From Tigriopus japonicus (Eukaryota; Arthropoda; Copepoda; Harpacticoida; Harpacticidae), in the NCBI GenBank assembly GCA_010645155.1, contig JAAGOF010000287.1, forward strand, positions 233,894 through 297,893: a DNA stretch of 64,000 nucleotides, read 5' to 3'. Below the pieces are notes generated by a model. That model did not search any database. It had not been told where the DNA came from and saw nothing but the letters and a program-made list of their open reading frames with translations. This document shows positions 1 through 64,000 of this stretch, piece after piece. The translations under genes and the position numbers were made by a program. Every line of letters starts with the position of its first letter. The first letter of the stretch is position 1.

Positions 1-108
1 GGGTGCCCTCTCTTGTTCTCAAAATGAACAACTCTGCCGTCAGAGCAAGCCTTCTTAAGGCAGCAAAGTTTAGCTTCAATCAAAGAGAAAAATGACAATC
101 AGCGCCAT
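1..108. repeat. Dispersed repeat copy A
   Basis: Matches 60297-60393 in the same orientation with scattered differences: both start GGGTGCCCT, then TTGTTCTCA, and end near AAAAATGACAAT. The left boundary is unknown because the window starts here. No coding sense was seen. Confidence 0.55.
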
Positions 109-2524
109 CTTGAGATAGAAACATTTGTGGGTGCTTCTGGTAAATATTTAGCCTCAATTTGTGATTATTCAGTGTGACTTTTCACATTTTGAACACAATA
201 ATATTGTAGCTGAGCTCCAAAAGACTCGAAATATGAAGAGAAATCCATTTTAAGATGGAAGCTGCAACTTTGGTAACAAATCAAAGTTGAGGATAGATCT
301 GAAATCAAGGGACTTTGCCCCTGTTTTGGCTCCATCTAGTGGCGATTTTTGTAACCTTCAAATAACATTCTTCATTGAACCATTTTTCACACACCCTTTT
401 CTTTTTGACAGCTGCTAGTTGTCATTCAAAACACAGGATTATATTGTTTCGGTATATATGTCTGTGGATACGACATGCAAAGCAGGAAGGCTGTTTTATT
501 TTGAAGGTATCTAAGGATATCTGTGGTCTTCGTGACCCTCTTTTAAGAGCCGGCGTGGGTGTTTTGATCATTTAAACATACGTTCGTCTGTTTTCCGTGA
601 AGACTTGAATTAATTATTTATTCAACCAGACTGCATGACACGCACATTGTCTGTCAAAGCCCATGAGATAGAGGATCCTAGCAAAATAAGGGTTCATTAG
701 AGCTTTAAAAATATGTAAATACTCTTTTATGCATTTTTGGCTTTAAGAAAGATTTTGCATTTTCTTCTGCAAATTTGATTTTTTGACAAAAAAAATCGGG
801 GGACCATTTATTTTTTTAGAAGGCTATGAAGATCAAGCAGTTTTGACCCTGAGAAACTTTTTGAGCAACATTGCTTAAAGCCAGTTGTCATAGTTCGCAA
901 TGTAGTTGACTTTTTATTCAAGGTATAATTACTGAACGTTTATGTTCTTCGTTACTAGCGTTCAAAACTTATTTAGTTTTGAACTAACTCAATTTTGAAA
1001 ACGAAATAGTCATGCCAAATTGAAACGCAAACCAAATTTTACCGTAATGAAAGAATTTGGTAAGACGTGTGATGAAATATCTTAAAGATCCACTTATGAT
1101 ATTGTGGACTTCAGATTCCGCGGTCCATAATTTAAAAGCAAACAGGAAAAGTAATAGTTTTAAGAATAAGTATTTTTAAACTATTTCTCAACACTCCATG
1201 ACATTTTTGGATATTATTGGTAGAGTAGGGAGATTTTTTGCTTCCGTACTCTTTTTATTTGCATCTACTTCCCTAGCTTTAGTGTACTACGGATGTTAAA
1301 CAAAAAGTCATTAAGGCTTTGTATCTTGTCTTTAGCATGTTAAGTAAATGAGAAAAGAAGTACTTTGTAAAGTGTGGACTCGTGTTCAAGCTTTGCCTTA
1401 ACAAAATAATATAAGAAACAACCACTGGACAATATTTTTAAGTTCAAAAGTAATAACATTTGATTTTGATCAATAATATGTTTCTGTTCTTTCTATTTTA
1501 AGCTAGTAAATTTTGCCATTAACGACTCACGGGGCTTTCTTAACTTAAAGCACTACCTAAGAAAACTCATATAAATATTGTAATACGATAAAAAATGACG
1601 GATTGTGTTTTTTGATTGGAACCACACAATTCGATCAAATACAAATATGTTTTCAAAGTTAAGTTTTAGTTGCTATTTTCATTACTGGGATGAATTGCAC
1701 TTTTTGCCCTAATTGTGACCTTATCTCTATTGCAGACAATTAAGGAGGCATTCTTTCTTGTGTATTGATTAGTCTTCAAATTAAATCTTCAAAATCCCAA
1801 TAACAAACAAGAAAATAATCATTTACGCAAATTTACATCGACAATACGACATGTCGTTGCCAAACTATTTTGCAAGAAATCATTGTGTTATTTAATTACG
1901 AGATGAAAAATGATCCTTTTTCAAAATATCAATTTTAAGGGTTGTTTTGCTTGTGTTTGTAATGTTGTAATTAATATGACAAATTTGAAAAAGATACTAG
2001 ATAATTGGACTAGCAAATGTTTATTTTAGCTTTATACATGCCTTGATAACAGTACTGAACCTTATCTTTATACCTTTTCGTCTCCTCATGTCTCATTAAG
2101 AGAAAGAGTGATTCAACAAGGCAACCAACCTACAATACATTTTTAAAACGAGTCAGGTAGAACACGACAAGGATTTGCTTCAATCAGTTCCAACTAGTTC
2201 TTGCCAGATTCCATCTATTCTTCATCGACATGCATCAATTTGTAATGGCTCTCAACAATTTTGATAATCCAAGAACTTTGTTCACAAGTATCAAGTAGGT
2301 GACATCATTGTTTCCACTTTCAAATACAGCCTTCTTTTTGTGGTCAATGTTCCTGGCACTTGAGGTCAAAGCGGAAAAGTAATTACAAAGGAACATTTTG
2401 GCAAACGCTCAAAACCAAGGAACAGGAAGTGCTCTGGAAAGAAAGGATTTCAAAGAAACCTCACAAGCAATCAGTGTTCTGGGGTTTTTGCACAATGCTG
2501 AAGCCGTATCATTTTTCGTTACAG
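1..2524. other. Upstream region, no gene recognised
   Basis: No coding region can be supported. All open stretches are short and show no protein-like composition. The first 100 bases resemble 60297-60393, so the window opens inside a dispersed repeat. Exons of the gene that begins to be visible at 2525 may lie here or left of the window, but none could be joined in phase with confidence. The region is AT-rich, like the introns further on. Confidence 0.5.
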
Positions 2525-5500
2525 CTGCTGGAGCCACCAAAGGTCTTCGCCGATTTGGACAAAGTATCAAACGAGTCGTCAGAGAGGTCAAAGAAGAGAG
2601 CAATGGTAAGTGAGTGAGTGCCTGATGGAAAGAGATCGTTTTAACTCTTTCCATTGTGCAGATCTGTCATGTAGTTCTATCGTCAAATAGCATTAACAAA
2701 GATTAATTTTAACTATCCTTCTCAGCAATGGATGAGTGTAATCGAATGAATTCAGCTGGGGATTCTGGGGCCAAAATGACTAGGAATGGGTCAGAACTAG
2801 GTTCGGACATTCATGGTTTTAGTTTGCTACGAAAGAAAAAAAAAATCTTACTTGAATTGATCTTCAAAATGAAGAAAACTAGTGGGGCTCACGAATTTTG
2901 ATTAAATATTATGGAGGATGAATCTCAACTCCGACGCATCCCTAGCCATTTTGGCCCCAGAATCCCCAGCTGAATTCGTTCGATTACACTCATCCATTGT
3001 AATCACCGTTCAAAACAGTTGTATACATAATTCTTCATAGTAAAATAAATAAATAATTGAAATTGTATTCTACGTTATTTCAACCCATGTACTTGACATT
3101 TTTGAACCGAAAAAAATATCAGCGGAAACCTTTGCGTTGCCAGACCCATCTTGCGTTAATTTCTAACAGGGTTACCAGGACATGATCTTTGATGCCACTT
3201 TTTGGCCATATGTCAACTCTGTTTCTCGGATGACTATCGTTTTTTCGAAAAAGATCATTTCTCAAAAATGGGTGCCAATTAAGCTAAATGAAGCCACTCA
3301 AAAGAAGAAAATTGTCAAGGAAAAGGACTTTTTTGCCAAAAACTAGCATCGTATGTCTCGCCTTGGCAACCCTGCTGGAAACCAACGTAAGATGGGTCTG
3401 GCGACGCAAGGTCTTTGCTGATGTTTTTCTCGGTTCAATTTACATGGAATTATTTGGAATCAGACATCTCTCAAAAAAACTCTTCCATTCAATGCTGTTT
3501 GGATAAAATTATTAATCCTTTAAGCCCTAGGGCAAGGGTTGAGCATTCGTCAGCTATCCAAAACACTTCAGGTTTCTTGGTTCGAGCCCCGGGCTTGCAG
3601 AGTCTTAGTGGCTTGGGGTATTAATATACATGTAGTAGTCACGGCTTTGACAAATTAAATGGTCGAATCTCATGCCATTTCCGAGGGTGAGGTAATAATC
3701 AATGTTTGTCTAGTGAAGCAACAATATCCCCTCGAAAAGGACAGCCTTCAACAAATCTAGGCTGTGTTGTGACTTAGGAAAAAATAACTAACTTTTCATT
3801 GGGCGTTCGACTTTGAAGAACAATTTGAAAAAATGTACATTGAACTAATAAAATCTGAAAAGAAACTAGTTTGAAATTATCTTTGAAGCACTTAACGCCA
3901 TTCTGTCTTTGTACGTGATACTTTTAGTTAACATTTACTACACTAGGGTTCTTTTTTATCTCAAAAATGTTTCGGGTTCTCATGCAAACAAGGAATGGAA
4001 ATTGAGCATATAATTGAAGCTTCAATATGAGTTATTATATTGAGGCAAAATAAGGACCGTGCCTCCTGAAATTAAAGCTAAACTGCCCTTGACCTTTTTG
4101 TCCAAATCATGACTGGATTCTAAACTTGACTTTTCTTCAAATTTTAAGTCTATTTGAGCTCAGATACTGATTCTGAATGATATTAAATTTGGGCCAAATA
4201 CTCCTTCAAAACATGCAAAATGTGTTTTATCACAAGAGGGCGCTAATTTTCCAATTCATCTATTCATTGAAGACCTTCTCATCCACCTTTATATACCGTG
4301 AGATGTTAAGTTTGAGAAAAAGAGATGGCACCACGAGCATTATGCGTAGCTTCAAAACAACCAGTTCCATCTCACGAACAAAAACAAAGATCTTTAATGG
4401 AATTATTTATTGGACACCAAGAATGAATTCGAGATTGAAATATGCGCTAGATTTTGTATAAATTCATAGTGAAGTGAACATTTTGCTTCAAAATCGGAAA
4501 GAGCTAAAGACACACACCTTGAATTATGCCAGGCATTTTCTTGGAACAAGTTCTCGTCGAAGCTTTCAGAGAATTAAAACTTTGTTAGCGTGAAAAATTG
4601 ACGAAGAGGAAAGTTTTTTAATTCATAAATAATTTCAGGAATCTTCTAGACTTTTGACGATGTATGTCTTCTTAATTTCTTTCGGTGCACACTTGTTTTC
4701 TGCTTGGAATCGGACCCAATAATCTATTCTAAAGGGAAAAAGGCAGCCATGAAGAGATGGAACCCAATCCACTTCTGCTGAGGAACAGACCATTCGATGT
4801 ACCTATCAGTAAAGTAAACGAGAAAGCTATTGTCCATTGATCCATCGGTCGTTGGGTTTAAAGTTCCCTTATAAACGAAAGCATCGCATCTTTTGGTTTC
4901 AAAAGCAATATAAGACAAAAAGAGGGCCTTGGACATATTCTTTAAATTGGGGTCCGATTTATCTTAACCTCCACGAGCAAAATGGGTATTTACGTAACCG
5001 AAAAACCAAATATTTAATGCAACTCACTCATTAATGTAATAATGAGAAACAAACAACTAAAAATTTTGTATCGCTAATTTTCCAAATTTTGTCGGAAAGC
5101 AATGTTTTTAGTTGAAAGGAACACTTTATACAATGCAACTAACTAGCTATCTTTATTAACATTTTATTCTCAAGAAGGTTGCTATAAATTAGGAATAATG
5201 TTGAAGTTGAGAAAGAATACTTGTCTCAAGGTTACCAGATTGGTAAACACTATTCAAATAACAAGAAAAATATGGAATTTTTAAAGCTTGATGAGATAAC
5301 CTGAGTTTACCGTTGGATGATCTCCTTCAAATAAGATTTCTACTTATATTTTCTATTTCAAATATTGATTTTACTTGCCTTTTGATTTTGGGACCCATTA
5401 ACAGTGATGACCAAGAAACAGATTTGATCAGTTGCTAAATACGATATGAAAAAACTGCAAAATAACTTTTCTGCACGTGGAAACTGAACTGAATCAAGGA

Positions 5501-8500
5501 TTTAAACATTAGGAATTGCTCTACTTTTTGAGTACTTTATCCTTGAAAGAATATGCAGGTCTCATATGACTGGCACTTTTGGGTTTGTCTGGGCTAATTA
5601 AAAACTTAGACGCCGTTGGCGGGCGAATGAAATTGTAGATTCTTCTCCAACTTCACAACTTTGTTCTCAGTCATTTTGGTCTCACTGTGACCCCTAGAAA
5701 CAACAGAGTCTTCTAACCTTTGACATTGAATTATCTTTCCTACCTCAAATGCTTTGTGGGTCTCATGTCCTACATTTACATTCGAGGCACTTTTGGAACA
5801 CACTGAATGTACGTTTCAGGGTCCTTATTTCGCCTTGCAGAAAGAAAAAAAGTAATTTCAAATACAGTTGTCATACCATTATTTGTTGGCTTATTTTCTT
5901 TGTCCTGAGAAGGGACAATAGAGGCTGATATCATGTTTTAGAAATTCCTTCATGACTACAAAAGCGGCAACCAATAGTCTTTAAAAAGGATTGTAATGAA
6001 TGTTGCTTTTACCTTCTTTTATAACATGGAGTTTTATGAAACACAAGAGGAAGCTAATCGAGAAAAATGTGAAGCCCTTTGTCAACTGTTTATCTGACAA
6101 AAGTGCGGGAAATTTGAATTTCGTGATTTTTTGGGTTTTTCTCAACCATGGAAATGATGATTTTTTGCTAGAAAGTCCACTTAAAGTGTTGAAAGTGAAG
6201 AATTCATTGACAGTACAATAAAAGTTGGCTAGATTGAAGCCGTATTTGTTTATCAAGAGACGCATTAACCTGAATATTTATTTCGGTTGGGGACAAAAGT
6301 GATATTACACTATATTACACTATATTACACTAGTTTTATCAATTTCCCACGACATGAATTTGAAAAATAGCTTCAAACCGTGTCAAAAGGTCTTTCCTCA
6401 TGGGCGCCATAAAAACTCGACTTGAAACCCGGCAATCAGGGTAATTTTCACCTCGAAATAGCATTCAAAGTGAATGATAAAAGTTGAGTGTCCTTCAAAG
6501 GGAGATGAAGGAGATTTCATTTTTGTCGGAAGTTGAATCCATCTTGATTTGGAAGTGATTTTATGCCGAAGCCAATCCCTCCCCTGTCAACTTTTGAGCA
6601 AAGTGCTCTAAAGCCTCTAGGGTGATTGGAAACTATTCATTCGAAGATGGAACCGAACTTAGATCTAAACTAGGCCCTTCTGTGCCTTTGGACGAAGCGA
6701 AACTCCCCAAGCAAAGACTTACTTGATTGGACACATCAGATGATTCGACGAGATAAGACTCGAAATCAAAGTCACTCTAGCCACAAAGAACTCTAGAGTA
6801 ATAAGCGCTAGCTGAGCAGGCAGACAGAGACCCCTTTACTTTGATCCGTCCCCGCTAGAGGTCTGTACCATTTCTTTGGTTGGCTTAGTTAGTTAAAGCA
6901 AAAGGAGGTATTAATGAGCTCAACAAGTAGCGTCCTCTATGAGCTTTATCATGAAGCCCTAAATTGCAGAATAATTGTAGGTAACTCCTTCCAGAGGGCG
7001 CTTTTGGGCGCGGCCAAAATTGACATATCTGTAATTGATTTACTTATGCCCTCGCCTTATCCATGCAGTTTTTTTTTTCCTTTTTCAGACAACTAGCTTC
7101 CAATTTCCGTAACAAGGCTTTTGAGAATCTGTTTTTGTTCCCACAGTAACCTCTAAATTTTAGTGAGGAGGCGAAAGACACAATATTTGGATTGCCATAA
7201 ATTCCAATTTCTAGAAGATGGAACCGATTGTACGTTGTTCCAGAGTGAGAATTCAAAATAACAGTCGACGATTCCTCGTGTTCGTGAATTGGTTCAAGTT
7301 GGAAGAAGATGGGATCCAAATTGCCTTCAGTGTAAATCAGATTTGAGGCGACGGGATTTTCAATATTTCCAAGATTTTTCGATTCCTCAGATGCCTTTCT
7401 CCAAATTCTCTTCACTCGTCTCTTTTCCCCAAATATGTGGAACATGCAAGGTTCTGTAGTACGTAGATTCTATTCAACGGAGAGAGAGACTGTCTGTCCA
7501 ACTATTTGGGACCACTTTAATCTTGAGCAGATCCATCCTCCTTGAAATCCTTGTCATATACGCCCAAAGGGGATATTCAAGTATGAATTGGTGAAACTAA
7601 GTGAAGCAATTTTTGAAAGAAATAGAACACCCCCAAAAAGACATTCATACCACTGTTTAACAACATCTTCCAATATAATAAAAGGTTACCCAAAGAAGGT
7701 TGAGAACAAGAGTTCCAAAATTGAAAAGTTGTGCTTAACATTTGCAATTTTTGAAATAGTCATTCCTGGTCCTTTTCCAACATTCGTCCTCCTAAAGCCT
7801 TCCCAACAATTCCACAATGAACAAGTTTGGATATTAGCAAAATATTTGTTTTGGGAGGTGCTGCTGAACGAATCAGGGTGACCATGCTGTAAGATGTCAA
7901 AAAAATTATGATAAGGTAAATCAAACATTTCCAAAAGGATGTTTTCTTTTACGGGAAGCCTTTTGATGATTTCATGATATGTTCAGATTTTTTCTGAACT
8001 TTCTTTCCACACGAAATCCGGAAGCAACAAAACTTTGGCCACTTGGTGTTGTTTACAGCATTAACAAAATGCAATGACACCATTTTCCCGTTTAAAAAGG
8101 CGACTTTTCAAGAAAGTATGCCTTTGATGGCGTTAATGCGTGAAGCAAAATATGATAAACAAAGAAAGAAGATTGCGTGGACAAACAATATAATACCCAA
8201 ATTAAGGAACTCTTGGGGCCTGGATTATAAAAAAAATCACCCATTCCGAATAAAAAACAAATTTCACTCCCATTAAAGTAAACAAGTAAAGTTAATTTTA
8301 CAACAATCTTCGATGCATACTTGAGACTGAATAAAAAGTAGTTTTAAAAAATTGGTTCATCTTCTGTGAGTGAAAAAATTGCTCATTCCCATTTTTAACC
8401 TTTTTATTTATTATTACTAATACACATTTTATTACTTTTATCAGCTTTTAAAACTTATTTCATACGCTTTGACCTGAACAAGAGTTGCAATAAAACATTC

Positions 8501-11500
8501 ATTCAGTCATTTTGATGAAACCTCCCAACATTATTTTGCTGGTTGAGCCTTCCCTCTAAGATGCTCTTGCTTTCTTGTCCATGGTCTTCTACAAGTCTTC
8601 TCCATGTCCTTGGCCATGATCTTAAGCTGTGCACCAAAAGAAAAGTCGTTTACTATTTCCACAAAAAAGAGTGAGGTTCCGATTTTACCTTGACGAGACT
8701 AAGATCGATTTCTTATTTGAGCCTCCAAAGGATCTTAAATAGGAAAAGTTGGACGGGTCTCTTGACAGCAACAAAAAGGTCGAAAATTGGGAAGCTCGAT
8801 GTTGAAGATAGTGTACCTGTCGTGATCATTTTCGATCTCTCATTTTTCAATTCCGATTGGATCACCTTTTTGGGACAGGAACATCTTAATCAAGGCCAGT
8901 TTGGACAATCCATCTCTGCCAAAAGTCAACGTGATAGTATAATTTGGGGACCTCCCTGGTTTTTTGATACGATTAAAGTACAAAATGGGCATACAGATAA
9001 TAAAAACTAAATTTTACGCACTACGCAATGACGGAAGTGAAGTGCCGAAATAGCCCTTAACCGGAACTAAAAGCAGATGACTAAAAACAATGCATAAAAT
9101 AATGAATAAGTACCCTTTCAAAATTGGATCCTAAGAAAAATGAATAAAAAGGAGGAGTATCTCTATGTTTCCAACGCCTTTCCTTATTGTACTCGCCTGT
9201 TTTCGGTTAACCGAAACCGAAAACTCTGGGTTGTTCTTTTTGAATGAAAAAGTAAATTCGTTCCTCTAAGCATCCGAATACCATTATTCTAAGTTTTTGA
9301 TTAAATGACGCAGATTTTATTTCTAATGCTCTATTTAGTAGAGCAATATATTTTCTGAAGTGAGTTGATAAGGCAAGTATAGCAAGCTAATATTGCCTTC
9401 ATTTCCAAAAACAATGCATTAATCAAAGATTGTCAAGGAAAAAAAAAATGTTGGCAACGTGCAAAAGTTCCAGGAAAAAGTGGCTCCATGGGATGTTTCA
9501 ATTTTCTTGCATGGTTTTTTCTTGCCAATTCTTACCACACCACGTGGCTTTTTTAGGGCATGATCCCTCTCAATCGAATTACTTCCATTAGTTTCAGAAT
9601 CACGCGATACCTTGGTTGACCGTTACAACCGTGCCACGTACGCCACAAGGCTCTTGGAGGAGACCTACCAGATCTCCATCTCCAATTTGGTGACTCTCCA
9701 CAACAACTACATGCGCTCAAAGGAAGTCAAGAATCTGTTCAACCGTTACACGCTTCTCAGAGACATGATCAAGGTGAGTCGAATTCAGTGCCGAATGGAC
9801 GAAGAGACGTACGTTCGAGCCTCGGGGGAAATTTGGTAAGCAAGGGAGGAGGACGCCTTGCAAAGCATGGACTACACAGAGTTGTATGAAATGCATTTAT
9901 GTTGTAGTAGAGTCCTTCTTACACATTATCCAGGACTGAGACGCAATTGTAATATAAATTACAATAACGTACATTCAATTTTTGCATACTTACTATTAAT
10001 TAAATTTGAACGCAAAGTAATTGTAATCAATAACATTGGAACGCAAACTTATTGTTATCAATTACATTTGAACACAAAGTAATTGCAATCAATTAAAGTT
10101 GAACACAAAGTAATTGCAATCAATTCCATTTGAACACAAAGTAATTGTAATAAACCAGATTTGAACTCAAAGTAATTGTAATAAACCACATTTGAACTCA
10201 AAGTAATTGTAATAAATCACATTTGAACTCAAAGTAATTGTAATAAACCACATTTGAACTCAAAGTAATTGTAATATATAATTATCAAACGCAAAGTAAT
10301 AGTAATAGATTAAATTGGAGCCAATGTCACTAAGATTTTTTAATCACTAATTACAATTACATTTTCCCTTCCTGAACAATTTCTGGTATTAAGGATTTTA
10401 CCAATCTACATTTGAACTCAAAGTTATTGCAATCAAATACATTTGAAGTCAAAGTAATTGTAATGAACTGCATTTGAACTCCAAGTAATTGCAATTCATT
10501 ACATTGGAACTCCAAGTAGTTGTAATTGATTACATTTTCACTTCCATAACATGTTCTGGGATTAAGGATTTTACCGATCTACATTTGAACTCAAAGTTAT
10601 TGTAATTAACTACAGTTGAAGTCAAAGTTATTGTAATGAACTACATTTGAACTCAAAGTAATTGTAATTCATTACATTCAAACTCCAAGTAATTGTAAGT
10701 CATTACATTTTCACTTCCATATCGTGTTCTGGGATTAAGTATTTTACTGATCCACCCACAATTTTCCAATTTTACTTGGATTGTAAATTTATGAACCGCA
10801 ATTAAACAGTTTCATGCACTTATTTTGCATTTTGTCCTTGAAAACGAAATGAGAACAAGTTGGGTTTGAGAAATGAAGATGAAAAATGTATTTAGAATAT
10901 AATGGGAAATGATTATAATCAATCAGTGCAGAATAAAGTAATCGTAGTTGTAAATCATAGAAGTAGCTACTAATACTTTGTCCTGCTTGTGGAACGTGTT
11001 TCACAACCAAAGCACCAAGTTGTCCCATTGGCAAAAAATTGGAATGACTTGCAATCTTATCATTCAAAACAATATTTCCCTCAAGAATTGACATGATGAA
11101 TGCCCATCTGGGTTAGAAATACATGCTTCTATCATCTTTTTCCTTGCCTCTATTTCTTTCAAGTAGATTAATAACAGTGAAATTTCTTCCCAATCACAAT
11201 GGTTTGGACCCATTAATTTGCCTTTTTTTATTACCTTTCCCTTTGCATTCTTCATATCGCACTTATTTGCTGCTTACTTTCTACTAAACTTTACATGTAA
11301 TCAAAACACGCACTCAGAGAGTCTCAAGCTTCAGTTGGAAGAAAGTAAAACGCAATCAGTCGATTCAAATCACGTGATCAACGTTCTAACCCTTTTTTAG
11401 CCGAGTCCTTGACAAACCTGATCAAAACTCGATCCCTGGCCAAAATGTGATGAAAGGGTTCTACCTCAATTTTGGCTCATTCACAACTTGAACTTGAAAC

Positions 11501-14500
11501 GTTATGGCAAACTCCATTAGGTGAAACAACCTCGGAATAAATTTCTGTGGCCTTTCTTAGAAGTGAGGACTAGGTTTCATGCTTTGATCTCAGAGGAGAT
11601 TTGTATTCAAATGAATCTTGAATATTGAGTGCTCTTTCAGCCCAGTGAGCAATGAGGATTAGGAGTATTGGAAAATCTGTAGGGAAAGAGGATGGAAAAA
11701 ACATGTCAGGTCACATATATCTAAATCCTAGTTCATTAACTAAGCCATGTTTGGTCCTTGGCTTACTTTTTTTCAAAAAAAGTTACTTTTTCAGGAAATG
11801 AAATTTAGATTGATTGAACAGGATCGGTTTCAATACCTGTAATGTTTGAATCAATCGAGATCGAAAATAGACAAACACAGAAAAATCGGCAAAAAATCGT
11901 TCCAACAGGGTGGATTTTGTAACTGCCTTTCTTGTGTTCAAAATCAGAAGAAAACTGTAATGTAAATAATGGCTTATGAAATGGATATGAGGATGGGTTT
12001 ATTTTTTCTTATATCTGCTTTGCGTTAAATCTTAATCTTATTAACAATTTAATGACTTTTAAGGAAAAATGTATCGTTTGGAAAAACTGCCAGAAAATGA
12101 TAGTGGAAAAATCATAAAGGATAAATATATTTCCAAGCTACAATTGTAGCAGAAATTATCAAACCAAAAACACCAAAGGTTGTGTTGATTCCTATGAAAT
12201 GACGAGGCCCTATCGAATACTAGTTGAATATTTGAAAACGAAGAACAGAATCTAACGTCTCCAAGAAATTTAGGTAGATTACCAGGGCCACCAAATTTAT
12301 GTAAAAAATCACTTAAAAATGCATTAGTTTTGTAGTTTTTGTTTAATATAAATATTTGTTTGATATAACAAAATCGGATTTTTATATATTTTTTTGTTAA
12401 TTTGGTCACATATTGCCTCAAAAACTAACCTTTTTCATACTTTCATCATCTAAATTTTGGTTCATAGGTAGGAAAAGATGCTAAAATAATTATGTTTTGT
12501 CACAATTGTTGCAAATGTAATCGCCTTTATACGTATTTTGATTTTGACAGCCTTTTTGTAGATCATTCTCAACAGAACAGGCATCTACCACATTTTTTCG
12601 AAATTTTCCCAATTTTTGTAGTTTTGGACGAAAATTGCACATTTTTGTAACTAAACTGTAAAATGTCATTTACAACTATCTAGCGGGCCTGATAATAAAC
12701 TAAATATTTCCTAGTGTCAAATGTAATTCGCTGTTCAGTATATTTCTGCTTCTTTTTCTTGACTTTGTCCCAAAATCAAACATTTTTCCATGTCAGTTTC
12801 ATTGAAAAAGGCAATTTAAACACATTTATTTAAATTTTCCCCATTTTTGTAATTTTGGACTATTATGGCAGATTTTGGTAATTACATTGTAAAATATAAT
12901 TTACAACTGTCTGGTGGCCCTGTTGATTACATTTCAGTTTAGTCAACCTACCTATTTATTCGCAAGTAAAGTTTCAAACCATTAACTATATTCACTAGAT
13001 TGTGACGATTTTTTACCCAAGTTATTTGGACCAAACTAAAGCTCAACTTTTAAGTGACCTTGACGTCATTTATGCACAAAAAATCTACTTTCAGTTTGCA
13101 TTATGAGGACCTTTTTTGGACGTAATGTCTGAAATTAGAACCCCACCCACGTGAAAAAAAGACAAACAAACGTTGAATTAACAATGATAGGTTGTTGAAT
13201 GAGTGTCAAAATAGCTCTTGACAGATAATATGCTTTAAATTCAGAATTTGTGCAAAGTTTGCAACAAGCGGGTGAAATCGGGTTAAACAGAAGTACTATA
13301 ATAAAAAATCTACCTTACGTACCTCACGTTGCCAATTGGGTGTCCTCTAACGAGTATATTTTCTGAGTTATATAAGACAAAATAGTTTTCAAGTTGAACT
13401 CGGTCAAAACATTATCCATCTCACGGATTTCTAGAATTTGCTGGATAAAAAACGGCCGACCAAGATCGGGTCGATTTAGTACACACGAAAAACGAAAAAA
13501 CAAGGGTTTCTCCTTTTTCTGTGTAATAAATCTACTTGATTTTGGTCGGCCATGTGTAGACCATCAAATTCGAGATGTCCTTGTCTTTTCCCATAAAGCC
13601 TTGCTGTACAATGAGTACCATTCCATTTTTGAGCCTTTTAAGCAATGTCATGATTGATTTCCTACGCCCTTGACTTTTAGTTGTGCAGTACGGTCAAAAC
13701 AAGGCCAGTTATTAGTTGTTCTACGAAACGGTCCATTTCCATTCTGACCAATAGGTTCTTGACTGCTTCATTTCCGCATGCACCTTTTTGGAGCCAAAAA
13801 AAAAACATGTTATCGAATTAGAACGTTACGCCTCATGCTCAAAGTTGATCGATCTCTTTTGTTCGTAGGATGCGGTCAAACTGGAATCGTCTTGGTGGGC
13901 AGTGGCCGAGCTGCCCAAACAGAATCGGGCTGAATCCATCCAGGATTACGTGCTTCGGGTATGCTCAGTTTTGGAAACACTCAGGATGCCCTTCGATGCC
14001 AATGGGGGATTCCAAGAATCGGAGAAAGAAAAAGAGGCCAGGTTGGAGAAGGTCAATGGTAAGGCCGCTTAATTACGTTACCACTTGGTAGAGATCCTAT
14101 ATAAGTTAGAGACATGCAGGGGTAAGAGAGTGTTGGTGATTGTGCCATGGAAGTTGGCAAATCCTATGGGACTATATTGCACTTTTGGGGCCACTTTCAA
14201 CCTGTTCAAACCGGCTCAACGCCCAACAAAAGCATATGAAAAATAAATGATGTATTATTTAGGTCCCAAGTTATAAATGTCTTGTTTGTGTGGCAGTTGA
14301 GAATTCCATCCCATATTGAAAGTAAGGGGTGGATCATAAGGTCAGAGACTTAATTGGTGAAGCGGATAAGCCACAAAAATATTTAAAAAAAGGTAAAAAG
14401 ATTCACGACCAGCGACGGGCAAAAGGTGTAAAATTGTTTTTTGTCAACATAAACCAAATTTTCTGCCTTTTTTGCAATTTCCGCCTTTATTTGCTCTTTT

Positions 14501-17500
14501 TGCTCGCAAATTTGGCCTAAAATATTCAACTTGATGAAAATATGCCATGTCATAATCGTCAACTTTTTGGAATATCTTTTCAGATTTGAAATAGAATATT
14601 ATTAAACACACATCATAAACGTTGAGGCAATGTATATGAAGAAAACAAGACAATGGGAAATGTCAATAAAAATTGGCCTTTTTATATGTTTTGATGATGT
14701 TTTGAGAGCGCATTTGCACCCAAATACGTATCAGAACATTTTCCGTCAAAAGCAATATTCTTTTTTGATTATATTATTTCTAGTAAACTTTGATCAAAAT
14801 AATCCAAACAATCTTTTTGTTAAACCTTTTATTGCATACATAAACCGAGGGGACATTTTCTATGAATTTGCTTACCATTATCATTGAGGATACACATAGC
14901 ATTTGAAAAAACTTTATTTTGGTCCTCAAAAGCTCTTTTGGGAATCTTTAAAATTCTCAATTTTTGGTTATATTTTGGCTTTATTTTTGGTTGACAACAA
15001 TAATATTAAAATTGTGCTTTTTAAGATTTGAAAACGAGAAGACATGAAGCTATCCAAGACTTATGCATGAGATTATTTTGCGATATTAAGGAGTTCTTTT
15101 GCAATTTCGACCTTTTACTGCACATTAATTTTGCGATTTTGGGCCTGTCTTTCAATAAGTTTTGGTAATTATAAAGCCCATGTGTATTTGCACCTTTTGC
15201 CCATCCATACACATGAAGTTGCAGTATAAAACCCGGATACCTCTGAAACATGTCGGGTCTCTAATACTGGATAGGATTCACGTTTGTACTGTACTTCGTA
15301 CATCAATCATTTATCGAGAAATAAATTGACCTCAAGGTAAATCTTCCTCCAACTACTTGGTGATAAATGAAGAGAGCAAGGTTGTCATAGTTGTTTTTTA
15401 ATAAGAGGACATTGTTTCTCTTTACAAACTAGAATCGCAATTGAAAATTATGTTGTACAAGTTCTTCTAATGGAAAAAGCTCCTCGCAAGCAAAAACGTT
15501 TGATGAATCATACAAACTCCTTAAGAATGGGAAATTACATATTATTTGAAGGGTTCAAAACAAGTTTTGACTTGAATATACTGGTATGTTATTGTTTTAA
15601 AAATAATTATCAAAAAGTTTAAAAAGAGCTGCTAAATAAGTACAATTAAGAACAAAAAAATATATATTGTTCTACACGTGGAACAACCATTAAAAAGGGC
15701 TGATTTTTTTCTGTTATCAATGGTAAAAGGAAATTTAAGAATGCAAACAATGAACCGTATACAAAAAGTCAGCTTGTTCCGCCAAATCAACGCCTCTTGG
15801 GGTCATAAATCGTTTATTAGTCAATAGATGGCGATCAACCTGCCCAATCAGCCTGATTTCTAGGAGGGCTACATCCATTTTGCCCTTATGAAAATGTCAC
15901 TCTCACAATTGTTGCTCGGACAATCAGAGTGGCGGAACTTGCGTTGGGAAGGTCTTAAATTTTGTTTTAATGGGTGCGCTTCTAAAAGGTTCATTCATGT
16001 CTTGATTTTGTTTTAAAATAACCAGAAAAACTGGTGGTAAGTACTTACAGGTTCTTTCTATTCAAAATGCTTGCAAAAACGTTCATCCACTTACATATCA
16101 AATCCAAGTCATCCTCACCTTGTGAAATCGTCCTTTAGATCAAGAACGTGATCATTGAAAAAGGCAAAAAGTTATTCAAAATTTCTGAACCTTGTTAATG
16201 TAGAGAGAGTTTATATGTCCTAGATCAGGGGTAGGCAATTGGTGAGCCGTGGCCCACATGTGGGCTTAAGGGTAGTTGGTTCTTGGTGGGCCCAGGGGCT
16301 ATAGGTAGAGTAAAAAGTGGGCCATCCATAGTGCTGTATTTGTGGGCCCCAAACTCTTTGAACGTTAATTAGTGGGCCCTGAAAAATACAAAAGTGGTTG
16401 CTAAGCAGAACCTAGATGTTTACACGCAAAACTGTTTTAATATAATTTTGATCAAAATCAATCCCTGTTAAAGTTTATATTTGCCTGGCCATATATTTCA
16501 AATGTTCCCGCACTTTTGTCCACTCAACAGTTGATCACAAGTGACACGTTTTTATGGTTATACTTCCTTTAGTATTTAATAGAGCTCAATGCTTGTGTTT
16601 AGAAAGAGAATTTATTGACAGTATTATTTCTCCAAATTGTGCGATATTGATAACATAATGCTACTACAAAAAAGCATCTAGGAAAAAACTGATTTTTGCC
16701 AAACGGTGGCATTAAAACCCACCCACTAGCTGGCAACCGTGTTTCAATTTCAACACAAGAGGCGCTGATTTGGGGGAACGAGCTGACATTTAGTTCACGG
16801 TTCATTATTGAAAACCATTTTGCTGGAGGTTTTAGATTAAGTTTGAAACCAAAATTCAACTCCAAGAACACTCACCGAGTATGAATGTTCACTGTCAGCA
16901 ACATTACTGTAGAATGCTGCATTTAAGCACCGATGAGACACTAGTTTGAACCGTAAATCAATTATATTCGTGGTCATCCCGTGATTTGGAAAAAATAATA
17001 TAAGTTTTTGATGTGTTCCATAGGAACAGTCTACAAATGAAAATTGAGATATTATTCCTTACGAAATAAAGCAAAGAGCAAAGGCTTTAAGCTCGTAGTC
17101 TAAAAAGTGCAAAAACAGCTAGTTACACGAAGCATTCATTAGTTTGATTTTTCACCTTCTTTTTGTCATAAAAACGCACTTTCGACTCTAAATTGTTAGT
17201 TCCGGCGACGATTTAATGAAGCCTGAGCCATTTAATCTCAAAAGGTAGTTCTTTTTACCGTCTGCCTTTTGTGTTTCAAACAAGACTCTCTCAATGGTCT
17301 TTAACTCGGCGGAATGGTAAGCCTTGGTTGGTCCGCTAAAGAGAACTTTGATTGTTTCGGCTGTTTATTATGCTCAGATGCTTGAGTGTATTCTCTGTTT
17401 GGATAATAACATTCATTGCTGACCTTCCGAACCAGTAATAAGCTCAGCACAAGTGGATCTCCTTATGTAAGTACATTAAAAGTTGAGTGTGGGAGGAATG

Positions 17501-20500
17501 GCCTGGATTGTTTACATTACCATTATAGCGGAAGCTGGGGAAAAACACCTCATAACTTTTTTGAGCTTTTTCAAATTGCCAAGATTTATGGGCACGTTGT
17601 TGGTCCAATCAAAACAAAATTTCTCCTAGCGCAAAAGTAAGAGGTGTTTTCAAGGACCTCTTTTATTGAAGGAGAGAACGACGTCTTCTTTTTTATACTC
17701 TTTGAGGCCAGGTTAACTTTGGAGCATAAAGTACAAAATATGATTAAATGAAAGATTGTTTGTATGGTCCTTAAGCAACAGGGAGGTCACAGTACAGAAA
17801 ATTGAGAAGTCATACAAAGGGCAATTCCCCAAAATAGCGTCCTGGCACAAAGTTTTGACCTGTTTTTGAACTTCTAAACACAACAGAGCATAATTTTTTA
17901 TCATAATCAACGATTGTTTCCTAACGTGTGATATTTCCGCGTCATTTTGAATTATGCAACAAATTTCTTGCACATTTTTACCTATGAAAAATTTCATTAT
18001 TTTCTTATTTATTTTTATCCAATTTATTTTCCTCCTCAGCAATGATTGATTTTGTCTTGCTTTATGACTAGTAATTTCCAAAGCTTTTTTATGGGGACTA
18101 ACAATGAAATGAATAAAATGAATAAAAAACAGAATCACAAATTCAATCATCTCCAAAACATTTTTTGGACGTTTGGAATGACATCTCACAAAGACAAATT
18201 TAGATTTGATCCAGCGAGACAACTAACAGATTTTAATTTTTATTGGTGTTTATTCTAAACATTGGCTTAGAAGAATAGAAACATTAGCTATGACGAGGAG
18301 TGGAAGGAAATACATATTTCAGATGCCTAACTTTTTACTCATTTTTGAGCTTGTAATTTATTTCATTATATTGAAAAAAATAACTGATTTGCTCACTTTT
18401 CAAGTAGATTATTGATCATTTAGTCTTTAGTATAACAAATCAACGACATCTGTCACAAAAATGGCCATGACATGATGTTAAATTTTACTTCACATCCATT
18501 TTTGATAGTGGCTTTGAAATGTAGTCAATAAGTTGCAAACTAATTTGATAAAAATTTGAACTGTTTTTCCTGAATACTGTAGCAATTTTAAAACACCATT
18601 TTGCTTGTCTTACAAACCAATTCTCTTTGCTATTTTCCTTCTTGTCAAGATATCAGATGCATTATTGGATCTCATACAATCTTTATTTTTCATACTTGTA
18701 CTTTCACTCTATATGTTAAAAAATGCTCTTCACTAAAAAAAAAACACTTTGAAACAACAAAAGAATATTTGGTATTTCACCTACTTTCAGTGAATCAGCT
18801 TTGAACTTTTCAAAGTTATTGAATATCAGTTTGGCCCACTTTGGTCTTTTAAAAGCAACTCTTCTACAAACATTAAATAGATGTCCCTGGTGGTGTTTAT
18901 TGCGTTCCACCTATTTCTAGTGCTGCAATTTGATATGAGTGGAACGATTTTCCCTCCATAACACAGAGAGAGTGCGCATGTTCTCTCTAGTAGAAAATGC
19001 ATTCCCTCGCATTTTGAACACTTAATGGGCTAATATTTTAACGCAGACAATTCCAGGTTTTCATAAAATGGAGATTGAATATTCAAAGCGCAAGCAGTGT
19101 TACAAAGTAGCAAAAGAAGCCAGGACCTTGAAACGTCATTTTGAATAAATCGTGATTTATGCTAGGAATAATTCCTTACTAATTTGGAAGGCGTCGTCTA
19201 AGTGTTTTAATGCTAATCCTTATGGAAAAGGAAGCTTGCTCACGTTCAAAAGGGGAACGTGCAATGATAAATGGCCTCTTTGGACGGTGGAACCAAAATG
19301 GAAATGAGAACGTTCTAGGTCTAAAGTAAACCAATATATTCAAAGTTGGGGACACCAAGGTCATTGAAGGATATAATTTACAACCTTTGAAATGACTTAG
19401 TTCGTGTTTGCACATTTTCTGATGACTTTTTAGTTTAAATAATGAAGATCTTTGGTGCTAATTAATCTTTAAAAAGCCTCTTAATTACAAATACTGTATA
19501 TTCCACCAGTTTCAAACGTTCCAAGACTCAGAATTGCCACATGCTATGGAATATCAAACACGTTTTAGCAATTAGCCAATATTTGTGAACGAAAAGAAAT
19601 TGCCAAACAAATATCATTGATCCATTAAACCGAGAAAAAAATCAGCGGAGACCTTGCGTTGCCAAACCCATCTTGCGTTGATTTCCAACGAGGTTGCCAG
19701 GATATGATTTTTGATGCCACTTTTTGGCCACATGGCAACACTTCGATGGCTACAGGATCATTTCTCAAAGATGGGTGCCATTTAACCTAAGTGATGCCAT
19801 TCAAAAGAAGATAATCGTCAAGGAAATGGACTTAAGATTTTGCCAATAAGTAACATCGCATATCTCACCTGGGCAACCATGCTAGAAATTAACGTAAGAT
19901 GGGTATGGCGACGCAAAATCTTGGCTGATTTTTTTCTCGGTGCAATTAATTAAGATATTTTTTCGTAAACAGCTTTTTTACGATGTGACGTTTATTCGAC
20001 TTTTACCGTCCACGCAAATCAGGTAATCTTTAGATTCATTTGGTACCATGATACGTCTTAATACCTAACTGGTCCGAAATACACACAAAACTTTCCAAAG
20101 TCCAATAAAACGCAAGGAAGTCGAAGAAACTCCACACACGCTAGGTCAGGGACATCTCGAATCCAGGAAAAAGCAAAAATGACTTGCATTTTTTAACGAC
20201 CCGGTAATGACTGAATAGATCATATCTAATTATCAAGTAGATGGAACTGAATTGTGGATCGGTGTAAAAGTGAAGTTTTATTTGTTGTCAGAATTAAAGT
20301 CATGCATGAAAACCATCATAACCAGAGACATTTGTCTAAGACATGGTTGATTTTTTTCCCGCACATGTTCCTTTGTCTTTTGTTAAGGTGGCTAAAATAT
20401 TTTTTTTCAAAATTTTCAATAGGATTTATTGGCGCTTGTCTGTAAACCTTAAAAAGAAATTTGAAACTGTGTCATGATAATATGGAAAACAAGAACCATA

Positions 20501-23500
20501 AAGAGAGAAGTCCTCCTTTCTCTTTGCTTTCAAGAACTTCGTGGTCAATCTGTTTGTTCTAAGTCTAGATCTAGTCGGAGCTCAACCCGTCTCAAACTTT
20601 CGTGTGAGCTTAAAGAGCTCACAAGAAGATGGTTCTTATCCTTCAAGCTTTTACCAAACTAAATATTCGGAATCTGAATTTGGACTCACATAAACCGAAC
20701 TTCACCTTTCAATCAACAAACTTATTGCTATTTGCGCAATTCATGTTGAAAATCGGGCAATTGTAGTGTGGCTTTGTTGTGTCTTTTCATGGAGCTAGAG
20801 TGTTGACAAGTGTCCCGACCAGCTCACACTTGCAAGGAGACAAAATTTAGCATATGTTATATTGACTAATGCAAGTAATTTAATGATACTTTAGCTATAT
20901 CAAATAAGACATTTTGTAACAAATTTGACTCATTTGCATGAGGTGTTCCTAGTTTTATCTCTTTCAGGTTGCATGCACAGTGCAAGCTAGCCGAGAGACT
21001 TGTCGACGCTCTTGCTCCATGAAACGGCACAACAAAGCCACACTTCAATGAAGAATTTTGAACATAGCTTTTAAAAATTGCCAACAGGTGGCGTAAAAGA
21101 GGGGCAAGTACTATGTGCCAAGCCAAGTTTACTGGATTGAACACGGCGACCAAGATTGAGTCGATTTAGTACACAGGAAAAAGGGAAAAAACGGGGCTTT
21201 TCCTTTTTCGTTGTGGTAAATCTACTCGATCTTGGTCGGCCGTGAGCAGTCCAGCAAATTCTAGATGCCCTTGGCTAAGCTCACATACTTTTCTCTTTAC
21301 TTGCCCTACCTTCCCCACCATCTATGACAAGAATTACTAGTGATGTCATCATTTTTGGCGGGAAAAAAGTTCGGAAGACATGTGTTTCTGATGAGCGTGC
21401 AAGGTAGCTAAAACGAAGATTTAGGCCTGGTAACTGCAACAATTCCTTTCTCATCTGCACAATTTGAAGTTAAAATAGCAATTCTTGACACTTTTTTTGC
21501 AAAAAAATGTTATATTGCTTTCATCTACAATTTCGCTACGTAAATTGAGAGGGTTCTTCCGAATTTTTGAATCAGGAATGCCCGACTTTGAATAACAAGA
21601 TGGCCAGAGGTGACAGGTTCCTTGGGCAACTAAACCTAAAAGCAAATAATTTGTTTAATTGAATGCTTCCAACTTCTCCATTTGTTTTTGAATTACTTGG
21701 CAATACTTCTCAACATACATTAACCATGCCATTGCTCTTAAATGAAACATTTTTCGAAATTCTGACCCTTGAAAACTGAGACTTTTTTTGGCAAGCCTAG
21801 ACTGCTAACGGTAGCAGGTCTGTAAAGCGCTACGGTTATCGCTCCCATAGGCGTGTATTTAAGCTTGGGTTAAAATTCTCCATTAAGGCAAATGGTCGGA
21901 AAAGTGCAAAAAACTGAACGCAACCTTTTGTGTACACTTAGGTCGTTTTACTTGAATATTGAAGGTCTAGCTTTCTGGCCTGAGGGTAGTATTGTTTGCG
22001 TTAGTTACGAACATGATTAATATAGATAATGATTTCACGTTTTTAGAAAAAAAGATGAGAAATTTGACTTGAAACCAATACTAGTTGGTTAGGTAGCATG
22101 TTAAACATAATTCTCTCCACAAACCCACCTACATGAAGACGTCAAATTTCATAAGCATGTTTTGAACACTTCGTAAACAAAGGTGTGTACAAACGTTTTC
22201 TTTTCAAAAATTGTCAACTGACATCGAATATGCTTTCACTAAAAAATGCATCAGTTATAATGTGAAATCACATCACAACTTGGTACACACAATTACAATT
22301 CAGATTGCAACCAATTTATGGGGACAATGTCTAGACGGTAATGGTGAAGATGTGAGGTCCGAACGAAAGCCCAACAAAACAGCGTTGCCAGATATTTCCA
22401 AATCAATAGTTTCAAATTGTAAAATGGCAAATGCCACGGAGAACACTTCTTCCCATTTAGAAATGTTTTACTTTGAAAACAGAAACATAAACGTCTTAAG
22501 TTATTGCCCTAACAAACATTATTGATCACGAGATTCTCAATTTGCAGATTCCATATTATTAATGAGTGCTTTAGTCTCATATTAATTCTTTGGAGTGAAT
22601 TTAGAGCGTCTGAATTGCTTTTATCATTACTTACCCTTACGTTTCCAAATTTGTTAGCTCAAGTGCCAATCATGGTATAACACAATTTGTTTCTCTCAAA
22701 CCAAATATGGCCTTTTCCTTGATGTTTTTTGGCATGATTGGTTTGAAAAGTTCTGGCAACGCTGGTTTGCTCTTTCGGCCGGACCTCACATTGTCACCAT
22801 TACCGTCTGGACAACGTATCATAAATTGTCATGTCTATTATTAAGAAAAAGATATCTTGCTCTGAGGTTAAATAATTCACCTCCATAGACGTAGGGACTT
22901 TTAGGTATTCGATTATTGTCAAACCAAATAACATCTGAAATAGAAATGTTAAGGCAAAAAAAGATTCATTTCCGTCACGAAAGGCCACAACATGTACCTT
23001 TTTGTCCTTCTTTTTCCAGAAATGACCTCCATGCAACTACAAGAGGAAAATGTGGTGCTATTTAACAACCTCTATCGCCTCCTCAAGAAATACGTCGCCA
23101 TTCGTCAAATCATCAAAACACTCAGTGTAAGTCCGACAAAATGTTAGTATTGTGGTAATGCGATTAAGCTAATGCCACATGTCCAAAGGCTCTAGCCACT
23201 TGACTAACGCCATATTAGGCCCTTCAGAGGGTTTTGGGAGCTAAAAGCTGCGTCATTCTAGTAGTCCATTTGTAGGAGGTTCGTTTTCCAAGATTTTTCT
23301 CATGGTAATGACATGCTTACAAGATATGTTCATGACAGCTTGGCTTCCTTCCATGCGTCTTTTCTCGCGAGGTCCAAGGCCATTCCTGACGAGGAAAGAC
23401 ATTTAAGGCCGTCAACATGGCATCATTGGTTTTGGATTAGGGATATGTGAAGGAATGTTTGCCTTCAAAGGCCAATGGCGTCGAAATTTGGTTCAGAATA

Positions 23501-24942
23501 GCGAAATCCTCAAATATTGTGACGACGTTTTCAATCAAATTTTCCGGAGAAGATATGTATGTCTTGAACAAAATACACTTTACATATCGACCGGAAATTA
23601 ATTTTGTTCCCCATTCCTGGAATTTTTGTTGGTCTTCTTTATCATCGATATAGAATTCTTTATCGCAATTCTAAGGAGCCGTTTCTTGAAAAGTACAGCA
23701 CTAAATGTTAAACTCATAGGAGTTCTGAAAAAATTAAAAATCTAGCAATTTGCCATAATATCTTTGGTTTATTTTGAGCAAAAACGTAAACAAGCTTGAC
23801 GACTAGCTTGGAAAGAGACAAAACTAGTAATATTCAAATCAATGGAGCCAAAAATGTAACCCGATGTCTTATTTGACGTAGCTGACGCATTGTAATAAAA
23901 ATTGTTTTGTTTAGCATCATATGTTTTAAACGATTTCTAGAGTTATCTTGGCCTGGGGTGGTTTTTTTTTCTTTTTACGAATGCATGCACAGCGCTGGCA
24001 AGCGTTGACGGATGTTTACGCCTTTTGCCCATAAAGAGGGACAGCTAACAATATGTTCATAAGTCCTGTTGGTAAAGTACAATGAAATGTCAAATACTCA
24101 ATGGCGCCGATTTTTTCACGAGTTTAAGGTCTAATAAGTACAAAAAAAAAATGCTGCAAAATCCTCCCAGAAACTATTATGAACTAATTATGAACTACTT
24201 TGCTTATGGATTGAGTTGTCATTCATGAATCAAACGCAATTGAAGTAAACACTAATCCTATTCCCTGCTGCAACACTTGATTGAACAATAGCATCACAAC
24301 CATGCGCGACCCTGACTACGATCTGGTTCAAACTACAGTTCTATATAGACAGAAATGTCACTCCAGTAGCTCATTTAAGCAGCCCAGCAGCAAGGGTGCC
24401 AGGTGACTTGATTCTTTATGCATTGCTCTTATTCAAGCATAGCAGTTGAGAGAGCAATTCCGCCACTGACTCCCTGAAATCGCAAATTCCAGTTTTGAAT
24501 CACGTAACTAGCTGTGCTCAATGTCCAATCCCATCGCACACTTAGTGCAAGCTTGTTGAATCACGAACAATTTGGGAGTGACATTTCTGTGTATATAGAA
24601 CTGTACTTCAAACCAATCATACCGGTGTCATAAACCAGAATCATCTGGTCTAGACTCTTTTAACTACTAACGAAATCTAATATTCATCCTTATGTTCAAT
24701 TCAACAAATCCAATGAAGGTTCTATCTCCGAAACACTCCTTATTTTAAATAGTTTACTTGTGAATATGTTTTAACTGTAAACTTAAATCATCTTTTTCCA
24801 ATACTTTCAGAATGAGTATTCGGACAGCAAACTTTACCCAATGTTTCCCCGCTACAATCTCTTAAAGGATATGATCAAAGAGGTTACGCATCATCCGGAC
24901 TACATGGAACATCGCCACGAATCAAGAGTTCAGCCGGATTAA
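2525..24942 (+). CDS. Unrecognised helical protein, 3' five exons (5' partial)
   Basis: Five exons join with matching phases: 2525-2605, 9598-9773, 13869-14058, 23020-23126, 24811-24942 (stop TAA). Phases at the junctions are 1, 0, 1, 0, and every border is AG/GT. The acceptor at 2524 is chosen for its pyrimidine run (TTTTTCGTTACAG). The frame is also open back to 2383 but without an ATG, so the 5' end is missing. About 228 residues are visible. They are rich in Leu/Lys/Glu/Arg and probably helical, with no signal peptide or membrane segment. Two related stretches occur: NLFNRYTLLRDMIK at the end of exon 2 and MFPRYNLLKDMIKEV in the last exon, hinting at an internal repeat. I do not recognise the family. 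The introns (7.0, 4.1, 9.0 and 1.7 kb) carry most of the repeats of the left half. The exon chain is well supported; the function is unknown. Confidence 0.78.
2726..2999. mobile_element. MITE family 1, copy 1
   Basis: About 274 bp with long terminal inverted repeats: CAATGGATGAGTGTAATCGA at the left and its near-perfect complement at the right end, each arm running about 45 bases up to CCAAAATG. There is no internal ORF. It sits in intron 1 of the five-exon gene. A diverged copy lies at 30714-30947. Confidence 0.75.
3104..3436. mobile_element. MITE family 2, copy 1
   Basis: About 333 bp with inverted ends. The left starts GAACCGAAAAAAATATCAGC and continues through GACCCATCTTGCGTT. The right contains AACGTAAGATGGGTCTGGCG and ends in CTCGGTTC. 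A second copy lies at 19628-19942. The short ORFs inside are by-products of the inverted arms. Confidence 0.75.
6297..6333. repeat. Short tandem repeat
   Basis: Three copies of an 11 bp unit, ATATTACACT plus a linking base, in intron 1. Simple sequence without further features. Confidence 0.6.
9940..10740. repeat. Minisatellite with higher-order structure
   Basis: Tandem units of about 30-31 bp with consensus near CATTTGAACTCAAAGTAATTG followed by TAATAAAC. The clearest run is at about 10000-10310. From 10310 the array gains a second level: blocks of about 165 bp, each ending with a motif like TTTTCACTTCCAT then GTTCTGGGATTAAG, at about 10370, 10532 and 10698. Units differ by substitutions and small indels, so the array is not recent. 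It starts about 170 bp after exon 2 of the surrounding gene. Confidence 0.85.
12606..12930. repeat. Two diverged copies of a dispersed motif
   Basis: The segments at 12606-12690 and 12835-12930 share CATTTTTGTAATTTTGGAC-like sequence followed by ATTTACAACTATCTAGCGGG-like sequence. A weaker relative of the second half occurs near 49760-49800. It is probably the end of an old transposon. No ORF. Confidence 0.5.
13419..13585. mobile_element. MITE family 3, copy 1
   Basis: A near-palindromic element of about 167 bp. The left arm carries CGGCCGACCAAGATCGGGTC and GATTTAGTACAC. The right arm carries the complement, AAATCTACTTGATTTTGGTC GGCC, and then CAAATTCGAGATGTCC. A second copy lies at 21123-21275. 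Confidence 0.7.
16225..16390. mobile_element. hAT-like element fragment
   Basis: Starts CAGGGGTAGGCAATTGGTGA, which matches the common hAT terminal form CAGGGGT-GGCAA, and is followed by a run rich in GTGGGCC / GGCCCAC words. No matching right end and no transposase frame were seen, so it is listed as a fragment. Confidence 0.45.
19628..19942. mobile_element. MITE family 2, copy 2
   Basis: About 315 bp, related to 3104-3436 along its whole length. The left end is AACCGAGAAAAAAATCAGCG. The right side contains AACGTAAGATGGGTATGGCG and ends CTCGGTGC. A gap near 19745 relative to copy 1 accounts for the length difference. Confidence 0.72.
20759..21050. mobile_element. MITE family 4
   Basis: About 290 bp with inverted arms of about 70 bases. 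The left runs AATTGTAGTGTGGCTTTGTT and on through TCATGGAGCTAGAG. The right carries CTCCATGAAACGGCACAACA and AAGCCACACTTCAAT. The middle is unrelated AT-rich DNA. Confidence 0.65.
21123..21275. mobile_element. MITE family 3, copy 2
   Basis: A palindromic element matching 13419-13585, with arms GCGACCAAGATTGAGTCGAT and ATCTACTCGATCTTGGTCGG. It lies about 55 bp upstream of the 520 bp dispersed repeat. Confidence 0.7.
21331..21853. repeat. 520 bp dispersed repeat, copy 1
   Basis: Aligns over its full length with 50431-50961 in the same orientation, with many substitutions and small indels. Shared landmarks include AATTACTAGTGATGTCAT, CCATGCCATTGCTCTTAAA, CTGACCCTTGAAAACTGAGA and ATCGCTCCCATAG. 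No long ORF and no clear inverted ends; probably a non-autonomous element of unknown class. Confidence 0.75.
22312..22828. mobile_element. MITE family 5
   Basis: About 517 bp with inverted arms of about 80 bases. The left carries CAATTTATGGGGACAATGTC and AGACGGTAATGGTGAAGATG. The right carries the complement, TTGTCACCATTACCGTCTGG and ATAAATTG. It sits about 190 bp before exon 4 of the surrounding gene. Confidence 0.7.
23127..24810 (+). other. Intron 4 of the five-exon gene
   Basis: Donor GTAAGTCC at 23127 and acceptor CCAATACTTTCAG ending at 24810. It contains the TA-flanked MITE at 24336-24603. Nothing else recognised. Confidence 0.65.
24336..24603. mobile_element. TA-flanked MITE (pogo/mariner-like)
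   Basis: 268 bp. Begins CAGTTCTATATAGACAGAAA and ends with the complement TTTCTGTGTATATAGAACTG, with arms of about 28 bases. TA dinucleotides flank both ends (24334-24335, 24604-24605), the target duplication expected for Tc1/mariner/pogo elements. Termini in CAGT fit pogo-like elements. No transposase frame. Confidence 0.75.
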
Positions 24943-27310
24943 CACGCTTTGAATGATTGCAATTGATGGATCGAATTTATCTCAACCCACTTTTCTTATT
25001 TCTTAAGATGTGGTAGTTAATGGCAAAGCTCTTAAAACCTAGAGGATGGTTTGGATATGTTAGACACGGTTGTTCAAGAAGAACTGGAATGTAGTGATGA
25101 AAATTTCTGGTTTTGTTCTCATTGTTACGTTTTCCACTTTCAGGAACTCATTTGAAACCAAACGATATTTTTTTCATTAATGTTTTTGGTTCAGTTATTA
25201 AAATGCCTAGACTACACTATTTTTCATTACTATGGAGCTAAATTATCAAAAGAAGGCTCCAGAGCTTCCGTAAAGATTTGTTTATTTTTGGAATACTCAA
25301 AATCATCCAAGTGACTTTGAACAACCGTGCATGGAAAAGAACAATTCTGCTCAAATTGCGTTTGGAAAGAAAATCATCGTCAATCTTTGTAGCTCGTTTT
25401 TTGTCAAATGGTTGTGGTTATGTCAGTGTTTCAGTTCATTAATATTGAGAGTCTAGACTAGTGAGAAGTACTCAAAATATCATTCGTAAAAAAACTTTTT
25501 TTTCATTTGTCCTATTATGTCTTTCGACGTTGTTTAGAAAATCCGTTCAAGGCTGAACAAAATTTGATAGGAGGTCAAGACAGTTCTTACAAGTTATTTA
25601 GTAGGTCGAAGCAGCTTTGCCATTGCTTGGAAATGAGGAAATCAAAAATGCCAAAAAGTCATGTTTACCCAAAAATGAAAATGATACTTCTCTATCGGAA
25701 AAAAGTAATTTGTGAATGCAAAAAATAAGTCAATCAAATAAAACGATTAAAAATCCCAAACTTTAGTTTTGTGTCCGAAAGATTTAATCATTTGGAGCAA
25801 ATTTCCATTTCTTATGACAATTTTATGGCATATTTGATGACCAAACTCTAATAAAGCTGATCAGATCCGACCCTTTTCACTATTTTGTTGCACCATCTTA
25901 TCCATGGTATTTTGGTTTGAACCCTAAAAAACATCTTATGTTAATCACTTTTTAGAACACCCAATATTTCTGTTTTTTCCTTGGCTGCACTAAAACTGTT
26001 CTGCCTTCAGTGATGCCATTTCGTCACTCATGAGACCAACCTCCATCAAGAGAACACGATTTTACTCCCGCCCATTTACCCTGGTAGAAACGTAGACTAC
26101 CCAATGCTAACCCATAAGTCGATGAACACACAACATAGTATTGCTGTCGTAATTTGAATGTTGCTTTTGCCAGCAACCACATGTGAACTTAAAATGCCGA
26201 AATATACTCCAAATGTGTCACAATACGTTTCTCTACGTGAATTTTTTTCCGAGAAGATGAAAACGTTAGAATCTTTACCCAAGCACATTGGAGACTACTT
26301 GTGGAATCTAAGACGCTGACTTTGGCAAATCATTGGCAATTAACGTAAAGGGGTTGGATCCCGCTTTACACTCATTAAAATGGTACCCAGGTTTTCCTCC
26401 GCCAAAGACCAAAAAACAGCATCGTCATCGAATGTTAACTTTATTCGGTATTTCAACTACACTGCGAGAAAAGGGAAAAAGAAGGGGTTGCACTTTAGAA
26501 AACAATATTTTAATGAAAGAAGTTGTCAATCTAATAATTTCATATGATCTACAGCATTATGCAAGAGTTGACCCTTCAAAAACATTTAATTCAAAGTTAG
26601 ACGAGTTGTTAAATTTCATTCAGGAGTTATTTAGATCTGTTGACAATGGTTGGTGCTTCAATCAATTTTAATTAAGGATTTATATCCCACTTTGTGGCAA
26701 AACAAAAATCCTAAAGTGATTTGAAAAACACCTCGGCTACTATTATATACTTGTATACCCTTCTGAAGTAGGCTAATTTTTTTGTGAAAATGTTTGGTTG
26801 TAAAAACATTTGAATATACTGTAATCCTACCTATCTGTATTTTTTGATGACGTATTTTTTGATGACTTGATGCTTAAAACGTAAGCATTATCAACCATTC
26901 AGAAATCTAAATGATCATTGATAACAAAAGGGGTAATTTCAAAATGAAATCAATGAAAAAAAAGAAAGGATTATTTTTCTTGAACTGTCAGAATGATTCC
27001 ATTAAGTATGACAGTTGAATCCTAATTTAATAAACGCAAAGTCAAGGCATGTTCTCTAACACAGTAGGTCTTTCTCCACAGTGAATGCCAAGAAACAAAT
27101 CTGGCGTAATCAAGCGAAAGAGCACGCTTGCATCTTGTTTCCCTCAATCTTAGATTGAACGGAAGACATTGGCATTTCAATTTGTCGGTCATTCTCTCGC
27201 TCATCAAGATTACGTACTTCCTCTACTGTTTCAAACATCTCAGTAGTCCTCAAAACTTGGAGTGGTTCGCACCCATTGTTCTTCTTCTCCTTCAAGTGCA
27301 CCAAATCACA
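24943..27310. other. Intergenic region, no gene recognised
   Basis: Lies between the stop of the five-exon gene and the start of the first membrane-family gene. Possible AATAAA polyadenylation signals occur at 25738 and 25850, some 800 bp after the stop. The open frame 26333-26671 shows no recognisable domain and was not accepted. An acceptor-like site (TTCTTCTTCTCCTTCAAG, ending 27296) lies 15 bp before the next ATG. Confidence 0.5.
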
Positions 27311-27896
27311 ATGGTTCTCGACGAATATGCCTCGGAAGCCACCGACTTCGACGCTGATCACGCTTACAAGAGCACCCCCAAGGCGTCAAACTCGCACCAA
27401 CGCTCACATCGATGGAACCTAAGAGCTCGAAGTCTTGGCAGCAACCCTCCAGCAGCTTATGCTTCTGGCTATGGATCATATTCTGGAGGCTCTGGAGGTC
27501 GTCATGGAGGAAGTTATGGAGGAGGCAGTGGAGGCAGTGGAGCTGGACCAGGTTTTGGAGGCACGGCCAATTGCTGCTGTAATAACAATAATGGATTCAT
27601 GTCGGGGTTTCTGCAATCAGCATGCAGTCAGTTAGACTTTGGGATGTTGGCATTGTCAGGAGCGGCCTTTGGCCTTCTTTACACCGCTGTTACGATGAAT
27701 ATGAGGAAGCGGAAGAGGCGGAAGCGGTCTTTGAAGGCCAAAAAGGTCAAGGCTGCCAGTGAGGCCGAGGGAGACGATGAAGTGTATTTTGTGGTGGACG
27801 ACAGTGATGATGAGGGTGATTTGGAATATGTGCTTTTAAACGAGGATGAGTCGGAGAAAGGTGTTATGGATTCGGTGTTGGACATGCTTTTCACAG
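27311..27896 (+). CDS. Gly-rich single-pass membrane protein, exon 1 (member 1)
   Basis: 195 codons plus one base, ending at donor ACAG/GTACGA. Residues 50-84 are Gly/Ser-rich with Tyr and His; CCC is at 88-90; a hydrophobic helix spans about 110-130; a basic run of the RKRKRRKR type is at 132-139. Then comes an unusually long, strongly acidic region (151-183) not seen in the other members, and a closing segment SVLDMLFTG. The ATG at 27311 is the first in frame; the open frame runs further up without one. A candidate second exon starts at 28052 after TCTATTGCAG, giving about 15 residues (ends FQTPDFLT) before a stop at 28098; this is only a guess. It is separated from the other members by the protease gene on the opposite strand. 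Function unknown. Confidence 0.8.
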
Positions 27897-28201
27897 GTAC
27901 GATATTTTTTTAGATAAACTCGTCGTCACTTAAAAAGGGGTGCCCACCTAAAAGCGCCCTTTCCGTCAAAAATGATTTAATGAAACCATTAAGCAGACCT
28001 ACTTTGCATGAGAACTCCAAAAAATGGCATTGTGTTCACAATCTATTGCAGCTAGCCTTTCCGAAATTTGGTTTCAAACACCGGATTTTTTAACTTAATT
28101 TTTTCATAACTTTTAAAATTGACGAATAAGACAGGTGAATTTTGATTGCAAATTGTATTCGGTTGTACTTCAAACAAGTTCAGGGATGTCATAACGTGTT
28201 A
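27897..28201. other. Gap between member 1 and the protease gene
   Basis: The region lies between two gene ends that face each other. It contains the candidate last exon of member 1 (28052-28098, acceptor TCTATTGCAG). No clear AATAAA was seen for either gene. Confidence 0.4.
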
Positions 28202-31200
28202 TTAATACCAATCATCGTATCCCGAACCATCACCAGATCCACCTGAACCATCACCAGATCCGCCTGAACCATCACCAGATCCGCCTGAACCATCATCAGT
28301 AGGTTTTGGAGTGGTGGGTTTTGGAGTGGTGGGTTTCGGGGTGGTTGGAGTTGATCCAGTCTCGACCAGAATTGGTGCCACGCCGATCTAGCAGAAAAGT
28401 CATATGTCCATTATAATCCGTGTGGATCAAATGTTTGTCCATGCTCTTACATCTTCAATGTAGTTGCAGTTAACTCCTCGCTTCATCTTGAAGTATCCAC
28501 CCTCTCCCCAACTCGCTCCCCAAGAGTTCTTGATTTTCCAATACTTTACCCCGTTGTGAGTTCCATACCCCACAACGGTTACAGCGTGTCCTTGGGTAAA
28601 CGGGTCTTTGCTGAAGTGTAAAAGTTCAGTGCACTTGAGTGCATGTTCAGAAAACCTTTTTATTATTGGGCATGTCGTGTACTGTCATGGTTTTAGGCAT
28701 GAATGTCACAATCAGGCTGTTTTAAGCAATTGGAAAAAACCGGCATACGGTATGTCACATAGATGGCAATTTTGCTCACATTCCTTGGCCTCCCTCTATT
28801 GTTCTCAAAATTACTTTTATTCACTGTTAGAAAAGAGATGTGACAACTTGCGCCACCTGGTGGTAAAAACAACTCTGGGTGTTTTGGTGCAATTTTTGAC
28901 GTTGAGTTATGACCAAAAAACATGTTTCAATGAATGAGTCGTGTTTCAGCTCAAATAGAATTTATGAAGAAAGGGCAATTTTAGGCAAAAAACACAATTT
29001 TGACATCAAGTTCACGAGTATAGGTGTAAAATTAGAAAAATGTTCTACTGTTTTGCTTCTACTCAATAACTCATTTTTGAGCTTTGTTTGAGTCTTCTTG
29101 CTATGGTTTTCTGAACCAAAGGATAGAGGACATCATGAAAACGTTCTTGGAACTTTTCAACACTTACGGGCAAACGTCGATGATACCACCTCCATAATTC
29201 ATAATAGCTTTGCTGAGAGGGCTCCCATCGGCTCCAGTGGAAAAGGCAACCACAACAGCGCCATGTTTGGCCACCAAAGCCATCAAGCCTGCCTCTTTCG
29301 GTTGGTTCACTTCAACCAGTTGGCTAACCTATATTTGAGTAAATCAAGCTTCAAGCTTAGGAACAATTGTAATGGCAAATTTCCCTTACTTACCTTGACC
29401 CCAGTATTTAGATTGTCTGACTCGGGCAAGCAAACTGCAGATTGGACTTCTTTGTAGGGGTCTTTGGTCTCAGGGGGAATGCTACCTCCACGATTTTCGG
29501 TCAGATATTTGATGTACGGTTCGAGCCCTGCTCCGTCGCAACCACTAGCAGACCCACTGAAATTGGAACATTCGATAAAATACACCAATTTCAATGTAGC
29601 GACATATTTGAGTGGATTACTAGACTGCTGGATCGCAGACGACCACATGATTGATTGACAAAACAGAACAATAAACTAAAGAAGCTCTTGGGAGGGAAGC
29701 GTCAACTCGACGACATTGTTTGGCTTTGTTGAAGCATCTAATGTTTGCCATTGTTGTTCCCACTGTCAATCAAGAAGTTCATTTAAAAAAATAGGTTTTG
29801 CAATCAATTCACCCAGTCCTTGTAACGCAAAATAACATGTCTTCAAACCCTTGCATAGGTACCGTATTTTCCCGGTCAAAGGCCTGCATTTTTTTCTCTT
29901 TTAGTTCTGGAATTGTTTTTAGAAAATTCTGCTTTTTTAAAGCTTCATGCTAAAGCCACTATCGCTAGTGTTTTGACGACGCTTCTTCCCCATGAACTTC
30001 CGTACAATAAACCACTTTGCAGCCGGTCATTGTACTGTTTTACCAACCAAGCGGTCGATCGTCTGACATCCAGTAGTCCAGATGTCCAAAATGATGCTTA
30101 CTAATTGCCGGCGCAGTTCAAGAGGGTTTGTTCGGCCAAGTCCAGTGAGTTTGTCAAAGTGGGTTTCTTGATGAGCATGCCAGTTTCAATGCTGGCAACG
30201 GAAGCGAAAATGACGCAAGATCCGCAATTGCCTTGGTTCCTGACCCCAGTCAACTTGCTCGCAGGAGTATGAAACTCGGCAGGAGGGGCATCTCCTGACC
30301 TCATGAGTCGATCTAGATATCTCCTTGACGGTTCATTGATGGTGATTTCTTGACGGTTGTACCCTGTCCGCATTGCCGCATCGATTTTGAAACCTAATTT
30401 GAAAGTGAGAATTCTTTAGGGTTTGGAAGTTTAGGGTTTAGGGTTAGGGTTTTGGTTCTTTGGAAACCTTGTAGCTTTGATTTTTTTGGAGAAAACTGTT
30501 GTAATATTTGTCAGATATGTACGATCACATTTCTTGCCTTAACAATTTGTTGTAATAAGAATTCATCGGCAAAGTTGCAAATGCCTGCACTTTGAAATCG
30601 CTTCAAAGGGTTAAAACAATGTTCAAGCTCTTTTGGTTGAATTAAAGGAACAAGTGATGCATACGAAATAAATGGACAATTTTGAATGACATCTAGTTTG
30701 TCCTGTCATTTGGCTCAGTGTAATCGAACGAATTCAGCTGGAGATTCAGGAGCCAAAATGGCTAGGGATGTGTCAGAGTCGTCTCGAGACTAACCCTCCA
30801 AAAAACCTAATTAATATTCACGAGCCTAATTAGGCTTCTTCGTTTTGCAAATCAATCAAAACGAACGTTCCCTCACATGGCAGCAAACTTGAATTCTGAA
30901 ACCTCCCCAATCCCCACCTGAATTTTTCCGACTACACTCATCCATTCTAAAAGGGCCAATCAGTGTTGAGTTAGGATGTGGGGTTGAGTTGTGATGTTCG
31001 AATTGGCCTTAAGATAATACGTATAAGAACAACAGAATGATATCCTGATATTACAAATCTCAAAAAACCGTTGTGCAACTTGGCCTAAGATTGCGTGTTG
31101 ACATGAATTAGATAGTCCAAAGGTTATAATGTAGACGTGATTATGGTGCTTGGACAATAATTTTCAAAGGGTCGTCAATTTTCCATATTTCAAGTTTTTT

Positions 31201-31699
31201 ACTTCGAAAGTACTCACCCGTTCGATTGGCCAAGGCTTTTGTTCCTTCGATGGAAAGAGCAGTAGGTTTTGCGAAAAAGGTAGACTTAGAGCTTCTAAAC
31301 GCCTCATTTTGCTCCTTAATAAAGGCAGCAGCTTCTTTCAAATTCTCAGCTCGTTCTTCTTCGGTTAAAAACTCAAAGTCGTCGTCTTCCCAATCGTCCT
31401 CGGGAATCAATTGTTTGTACATATCCTCGTCCAAGTCGTCAAAGTCCCTCACATCGTTCATGTCAATTTCTGAGTAGTCATAGTCATCTTCGTCAAAATG
31501 AAGATAATCGCAATCATCGTGGTCCAAGTCATGGATGTCCTCATCAGGATCATAGGACGGATATGCCATAGCTGTAATTGAGAGAGTAATGTAATAATCG
31601 AAAACATTTGATGTTTCCACATCGTTTATTGTATTGTAAAATATACTTACCAAGAGTTGCCACAGCAGCGAAGATGAGACTAAGACATTGAAACCTCAT
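28202..31699 (-). CDS. Papain-family (C1A) cysteine protease precursor
   Basis: Seven exons on the minus strand: 31699-31651, 31571-31218, 30393-30102, 29556-29394, 29328-29168, 28610-28451, 28387-28202, all GT/AG and in phase, 454 residues. Signal peptide 1-18 ([19 protein letters not shown]). A very acidic stretch (about 20-85) is followed by an inhibitor-like prosegment with [18 protein letters not shown], reminiscent of I29. Mature domain from about residue 170: Gln188 and catalytic Cys194 in QGNCGSC, SEQ-like DLAEQ, GCDGAG in place of the usual GCNGG, His348 in [10 protein letters not shown], Asn368 in KIKNSWG. The residue after the catalytic Cys is Val, not the usual Trp. The last exon adds a tail: three Thr-Thr-Pro-Lys-Pro repeats, then Asp-Gly-Ser-Gly-Gly-Ser-Gly repeats, ending YDDWY. 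A secreted or lysosomal endopeptidase is expected. Confidence 0.92.
30419..30462. repeat. Short telomere-like repeat in a protease intron
   Basis: Several TTTAGGG/TTAGGG words in a row (GTTTAGGGTTTAGGGTTAGG and neighbours) within intron 2 of the minus-strand protease. Too short to be more than a simple-sequence tract. Confidence 0.4.
30714..30947. mobile_element. MITE family 1, copy 2 (diverged)
   Basis: The left arm GTGTAATCGAACGAATTCAG and GCCAAAATGGCTAGG match the ends of 2726-2999. The right arm, ending CTACACTCATCCATTC, is more eroded. It lies in intron 2 of the protease gene. Confidence 0.65.
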
Positions 31700-31725
31700 T
31701 GTTAGCAGCTCGTTTCCTATGAGAT

Positions 31726-31759
31726 ACTGACCTTTTCCAAGAAAAGCTCCTATTTTATA
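31726..31759 (-). promoter_or_regulatory. TATA box and initiator of the protease gene
   Basis: On the minus strand TATAAAATA (31759-31751) is followed about 31 bases later by an arthropod-type initiator TCAGT (31730-31726). This places transcription start near 31728 and leaves a 5' leader of about 28 bases before the ATG at 31699. Confidence 0.7.
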
Positions 31760-33184
31760 CATATATTCATAATAACAATATGAAAATGTGGCAGATCCAA
31801 AAAAAAGATTGTTAACAATCTCTCTTTTCACGATGTTCCATAGGATATTTGCAGACACAATAAATTGAGTCATTAAAGACGATATTTGTACCTTAGAAAA
31901 GACAGGATTTGCTTTTTTGATTAGATCAAGATCACTGAATTTCCTGGAGTGGCATTGTGGCAGGCTTGTAATGAGGGTTATGGTTTCCATTAAGATCAAA
32001 TCAATTGCACTCTTTTGCAAATACGAGACCTTGTGTGGACTTGGCGCACTCCTTATTTCAAGTCTCAGCTCCATTAAATAGCGGCAAGAAAATTATTCTT
32101 ACTCAACTCAAAGCTGCATAGTCAAGAGAATGTCGAATGAAAGAGCTTAACCTTTTGTGGTAAATCATAGATCAGATATTTTATCACTCTTGACTTAAAT
32201 CCAACAGAACGCTATTTTAAGCCACAACATGACATTTTTCTACATCGAATGACATCCATTGTATCGATTACTAATCCGAAACGTCTTTAGCTAAAAAGGC
32301 TAGCTGACACTTAGCTCTGAGAGAGCATAACTCTAGATCCGACATTAGATTAACATGAAAATTGAAATATGTAGTCCATTCAATCCAAGCAAAAGAACGC
32401 AGAATTTGCTCAAAAACGTAAATGAGTTGTTTCTTCTAGAAATCATGGTTCGCATCACTAGCCTCCCACTCCAGAAAATTCAGTGCTTCATGCTTAGGTG
32501 CAATTCTCATTGAGAAGTGAAGCAAAGGAGATTTCTTCCTTTTACGTATTTTCCCGTTCTTGGAACAAAGAAGAAAAGTCTCCTTTCAATGAGAGCAAGA
32601 ACACCCATCAAGCTTCGTCTTCATCTTTGTAAAAAAAAAATGTCTCTTTTGCTTCACATTCAAGCCAGAATTGCACCTTTCATTTGACAAAAAAAAACCG
32701 ACAGCTCTCTCTCTCTCTCTATTTGCAAATCTTTTGTTGAGACGTGGTACCAAACGTATTAATAATTTTTATTAGTGGCCAGCTCGACACGAGAAACATC
32801 TGAGACAAAAATTTTGTATGATCAAATGGAAGGATCTATCATTATCCCAGTACCTGAGAAGCAACAAATAAAAGAATATCTTTAAGCTAAGTTAACTTCT
32901 ACAAGGTTACATCCATTTTATTGCTGTGATTCTCAAGCAGAAATATTTGGGTAAAAACTAGCACTTACTAAAAAATGCATGCCTCATTAGAGGGTGCCAG
33001 GTTTTTTGTTCTATCACATCCAATCTAACAGTTATTTAGCACGTCGTTTTCAGACGTTTAATGTAATTGCTTATTGTATATTCCACTCCAACACCAAGGA
33101 GGGGATCAAGGAGTATACGGATTGGGAGCATTGAGTTCTATTAATACTAGAGGGAGTGTAAGCCTAAAAATGTGTCTCCGGTCG

Positions 33185-33541
33185 CAAACTGTTGAGCGGA
33201 CAAAAGTGCGGTATCATTTGAAATATGTGACCAGGCAAATTACAACCATGCAATTGATGAATCAAAGATGGAATTAAGTAATGTTTTTGGTATTTTTTCC
33301 TATTGCTAGTGGTTACTTTCTCGAAAGAACGGAAGACGTTACAAGGTGACCATGTCTTGGATTTGAATACTACAACTTTAAAAGTTACTGATGGGGAAAA
33401 TACCAATTTACCTTTTCGCGTCATGTATCATTAATCCAATACAAATATGGACAAAAATTAACTTGTAGCTTCAAAAACGAGTTTTAAAAAGTTGGTGTTG
33501 ATTCGCATGTTTGGTCACACTAACTGTCCGCTCAACAGTTG
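33185..33541. mobile_element. Inverted-repeat element
   Basis: Ends CAAACTGTTGAGCGGACA and TGTCCGCTCAACAGTTG are inverted copies about 357 bp apart. The left arm plus 30 bases beyond it recurs, inverted, at about 16490-16530 (CCGCACTTTTGTCCACTCAA), so the element or its end is dispersed. Confidence 0.55.
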
Positions 33542-33649
33542 TAAGGGCGACATTTTCCTCATCAATTCAACGCATTCCGCCCCGCTTGCCCAATCAGCCT
33601 GACTAATCCTTGCACGCTTTTTAGTGATTTATAAGTAATCTAAGATTGG

Positions 33650-33815
33650 GAGGGAAGGAGAAGGGGAACAAGGCGTTAATTGCATTTCTGAACTTCCTCA
33701 TTGACGATATCTCCCGCATTTCTTGCGGTAAGCGGTTCCACGACGACCCCGAACGTTCCGAGAAGGCATTTTTTCGGGCAAGAATTCGAGCTGGAGGCGT
33801 CCATAAGTCAATGCC
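33650..33815 (-). pseudogene. Non-LTR retrotransposon relic (ORF C-terminus)
   Basis: The minus-strand translation holds ARKNAFSERSGSSWNRLPQE followed by MREISSMRKFRNAI. This fits the C-terminal pattern of non-LTR reverse-transcriptase ORFs (F-x-x-R-x-x-x-x-W-N-x-L-P, then F-K/R). Only the last 50 or so codons survive. Classified by pattern only. Confidence 0.5.
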
Positions 33816-35770
33816 TTAGAAAAGGGTACACTACGTATTTCCAAATACGTACAAAGTGGGTTTCACATGTATAACATATTTACTAGATTTGCTATTCAGC
33901 TTTATGTGTTTCAAACTCAAAGACTTTGTCCAAGAATAACTCAGAAATTCATCAAGAAATTTTAAAATTTTGATTTAAGTCAAACGAAAGGGGTCTAGCT
34001 AGACCTCACAGAAGTCATGTTTTAATTTTCAATTCAATCGAACCAAGGAATCAAATGTTAAGGGTCTTTCAAGTTCAGGGACGAGCAGGCACAAACTGAA
34101 CGATTCAATCCTCTCGTTGCAAAATCTTGCAAGAAGAGGTCTAACGAGTTCTTTTTGTATTTGCCTGAACATTAAATACGCATAACTTTTTTACTCTTTA
34201 GGTCAACTGAGCTGAAAATTGGCAGACAAATGGTAGACATAAAATACAAAGTTTTAACTTTCTATCGCCCTCCAGTAATAATGTGGTCCAAGGCCAAACT
34301 GAAAGATAACTCACCAATAAGTACGCTTTTTTAATGCCTTGATATCAAAATGACTATTCAACCTTTTGAAAGCAGGCGTTTTTTAAGTTTTTCCAGGATA
34401 TGATTATTCTAAAATTTATCGCTAAAAATGTAATACCTTTTTTGACCTCTGGACAGCTAAAAAGGCGAAAAAAGAGTGAAACGGTCAAAAAATTGTTTCG
34501 CTAAAAGTGAATGCATCAAAATTTGCCATTTTTTGCGGTCATCAAGTACTATTAAGGGAGCTTGAAAGATGTCCACTTACAAAGCCACAAGGAATTGTCA
34601 TAATTCAATTTTTCATTTTGTGCATTTTTGACTTAATATTCATTATTAAAATGTAATTCCATACAAATAGGAAAGTATAAAACCCTGCACAGGCTCTTGA
34701 AATCGCTCTCCCTGCCAAAATATGTTGTCTTGTTAATGAACTTTGTTTTTTGCTTTTTGGAATCAAATGGTCATACAATTTCCTTGCTGTGACAATGGAA
34801 GACAAATCCCAGACCATAAACTTTGAGTTTTTATGAGAAGAATATTCAAGAACACTCTTCCTGCCTTGGAAAAGCCATCTTTTATTGTTTCACGCCTTTT
34901 TATTATTCACCTTCTTTTTTATTATTAGAATACCTCCACCATTTCGCAGGGCTTTATTTCATCGATTTAACATACACGACTTAAAATCGTTGATCTTTTC
35001 TGGTGTGATGTTCAAATTAAGCAACGTGTTTTGCGTGCTAGATGTGAAAATTAAGCCCTTACTTTACGATCTAGTCATTTGTTAACCATGCGATTTCACC
35101 CGAAATCGTACTTTCAAAAGTCAGGTTAGGGATCAACTCGGAAAAGCGACGTGCCATTCAGAAACCGGAGACTCACTCAAGGTGTCCGACGTGTATGTCA
35201 ATATGCAGAAAAAGGGTGTTTGTAGGAAGTGATTGGCGACTAGATGGAAAGCAACCGCCATTTTCACCATGATTCGCCAAAAGCGCATCCAGAGATTGGT
35301 GGTCACTCCTCTGTTTCTGGACTCTCCTCTTGATGGATTCATTCGTGTGGAGGGAGGAACAATGCCTCGTACATCACAAAGAGATCAGGCAAACACCCAC
35401 CTACCAACAACTCTCCTCTTGCTTGGCGATTGGAGAATTCATGACTGTTCAAATTTGCATCTTATCGCGTAACGGGGTTGATTCCTACCAAAAGAAACAC
35501 TGAGATGATTAGTCCAATCGATTGTTATCAAGGGATTATCTTAAAAAGAACATAGAGCTATGTTCCAATTCGATTGTAAGGAGGTGTTAAGGGATAAAGT
35601 TCAGCACATTATGATCAAAGGAGATGCTAGAAGTGATGAATTTTTCAAAGTGATTCCGGGTGCTCTTACAAGTTTCGTTATTCTGGAAAAGCGCTAAATC
35701 GACACCAATCATCCTTTGTCTCTCTCATTGTGATGGCCCTGTAACCTGGTTTCACCCGTCTTGCTTTAAT

Positions 35771-35810
35771 TTTAAATACATGAGAGCGTGATTATTCCGA
35801 TCAGTCAGTC
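35771..35810 (+). promoter_or_regulatory. Putative TATA/Inr promoter before member 2
   Basis: TTTAAATA at 35771-35778 is followed 30 bases later by TCAGTCAGTC (35801-35810), an initiator match. The first ATG of member 2 is about 165 bases downstream. No equally clear pair was seen in front of most other members. Confidence 0.45.
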
Positions 35811-35967
35811 TTTGGTTCTCGAAGTGGTGTGATCTCTTGCTAAACAAGTCTGTTGCCTTTCAATTTTCAACTTTGTTCCCATCTCAGTGTAAGGCATCCA
35901 GAGCTTTGCTTTAGCACTTAGTAAGCCACCCACAGCGCCCCTAGCGAGAAAAGCAGGAACAAACGAA

Positions 35968-36424
35968 ATGACAGGGGGGAGCAGTGAGACCCTAGAGTAT
36001 GCTGACTACGTCCATGAATCAACTAGCAACTCAGTTGACTCCACCCACTATCCAAACACCTATTACGCTCATCCCAGAGCCAAAAAATCCAAGCCCAGAG
36101 CTATGGGGTTTGCTCCAAGACAAGCTTATGCCACAGAATACGCCTCCTACTCTGGGGGTGGCAAGGGCAAAGGTGGCCATGGTGGAGGAGGTCATGGCGG
36201 TGGTTGCTGTTGTCAAGACCACCAAGATGGCTATGGAGGCGGATGTGGGGACAGTAGTCAGCTGAATTTAGGGTTCCTGGCGGCTGGGGCAACTGCCTTC
36301 TATTTACTCTTCACCGCAATTACCATGATGACCAGGCGAAAAAGGGCGTCGGAGCCGTCCATTTTGGCAGGCAGTTACGGGTTTGAGCAACTTGGACAAA
36401 TTGTGGAGGACATTATTCTGACAG
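35968..36424 (+). CDS. Gly/His-rich single-pass membrane protein, exon 1 (member 2)
   Basis: 152 codons plus one base, ending at ACAG/GTAGGC. Polar, Ser/Thr/Tyr-rich start; Gly/His/Lys-rich 63-79; CCC at 80-82 and a further Cys at 93; helix about 100-121 (LGFLAAGATAFYLLFTAITM); RRKR at 123-126; tail ending QLGQIVEDIILTG. A well-formed acceptor (CTTCCTGCTCCTGTCTGTACACAG is pyrimidine-rich; AG at 36480-36481) could start a short second exon of 15 residues to a stop at 36528. Its helix closely resembles members 3 and 4, and together the three make a compact subgroup in 1.3 kb. Confidence 0.82.
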
Positions 36425-36616
36425 GTAGGCTCTCACTCTTCAAGTATTTGTGATCGCCTTCCTGCTCCTGTCTGTACACAGCTTTGGCCACTCAAGGTTG
36501 CTCAAACCTGTACCTGAATGTAATTTAGTGCTAAAGCAAGCCTCTAAGTGCACATTTCCATTCTTTCAAGTGTCAAGGTTGTTATTATTACCCAGGACGT
36601 TCCCAGCAATAAAGAA

Positions 36617-36875
36617 ATGTCCAGAAGTACTGCCACTGACCTCCTTGGGCTGGGATCTGGGTCTGGTTATGGTGGTGGATATGGAGGCGGCGGATATGGC
36701 TGTGGTTGCCAAAATGACAATTTTGATCTTGGACTTTTGGCTGCCGCTGGTGCAGCCTTTTTTGCCCTCTATACAGCTATCACAATGATGATGCGACGAA
36801 AAAAAAGAGACACTGCAGTTGATTTAACTTTCTTGGATCGATTGGGAGACATTGCTTATGACACCGTATTTGAAG
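36617..36875 (+). CDS. Gly/Tyr-rich single-pass membrane protein, exon 1 (member 3)
   Basis: 86 codons plus one base, ending at GAAG/GTAGGT. One of the smallest members: MSRSTATDLLGLGSG start, Gly/Tyr repeat 14-28, CGC 29-31, helix about 37-59 (FDLGLLAAAGAAFFALYTAI), RRKKR at 60-64, end LGDIAYDTVFEG. A strong acceptor-like site (TTTCCATTCTTTCAAG) ends at 36570, 46 bases before the ATG. Only 192 bases separate it from the donor of member 2 and 128 from the ATG of member 4, so there is little room for a separate promoter. A possible second exon from 36962 would add about nine residues; weak. Confidence 0.82.
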
Positions 36876-37003
36876 GTAGGTCTGGACATTACCTTTTTAG
36901 TTAGTTAAGTGCCGTGAAGATCCCTTAGCCCCATATGAAGTCTTCTTAAAGAGGGTACCAGGTGCTAAAGCAAAGGTTCAACAAATTTGATAGACATAGT
37001 ATA

Positions 37004-37283
37004 ATGGCTAGACAAGCCGCTAATGACCTCCTTGGACTGGGATCGGACTCTGGTTACGGAGGTGGACATTCCGGCGGGGGAGGTTATGGCTGTGGTTGCA
37101 AAGACAGCGGCTTCGGAAACTTTGACTTGGGTCTCCTAGCTGCGGGAAGTGTGGCTTTTTTGGCCCTCTATACGGCCATCACCATGATGACACGAAGGAA
37201 AAAGAGATCCATTTCTCTGCAAGGGGGCGTTGAGGATGTTGAGGAGTCAACTCAAGAATGGGTCCACGATATTCTCTTTCAAG
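37004..37283 (+). CDS. Gly/Tyr-rich single-pass membrane protein, exon 1 (member 4)
   Basis: 93 codons plus one base, ending at CAAG/GTAGGG. Close paralogue of member 3: both have the start motif ANDLLGLGS / ATDLLGLGS, CGC (30-32 here), helix about 41-62 (FDLGLLAAGSVAFLALYTAI), RRKKRS at 64-69 and an end motif WVHDILFQG. A downstream frame from 37340 (acceptor TTTTTGTCCGAATGCTTAG) is open to a stop at 37527 and would add about 62 residues in the correct phase. Its composition does not resemble the other candidate tails, so I regard it as possible only. Confidence 0.82.
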
Positions 37284-38463
37284 GTAGGGTATTGTACATA
37301 AATTCCCATTCGCTCTTTGCTTTTTGTCCGAATGCTTAGAAAATGATACTAATAAAAAACACTGCAACGGCAAAAGAAAGAGTTTTGACGAAATGAGGCG
37401 AAAAAGTGCGTTTATTGCGAAGTACATCCATTCTCTGTGTGTCTGTGTGTTCTCTTCATCAAAGGCGTATCACAATCGTCAATTTCTGATCAAAACTGAG
37501 AGTGCGATCAGTCTAATAAATCATTGATTTAGGGGAAACTCAAGTAAGGAAGCTAAATTGGAACACCACCGGTGACAGTCGGCGTTGGTGTTGTGTTGCT
37601 CACTTCCATGGATCCAATGAACACGCGAAATTATTGCCAAACTAATTGCCTTTGTACGTTCGCCAAAATTCTGTTCGAATATTTTGACAACTTCTGATTA
37701 TTTAGGTTCGTTTTTCAATCATGTAATGTTTACTTAGATTTTAACCTGGAAACACGCCCCCAAATGAACTCTTTACTTTTGTGAAAAGAGTGACGAGAAT
37801 TTAAGGGAAAAAGGTTATGAAGATGTGTTTTCTGCATCCGAGAACGAAAGAAATCGAGAGGATTGCAAGCCACCGATGTGCTTGAAGGGCGTGCTGTTGT
37901 TGTTCTGAGGACCATGGAATGTTGCAAAGATAGAAGACAACATCTCAAAAGCATATCAAGTCTTTGCCGTCCAAAAACAAGCACAAACATAGACAAAACC
38001 AACTCTTCAACAAACCTCTATCAAGAGACAAGGTCCTTCAAAGCTTCATGAACTGGAGAATGGTTTTTTGCAATTGTTCATTACTTCTGTTCACGGTGCG
38101 TGTCTCTCCTCTGACAAAGATGGCCTACTATCTGTGGTCACACCTAAAGATTCTGGGGCGATCCTGTGCACTGCCCGAAAGGTTTGTTAAGCTTTGAAAT
38201 TCTCGGTTCGAGCATCGGAATTGTCAGTATTGATTCTTGTTTCATCCAAGATCCTCCTCCTACCGCTCTTTTTAAAAGTCCTCGCAGTCTTTGGTGCCGC
38301 CAAATTTCAACGCCTTGTACCCCAAAATAAGGTTTCATTGGACAGGCCAAGTTTTTGGATGTGTCAAAAATAGCCGTTGTTGCGAGTTCTCAAACTGAAC
38401 CCAGTAACACATTGATTCTTAACTTGAATACTTGCTCATAAAACACCAAAAAAGTGTGAAAAA
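37284..38463. other. Spacer between members 4 and 5
   Basis: Contains the candidate second exon of member 4 (37340-37527). The rest shows no coding region that I can support. Confidence 0.4.
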
Positions 38464-38836
38464 ATGAATTCCATCAGAAAGGGACTTCGTGCTTTTGGGG
38501 CCGCTGCAGCAGGTCGTCAAGATACGGCAGACAGTAATCACGTAACCTCGTCGGTGGCCGGTTCGTACGCCTCTGGCTACGGTCATGGCCACCATTCCGG
38601 TTATGGTTGTTGCTGTTGTGATAAAAAAGAGGACGATGATGGCGGACTTTTGGATGATCAAGAGTTCTTGGCCCTTTTGGGCCTAGGTGCAGCTGCAGTT
38701 CTTTTCTTGAATATGGCCATTACCATGGCAGCGGCAACCCGACGAAGACGCAAGCGTAGCTACCCCAATGAAGCATTTGAGAATGATCCCGCTTGGCCCC
38801 AAATGATGGACCCCTTCTGGGAGACAATCCAAGCAG
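38464..38836 (+). CDS. Cys4 single-pass membrane protein, exon 1 (member 5)
   Basis: 124 codons plus one base, ending at GCAG/GTAGGC. Ala-rich start, Gly/His/Tyr stretch 33-48, four cysteines in a row at 49-52, an acidic run (KKEDDDGG), helix about 68-90 (FLALLGLGAAAVLFLNMAIT), basic run ATRRRRKRS at 91-99, closing PFWETIQAG. The start is the first ATG in frame. The donor is only 133 bases before the ATG of member 6, and no convincing short terminal exon was found there. An acceptor at 38952 would instead continue in frame into member 6. Confidence 0.82.
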
Positions 38837-38969
38837 GTAGGCGTTTCTTCCATTTTTATTCAAAGGCTGAATGGCCATACGGCGTAAGATTACTTGAGGT
38901 TTTCTCGCAACCTATTATTGACACATCTGAAATACTGTTCGGGGGCTATCAGAACCAAGCATACAAACC

Positions 38970-39618
38970 ATGGCTCTTACCGTGAAGAAGACTAGGAAAA
39001 TGTATCAACTGAAAATGAAGCCCAATGCCTCGATCAAAACCTTCGTGGCCATGCCTACCACCGCCACAGAGTCCAAAGAGGAGGACACTGTAGGAAGTGG
39101 TAGTTATGCCAGTTATGATTATCAGCATCCAAGTGAGGATTACTCTTACCACGGATATTCACAATCTTACCAAACCCCGCAAGTGGCGAAAGTATACCCA
39201 TCTGGGGATTACAGCCGTAGTTATCCGAAGGAAGGAGGCCATTCTTACAAGGAGAAATATGAGACCCTTCTTGCCACCTTGGCAAGTAACACTCTGGCTG
39301 GAAGATCCTCTAATGAGGGCATACCTCTGTACCCCTCGTCTTCCAATATTGAGGGCAGTTACGGCCATCACAAGGGTCATGGCCACGGGCATTGCAAATG
39401 CAGTGGCAAAGGCAAGAAGGACAAGGATGATGACAAAGGCTTAGACCAGTTTGGAGCCCTGTTAGGCCTCGGGGCTTTGGCGGGTTTCTTTTTGTTTACG
39501 CAAATCACCATGAATTTGGCTGCCACTCGACGTCGCCGACGTCGCCGAAACTCCCCAAATCAGGACTCATTTTCTTGGGAGCATTCCTCTGGAATGGCTA
39601 TGGACATCTTCTATACAG
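38970..39618 (+). CDS. Tyr/His-rich single-pass membrane protein, exon 1 (member 6)
   Basis: 216 codons plus one base, ending at ACAG/GTAAGA. Basic start, then a Tyr/Ser/Pro/Gly-rich region (43-95), a Gly/His/Lys-rich stretch with CKC at 142-144, an acidic DKDDDKGLDQ run, helix about 160-183 (FGALLGLGALAGFFLFTQIT), seven arginines at 187-193 and closing MAMDIFYTG. The helix and flanking charges resemble member 5, its neighbour. The upstream acceptor at 38952 keeps the frame open through the ATG, so either a separate start or fusion with member 5 is possible. Confidence 0.8.
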
Positions 39619-40922
39619 GTAAGATTTGGGATGAGATTAAGTCATCTGGATAGTACTTGGGAGGGGAGAGCGATACAATCGGTTTATTACGACCTAATTC
39701 CTCAATCTCCTATCAATTATTCCACACTTACATTCCATGGTTCTTGAGCTTTGGTACTAGTCTCGCCACTTTCCTTTTCCTCAAGTACACACATTACGGG
39801 AATAGTGAGAGATTACCGCCAATTTCACAACCGGGCGTCATTTGTTCATTTGCTCCCCTCTGATTGTTCTCCAACAATCATGTTTCACCCTGGGCATCGT
39901 CATTACAACGAACAAGCCCCAAAAAGTACAGCCAAACCAATTATTCATTGTTTATGGCCCCTAATCAACCATTCGGCCGAATAGCTCAGACGGACAGGCC
40001 TACACACCTAGACATGGCTAAATGTTGGTGAGTGATCTTGAAGTTCTGATCAGTGGACGTTACGAACAAGTTGGTTAGAATGATTGGATTGCGGCCAAGT
40101 GTAATGATCGATCTCTTTCTCTCTCCGTTTGAAGGAAAACCGTCAATCTGTCACAAAAAGCCTCACTTCAGCATTGTATTGTCTTCACTTTTTTGACAAG
40201 TTTTGTTCTCCCAAATGATGGGGCTCTTGGACTTCATACGTAAAATTACGGTAGTTCATCATCATACAACCCAAATAGATACAGCTCGTTTGTCAACCCA
40301 TATAGAGTTATTCTAAAGATTTTAAAAAGAAGGGGCTAAAGTATGACAGTGCTTAGATTTGCCCTAGTACTTGTGATATCGGACAGGTTAGAGCGTTGTC
40401 AACGTCAGGAAAGTTTCCTGTTGAATTGCCACGGATGGATATGTACTTCCACGGGGTTTCAAGTGACTCGTCGGACTCGAGTAGAATCCGACCGAACAAC
40501 CGTACCGTCTAATGCAGAGCCGAGAGTTTGTAGGTAATCGACGGAGAGGCTCTGGTTTCACGGAGCGATGCCAAACTCGTTGCGCTCTCTCGAGAAGTTG
40601 TTGGTAAACGCAAGAAAAAAAACTGATATGATACTCTCCTTCCCATCGCATTGCATCCCTTCCCATCCCAATTCTGAAGAAGTGAGAGAGGGTCTCCATT
40701 GCTTCTACATGGTTTTTTAAGGCCTGAGAGAAGAGAAAAAGTGAACGAACAAAAGAGTGTTTGAACCGAGTCGGTTTATTCCACGATTACTACGGGAAAG
40801 TGCGAATTTCGTTATTTTTATTTGAGAACCTAGACGTGTCAATGGCTGGCTAGTTTTGCATCTGTCAGCCTTGGTGTTTGTGTATCTCTCTTCTAGTCTT
40901 GGTAATTTAAGTTGGTTTTAAG
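39619..40922. other. Spacer between members 6 and 7
   Basis: A frame from about 39751 to 39984 is open and could follow a weak acceptor (CATGGTTCTTGAG). No support beyond phase. An acceptor-like site CTCTCTTCTAG ends at 40896, 26 bases before the next ATG. Otherwise nothing recognised. Confidence 0.4.
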
Positions 40923-41790
40923 ATGGCTCGGGTGTTCAATGTGATCAGTGACGAGTTGGCCAGAGTTTTTGGTCAAAAACCCAAATGTGATAGCGAAGGC
41001 CAATTGTTCGATTGTGACAATTCAACCCATTTGTCAGGTGACTTAATCTTTGAACCACCAGTGGATGTCAGTACACCCAAATCTGAAGAATTCACTATAG
41101 TTTACGGATCCACAGTCCACAAAATGAATCAATCCGAGGCCGAGGACATGATAAAAACCCATCCGGGCGCCAAGATAACCAGTCCAAAAAGTCCGATCGT
41201 TCCCAGGAAAGGTGCCAATGAACTACAAGAAGACAACCCTCCCGTAACCGGGTCTCCAGACCTCGGTGGGTTTACATACAGACCTTTGAAAACAAATCAC
41301 AGTGAATCTTCCGATCAAATGGTGTCGTCTTCAAATGAGGTTGCCTCTGCCCGAAATTTTGCATCCTCGGGATACCCGTATAACTCCTACTACCCGAGTT
41401 ATAACTCTTACTCGTCTTCATATAACAACTATCCGGCCACATACGGAAATGGAGGAGGTTATTCCACGGGATATCCAGGTACATACGTAGCTCCACCTCC
41501 TCAATATCCGGCACAATCGTACTCTCAGAACCAAAACATGTATGGTGGATACAGTGGGCGGCAATTTGGAGGCATGTATGGCAGCTTTTCCGGTCACGGT
41601 TACGGAGGACATTGTTGCAAGGATGACAATCTGATTGAACTGTTGGCCTTGGGCATTGCTATTATGGCCTTAATGGCGGCAATGGCGCGACGTCGAAGGA
41701 AGAGAGATGTGTCCGATCAAGAGGAATGGCGACCGCCTAATTCGTTTGTTTACGAGTTTGTTGATAATTTGCACTATCTGGCAGGAAAAG
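40923..41790 (+). CDS. Large Tyr/Ser-rich single-pass membrane protein, exon 1 (member 7)
   Basis: 289 codons plus one base, ending at AAAG/GTAAGC; the longest member. Residues 1-140 are not low-complexity and include two cysteines (22, 31), an acidic/polar region and a stretch around EEFTIVYGSTVHKMNQSEAE. Residues 146-230 are Tyr/Ser/Pro/Gly/Asn-rich. CC is at 231-232, the helix about 236-255 (LIELLALGIAIMALMAAMA), RRRRKRD at 256-262, and the closing segment FVDNLHYLAGKG. Unspliced, it would end five codons later. A 29-base intron to an acceptor at 41819 would give another 30 residues, but so short an intron is doubtful. Confidence 0.82.
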
Positions 41791-43517
41791 GTAAGCCTTG
41801 TTGACATTTTTTTGGACAGCATGTGAAGATACCATGGTGAGAAATAAAATAGTATTGAAGTGTAATTCAGGTACATTAGAAACAGTGATCGGAAAATACA
41901 CTTTCATCTGAAAAGTAGTTCTTGATGCTTAATGGGTTGTTTAAGTAAGTCAAAGTTGAGCAAAAGATGTTGGATATTGGAGTCACTTTGATATGAGAAA
42001 AATCTCATAAGAAAAAAGCTGTCCAAACCTTAGAACGTACTTCAAAGGCTTGTGATATTTTCAGAACATTTTTTACTACGATTTGATACCGTCCCAACAT
42101 CTTCATAGTACATTTCTTAATTCCTATTTTCACATTCAAATATCATCTTCAGTTTTAGCAATAAAAGTGAGAAACAATTTTGCAAAACAAAATCTTTCCT
42201 CAGTTCTTGGTGCCAAAATCTTTGAACACAATTGATAATTCTGTCGTTAAATTTTTATCCCAAAGACAATGAAAAATATTTCGAAACTTGTTATTTCCAA
42301 ATGCATATCTTTAGTTGGCACAAAAACACTTTTTGTCTGTAAAATCATTTTTAGAAAATGTAAGCAGGAACGATCAAAGTTCAAGAAGGTTCGTTCATTT
42401 CTATGACAAAAAACTAAAACAACACTACTTGTTATGAAAAACTGGACTTTGAGATGAGTCTTTCCTCCTCTTTGAATTGATTTTGTTATCATAAGAGCTA
42501 GAAGCAGAGCATTGTCCCGGCCAATTTCATTGCAAGCGAATCTAATGACCACTTTGTCCATCGATATTCCAAAAATGAAAACTGTCCTGAGGGATATTTG
42601 TTGTCATTAGCAAAAATATAACTCCAATGTCTGCAACACGCCTAGTTCATTGTCTGATAAGTCACCGCCTCCTCCAAGAATAGGGATGCTTGTTTCATTA
42701 TGTTCGTGGTTTGTCCATGATTCTTGGCTTCAAAGTCAATCAATCAGCTCTGTCATTGTTAGTTGGTTCTTGGCCGGTTCCTCGTGGTCTTCAAAGAAGC
42801 TTCTCCCACAAAGCACAAGAATCATGATGAGGCATCTTTTGCACTTGATTGACTTCACGAGCCCGATCCAACAACGTTGGTCATATTATTATTATTTTGA
42901 CCAATCCACCGCTTTGGGCAAGTTCTGTCCGGTTTGGTTCCATCTTGTTTTTAGTTTTGTGAATATCCAGTGAAATCCCGTGACGATCTTGTTGACGCTT
43001 GCTTCCCACGTTTGGTGAACTGTTTTTCCCAAGTGAAAGAGAGAACTAGGACAGCGCCTAACGTGTCTTTTTCCATCCGTTAGTGTTTGATTAATTAGCC
43101 TCCGGGTGTTTCATCTCCTAGCATTCGTTTTGCAAGCACGACAAACCGTTTATTCAAGTCCGCTGTTGAGGCACAACATTGCTTGAAAGAGAACTAAAGA
43201 AGGATTGGCACTCATAGCTTTAAAGTTGCCACCACAATTATGCGGTTCCGCGAACAGCATTCAAATACATACATTTCCTGACACAAACCATAACCACAGA
43301 ACTTTATTTTCTTTTCTGATGAACCAAATGTTCTTCAAACTCGAGTAAATTGATTTTCGACTCGCAACCTTTTTGTTGTTAATCTGCAAACCTTGGATTT
43401 TTACCGACAAAAAGATGTTCCTAAATGAAAAAGAGGCCTTACTTTAGCATTTTCTTAATTTTCGCAGTATTTGAATGACCTCAACAGCGTATTGAATCCT
43501 TAAAATAGAACCTTGAA
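41791..43517. other. Spacer between members 7 and 8
   Basis: No supported gene. A good acceptor-like tract (TTTTCTTAATTTTCGCAG, ending 43467) lies 50 bases before the ATG of member 8. Confidence 0.45.
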
Positions 43518-43748
43518 ATGTATTTGAAAGAGGAACAAGTTGGAGCTGGTCGACAGGTTTATGGTGCCTTGACCTCCGGATATGGTCATGGTGCAGCCAT
43601 GTGTCCCGCAGCTCCAGCGGCAGCTCAAGTGAGCTTATTGGAGATGATGGCCTTGGGGATGGCCATGTTTGCCATGTTCCAAGCATTAATGATGACAAGG
43701 AGAAGAAGAAGTGGATCATTGGTTGATTCAGGTTCAGGCAAATATTGA
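43518..43748 (+). CDS. Short single-pass membrane protein (member 8)
   Basis: 76 residues. A short start with GALTSGYGHG, one Cys at 29, an Ala/Pro run, a Met-rich helix about 40-60 (LLEMMALGMAMFAMFQALMM), RRRRS at 61-65. It may simply end at the stop (43746-43748). A GT at the family position (TCAG/GTTCAG, exon end 43731) is in phase 1 but is a poor donor. The helix type groups it with members 7 and 10. The 3' three quarters of the ORF are repeated after the N-run at 44210-44370, which is best read as the same DNA assembled twice. Confidence 0.75.
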   Translation: MYLKEEQVGAGRQVYGALTSGYGHGAAMCPAAPAAAQVSLLEMMALGMAMFAMFQALMMTRRRRSGSLVDSGSGKY

Positions 43749-44446
43749 ATAACAGAGACTTCATTTTGGTCTTGTCCCTATCTATTCCAATGTTTACATC
43801 ATAGATTTTGAAATATCCACTAAANNNNNNNNNNNNNNNNNNNNNNNNNNNNNNNNNNNNNNNNNNNNNNNNNNNNNNNNNNNNNNNNNNNNNNNNNNNN
43901 NNNNNNNNNNNNNNNNNNNNNNNNNNNNNNNNNNNNNNNNNNNNNNNNNNNNNNNNNNNNNNNNNNNNNNNNNNNNNNNNNNNNNNNNNNNNNNNNNNNN
44001 NNNNNNNNNNNNNNNNNNNNNNNNNNNNNNNNNNNNNNNNNNNNNNNNNNNNNNNNNNNNNNNNNNNNNNNNNNNNNNNNNNNNNNNNNNNNNNNNNNNN
44101 NNNNNNNNNNNNNNNNNNNNNNNNNNNNNNNNNNNNNNNNNNNNNNNNNNNNNNNNNNNNNNNNNNNNNNNNNNNNNNNNNNNNNNNNNNNNNNNNNNNN
44201 NNNNNNNNNATGGTGCAGCCATGTGTCCCGCAGCTCCAGCGGCAGCTCAAGTGAGCTTATTGGAGATGATGGCCTTGGGGATGGCCATGTTTGCCATGTT
44301 CCAAGCATTAATGATGACAAGGAGAAGAAGAAGTGGATCATTGGTTGATTCAGGTTCAGGCAAATATTGAATAACAGAGACTTCATTTTGGTCTTGTCCC
44401 TATCTATTCCAATGTTTACATCATAGATTTTGAAATATCCACTAAA
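43588..44446. other. Unmerged contig overlap around an N-run
   Basis: Bases 43588-43824 are identical to 44210-44446 (offset 622), and the N-run 43825-44209 lies exactly between them. The right copy starts mid-gene and the left copy stops at the Ns, as expected when two overlapping contig ends are scaffolded without merging. Confidence 0.85.
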
Positions 44447-45281
44447 TTTGAACTTGCCCTTCAACTTTCATAGAAATGATGCCTGAAGGATTCCAAATAT
44501 TCCTTGTTTTGTCTCAGTACAGCAACTGATGCGTTTAAAATGCTCAAGAATCATGAAACATATTTTATATTGCTGTACCTCAATAATTTTGGTAGCATGG
44601 GCCAAAAAACACAACTTTGTGATGATTACGGCCAAGTGAAAAACTTAACAATGAACTATTTTTGACATTGCATGAGCTATATAGGAATCTGATTCAACAA
44701 GTATCAAAACAAATTTAATTTTTTGAAGTATTTATTTGCCTTTATACTTTAGGTAAAGTAGTCTCATTTAGATCTTCTAAAGCTATTCAACATGTTACTT
44801 GTTTTGAGCAACAACCTTGTCCAAATTTTAGGAATTGTCAGTTGCATTCAAAAACTGAAAGCGGGTCTACTCTAGTGAAGTGAAAACTCAGATTTAAATT
44901 TAAAATCAGTGCATTAACATTTCAATTAGAGTACCAAAGCATTTTTGCCAGGGTCAACACGAAAGTTAGCATTACAACTTGCTTTGACTGTACTTTCACT
45001 CTCACATTGGGTTCATTATTTTCATCGACCACTTTTGATTTTGAACCTCAGAGAGGCATTGAGATCCTTGCCTTCAGGCTGATACCGGTATTTAAATGAG
45101 ATCTCGAATACAGACGTAATTTCTGAGGTTGGCTGTACTTTAGAATGTGGTTTCGATGGCAATTAAGCAAAGAAACATATTGGTTAGATTCCTGGAAAGT
45201 AGTGACAAGACCAAGAATGATGAATGAGTCTCTGAAATCTCCATAGACGACTTTAACACAGAAGACAATAGTATTGGAATC
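44447..45281. other. Spacer between members 8 and 9
   Basis: No gene supported. Contains a pyrimidine-AG/GTAAAG site at 44752/44753 that looks like a back-to-back acceptor and donor. Confidence 0.4.
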
Positions 45282-45585
45282 ATGGATATGATTTTTGCCC
45301 GGTATAATAACTTAAGGGATCAGAACATCTTGACTGGCGGTTCAATCCGTTCCTCGTTCGTGGGCTCATCCACGACCACGACAGAGCGTTATATTCTCGA
45401 CTATTTCTCTGCCACTGTTCCCACTCCTCGATCCTCAACCCAGACATTGTCTCGAGCCGAGGATCCTTTAGTCATCCGGCCCAAAGACCCTCAAAACATG
45501 AGCTCTTTGATCCGGAGGCTGAGGTCGATTGCTGAAGAGAACACCCCCGACTATCGGACTCATTTCAATGAGATTCTTGACCAAG
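45282..45585 (+). CDS. Soluble-looking relative of the array, exon 1 (member 9)
   Basis: 101 codons plus one base, ending at CAAG/GTAACA. It has no Gly/Tyr-rich part, no cysteine cluster and no membrane helix. Ser/Thr/Arg-rich middle, then a helical-looking LIRRLRSIAEEN stretch and the end motif HFNEILDQG, which resembles the HDILFQG end of member 4. Orientation, donor position and phase match the neighbours, so I list it as a relative that lost or never had the membrane part; homology is not proven. The first ATG in frame is used. A frame reopens from 45620 after TTTTCTAG, but that intron would be only 34 bases. Confidence 0.6.
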
Positions 45586-45856
45586 GTAACAGTCCCACCG
45601 ATTACCCACGTGTTTTCTAGCTAGTTTGCTTGTTTCTTTAAAACGTCTTCGAGGGCGAGGGGAAGCAACAATAGCCAATGATTTCTCACCATTGATCAAG
45701 ATATGCCTTTATCTTGGAATGAACTGTTCAGGGTGATGTCAGCAGTTTTAATTCAGTCATCAACTTCCAGTGCCATCTTCAAGAAAGACTTTCAGCAGCT
45801 GATTGATCATTTAGTGTTGCTTCTGTTGGTGTAGAAAAGTTAGTCAAGTTTTTAAA

Positions 45857-46493
45857 ATGGCCCCACGAGCCGATCAACAAGCGAAGGAAGACCTGGATCC
45901 TAGCGCCCAAGGGATCCATTCTGTCTCTAGATTCCCGGCATCCCCGTACGGTCCCAACCCTCCAGTGTACCGCCCTAGCCTTGCCCCGTTTAGAGTGCAA
46001 CACCCTTACGGCAAAGACTTTGGAAACCTTGCCAACCACCAATATACCGACACTGACCCGGATGAGGAGGGCTACGACTCTCCTCTGGGGAGCCAAGTTT
46101 ACCGCAAGGACAGTGGGACCAGCCGGTCATCCTACGATACCGCCTACCGTCGTAGTCCTGCATATGCTTCATATTATGACGGGTACCTCAGTGGGTACAA
46201 CAACGCTCAAGCCTCCTATGGAGGAAATTATAACACTGCAGGAGGTCTGGGTGGTGTGGGTGGAGGGTTGGTGGCAAATCGAAGGTCCGGCATGCAGGCA
46301 TCAGCCAGTGGGCTCACGTGTTCGATGCAAGGCATGGACATGAACTTATTCGCTTTAGCTGCTATGGCTGCCTTTTTTGCTATTCAAATGTTATCCTCAA
46401 GTCGTCGACGGAAACGGGACGTTCAGGCACTGGAAGAGCTAGGGGATGCTAACATTAAAATTTGGGATTGGATCTTGGATCTTGGTTGGTCAG
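45857..46493 (+). CDS. Tyr/Gly-rich single-pass membrane protein, exon 1 (member 10)
   Basis: 212 codons plus one base, ending at TCAG/GTAAAC. Pro-rich start, Tyr/Ser/Gly/Asn-rich 92-140, one Cys (155), Met-rich helix about 162-181 (MNLFALAAMAAFFAIQMLSS), RRRKRD at 183-188 as in member 7, and the end segment IWDWILDLGWSG. An acceptor-like TTCTGTTGGTGTAG ends at 45834, 22 bases before the ATG. About 100 bases after the donor is a TTTTTTCTAG/GTAAGTG site (46596/46597). Confidence 0.8.
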
Positions 46494-46596
46494 GTAAACT
46501 GATTAGATTTTTATGGAACATGCTTGGCAGGATTTGAGAACAGATTTTGATCGCTCTCATTGGTGTGTTTACTAATACTTGATTGCTTTTTTCTAG

Positions 46597-46603
46597 GTAA
46601 GTG
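46597..46603 (+). promoter_or_regulatory. Candidate ratchet (zero-length exon) splice site
   Basis: The tract ATTGCTTTTTTCTAG runs directly into GTAAGTG, so a strong acceptor abuts a strong donor with no exon between them. This is the form of recursive splice sites described in long Drosophila introns. Alternatively it is the 3' end of a short non-coding exon. Confidence 0.4.
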
Positions 46604-47023
46604 ACTGTTTTGAAATGTTCCTTTCAACCGAATCTTATGCAATGAACGCGCAAAGGAGATTTTATTGCAAACCAAACCTCGATTTCAAACGCTGAGGTTG
46701 CGAAGTATAAAAATATCCTCTATTCCGACGATACGAACGTACAGTAAGTTGTTGTCCAAGGTTTTGTTAAACCTGTTCATGTTCACCTTGATGAACCGTA
46801 ATTCTGCAAACACTTGAAGTCATCCCTCTTACACTTGATTGGTTGCAAAATTGTATGAGGACTTTATCTCCAAGAATCCCACGAATTTTCGGTGACTGAC
46901 CGATTTTATCCAAAGCTTTGGCTCCCTCGGATTTCCAAAGGTTAGCGACCCCAAATGCACAAGAGATGCAAAATACTGGCGTTTATAATTGATGTCAATT
47001 TCAAGACAATCGTTTTCATACTA

Positions 47024-47198
47024 CAGTCAACTTCGGATATAAGGGACCCGGATATAAGGGATTTTCGCTTATAAGGGACTGTTTTGGAAGGTCCGGATGA
47101 TCGATTTCCATGCAATTTCGGTCGGATATAAGGGACAGTCGGATATAAGGGACGAATTTCGGTGGTCCCGCCGGGTCCCTTATATCCGAAGTTGACTG
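47024..47198. mobile_element. TA-flanked pogo-like MITE
   Basis: 175 bp with ends CAGTCAACTTCGGATATAAG and its complement CTTATATCCGAAGTTGACTG, flanked by TA on both sides (47022-47023, 47199-47200). The internal sequence repeats GGATATAAGGGAC several times. No transposase. Confidence 0.85.
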
Positions 47199-47426
47199 TA
47201 TATCCATATCTATAAGGATCTGTAAGGGGTATACTTTTGGGAGTTGGATAAAGTTGATTATTTTTCTTTTTTTACGGACTTTTTCTACCGATACACGTAA
47301 AGGATTACATGTAATTGTTTAAATGAGGAAATGATCCGGGAAGGGTAAAGTCATTGATGATAAAAACATTGGTCTGTTAATGAGTTTGAATTTGCCGCCC
47401 CATAAAGGCTTTGAACATAGGGTTGG

Positions 47427-48170
47427 TCAGGAATGGTTGTTAAAAACTCGTCGAGGTGGGATTTGAAACTTATTGAAACTTAACAATGGGTCATCCAATG
47501 TGTAGAATCGTCGTAATGTAGAAGGAAGGAGGTTGTAAAGAGTGGTTGCGCGGTACAGTACAAAGTTTGACTTCAAGGGTTTTACTAACTTTTTGCCGCT
47601 AGATTTGGACTTTACCCTGACTTCACAAGTTATTCCTCTTCGGTCACTAGTATGAAAAGCACACCTGCATTGGGACATAGACTATGAATGCATTTGAACA
47701 CATAAATGATTACGTATCTTTCATACCTACGCTGTAAACTGTATAATCTTAGGTATTTTAACCTATCCCAATAGGACAGTTTTTTCATTCCTCCAATGCT
47801 ACGAGTAAAACAGCGTTGGACCTTTTCTATTTTTTGGAGACCGTTTGAACTAATAGATGCCCATATGGGAGAGGCATATTCGAAATGTGGTTCCACAATA
47901 GATTTATACAATGTCAGCATTGATTTTCGGTCCCTGGCCTTAAATGTTCGGTATATCCACCCACATGTTTGGACGGCTTTAGTGACCTTTATCTGAATAT
48001 GGTCCTCAAATTTGCTCGTGTCTTGGATTTTTATCCCAAGATCTGTTATTGAGGAGGTGCGTTCAATTACTTGGTCTTTATCGTCTAAATATGTGTATCT
48101 GGAGTCTTCAAAAGTCATTACACGGATTCGACACCATTTCTTGGACCTATCTCTATTTCATTGGACTTAG
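47427..48170 (-). pseudogene. Non-LTR reverse transcriptase relic
   Basis: Minus-strand translation of 48118-47630 gives ITDLGIKIQDTSKFEDHIQI, TLYKSIVEPHFEYASPIWAS, LQKIEKVQRCFTRSIGG and LKYLRLYSLQRRYER, the usual C-terminal third of a CR1/Jockey-type reverse transcriptase ORF. A frameshift near 47660 moves to a second frame (47678-47427), which holds the ending RATTLYNLLPSTLRRF. The N-terminal two thirds, including the catalytic region, are missing, so the copy is 5'-truncated and dead. Confidence 0.8.
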
Positions 48171-49036
48171 GCAGGCACTGTACGTCAGGACGAATTTCAA
48201 AAATACAAACTGGGTCCGATCATTGTACTAAAATGTGAGGTTTTTGCAACAAATGTATTGTTCCGTTGAATTTTCATTGTACTAATCGGACCTAGTGTGT
48301 ATTTTGAAAGTAATCCTGGCTTGAGCCATCCTTGACTTAGGATACAAATGAATCGACACCATCCCCCGACAACAAAGAATCATTTCATAATTTGTCGCGG
48401 TTTCGTCTTCACTTTCAGCTTTTTGCACTAGAATGATTAAGGTAGATAGCGTTCGACGTCAACCGTAATGGTTGTAAAAAGAGTGCACAACTGGGAATTC
48501 CAAGTTTCATTCTTAAAGCATTGATATTGGAGAAATTTGGACTTGAATGGCGAAAGTCTTAACGAAATTTCCATTCAATCCACATCAATGTATGCTACAA
48601 AATCTGGAGCTTATATGATTGCAATTGAGTTCTAATTTCCTTTTCGGGCAGTCTCAAAATTGGTCATTTCATTATATTTTCTTATCACTTGTAGAGACCT
48701 GAAATGTATTAATAATTTCAGCAATTACAGCAAAACTACGTAGCTTATATTAAAAAGAGAAAACAAGCAAGGGTCGATGTAAAATTTACAAAGTTTCAAG
48801 AACACTTGAATATTTTAAAGGAAGTCATGATTTACCACAAATGGAGACGTGCAAAATACTGATTCAATCTTTAAGTTTCTCAGTCAAAATCATTGCAAAA
48901 ACCACCAGGATCGAAGCACTTCCAGTCTCTCCGAAACATTGAACCCAAAATTTAAAAAAACATAAAATGGTTAAAGTTGGCTTCTCCATTTTATACTTTG
49001 CAATCAGTTCGAGAAAGTATGGCCGAATAATACACA

Positions 49037-49072
49037 TATAATATAATATATAATATAATATAATATATACCT
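49037..49072. repeat. AT-rich simple repeat
   Basis: A run of ATAATATA words (about 36 bases), low complexity. Confidence 0.6.
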
Positions 49073-50430
49073 CACAGATTCCGCACCACTGCTCTAAAAA
49101 GAACTAAAGGAATTGTATCATTTCGAACTTGTATATCACTACCTCTAAGGTCTTCAATGTCTTTTGTGCACCAAAAGTGGCAAGGCTTATTCTAATCTAA
49201 ACGGTCCTTTAAGTAACCGTTGACTGGGAGGTCACTCTTATAATAAAACCCCACAAATTGTTTCCTGGCACAACAGTTTTACTTGATTCGAACTTCTGAG
49301 TTTGTACTGGAAACAAGAGAACATATTTTGAGTTTCATTGTTCAGAGATTAAATATTTTCAACTTAATTGGTTGCATTGAAATGACGCTTTGGCTTCTTA
49401 GACAAATTGATCCTTCTTACAAGGACATAAACCTCTCCTCTGGTTTGTAAAAACGCGTAAGATCTGAAAAAGTCCATGTTCATGTTGTCTCTTGTTGCAA
49501 GAATCTTCATATTAGTGATTGACCGAAAGGACTCTTGACCGAAACCGAAAGTTTCGTCCGAATGAGGGCTGAACCGAACCCGAAAGAAACTAACTACAAT
49601 TAAGTAATCGTACACGCATAATTTACTTAAATATTTAATGCTCATGTGTTGGAAGTTGGGTGAGCGCAATTCTTAAAAAGTCGGAAAATAAGCTTTAATG
49701 TTTTTACCACAAAGATAAACGGTTTTTTTTGTCAAGCTTCATTTTTTCGGAACTTCCATTGCTTAATATAATTTAAAACTATCTGGTAGTCCTGCTAATA
49801 ACACTTACAATGATGACGTTTTTTTCTTTTGAATTGCACAGCTTTTCTATACTTATTCAATTTGATATATATGTAAAAGTAAATATAATAAAAAATAAAA
49901 TAATATAAAAGTATATATTATAAAAAATAAATAATTATTATATGAATAAGTAGAGAATACTTTATGTGCGGCAAAAAATAAAGATTTAAAAAAATAACGA
50001 TCCTAACTTTACAAAACAGCTGAACGATATGTCAAAAACTCATTTTATCCTCAAAGAAGGTTCATGAAACAACACAATCAAAATAAAAACCACATTAGAC
50101 CCGTTTCTTTCAAAGTAAAGCACAAACCTTTACGCTTTGGCTGGAAACATGATTTCGTGAGAAACATTGTTAGTGGTCACTTTTCCTTGAGGGCAATTTC
50201 ATATGAGAAAAATGAAATTTATGGTAATGAAATGGGTAGTGACTAGTGAGTTGTTCGATAATGTGCTGAGAGAATGCTGAAAGCGAATCTGAAGGCAGGT
50301 GTTTAACTGGCGAGAAATATCTCATGGAACAAGAAACAACGCCATATGTTTGGTTGGACTTCGGAAATGGCATAATATTTGTAAAATTGAAAGGAACCTT
50401 GTTCAATTTGATGGCTCAATCGCCAATGGC

Positions 50431-50961
50431 AGGAATTACTAGTGATGTCATGATTTTTGGCGGGAAATAAAATTCGGAAGACGTGTGTTTCAGATGAGCC
50501 TGCAAGGTAGCTTAAACGAAGATTCAGGCCTGGTAGTTGAAACAATTCCTTTCTCATCTGCAAAATTAAAGTTGGAACAACAATTCTTGACATTTTTTTT
50601 TGCAAAAAAATATGTTTTGTTGCTTTTATCTAAAATTTAGCTACATACATTGAGAGAGAGGGTTCCTCCGAACTTTTGAATCAGGAATGCCCGAATTTGA
50701 ATAACAAGATGGTCAGATTAGATTGGTTCCTATGACAAGCAAACCCAAAAACAAATAATAAGTTTAATTTAAGGCTTCCGATTTCTCCTTCTGTTTTAAG
50801 TTATTTTGCAATACTCCTCAAAATACATTAACCATGCCATTGCTCTTAAACGCACCATTTTTCAAAAATCTGACCCTTGAAAACTGAGACATTTTTTGGC
50901 AAGCCTGGACTGCTAATGGCAGTTGGTTTGTATTATGATACGGTAATCGCTCCCATAGAAA
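50431..50961. repeat. 530 bp dispersed repeat, copy 2
   Basis: Same orientation and full-length match to 21331-21853. It contains CTAGTGATGTCATGATTTTT and CCATGCCATTGCTCTTAAA and ends near ATCGCTCCCATAG. Confidence 0.75.
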
Positions 50962-51585
50962 CGTATCAATTAACTTAGTGCATACCTACTATTCGATGCT
51001 AGCGGGTGTTCTGAAGACAATAGGACGCCTAGCCATATCCCATACATCGTGATTGAAACACTTTAAATATCTCAGCTTAATTTCATGACACGGAAAAAAC
51101 TTTTGCCTGTCAGGTCAATATTTAGCAGACGGCGAGTTTCCTCATGAAGTGCCCATTTTGTGCATATGATGAAAATACGTTTTTTTCGGTCTCCCCCAAT
51201 TTTGGCCAGGGTTGGAGACAGGAAAAATTAAAAAGATTGAAAACAATGTCGCTGAAGAATTCCTTTGTATCTCCAACATGTTTTTGAGTTTCATACGTAA
51301 TTTTGTGAGTCCAACTGACTCTGAATTATAGGCTTGGTATGTTGCTCCTTTTTTGTGAATCACTATATAATGAAGATAAGAGAACTTAGAAATTAAGTAG
51401 ACTCATGTAGACTTCAAAATTTTTCCATGATTACACAAAAAAAACTTCCTTGTTACTTCGATTGTCGTTGGATGAAAATTGTCCTTCAGCTCTCATGTTA
51501 TTCCGGTAGTGCAAGTTATTTTTACGGCATGTCAATTGTTTCTATGAACCACGTGAAATTTTCTGTCAGTAGCAAAAGTATTTGT

Positions 51586-52050
51586 TAGTGCACTATAATA
51601 AAAGAACAGGATCATAAAGTGAGCCATCTAGTGGATTTCATGCGGCAACAGCTGGCAGTTCCCATGATACACGCATTTTTGAAGATTGCAACGGTCATTC
51701 ATCAGTTTTGGACAAACTAAAGTGCCTCAAATGTTGACTAAGTATTGTTAATGGACCTGTGGTGGTTTTTGGTTGAAATTGTTGGTAAAATCCCTTTCAA
51801 ATTGGCATGGAAATCTAACTACTGAAAAGGTAACTCAGGCATGATCCATGCCAAAATTCATCAGAAAAATACCTAAAGTTCTATTTGGAGTTCCGCCATC
51901 AACATTTTAGGCACTTTAGTATGTCCAAAACTGACGAATGACCGTTGCAATCTTCAAGAATATGTGTATTATGGGAACTGTGAGCTGTTGCCTCATGAAA
52001 TCCCCTAGATGGCGCACTTTATGACTGTACTCTTTTGTTATAGTGCACTA
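51586..52050. mobile_element. Long inverted-repeat element
   Basis: 465 bp with arms of about 160 bases. The left begins TAGTGCACTATAATAAAAGA; the right ends TTGTTATAGTGCACTA. Inner parts of the arms match as well (ATTGCAACGGTCATTCATCA and TGACGAATGACCGTTGCAAT). A foldback-type non-autonomous element with no ORF. Confidence 0.8.
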
Positions 52051-55000
52051 GTACTTGTTAATCAATTGAATTCAAATTTCCAGCTTTGTACTAAAAACCA
52101 ACTGTTTTTTATCATTTTCCAATTGTTGAAGAATGACTTCATAGAAGCTTACAAATTGTCAGTGTTTCACATTTTGGCTTATTTATGAGGTCTGCAGGTA
52201 GGCTAGAACTTTCTCTAACAAGTGATAAAAAGTAGTTTGATGGCTTAATTTGGACCAACAGAAAAATTAATACATAAACAAATACTATGTAAAAGAAAAT
52301 CAGTTCAATGCAAATGAATCCGAATTTGAGAGTTGTCAAAATTAAGAGAACCACTTTGTCTATTTCTAGTTATTGAATTTGTCTCGAAATAAGGAGTGCA
52401 AAAACTTGGATGTATTTGACGCCAGAGGGTAAAATGCAATCGGCTCGAACGTTTTACGATTGTCACGTAGAATAGCTTCAGAATTTGGCTTGCATACCTT
52501 GTCGAAACAAAAAAAAATTTCGAGCGCTAAAACAATTAGTGATAAACAAACACATTCTGAAATAAAACCAAACTTTTAGTTAAGAAATAGGTACACAGGC
52601 ACAAAATGACACCAAACTTTCGGCGAAAACAGATGTTTTTTTCTTCAAAATTTTGTCTCCCAAGCGTCATCAAAATATCATTTGAAGCAATCAAAACCTT
52701 AAATTTATTTTGCATGCCACTAGCTCTTTCAATTTTAGTAAAACGGGATTAGTGCACCAAATTCATTAAGTAAAGATTGATCTTCCATTCTTCAATTAGA
52801 GCTCCAATTAGTCATAATTGGACTCTAAACAGCTTTCATCAGTCCCCAAAATTGCAAAGCACCTAATGAAAGTCTCACACGCTACACCTCTCAATCAAAA
52901 TGTTCCTTTTTGATGCATGGATTCTGCCTCTAATCGTCTCCATTTAAAGTTGATGCTTGTAGGTGTTGATTCGATTTTTGGCGAGGAAACTGAAGCGTGA
53001 CTCGATCGCGTTCCTCATAATTTTGTTTGTGGTTCGAATTTCAATCTTTCGCATTTCATTTTTATGGATGCATCTGATTTTCAATTGGGACTAATACAGT
53101 CAAACCTGAAGTGCAGACGGGTTGAGATAAGATAACGGGGTGTTACCAAAACTTTCACTCTCTCTTGTCAGGGATTATCTGTTCTTATGCTATCCATATG
53201 GGCCTGGGGAAAGAACCCAGTCTTGCAACAATATTCGTTGTAATCTAGAAAAGGCATTTTTTGGGTGTCCGAAAATAGTAATATAAACTCTCCATTAAGT
53301 GAGGCCAATTTGCAGCAGAGGGTTTCAATTGATGGGATACTCATTTAGCAGAAAAATAATGGGACCAAGTGGCCGAGGTTGCGAGAATGTCATATTGACA
53401 AAAATGCTAAATCAGACTTTTTGGTTAATGAAAAATGTCATGTAATATGCATCCATATTATGGCTCCATAATATAATGGAGACAAATTATGTAGCAAATT
53501 AAAGTTATCTCTGTCATTTATTGACTGAATGTTGTACCAAACAGTTTCCTGATAATGCGCTAAATATCTTCGCAACTAGGAAAAACTGAGCCTCACATCA
53601 ACCTCCAGTAGAATTCCATTAATTTAATTGTGGGCTTCCTTCCAAACTTTTCTTGGCATCGTTTGATTGGGAGCCAATATATTGATGCAATCACGACAAA
53701 GACAACCATTATGAAGTGGAACGCGAGGAAGTTGATCCGAGAAGTCATAGAACAAACAGTCATTGAACTCTTCAAATCACATGCCATCATCATGATGACA
53801 ATGGCGTCGTTTTGGATACTGAGCTGAGTGGACAAGTCATTGCAGAAATTAGCCAAGAATTTCACTTTTTAACTTACATACTTGTAGCACATCAGGCTTG
53901 CAAGTCATGACGATTATGTGGGGTTGGTTGGCACACGCCCTCTTCTTAAAGTACACAAGAGCAAACATGGAGAGCTATCCAAGACAGGACATCGAGGCCT
54001 TGTCTTTATTGTTCTTATTGGGATTGTGAAAGTGCTTTTTCAGCAATGTTTTGGCTAATCATGACCACAAGAGTCCTGTCATCTTCCATTTCACTCCTGC
54101 CTTTGACGTACGATATGAAGGCTGAAAGCTCGAGAAAAACGTCGATTGGATTTAAGTCACAGATGTGACTGGAATGAATCTTTTGGATCTTTACGTTAAA
54201 AGAAAGTGCGTGTTTGCTTTTGAACGAATAGCCATTCAATAGGGTAACTTGTCTTTTACACGGACCTCATCTCGATTGATGTAGTGTCTGCGTACTCTTA
54301 GTTGAACTTTTCTCCCTTCTGACAAAAGCTGTATGTTCTACAAAGACGCGTATTAATGGTGTTTGCCCGTAAAGATACAGACTTCCCTTAAAAATCTTTG
54401 AATGACCAGTTTAGTTAAACTTGAATCTCATGACGGATCCAAAAAGGTTTCTAAGTGGGGAGTCAATTCTTTCCGAAGATTTTTGTTTATTTTTTTTGTT
54501 TATTGAAAATTTCCACTCTAGACACTTGAACACTTAACATAGTGTAAAAAGCAACTTTCTGCGCCGTTTGTTGATTCAATACCAAAAAAAAAAAAAAATC
54601 AATTTGAAACCCCCTCTCTTCACGTTTTATAACTTTCCATCACATTTTTCCATTTCAATCGAGTCCAAAAAGTCACATTTTTCGAGGCCTGTATAATATT
54701 TTTTTTCTTGAAAATTTCCCTTTGTAACTTCCAAAGCAGCAATATAATAGCTCTATCCCTTGACCAAAATTGACTTGTCTTCATGTTGTATTTCAATTCC
54801 AGAGGAATGCCTGGAAAGCCGCTAAAATTAATCTGTATTTATAACAGCCACAGGCCATGCCAGACTCCAACACAATCAATAATAGCTTTACAGAAATTCT
54901 GGCCAGTGCTTTAGATAAATCCATCCAAACTTGCCCATTCACCGTTGAAAACGCTGTTCTACCTTTCTCTTTCCAAAGCTTCATACTACATTGGTACAGT

Positions 55001-56520
55001 AGATAGAACCGCGAGATCAAGAGCGAACAAGCGAGCGGCAAAGAAAGATATTACCGCTATCTGACAGGCCTCGTTGCCGTCACCGGCGTCGTTTTCGAGA
55101 CCTGTGGCGCCTTTTGGTGGCTCTCACAAGGGTGGAAGATTCGTTTTGATGATGCTGAACAACAGTACTTTCTGCCCTTATGAGAGCGATTTCATAGCGT
55201 GGACCGTAATATCTGTTGGATAGCATTAGGTTCTTCAGTAGTGCTCTATCTCTCATCCCCGACTGAACCTCCTCTACTTTGGAAGTGACTCTCCCAGTCA
55301 TTGACCAGTCTCCATCCGGACTTTTAGTGTTCTTGGTAGAGCTCTACTGATCCCAGTTTTCGATTTGACCTAGTGCAAAGTTTGCTTTGGACTTTAGTGA
55401 TTCATATCCCTGCGTTGTTTTAGTTCCCGTCTAAAGCGACCTCTTCATACATTCACTCACACATACACGCTCTTGCGAGATTCAGTTTTTTCGCATTTAC
55501 AACTAAAGCGCCAACTACAGGTTTTTATAGAGAGATCTTTCACTGTGACAGCATCATTTTTTGTTTGAAGAAGAAAAAAAAATCTTTTTTTCCCATTTTC
55601 CATTAAGAACAACCTTTTCCAGTTTTCTTTTTTCCACTGTTTCCTCACCATCCAGTTAAAGGAATAGGAGGGGGCGTGTCCACCTCCCCTTTAGCTGGTG
55701 GTGAATCCATTAAGATTCCGTTTAACTCATATTCATTTGGAATAGAAATTGCTTGTTTCTGTTCCTTCTCATTTTTTTCCTGAAAACTTGAAATGCCAAC
55801 CAACTTTTGTTTAACTTAACACTGTTTTGAAATGGGCGGTGGACTTGTTTCCTTTGTACCATATTTCCTTTCCGAATTCATCCCGATCTCTTTTTGCCGA
55901 GCAAGATGACCAAAACCTGCCTTCCATTTCACACCAATCGAACCCCTCAATGATGTTTTTCGCGGGTTGGTCCAACATTTTTGGTTGATTCTTTCACTTT
56001 GTTCACGCACTTTGAAGATGGTTAAAATCGTAGTAAAGGTGGATACAAGTTGGTTTTGAAGAGAGCCCACAATCGTTTCGGAAGATTTCACTCCTTGTCG
56101 AGTGACTTTTTCCATCGAAATGTGAAGTTTTTTTATAACAAGAAAAGGGAGATATAAGTCTCGAACGTGCAGGATGGCCAGCTTTGGCTTCTCCGCCCAA
56201 TCTCTTCAAGTCTAGCTGTGACTAGCACTCCTCAACCACCTGACAACCATCTTCATGTGTGGTTAATAGAGAAGCAAAAACCACCGCGATTAGTGTCATA
56301 GACGGGGAAGCATTGTGTTTGCAAAAGCCATTCAGAGCCTTCAGTTGATCTTGCTGGGTAAACGAATCGGTACGGGTGATCCATAACTCTGCAAATAGTA
56401 GCTCACTAACATTACGTATAGTGTATATTTTCCACTAACTCAACCACCCCCGCCCCTTTCCCGCTAAAAGAAACGTCCCCAGTGTACATACATAACCAGC
56501 CCCAACCCCAATTTTTAGCC

Positions 56521-56881
56521 ATGGGTAACTTCGCCGCTAAAAGCCAACAACTTTACCATGCTTCTGAGGCCGACGCCTTTGATCGTGTGGGCAGGGCCGG
56601 TGTGGCAGCTGCTGCCGAAGCTGGAAATGCCGCCGACGTCGCCGGAGCTGGTTCGAACCTCGTCGGGGCACTCTCTTCTGGCTATGGTGGCCATGGGGGT
56701 GGCTACGGCTACATCCAAGAGGAGGAGTGTCCCGAGGGGATCGACGAAGATCTGGCCTTGCTAATCACGGCTGCGGCCATTGCGGCTGGAGCCTACATCG
56801 TGTTTAGGCAGGTCACCCTTCAACAGGGTGGCCGGAAGCGAAGATCCCCACTAGACCACTTTGGCGATATGTTTTTTTCTG
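56521..56881 (+). CDS. Ala/Gly-rich single-pass membrane protein, exon 1 (member 11)
   Basis: 120 codons plus one base, ending at TCTG/GTAAGT. Ala-rich helical start (17-48), short Gly/Tyr/His stretch 51-64, one Cys (70) in EEECPEGIDED, helix about 78-97 (LALLITAAAIAAGAYIVFRQ), GRKRRS at 104-109 and closing LDHFGDMFFSG. An acceptor-like AATTTTTAG ends two bases before the ATG, the first in frame. The donor has the best consensus in the array. A terminal exon starting at 57049 would add only four or five residues. Confidence 0.82.
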
Positions 56882-57067
56882 GTAAGTTCTGATTTCCATG
56901 TTCTAGTTAGGCGATTTAGATATGGTTAGGACCACCGTTCGGTTGCGTGATTCCCAGGGTGACAATGCAGAATCGAAATGACTTGACTGACTGATTGGGA
57001 ACTTCTTCTTGTTTTGGTACAATACCTTCTCCATCTTTTGTTGTTTAGTCAGTGACCAAAGGTGACC

Positions 57068-57834
57068 ATGTCTCCATCTCCCAGGCAAAAGATTCTGATC
57101 TTGCCAATTCAAGTTCGGCCAAACACGTGGCTCCCTGAGCCTTACGTAAATAGTGCTGTCAAAGTGTCGAGTTCAAAAATCGCAGAACCCAGTGTCTCTG
57201 AAACGATATATTCTTATAGCGACGAGGAACCTGATCCTCCCATGGAAGTGATTGAATACATTTACGACGAGGATCCATCTCAGCCATCGTATTGGCAACA
57301 ACCATCCCGCTCAAATTCCCGATCTTACAGTACCTCGTACTACCCTCCACCCCCAAAATATTTGCAATACCCTCCCAGACCTTCATATCAAAGATATCCC
57401 GGAATGCTGGCTGTTGCTCCACGAANNNNNNNNNNNNNNNNNNNNNNNNNNNNNNNNNNNNNNNNNNNNNNNNNNNNNNNNNNNNNNNNNNNNNNNNNNN
57501 NNNNNNNNNNNNNNNNNNNNNNNNNNNNNNNNNNNNNNNNNNNNNNNNNNAATGCTGGCTGCTGCTCCACGGAGGACTTTTGGGCCCGATTTATTCGATA
57601 ATCCAAATACTGCCCCATCCACAGCCTTTTTCGACCTTCGAGCTCTTGGTCGGGCCTTGGGCACTGGTCTGGTCATGAGTCCATTGACCTACTTGTCAAT
57701 TATCGCTGTGATGTTCATGATCACGATTTGGGTGAATAACCAACTCGTGGCGTACTTGTATGAACTGGGTTACGAACCTGTACCTTACTACGAAACTTTC
57801 CGCTCTGTCCCTCGAAACCATTGGTCCTCCTCAG
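57068..57834 (+). CDS. Membrane protein with gap, exon 1 (member 12)
   Basis: Starts at ATG 57068, 19 bases after an acceptor-like TTTTGTTGTTTAG. The first 119 codons are acidic, then Pro/Tyr/Ser-rich (PPPPKYLQYPPRPSYQRYPG). After the 125-base N-run the frame continues ALGTGLVMSPLTYLSIIAVM through a helix that aligns with the helices of members 13-16, then a Tyr-rich tail and donor TCAG/GTAGAA at 57834. It has no cysteine pair and no basic run after the helix. The 23 bases before the gap (57403-57425) match those after it (57551-57573) with two differences. Collapsing them restores one frame, so little may be missing. Read without splicing, the frame stays open to 58019. Confidence 0.65.
57426..57550. 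other. Assembly gap (N-run)
   Basis: 125 Ns inside member 12. The flanks share AATGCTGGCTG, then TTGCTCCACG / CTGCTCCACG, so the gap may be an overlap with small differences or may hide tandem repeats of the Pro/Tyr-rich part. Confidence 0.7.
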
Positions 57835-58942
57835 GTAGAAAGATGGATGATTATATCAATCACCTGGTCAATGACATTTTGGTTCAACTTTCAAGTCATG
57901 TTTTGCAATGTACGATGGATTTCACTACTCTCTCTCTTCACTTGAGCAAACTCCCAAGTGCACTTATTACGAGATGTGGAAAGTGTGGTGCAAATAAAGA
58001 ACAGAGAGAGGGAGATTGATACAAGTCTCGGATGATGATCACATCATATCTACCAGAAGAAAAAAGTTTCCCTTTAAGGCGAGAATAGCAATGGTCACTT
58101 TCCGCTTGGCGAAAAATTAGTACATAGAAAAAGAGAGACTTGTCGTTCAACAATAAACTTGGTACATATGTTGTTGATCCACAAAATATCATATTCAATC
58201 CCAATATTCTTGATAGATGTCTCGATTTTGTTGTCATCTGGTGTCGCTTTATACAAGAACACCGTGTGGGTATATGGTTCTCAGCACAATGGAGACGAAT
58301 GAACGTGGATTTTTTCTTCCTCAGTACCTCTTTGTAGCAACTGTACTTGATGCGACAAGAGAGAGGCGAGATTCTCACACCGTTAGATGTCCACGTTTTC
58401 TTTAGGAGCAACTCCAACTAGCTTGTTGTGTAATGGGGCTAGAGAGTCGACGTTTTTTCCCATCGAAGCGTCGGAATTTGGGAGCGAGACTGAAGGGCTA
58501 ATAGGTGCCATTATAGTATTGGGATTTTAATCTGAGACTTGGAACACGATCTAACCAACCTTTTTCTCTTCTAGGTAAGTGTCTTACGTTCAAAACCGTT
58601 CATGATGTGTGGGGGGTGAGTTTCTGCAATTAAAGTAAAATGTAGCGGAGATTAACGCCAAGTTGCGAGATTTTGTATGAAAGGTTCCGTGACGTCTATG
58701 TAACCACAAAATTGCTCTTGTTTCTCTTTGCTTGCAACACATTCTCTGACAATTAAGGATCTATTATTGCAATGCCACAGAATTGTGGTTTTAGACTTCA
58801 GAAATAAGCCTCTGGAATGAATCCAAGTACAAGGCTAATGGAAGGGGATTAACTCCACAAATTGTAGCCACCTTTCGAACAGAGCCCAATGTTTTTTGGG
58901 GGGGCCTCTTCAGTTCCCAACCAAACCCCATTCTGAGCAAAC
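57835..58942. other. Spacer between members 12 and 13
   Basis: No other gene supported. It holds the candidate ratchet site at 58574/58575 and an acceptor-like GGCCTCTTCAG ending at 58913, 29 bases before the next ATG. Confidence 0.4.
58575..58581 (+). promoter_or_regulatory. Candidate ratchet (zero-length exon) splice site
   Basis: CCTTTTTCTCTTCTAG is followed immediately by GTAAGTG, the same arrangement as at 46596/46597. The reading as the end of a small 5' non-coding exon of member 13 is equally possible. Confidence 0.4.
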
Positions 58943-59177
58943 ATGTCGTTTTACAGTGAAACTAGTCATGATTACTCCAATTTTGGAAGTGGTAGTGGAG
59001 GCTCTAGCTACGGTCAAGGTCACCATGGCCATTTAGAGTGCTGCCCTCTAGTGGTGGATCCGTTAACTTACATCGCCCTTGTCGGCGGTATCTTGGCAGC
59101 CACATTCTTCTCCAATCAACTCATCACAATGAATATCATGATACGAAAACGCCGACGAAGAGACACCACGGTTCTAG
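58943..59177 (+). CDS. Short Gly-rich single-pass membrane protein, exon 1 (member 13)
   Basis: 78 codons plus one base to a GT at the family position (CTAG/GTTCGA, a weak donor); unspliced it ends at 59200 with eight more residues. Start MSFYSETSHDYSNFGSGSGG, CCPLVVDPLTY with the cysteine pair at 33-34, helix about 41-62 (YIALVGGILAATFFSNQLIT), RKRRRRD at 68-74. The CCPLVVDPL block is shared with member 14 almost exactly. Confidence 0.8.
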
Positions 59178-59470
59178 GTTCGACTTTCACTCTTCATTAG
59201 GGTCTACATATAATACAGACATCTCCCGTTAGATCAGGAAAGTTTTGCAAGTACTCCCAACTTAAACTAAAAGCCTGAATGTTTCAAGAGAGTCTTGTGC
59301 TGAGATGTGGATTGAATTGGGCGAAAGTGCCCATGTATTGTCACCCATCTTGTCCAGTTTAGCATGACATATGGTAGATTTGATTTTGGGCTAAGAGCAA
59401 TGAGTTGGCAAATTTGAGATCCAATGGCTCATATTTCACCAGTTGAAGCGGAATACCCAAAGAAACAGCA

Positions 59471-59837
59471 ATGGATTTCTACCTCTGGCCCAAAACCGAG
59501 AAGTTTGTTCGACATAGGCCGAGATACTCTTACAGACCTCGGTCTTCTTACCCCACTTCTACAACCACCACAACAACCTCAGTGCCCTACCATGATTACG
59601 ACTACTACAATTACGTGGACAACTCTCGTTATGGTCAGAGTAGTGATATTGATTATGGAACGAGCTATTCGCATCACTCGCAGATGTGTTGTCCGTTAGT
59701 GGTGGATCCATTGTCCTTGGTCGCCCTTATTGGATCGGTTGTGGGTGCGGCCTTTTTCCTCAATACCACCATCACCCCGGCTTTAGGAATGGGTGGGGCA
59801 GCCCCAGCTCCAACGACCTTTTTTAGATTTGGCAGAG
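59471..59837 (+). CDS. Tyr-rich single-pass membrane protein, exon 1 (member 14)
   Basis: 122 codons plus one base, ending at AGAG/GTACGA. Basic/aromatic start, a Thr run (30-36), Tyr/Asp/Ser-rich 39-70, CCPLVVDPLSLVALIGSVVG with the pair at 73-74, helix about 81-102. It lacks the basic run after the helix and ends in an Ala/Pro segment and FFRFGRG. The other frame with an ATG at 59424 does not contain the family features. A good acceptor (ATTCAGTGTCCTCGCAG) ends at 59949; the exon 59950-60011 would add FEKKLTKCYVSFETSKKMI after a Gly, with one Cys. This is among the more convincing second exons. Confidence 0.78.
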
Positions 59838-61136
59838 GTACGAAAGCAGTCGCTCTTGTAGTTTAAAAAGTGTTTTAATTGGCTCAATTTTAGCATTATA
59901 ATTCAAAGACTACGATAATTGGTCCTCCAAATATTCAGTGTCCTCGCAGGATTCGAGAAGAAATTGACAAAATGCTACGTTTCATTTGAAACGTCAAAAA
60001 AAATGATTTGAATTGCATTTCCCGCCAAGTATTCAACTTTTTACGGGATTTCCTTTTTTTCCTCTTATCCTTTGGCGACACTGTCCCAAGTGGGACCACT
60101 TTATTCCATGAGCACATTATCTAATGATTGTGCTTCTGGCTCAATAATGAACTTCAGAATGATGCTGAGGAGACAACCTAACAAAGGCAATGCTAATCTA
60201 ATCTTTAAGTTGTAAAACCAATATAATGAAAACCAAGAGATTTGGCATTTGCTGGCTGTCACTTACATTTAAATAAACCTTGAACACTTTATTTATGGGT
60301 GCCCTATTTTGTTCTCATAATGGACAACTTGCATCACAGCAAACCTTATTAAGGAAACAAAGTTGCGCTTTAATTTAAGAAAAATGACAATTGTTTGCGG
60401 ATTTATTTTAACGCTAAATGGAATGGGATTCCGTGTAAAGAAAGTGAAAAAACGTTCTTAGATCCTTTTACTAGCATTTTAAAGAAAGTTTTGTCCTTTA
60501 TTTTTTTCATTTTTTTGATAATGATTCATTCGTTCGAACTCTTGATGCGGTCGACAAATGGAATTTTGAAGAACTCCCACCCATTTACGACCTGGTAAAT
60601 TTAAACGAGAAGAAAACGTGAAAAAGTTGCATTGGCAAATGGTAATCAAAGTGAAGAAACTGAAAATACTATGTTCACCAATAACATTTTATCGAAATGA
60701 TAAAAAGTTTACAAGCTAAGCTAATCAAAAAAAATGATAATAGAACAATACACACACAAAAAGGATAAGAAGAAATCAGGAGTGAGTCACAAAAAGAAGG
60801 CTCGTTATCTGAAGCTCAACTGTTATCAACATGCAAGCAAACAACTCTTTTAATTGATGAACTTAAGGATGAAATGGCAAATTAAAAATAAGGCCTGTCA
60901 CTCATTAAACTTTCCCTGCACAATTCATGCATCCCAAGATATCCTATTCACGCACTCCTCTGGCTGAAATTGAGTGTCCGTTTCAATCGAAAGTGCCCAT
61001 TTCGGCAACTTTAATAGAAGCGATGCATCCTTTTCGCAATAAAAAGAACCTACTTTCGAAAACGGTCAGACAAGTCTACATAGGAGCTCCAAAGTTCAGG
61101 ATCCTCAGTTACCTTTGAATACCCAAATCGTTCACA
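59838..61136. other. Spacer between members 14 and 15
   Basis: Contains the candidate second exon of member 14 (59950-60011) and the dispersed repeat at 60297-60393. No other gene supported. Confidence 0.4.
60297..60393. repeat. Dispersed repeat copy B
   Basis: Same orientation as bases 1-108 of the window: GGGTGCCCT, TTGTTCTCA and AGAAAAATGACAAT are shared. Confidence 0.55.
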
Positions 61137-61521
61137 ATGTGCTTTGGATTCGGACAAGAAAAGGAGCAGTTTGCTTTGACCAAGCCAAAACTTGGACATC
61201 GATTGCGACGACCTTTTAAGGAAGATCTGAACACAGGATCGTCTTCGGTGAATTATGGAGATTATAGTTATAGTTACAATGACTTGGATTTGGCAAAGTC
61301 GGATAAAGGTTTTGATTATCAATATGAGACGGGCGTTTCGACAAAATATGCTGAGTGCTGCCCAATTGTGGCGGATCCATGGGCAGTTGCCACACTTTTT
61401 GGGGCAATTATTTTGGGGGCAGTGGTGCTTAATAGAACAATACCTGCGAATTTGACTGCAAGAAGTTTTAGAGATCAAGAGTACATTTTTGATGAAGACA
61501 GCTTTTTTAGAGTTGATGAAG
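61137..61521 (+). CDS. Tyr/Asp-rich single-pass membrane protein, exon 1 (member 15)
   Basis: 128 codons plus one base, ending at GAAG/GTAAGC. Basic start, Tyr/Ser/Asp-rich 38-65, AECCPIVADPWAVATLFGAI with CC at 74-75, helix about 81-100 (WAVATLFGAIILGAVVLNR), then an acidic tail (DQEYIFDEDSFFRVDEG) with no Arg/Lys run. The first ATG in frame is used. A possible second exon starts at 61682 (TCTGGATATTACAG), ten residues to a stop at 61713; weak. Confidence 0.78.
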
Positions 61522-62702
61522 GTAAGCCATGAGATTTTGATTGCAATTATTCTAAATGGCGTTTAAATGAACATTGGGATAGAGAAGCGTTACACTGATT
61601 TAAAACGTGATCTAATTCCGTCAACAAAGTGTGGCTCACGAGTATTCCTAAAACGTGTGCTTTCAAGTCTGGATATTACAGACATCAAAGAACCACAACT
61701 TGGTAAATGGTAGATGTTGAAAAAAAGGGATCGCCAAATGCGAACGACATGCTTGCTTTTAAGTAGACAATCCTAAACAGACTCTTTTTGGCCCAAAAAT
61801 GGTTGTCAAACGAACCTCAAATACTCACTAAAATTCTTTGAAAGTTGATGAATTAAAGCTCTCATAACATCACTTTGTTGAATGCAATTTGCTCAAAAAA
61901 AATGTCAGTCATTCAACCCGGATAAGTGAACCGGGTGATATCCTACTAAAAATGCTGGTTATTGAACCTAAGTAATTCAAATATTCTTCACAAATGTGGG
62001 ACACTCAATTTTGGAATTGAACCCGATTCATCTTTTCTTCATTTTTGAAGCCTATTGCGGAAAGTTTTGTCAACCTAGAGACGCAAAAGAAATTTGTTTA
62101 ACAAAAGTGTCGGTCACTCAACCTTTACCTTTAGTGCATTGCCTCTTCGTATTCTAGCTTTGCGGAACTTTCGATAAAATCGTCTGTCACTCAACCTCTT
62201 CTCGCCCCAACATTTTACCGTTATTAAGGATCAACTGATCACACCAACAATCTTTTATTACCAAGAAATGAGAACGATGGTTTACAACTGGAACAGCCCC
62301 TCGGATTTTATGGCGTTTGTGTTGCTTCAGGTTCTTGGCCGTCAATCTTGAGACGATCGTTGTTCGAATTTAATTTGTGCCACAGGGCTTTGAATTTTCT
62401 CCCCCATGGAAGATGATCTCTTAGGTGTTGGGGAATCGAAACGGGAATACTCAATAATTGTCGAAAAAAGATCTGCCTCTCTCAGTCAGACCGCAATTAG
62501 TTATCTCGCCGTTCATCCAATGAGCGTTCTTCTCTGTCCAAACTGTTACAATCTCGAGGGGTTGACCAACATTTGAGTTATCTCTATCTCGGAGATCAGA
62601 TTCGAACCCCAAGAAAGTGAAAGTACAGAAGGATCCCCACTCAATCCTACCCAGAATTGTTCTTTTGCCGTCTAGTTGTGAATCTAAATCTCAAGAGTCA
62701 GC
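61522..62702. other. Spacer between members 15 and 16
   Basis: Holds scattered copies of the GTCGGTCACTCAACC motif (61903, 62109, 62181). An acceptor-like TTCTTTTGCCGTCTAG ends at 62675, 27 bases before the next ATG. No gene supported. Confidence 0.45.
61903..62200. repeat. Dispersed copies of a TGTCGGTCACTCAACC motif
   Basis: The motif occurs at 61903 (as TGTCAGTCATTCAACC), 62109 and 62181. These are loosely spaced, diverged relatives of the array at 63766-64000. Confidence 0.55.
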
Positions 62703-63253
62703 ATGTCTTTTGCCAAGGAAGATTTTTATAGTGACTATGACAGTGGTTCAACACTGTCTAAGGTGCCATATGAATCCTCGAAAAGAGTAGATAATGTGGG
62801 TGCACTTAGTGGTTATGGCCATTCTGGTTACGGGCAATCCGGATATGGTGGTTCTTATAAACAAGAGTGTTGTCCAATTGTCATAGACAAACTCTGTTTA
62901 CTTGCCATCTTATTCGGAGTGGTTGGTGCCACTTTTTTCCTCAATCAAGTGATCCTTATGACTACATTCACTCGCAAACGGAAAAGAAGCCTTTTTAGTG
63001 ACATCTTTTGGATTGGTAAGATCATCTTGAAACCACTTGAAAGTCAAAAAAACTAGTGTTTGATTTAGGAGCGGGTAACAATATGTCTTACTTGTACCCA
63101 CTTCGTTCTTGAATCCTTTCGTCAGAAGTGAGGGAAGGAGCACGTTTACCCAAACAAACTCCTTTGCTGATTTCTCCAAGTCCCGTTACAAACAAAAGGT
63201 GTTTGGAGGACTCAGAGCAGATCGTAAAAGAGGTTGTCAAGGCGAGAGGATAA
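62703..63253 (+). CDS. Gly/Tyr-rich single-pass membrane protein, two exons (member 16)
   Basis: Exon 1, 62703-63015 (104 codons plus one base, donor ATTG/GTAAGA): MSFAKEDFYSDYDSGS start like member 13, Gly/Tyr/His 37-51, ECCPIVIDK with CC at 56-57, helix about 64-86 (LCLLAILFGVVGATFFLNQV), RKRKRS at 91-96, end LFSDIFWIG. Proposed exon 2, 63126-63253, after the acceptor CTTGAATCCTTTCGTCAG: it keeps the phase and adds 42 residues including PLLISPSPVTNKRCLEDSEQ and a charged end before TAA. The intron would be 110 bases. Exon 1 is well supported; exon 2 is the most convincing tail in the window but remains a prediction. Confidence 0.75.
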
Positions 63254-64000
63254 CTTGCTAAAGCATCTGCTTGCCTGGATTGCCGTTGCTTCAGGCACAT
63301 TTATCGAGTCCCGTTGTTTTTTCGGACTTTGCACGTCTTGTTAGCGACCATTGTTTCTTGACAGGTTATGGGGAGGCGTTAGTCCCCTAAAAATTTCTCC
63401 TTCTTGTAAACGACCATTTCAGATGGAACCCTTGAAAGGGATAAGTAGGCTCAGTAATATTTTCAAGGACTGACGGAAGTTTGTTTCATTGAATGGATGA
63501 TGTGCACCATCCAACCATTTTTGCTATTTAACTTTCAATCAATGACTTGAAGCGGAAATACCCTTTTTTGAGGGATAAAAGGAAACTAATGGCTTGCAAT
63601 TTATCATGTAGCTTGCTATAATGTACGAACATAGCTATCTTTTCAAAATCCTGCGTAAGGTTACTGTAAGCTTCTTAGGAAATTTTGCATTTAATTGTAA
63701 TTTGCATTATTTTGTCGTTCGTAAAAACGGTAAAAACCCTCTCCTGCGCAAGTTTTACACGCAAATGTCGGTCACTCAACCTTCTAAGAAAAGGGCGCAA
63801 GCTACTCTGCTTGTGTCGGTCACTCAACCTTATTTGGCTTTTTCGCGAAACTCTCGTCCAAAAGTCGGTTGCTCAACGTAGAGTCCGAGAGATTCTTTAG
63901 CTCAACCTAAATTGCACGAAACGCAAGCTTTCAGTGAACATGTCGGTCACGCAACCTTGTTCGGAAAGAGCGCAAATTTTCCCTGTATTTTGTCGGTCAC
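63254..64000. other. Right end of window, no gene recognised
   Basis: After the last family member only short frames occur. From 63766 on the sequence is a tandem repeat running off the window. No constant 3' exon of the family was recognised here. Confidence 0.5.
63766..64000. repeat. Tandem repeat with TGTCGGTCACTCAACC core
   Basis: The core occurs at 63766, 63814, 63863 (AGTCGGTTGCTCAACG), 63941 and 63991, spaced about 48-50 bases (one 78-base gap holds a damaged copy, TTAGCTCAACC). GCGCAA words recur between cores. The array continues past the window end. Confidence 0.75.

Follow-up and report, generated by a model that had tools for sequence, protein, structure and literature searches.

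What a long tandem row of similar membrane-protein exons encodes, a family of separate genes or the interchangeable parts of a single one, is the question raised by this locus of the copepod Tigriopus japonicus. The window, meaning the whole stretch of DNA that was analysed, is 64,000 nucleotides long and corresponds to C43:233894-297893; the genome searched comprises 194.85 Mb on 158 contigs. The window array makes up about a third of what is very probably a single giant gene, its members being alternative first exons, each of which can be joined to one shared constant 3′ part. If so, the proteins made by this gene number in the dozens and have everything in common except the front part that anchors them in the membrane.

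Extent and content of the array

A scan for a helix plus basic run covered C43:193894-346999, and a set of 46 exons on C43 was picked by eye. About 46 variable exons thus lie in and around the window, every one on the plus strand, as the preliminary description had stated for the part visible to it. Fifteen distinct members, each with a hydrophobic helix, are located in the window, and the array continues for about 28 kb beyond window position 63253.

27311..27896, plus strand: variable first exon 1, donor CAG|GTACGA
35968..36424, plus strand: variable first exon 2, donor CAG|GTAGGC
36617..36875, plus strand: variable first exon 3, donor AAG|GTAGGT
37004..37283, plus strand: variable first exon 4, donor AAG|GTAGGG
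38464..38836, plus strand: variable first exon 5, donor CAG|GTAGGC
38970..39618, plus strand: variable first exon 6, donor CAG|GTAAGA
40923..41790, plus strand: variable first exon 7, donor AAG|GTAAGC; isoform X1 of T. californicus LOC131891730 starts with its ortholog (86% identity)
43518..43745, plus strand: variable exon 8, with a weak donor or none, perhaps no longer functional; 3′ part recurs at 44210 across an N-gap
45857..46493, plus strand: variable first exon 9, donor CAG|GTAAAC
56521..56881, plus strand: variable first exon 10, ECPEGID type, donor CTG|GTAAGT; clusters with P0004, P0008 and P0012 (93/95)
57068..57834, plus strand: variable exon 11, containing N-gap 57426-57550; donor CAG|GTAGAA, start and reading frame through the gap all uncertain
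58943..59197, plus strand: variable exon 12, CCPLVVDPLT type, weak donor only
59471..59837, plus strand: variable first exon 13, donor GAG|GTACGA, without RRKR run
61137..61521, plus strand: variable first exon 14, donor AAG|GTAAGC, without RRKR run
62703..63015, plus strand: variable first exon 15, CCPIVID type, donor TTG|GTAAGA
C43:298424-325075, plus strand: 31 further variable exons downstream of the window

The sixteen exons counted earlier are reduced to these 15, the sixteenth being a repeated 3′ piece of exon 8 (exon 43509). An exact 237-bp repeat (window 43588-43824 and 44210-44446) flanks a 385-bp N-gap (43825-44209) on both sides, so the second copy is most likely an assembly duplicate and the source of the additional exon. 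The sequence features attributed to the exons otherwise stand: the helix is present in 15 of 15, a Cys close to it in 14, and an RRKR-type basic run in 12, being absent from exons 57252, 59447 and 61119. The same scan also gave eight minus-strand ORFs in the central 103 kb and six flank ORFs, and, judged by eye, none of these has the Gly/Tyr and Cys parts.

Each array exon has its own ORF, with an in-frame ATG ahead of the helix in 42 of 46; in the other four none was seen, and one of these sits behind an N-gap. A block of related exons of the KDVKFGIVDDNCDG type (C43:319615-321422, about window 85722-87529) includes three without an in-frame ATG before the helix, which may depend on an upstream mini-exon or a different start. 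A two-exon cassette was considered for this ATG-less block (C43:319.6-321.2 kb), and no convincing upstream exon was found.

The array had been described as belonging to no named family, and searches of Pfam, NCBIfam and, by profile, the PDB agree with this, returning nothing above the curated cut-off. The Pfam search covered 10 of the 15 window exons (two extending slightly past the donor), the constant part and 55 relatives, and NCBIfam was searched with six proteins. Sub-threshold matches were weak, scattered and not common to the family. Within the Pfam scope (10 of 15 window exons, constant part, 55 relatives), no match to cadherin repeats, the UDP-glucuronosyltransferase (UDPGT) domain, or Ig and FNIII domains was obtained. 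The insect DM4/12 and Osiris-like families, considered as candidates, gave no Pfam match at E<=10 with the constant part or the 10 window exons searched, or at E<=0.1 with the 55 relatives. AlphaFold models were poor (pLDDT 57.5 and 59.9), and Foldseek with a weak model gave no match at E<=0.001.

A single constant part

Located 249 bp past the donor of the last variable exon is a phase-1 acceptor (AACTTTTACAG|GT), followed by a constant part that occurs once on C43. Its sole other match in the genome (E<=10) lies on C13, in a locus of the same build.

C43:325325-326256 (extrapolated window 91432-92363), plus strand: constant part, four exons, 246 aa, from sequence reading
C43:325325-325528, 325588-325822, 325887-325968 and 326038-326256 (including the stop), plus strand: the constant exons, which agree with T. 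californicus X1-X3
C13:1164372-1173129, minus strand: a further locus built in the same way but on a smaller scale, its constant part being paralogous

On C13, at least six first exons of this build lie on one strand upstream of the paralogous constant part. Whole-genome searches with four different first exons gave at least 28, at least 11, at least 8 and at least 11 matches at E<=1, and the matches listed all fall on C43 (plus strand) or C13, apart from one weak match on C6 (E=0.6). The view of the array as a tandem family of separate genes is contradicted by this arrangement, in which one constant 3′ part outside the window appears to serve all exons.

The reading frame at the exon ends fits such joining. 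A phase-1 end had been proposed for all members, and a listed phase-1 donor is found in 13 of 15 window exons, its phase fitting that of the constant-part acceptor. When donors after the helix were ranked in any phase, the top-scoring one was phase 1 in 43 of 46 array exons and phase 2 in three; among 51 minus-strand helix ORFs, used as a control, phase 1 was best in 17. The phase-1 excess is therefore not due to chance. The any-phase best donor coincides with the initially listed donor in 41 of 46 exons. Exon 83491 is one of the three whose any-phase best donor is phase 2; the listed donors of this exon and of exon 85722, both far from the window, are phase 1, with lower scores at their revised positions.

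The joins themselves come from the records of relatives and, for one C13 exon, from record P0068, rather than from C43's own transcripts. By protein, the closest named relative is T. californicus, whose constant part is 94.7% identical (233/246). The database isoforms X1, X2 and X3 of its gene LOC131891730 have three different first exons, which match C43 exons 274804, 299469 and 323647 at 86, 71 and 91% identity, and a constant part that is 100% identical among them. Protein records of related species likewise show different first exons leading into the same constant part at exactly this junction. Of 69 catalogue proteins, 52 passed the junction filter; under a slightly different filter, 53 catalogue proteins together with the C43 part of this genome formed 32 groups with constant parts at least 94% identical. 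In six groups, T. californicus included, constant parts are 96-100% identical and first exons just 23-39% alike, the five groups besides LOC131891730 holding two to four different first exons each. Constant-part identity is at least 99% in five of the six; P0004 and P0011, at only 96.4%, could represent two species.

Most of the group proteins come from contigs of 1-2 kb in which no intron breaks the constant part, and they are therefore taken for cDNA. P0045 appears to be a precursor in which a terminal-type exon and the constant part are still separated by a short intron. The catalogue relatives other than T. californicus are presumably copepods. P0068, from a 1.6-kb contig, agrees by eye with the C13 locus except for the first residue, and in it exon C13:1169307 is joined to the constant part, three nearer first exons being skipped.

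Proposed topology and processing of the product

The product would be a type II membrane precursor with a lumenal constant part, an orientation that the motifs make slightly the probable one. The variable exon would supply a cytosolic low-complexity tail rich in Gly, Tyr, His and Ser with juxtamembrane Cys residues, followed by a signal-anchor helix and a furin-like R-x-K/R-R site. The constant part would lie in the lumen and bring another furin-like site together with a helical domain of the form CX6C...CX6C. Cleavage would then free one common secreted module from many interchangeable anchors, and the array would diversify when, where and how a single cargo is delivered while leaving the cargo unchanged. 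The fuller picture, of a locus with some 46 promoters and first exons, each bringing its own cytosolic tail, anchor and protease site to one invariant secreted module, is put forward tentatively and falls somewhat short of probable.

The lumenal placement of the C-terminus is suggested by two putative proprotein-convertase sites and a module that reads as disulfide-bonded and helical. Of 52 first exons (46 on C43 and six on C13), 40 have a basic run behind the helix that ends in R-x-K/R-R, with S or D at P1′ in 37 of 48, against 21% expected from composition. Of the 32 groups, 27 have a second R-x-K/R-R in the linker of the constant part, as compared with 0.2 in shuffled sequences. The five groups without it include T. 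californicus, and hence this genome, where KR alone is kept. The CX6C...CX6C pattern occurs in all 32 constant-part groups.

The same variable-first-exon gene may also be read with reversed topology, in which the Gly/Tyr-rich tail lies outside, RRKR acts as a stop-transfer signal, and the constant part forms a common domain in the cytoplasm, as it does in clustered protocadherins. By the positive-inside rule, the charge balance across the helix, with a mean net charge of -1.5 before it and +3.5 after it, favours an N-out/C-in orientation. The basic run is also tight against the helix, and a furin site hard against the membrane is awkward for a type II protein. N-glycosylation sequons show no enrichment (43, with 41.5 expected by shuffling and 426 of 1000 shuffles reaching that number), which agrees with the reversed orientation, and they are accordingly not used as support for a lumenal constant part. 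The weakness of the AlphaFold models likewise counts against the lumenal reading. However, the two conserved R-x-K/R-R sites, in most cases with S, D, E or A as the next residue, and the four invariant Cys residues fit the secretory lumen better, and no N-terminal signal peptide is evident by eye, although some tails exceed 200 aa. The reversed orientation is thus a real but rather doubtful competitor to the type II precursor.

Exon choice

For the gene with alternative first exons, each first exon would carry its own promoter, and promoter choice would select the exon. The donor of the chosen exon would then be spliced to the constant acceptor across the intervening first exons, over distances of up to 63.5 kb. 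Seven motifs were screened at three lengths. Among them TCAGT, which we take to resemble the arthropod initiator, occurs within 100 nt upstream of the ATG in 14 of 41 usable exons; shuffled sequences gave 8.2 and reached the observed number in 1 of 200 cases. The reverse complement of TCAGT shows no enrichment (3, with 3.7 in shuffles). The TCAGT enrichment lends modest support to one promoter per exon. TATA-, CAAT- and TCATT-like words upstream of the ATGs are not enriched, and a k-mer search for a shared promoter motif gave nothing clear beyond TCAGT.

Alternatively, the exon could be chosen on a single long pre-mRNA, by spliced-leader trans-splicing or alternative splicing, instead of by a promoter of its own. 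Spliced-leader trans-splicing has been reported in calanoid copepods (PMC4664967), which speaks for this route. The upstream [ACT]CAGT words can also be read as acceptors, and an in-frame ATG is missing from four exons. Against this, the sequence ahead of the CAGT sites averages 0.55 pyrimidine (0.50 in the region), which only just reaches the 0.55-0.75 of the four constant-part acceptors, a weak argument; in addition, isoforms X1-X3 begin with a Met inside the variable exon. Selection on one pre-mRNA is considered unlikely. Both this possibility and the reversed topology are variants of the variable-first-exon architecture and are compatible with its high probability.

Exon integrity and spacing

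An array of this length could also be mostly a graveyard, in which few exons are used and the remainder are decaying duplicates. Exons 43509 and 58937 have weak donors only, exon 57252 is disrupted by an N-gap and has a poor donor (score 1.4), and an ortholog among the T. californicus isoforms is known for three array exons only. Nevertheless, donor scores in the initial listing are at least 2 in 35 of 44 exons and at least 0.7 in 43 of 44 (one is -0.5 at its revised position). The frames are open, the helix, Cys and furin-like site are mostly retained, and some exon types are common to other species, all of which makes extensive decay improbable.

Separate genes with private downstream exons are hardly credible: each exon does have its own ORF and usually its own ATG, but the distance from donor to next ORF is below 500 bp in 24 of 43 cases and below 200 bp in 11, which leaves little room for such exons, comparing 1276 ORF pieces outside the exons (at least 16 aa) with one another across the window revealed no recurrent exon, the array has a single constant part, and the isoforms of relatives have theirs in common. 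The best-matching pieces in that comparison came from the N-gap duplicate and from an inverted repeat at 51.6-52.0 kb.

Age and spread of exon types

An exon tree was built from 96 helix cores over 54 columns, with 47 of 88 inner branches unresolved. The ICPDL type (98/96 support) unites seven array rows with three from other species, the CCPPVID...RQVVID type (99/97) four array rows with two from other species, and the ECPEGID type forms a grouping at 93/95. Apart from T. californicus pairs, two groupings across species are strongly supported, which indicates that part of the exon repertoire predates the species split. Adjacent near-copies, such as exons 80055 and 81107, point to recent local duplication. 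The earlier characterisation of the family as lineage-specific and expanding therefore holds in part: near-copies side by side speak for recent duplication, but two exon types are common to other species. The only named species with matches is T. californicus. Taken jointly with the tentative reading of one cargo on many anchors, and graded no higher, the two paralogous loci on C43 and C13 may represent an old system that has been retained.

Relation to known systems

Like known variable-first-exon clusters, the system has tandem same-strand exons (46 on C43, at least six on C13), a single constant part per locus and matching phase-1 ends. At the mRNA level, different first exons with the same constant part are found in relatives, and P0068 shows one exon of the C13 locus joined in this way. 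First-exon arrays of this kind were found for protocadherins and UGT1 in vertebrates and for sDscam in chelicerates, all of which vary the recognition or substrate part.

The copepod gene resembles vertebrate clustered protocadherins in its numerous same-strand variable first exons and common constant 3′ part, but it has no cadherin domain. Furthermore, the protocadherin constant part is a cytoplasmic tail, whereas that of the copepod gene is probably lumenal and cut off. In chelicerates, variable cassettes stand in tandem in the 5′ region of sDscam genes, and a protein generally takes one of them together with the constant 3′ part, an organisation likened to that of protocadherins (PMC4835542). 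The arthropod setting and the tandem 5′ units ahead of a constant 3′ part, as that source outlines them, are shared with the copepod gene. The sDscam cassettes are, however, described there as Ig domains over two or four exons, whereas the copepod unit is mostly one exon with a low-complexity tail, helix and furin-like site and no Pfam domain. The layout also recalls the UGT1 cluster, which is presented in PMC3325998 as encoding glucuronidating enzymes; the copepod gene gave no UDPGT match. Its closest relative is T. californicus LOC131891730, annotated as an "uncharacterized" protein, for which three isoforms with array-type first exons were found.

The copepod locus adds a crustacean case to these architectures, and its protein family has no known relative by the searches run. 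No paper on this gene, or describing a comparable array in crustaceans, copepods included, was among those listed from the open-access literature. What varies in this case is the front part by which a precursor, probably a cleaved one, is anchored in the membrane. If one cargo is indeed released from many anchors, the logic of protocadherins, Dscam and UGT1, in which the recognition part varies and the effector is constant, would be inverted. The locus raises the question of why there should be so many ways of presenting one module, and the selection of a single first exon out of 46 can be studied in this copepod. It also serves as a warning that automatic annotation can reveal only a few isoforms of such loci.

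Other elements within the window

Several further elements are located among the array exons or near them. A fragment of a papain-family cysteine protease lies inside the array on the minus strand at 30104-30415 (PF00112, E=5.4e-10), and a very acidic ORF of 184 aa, without a Pfam match, occupies 31144-31695, also on the minus strand. The minus-strand ORF at 47633-48157, which has no Pfam match at E<=0.1, looks by eye like the C-terminal end of a reverse transcriptase from a non-LTR retrotransposon. The inverted repeat at 51586-51737 and 51899-52050 has 152-nt arms that are 88% complementary and separated by 161 nt, and it is possibly MITE-like.
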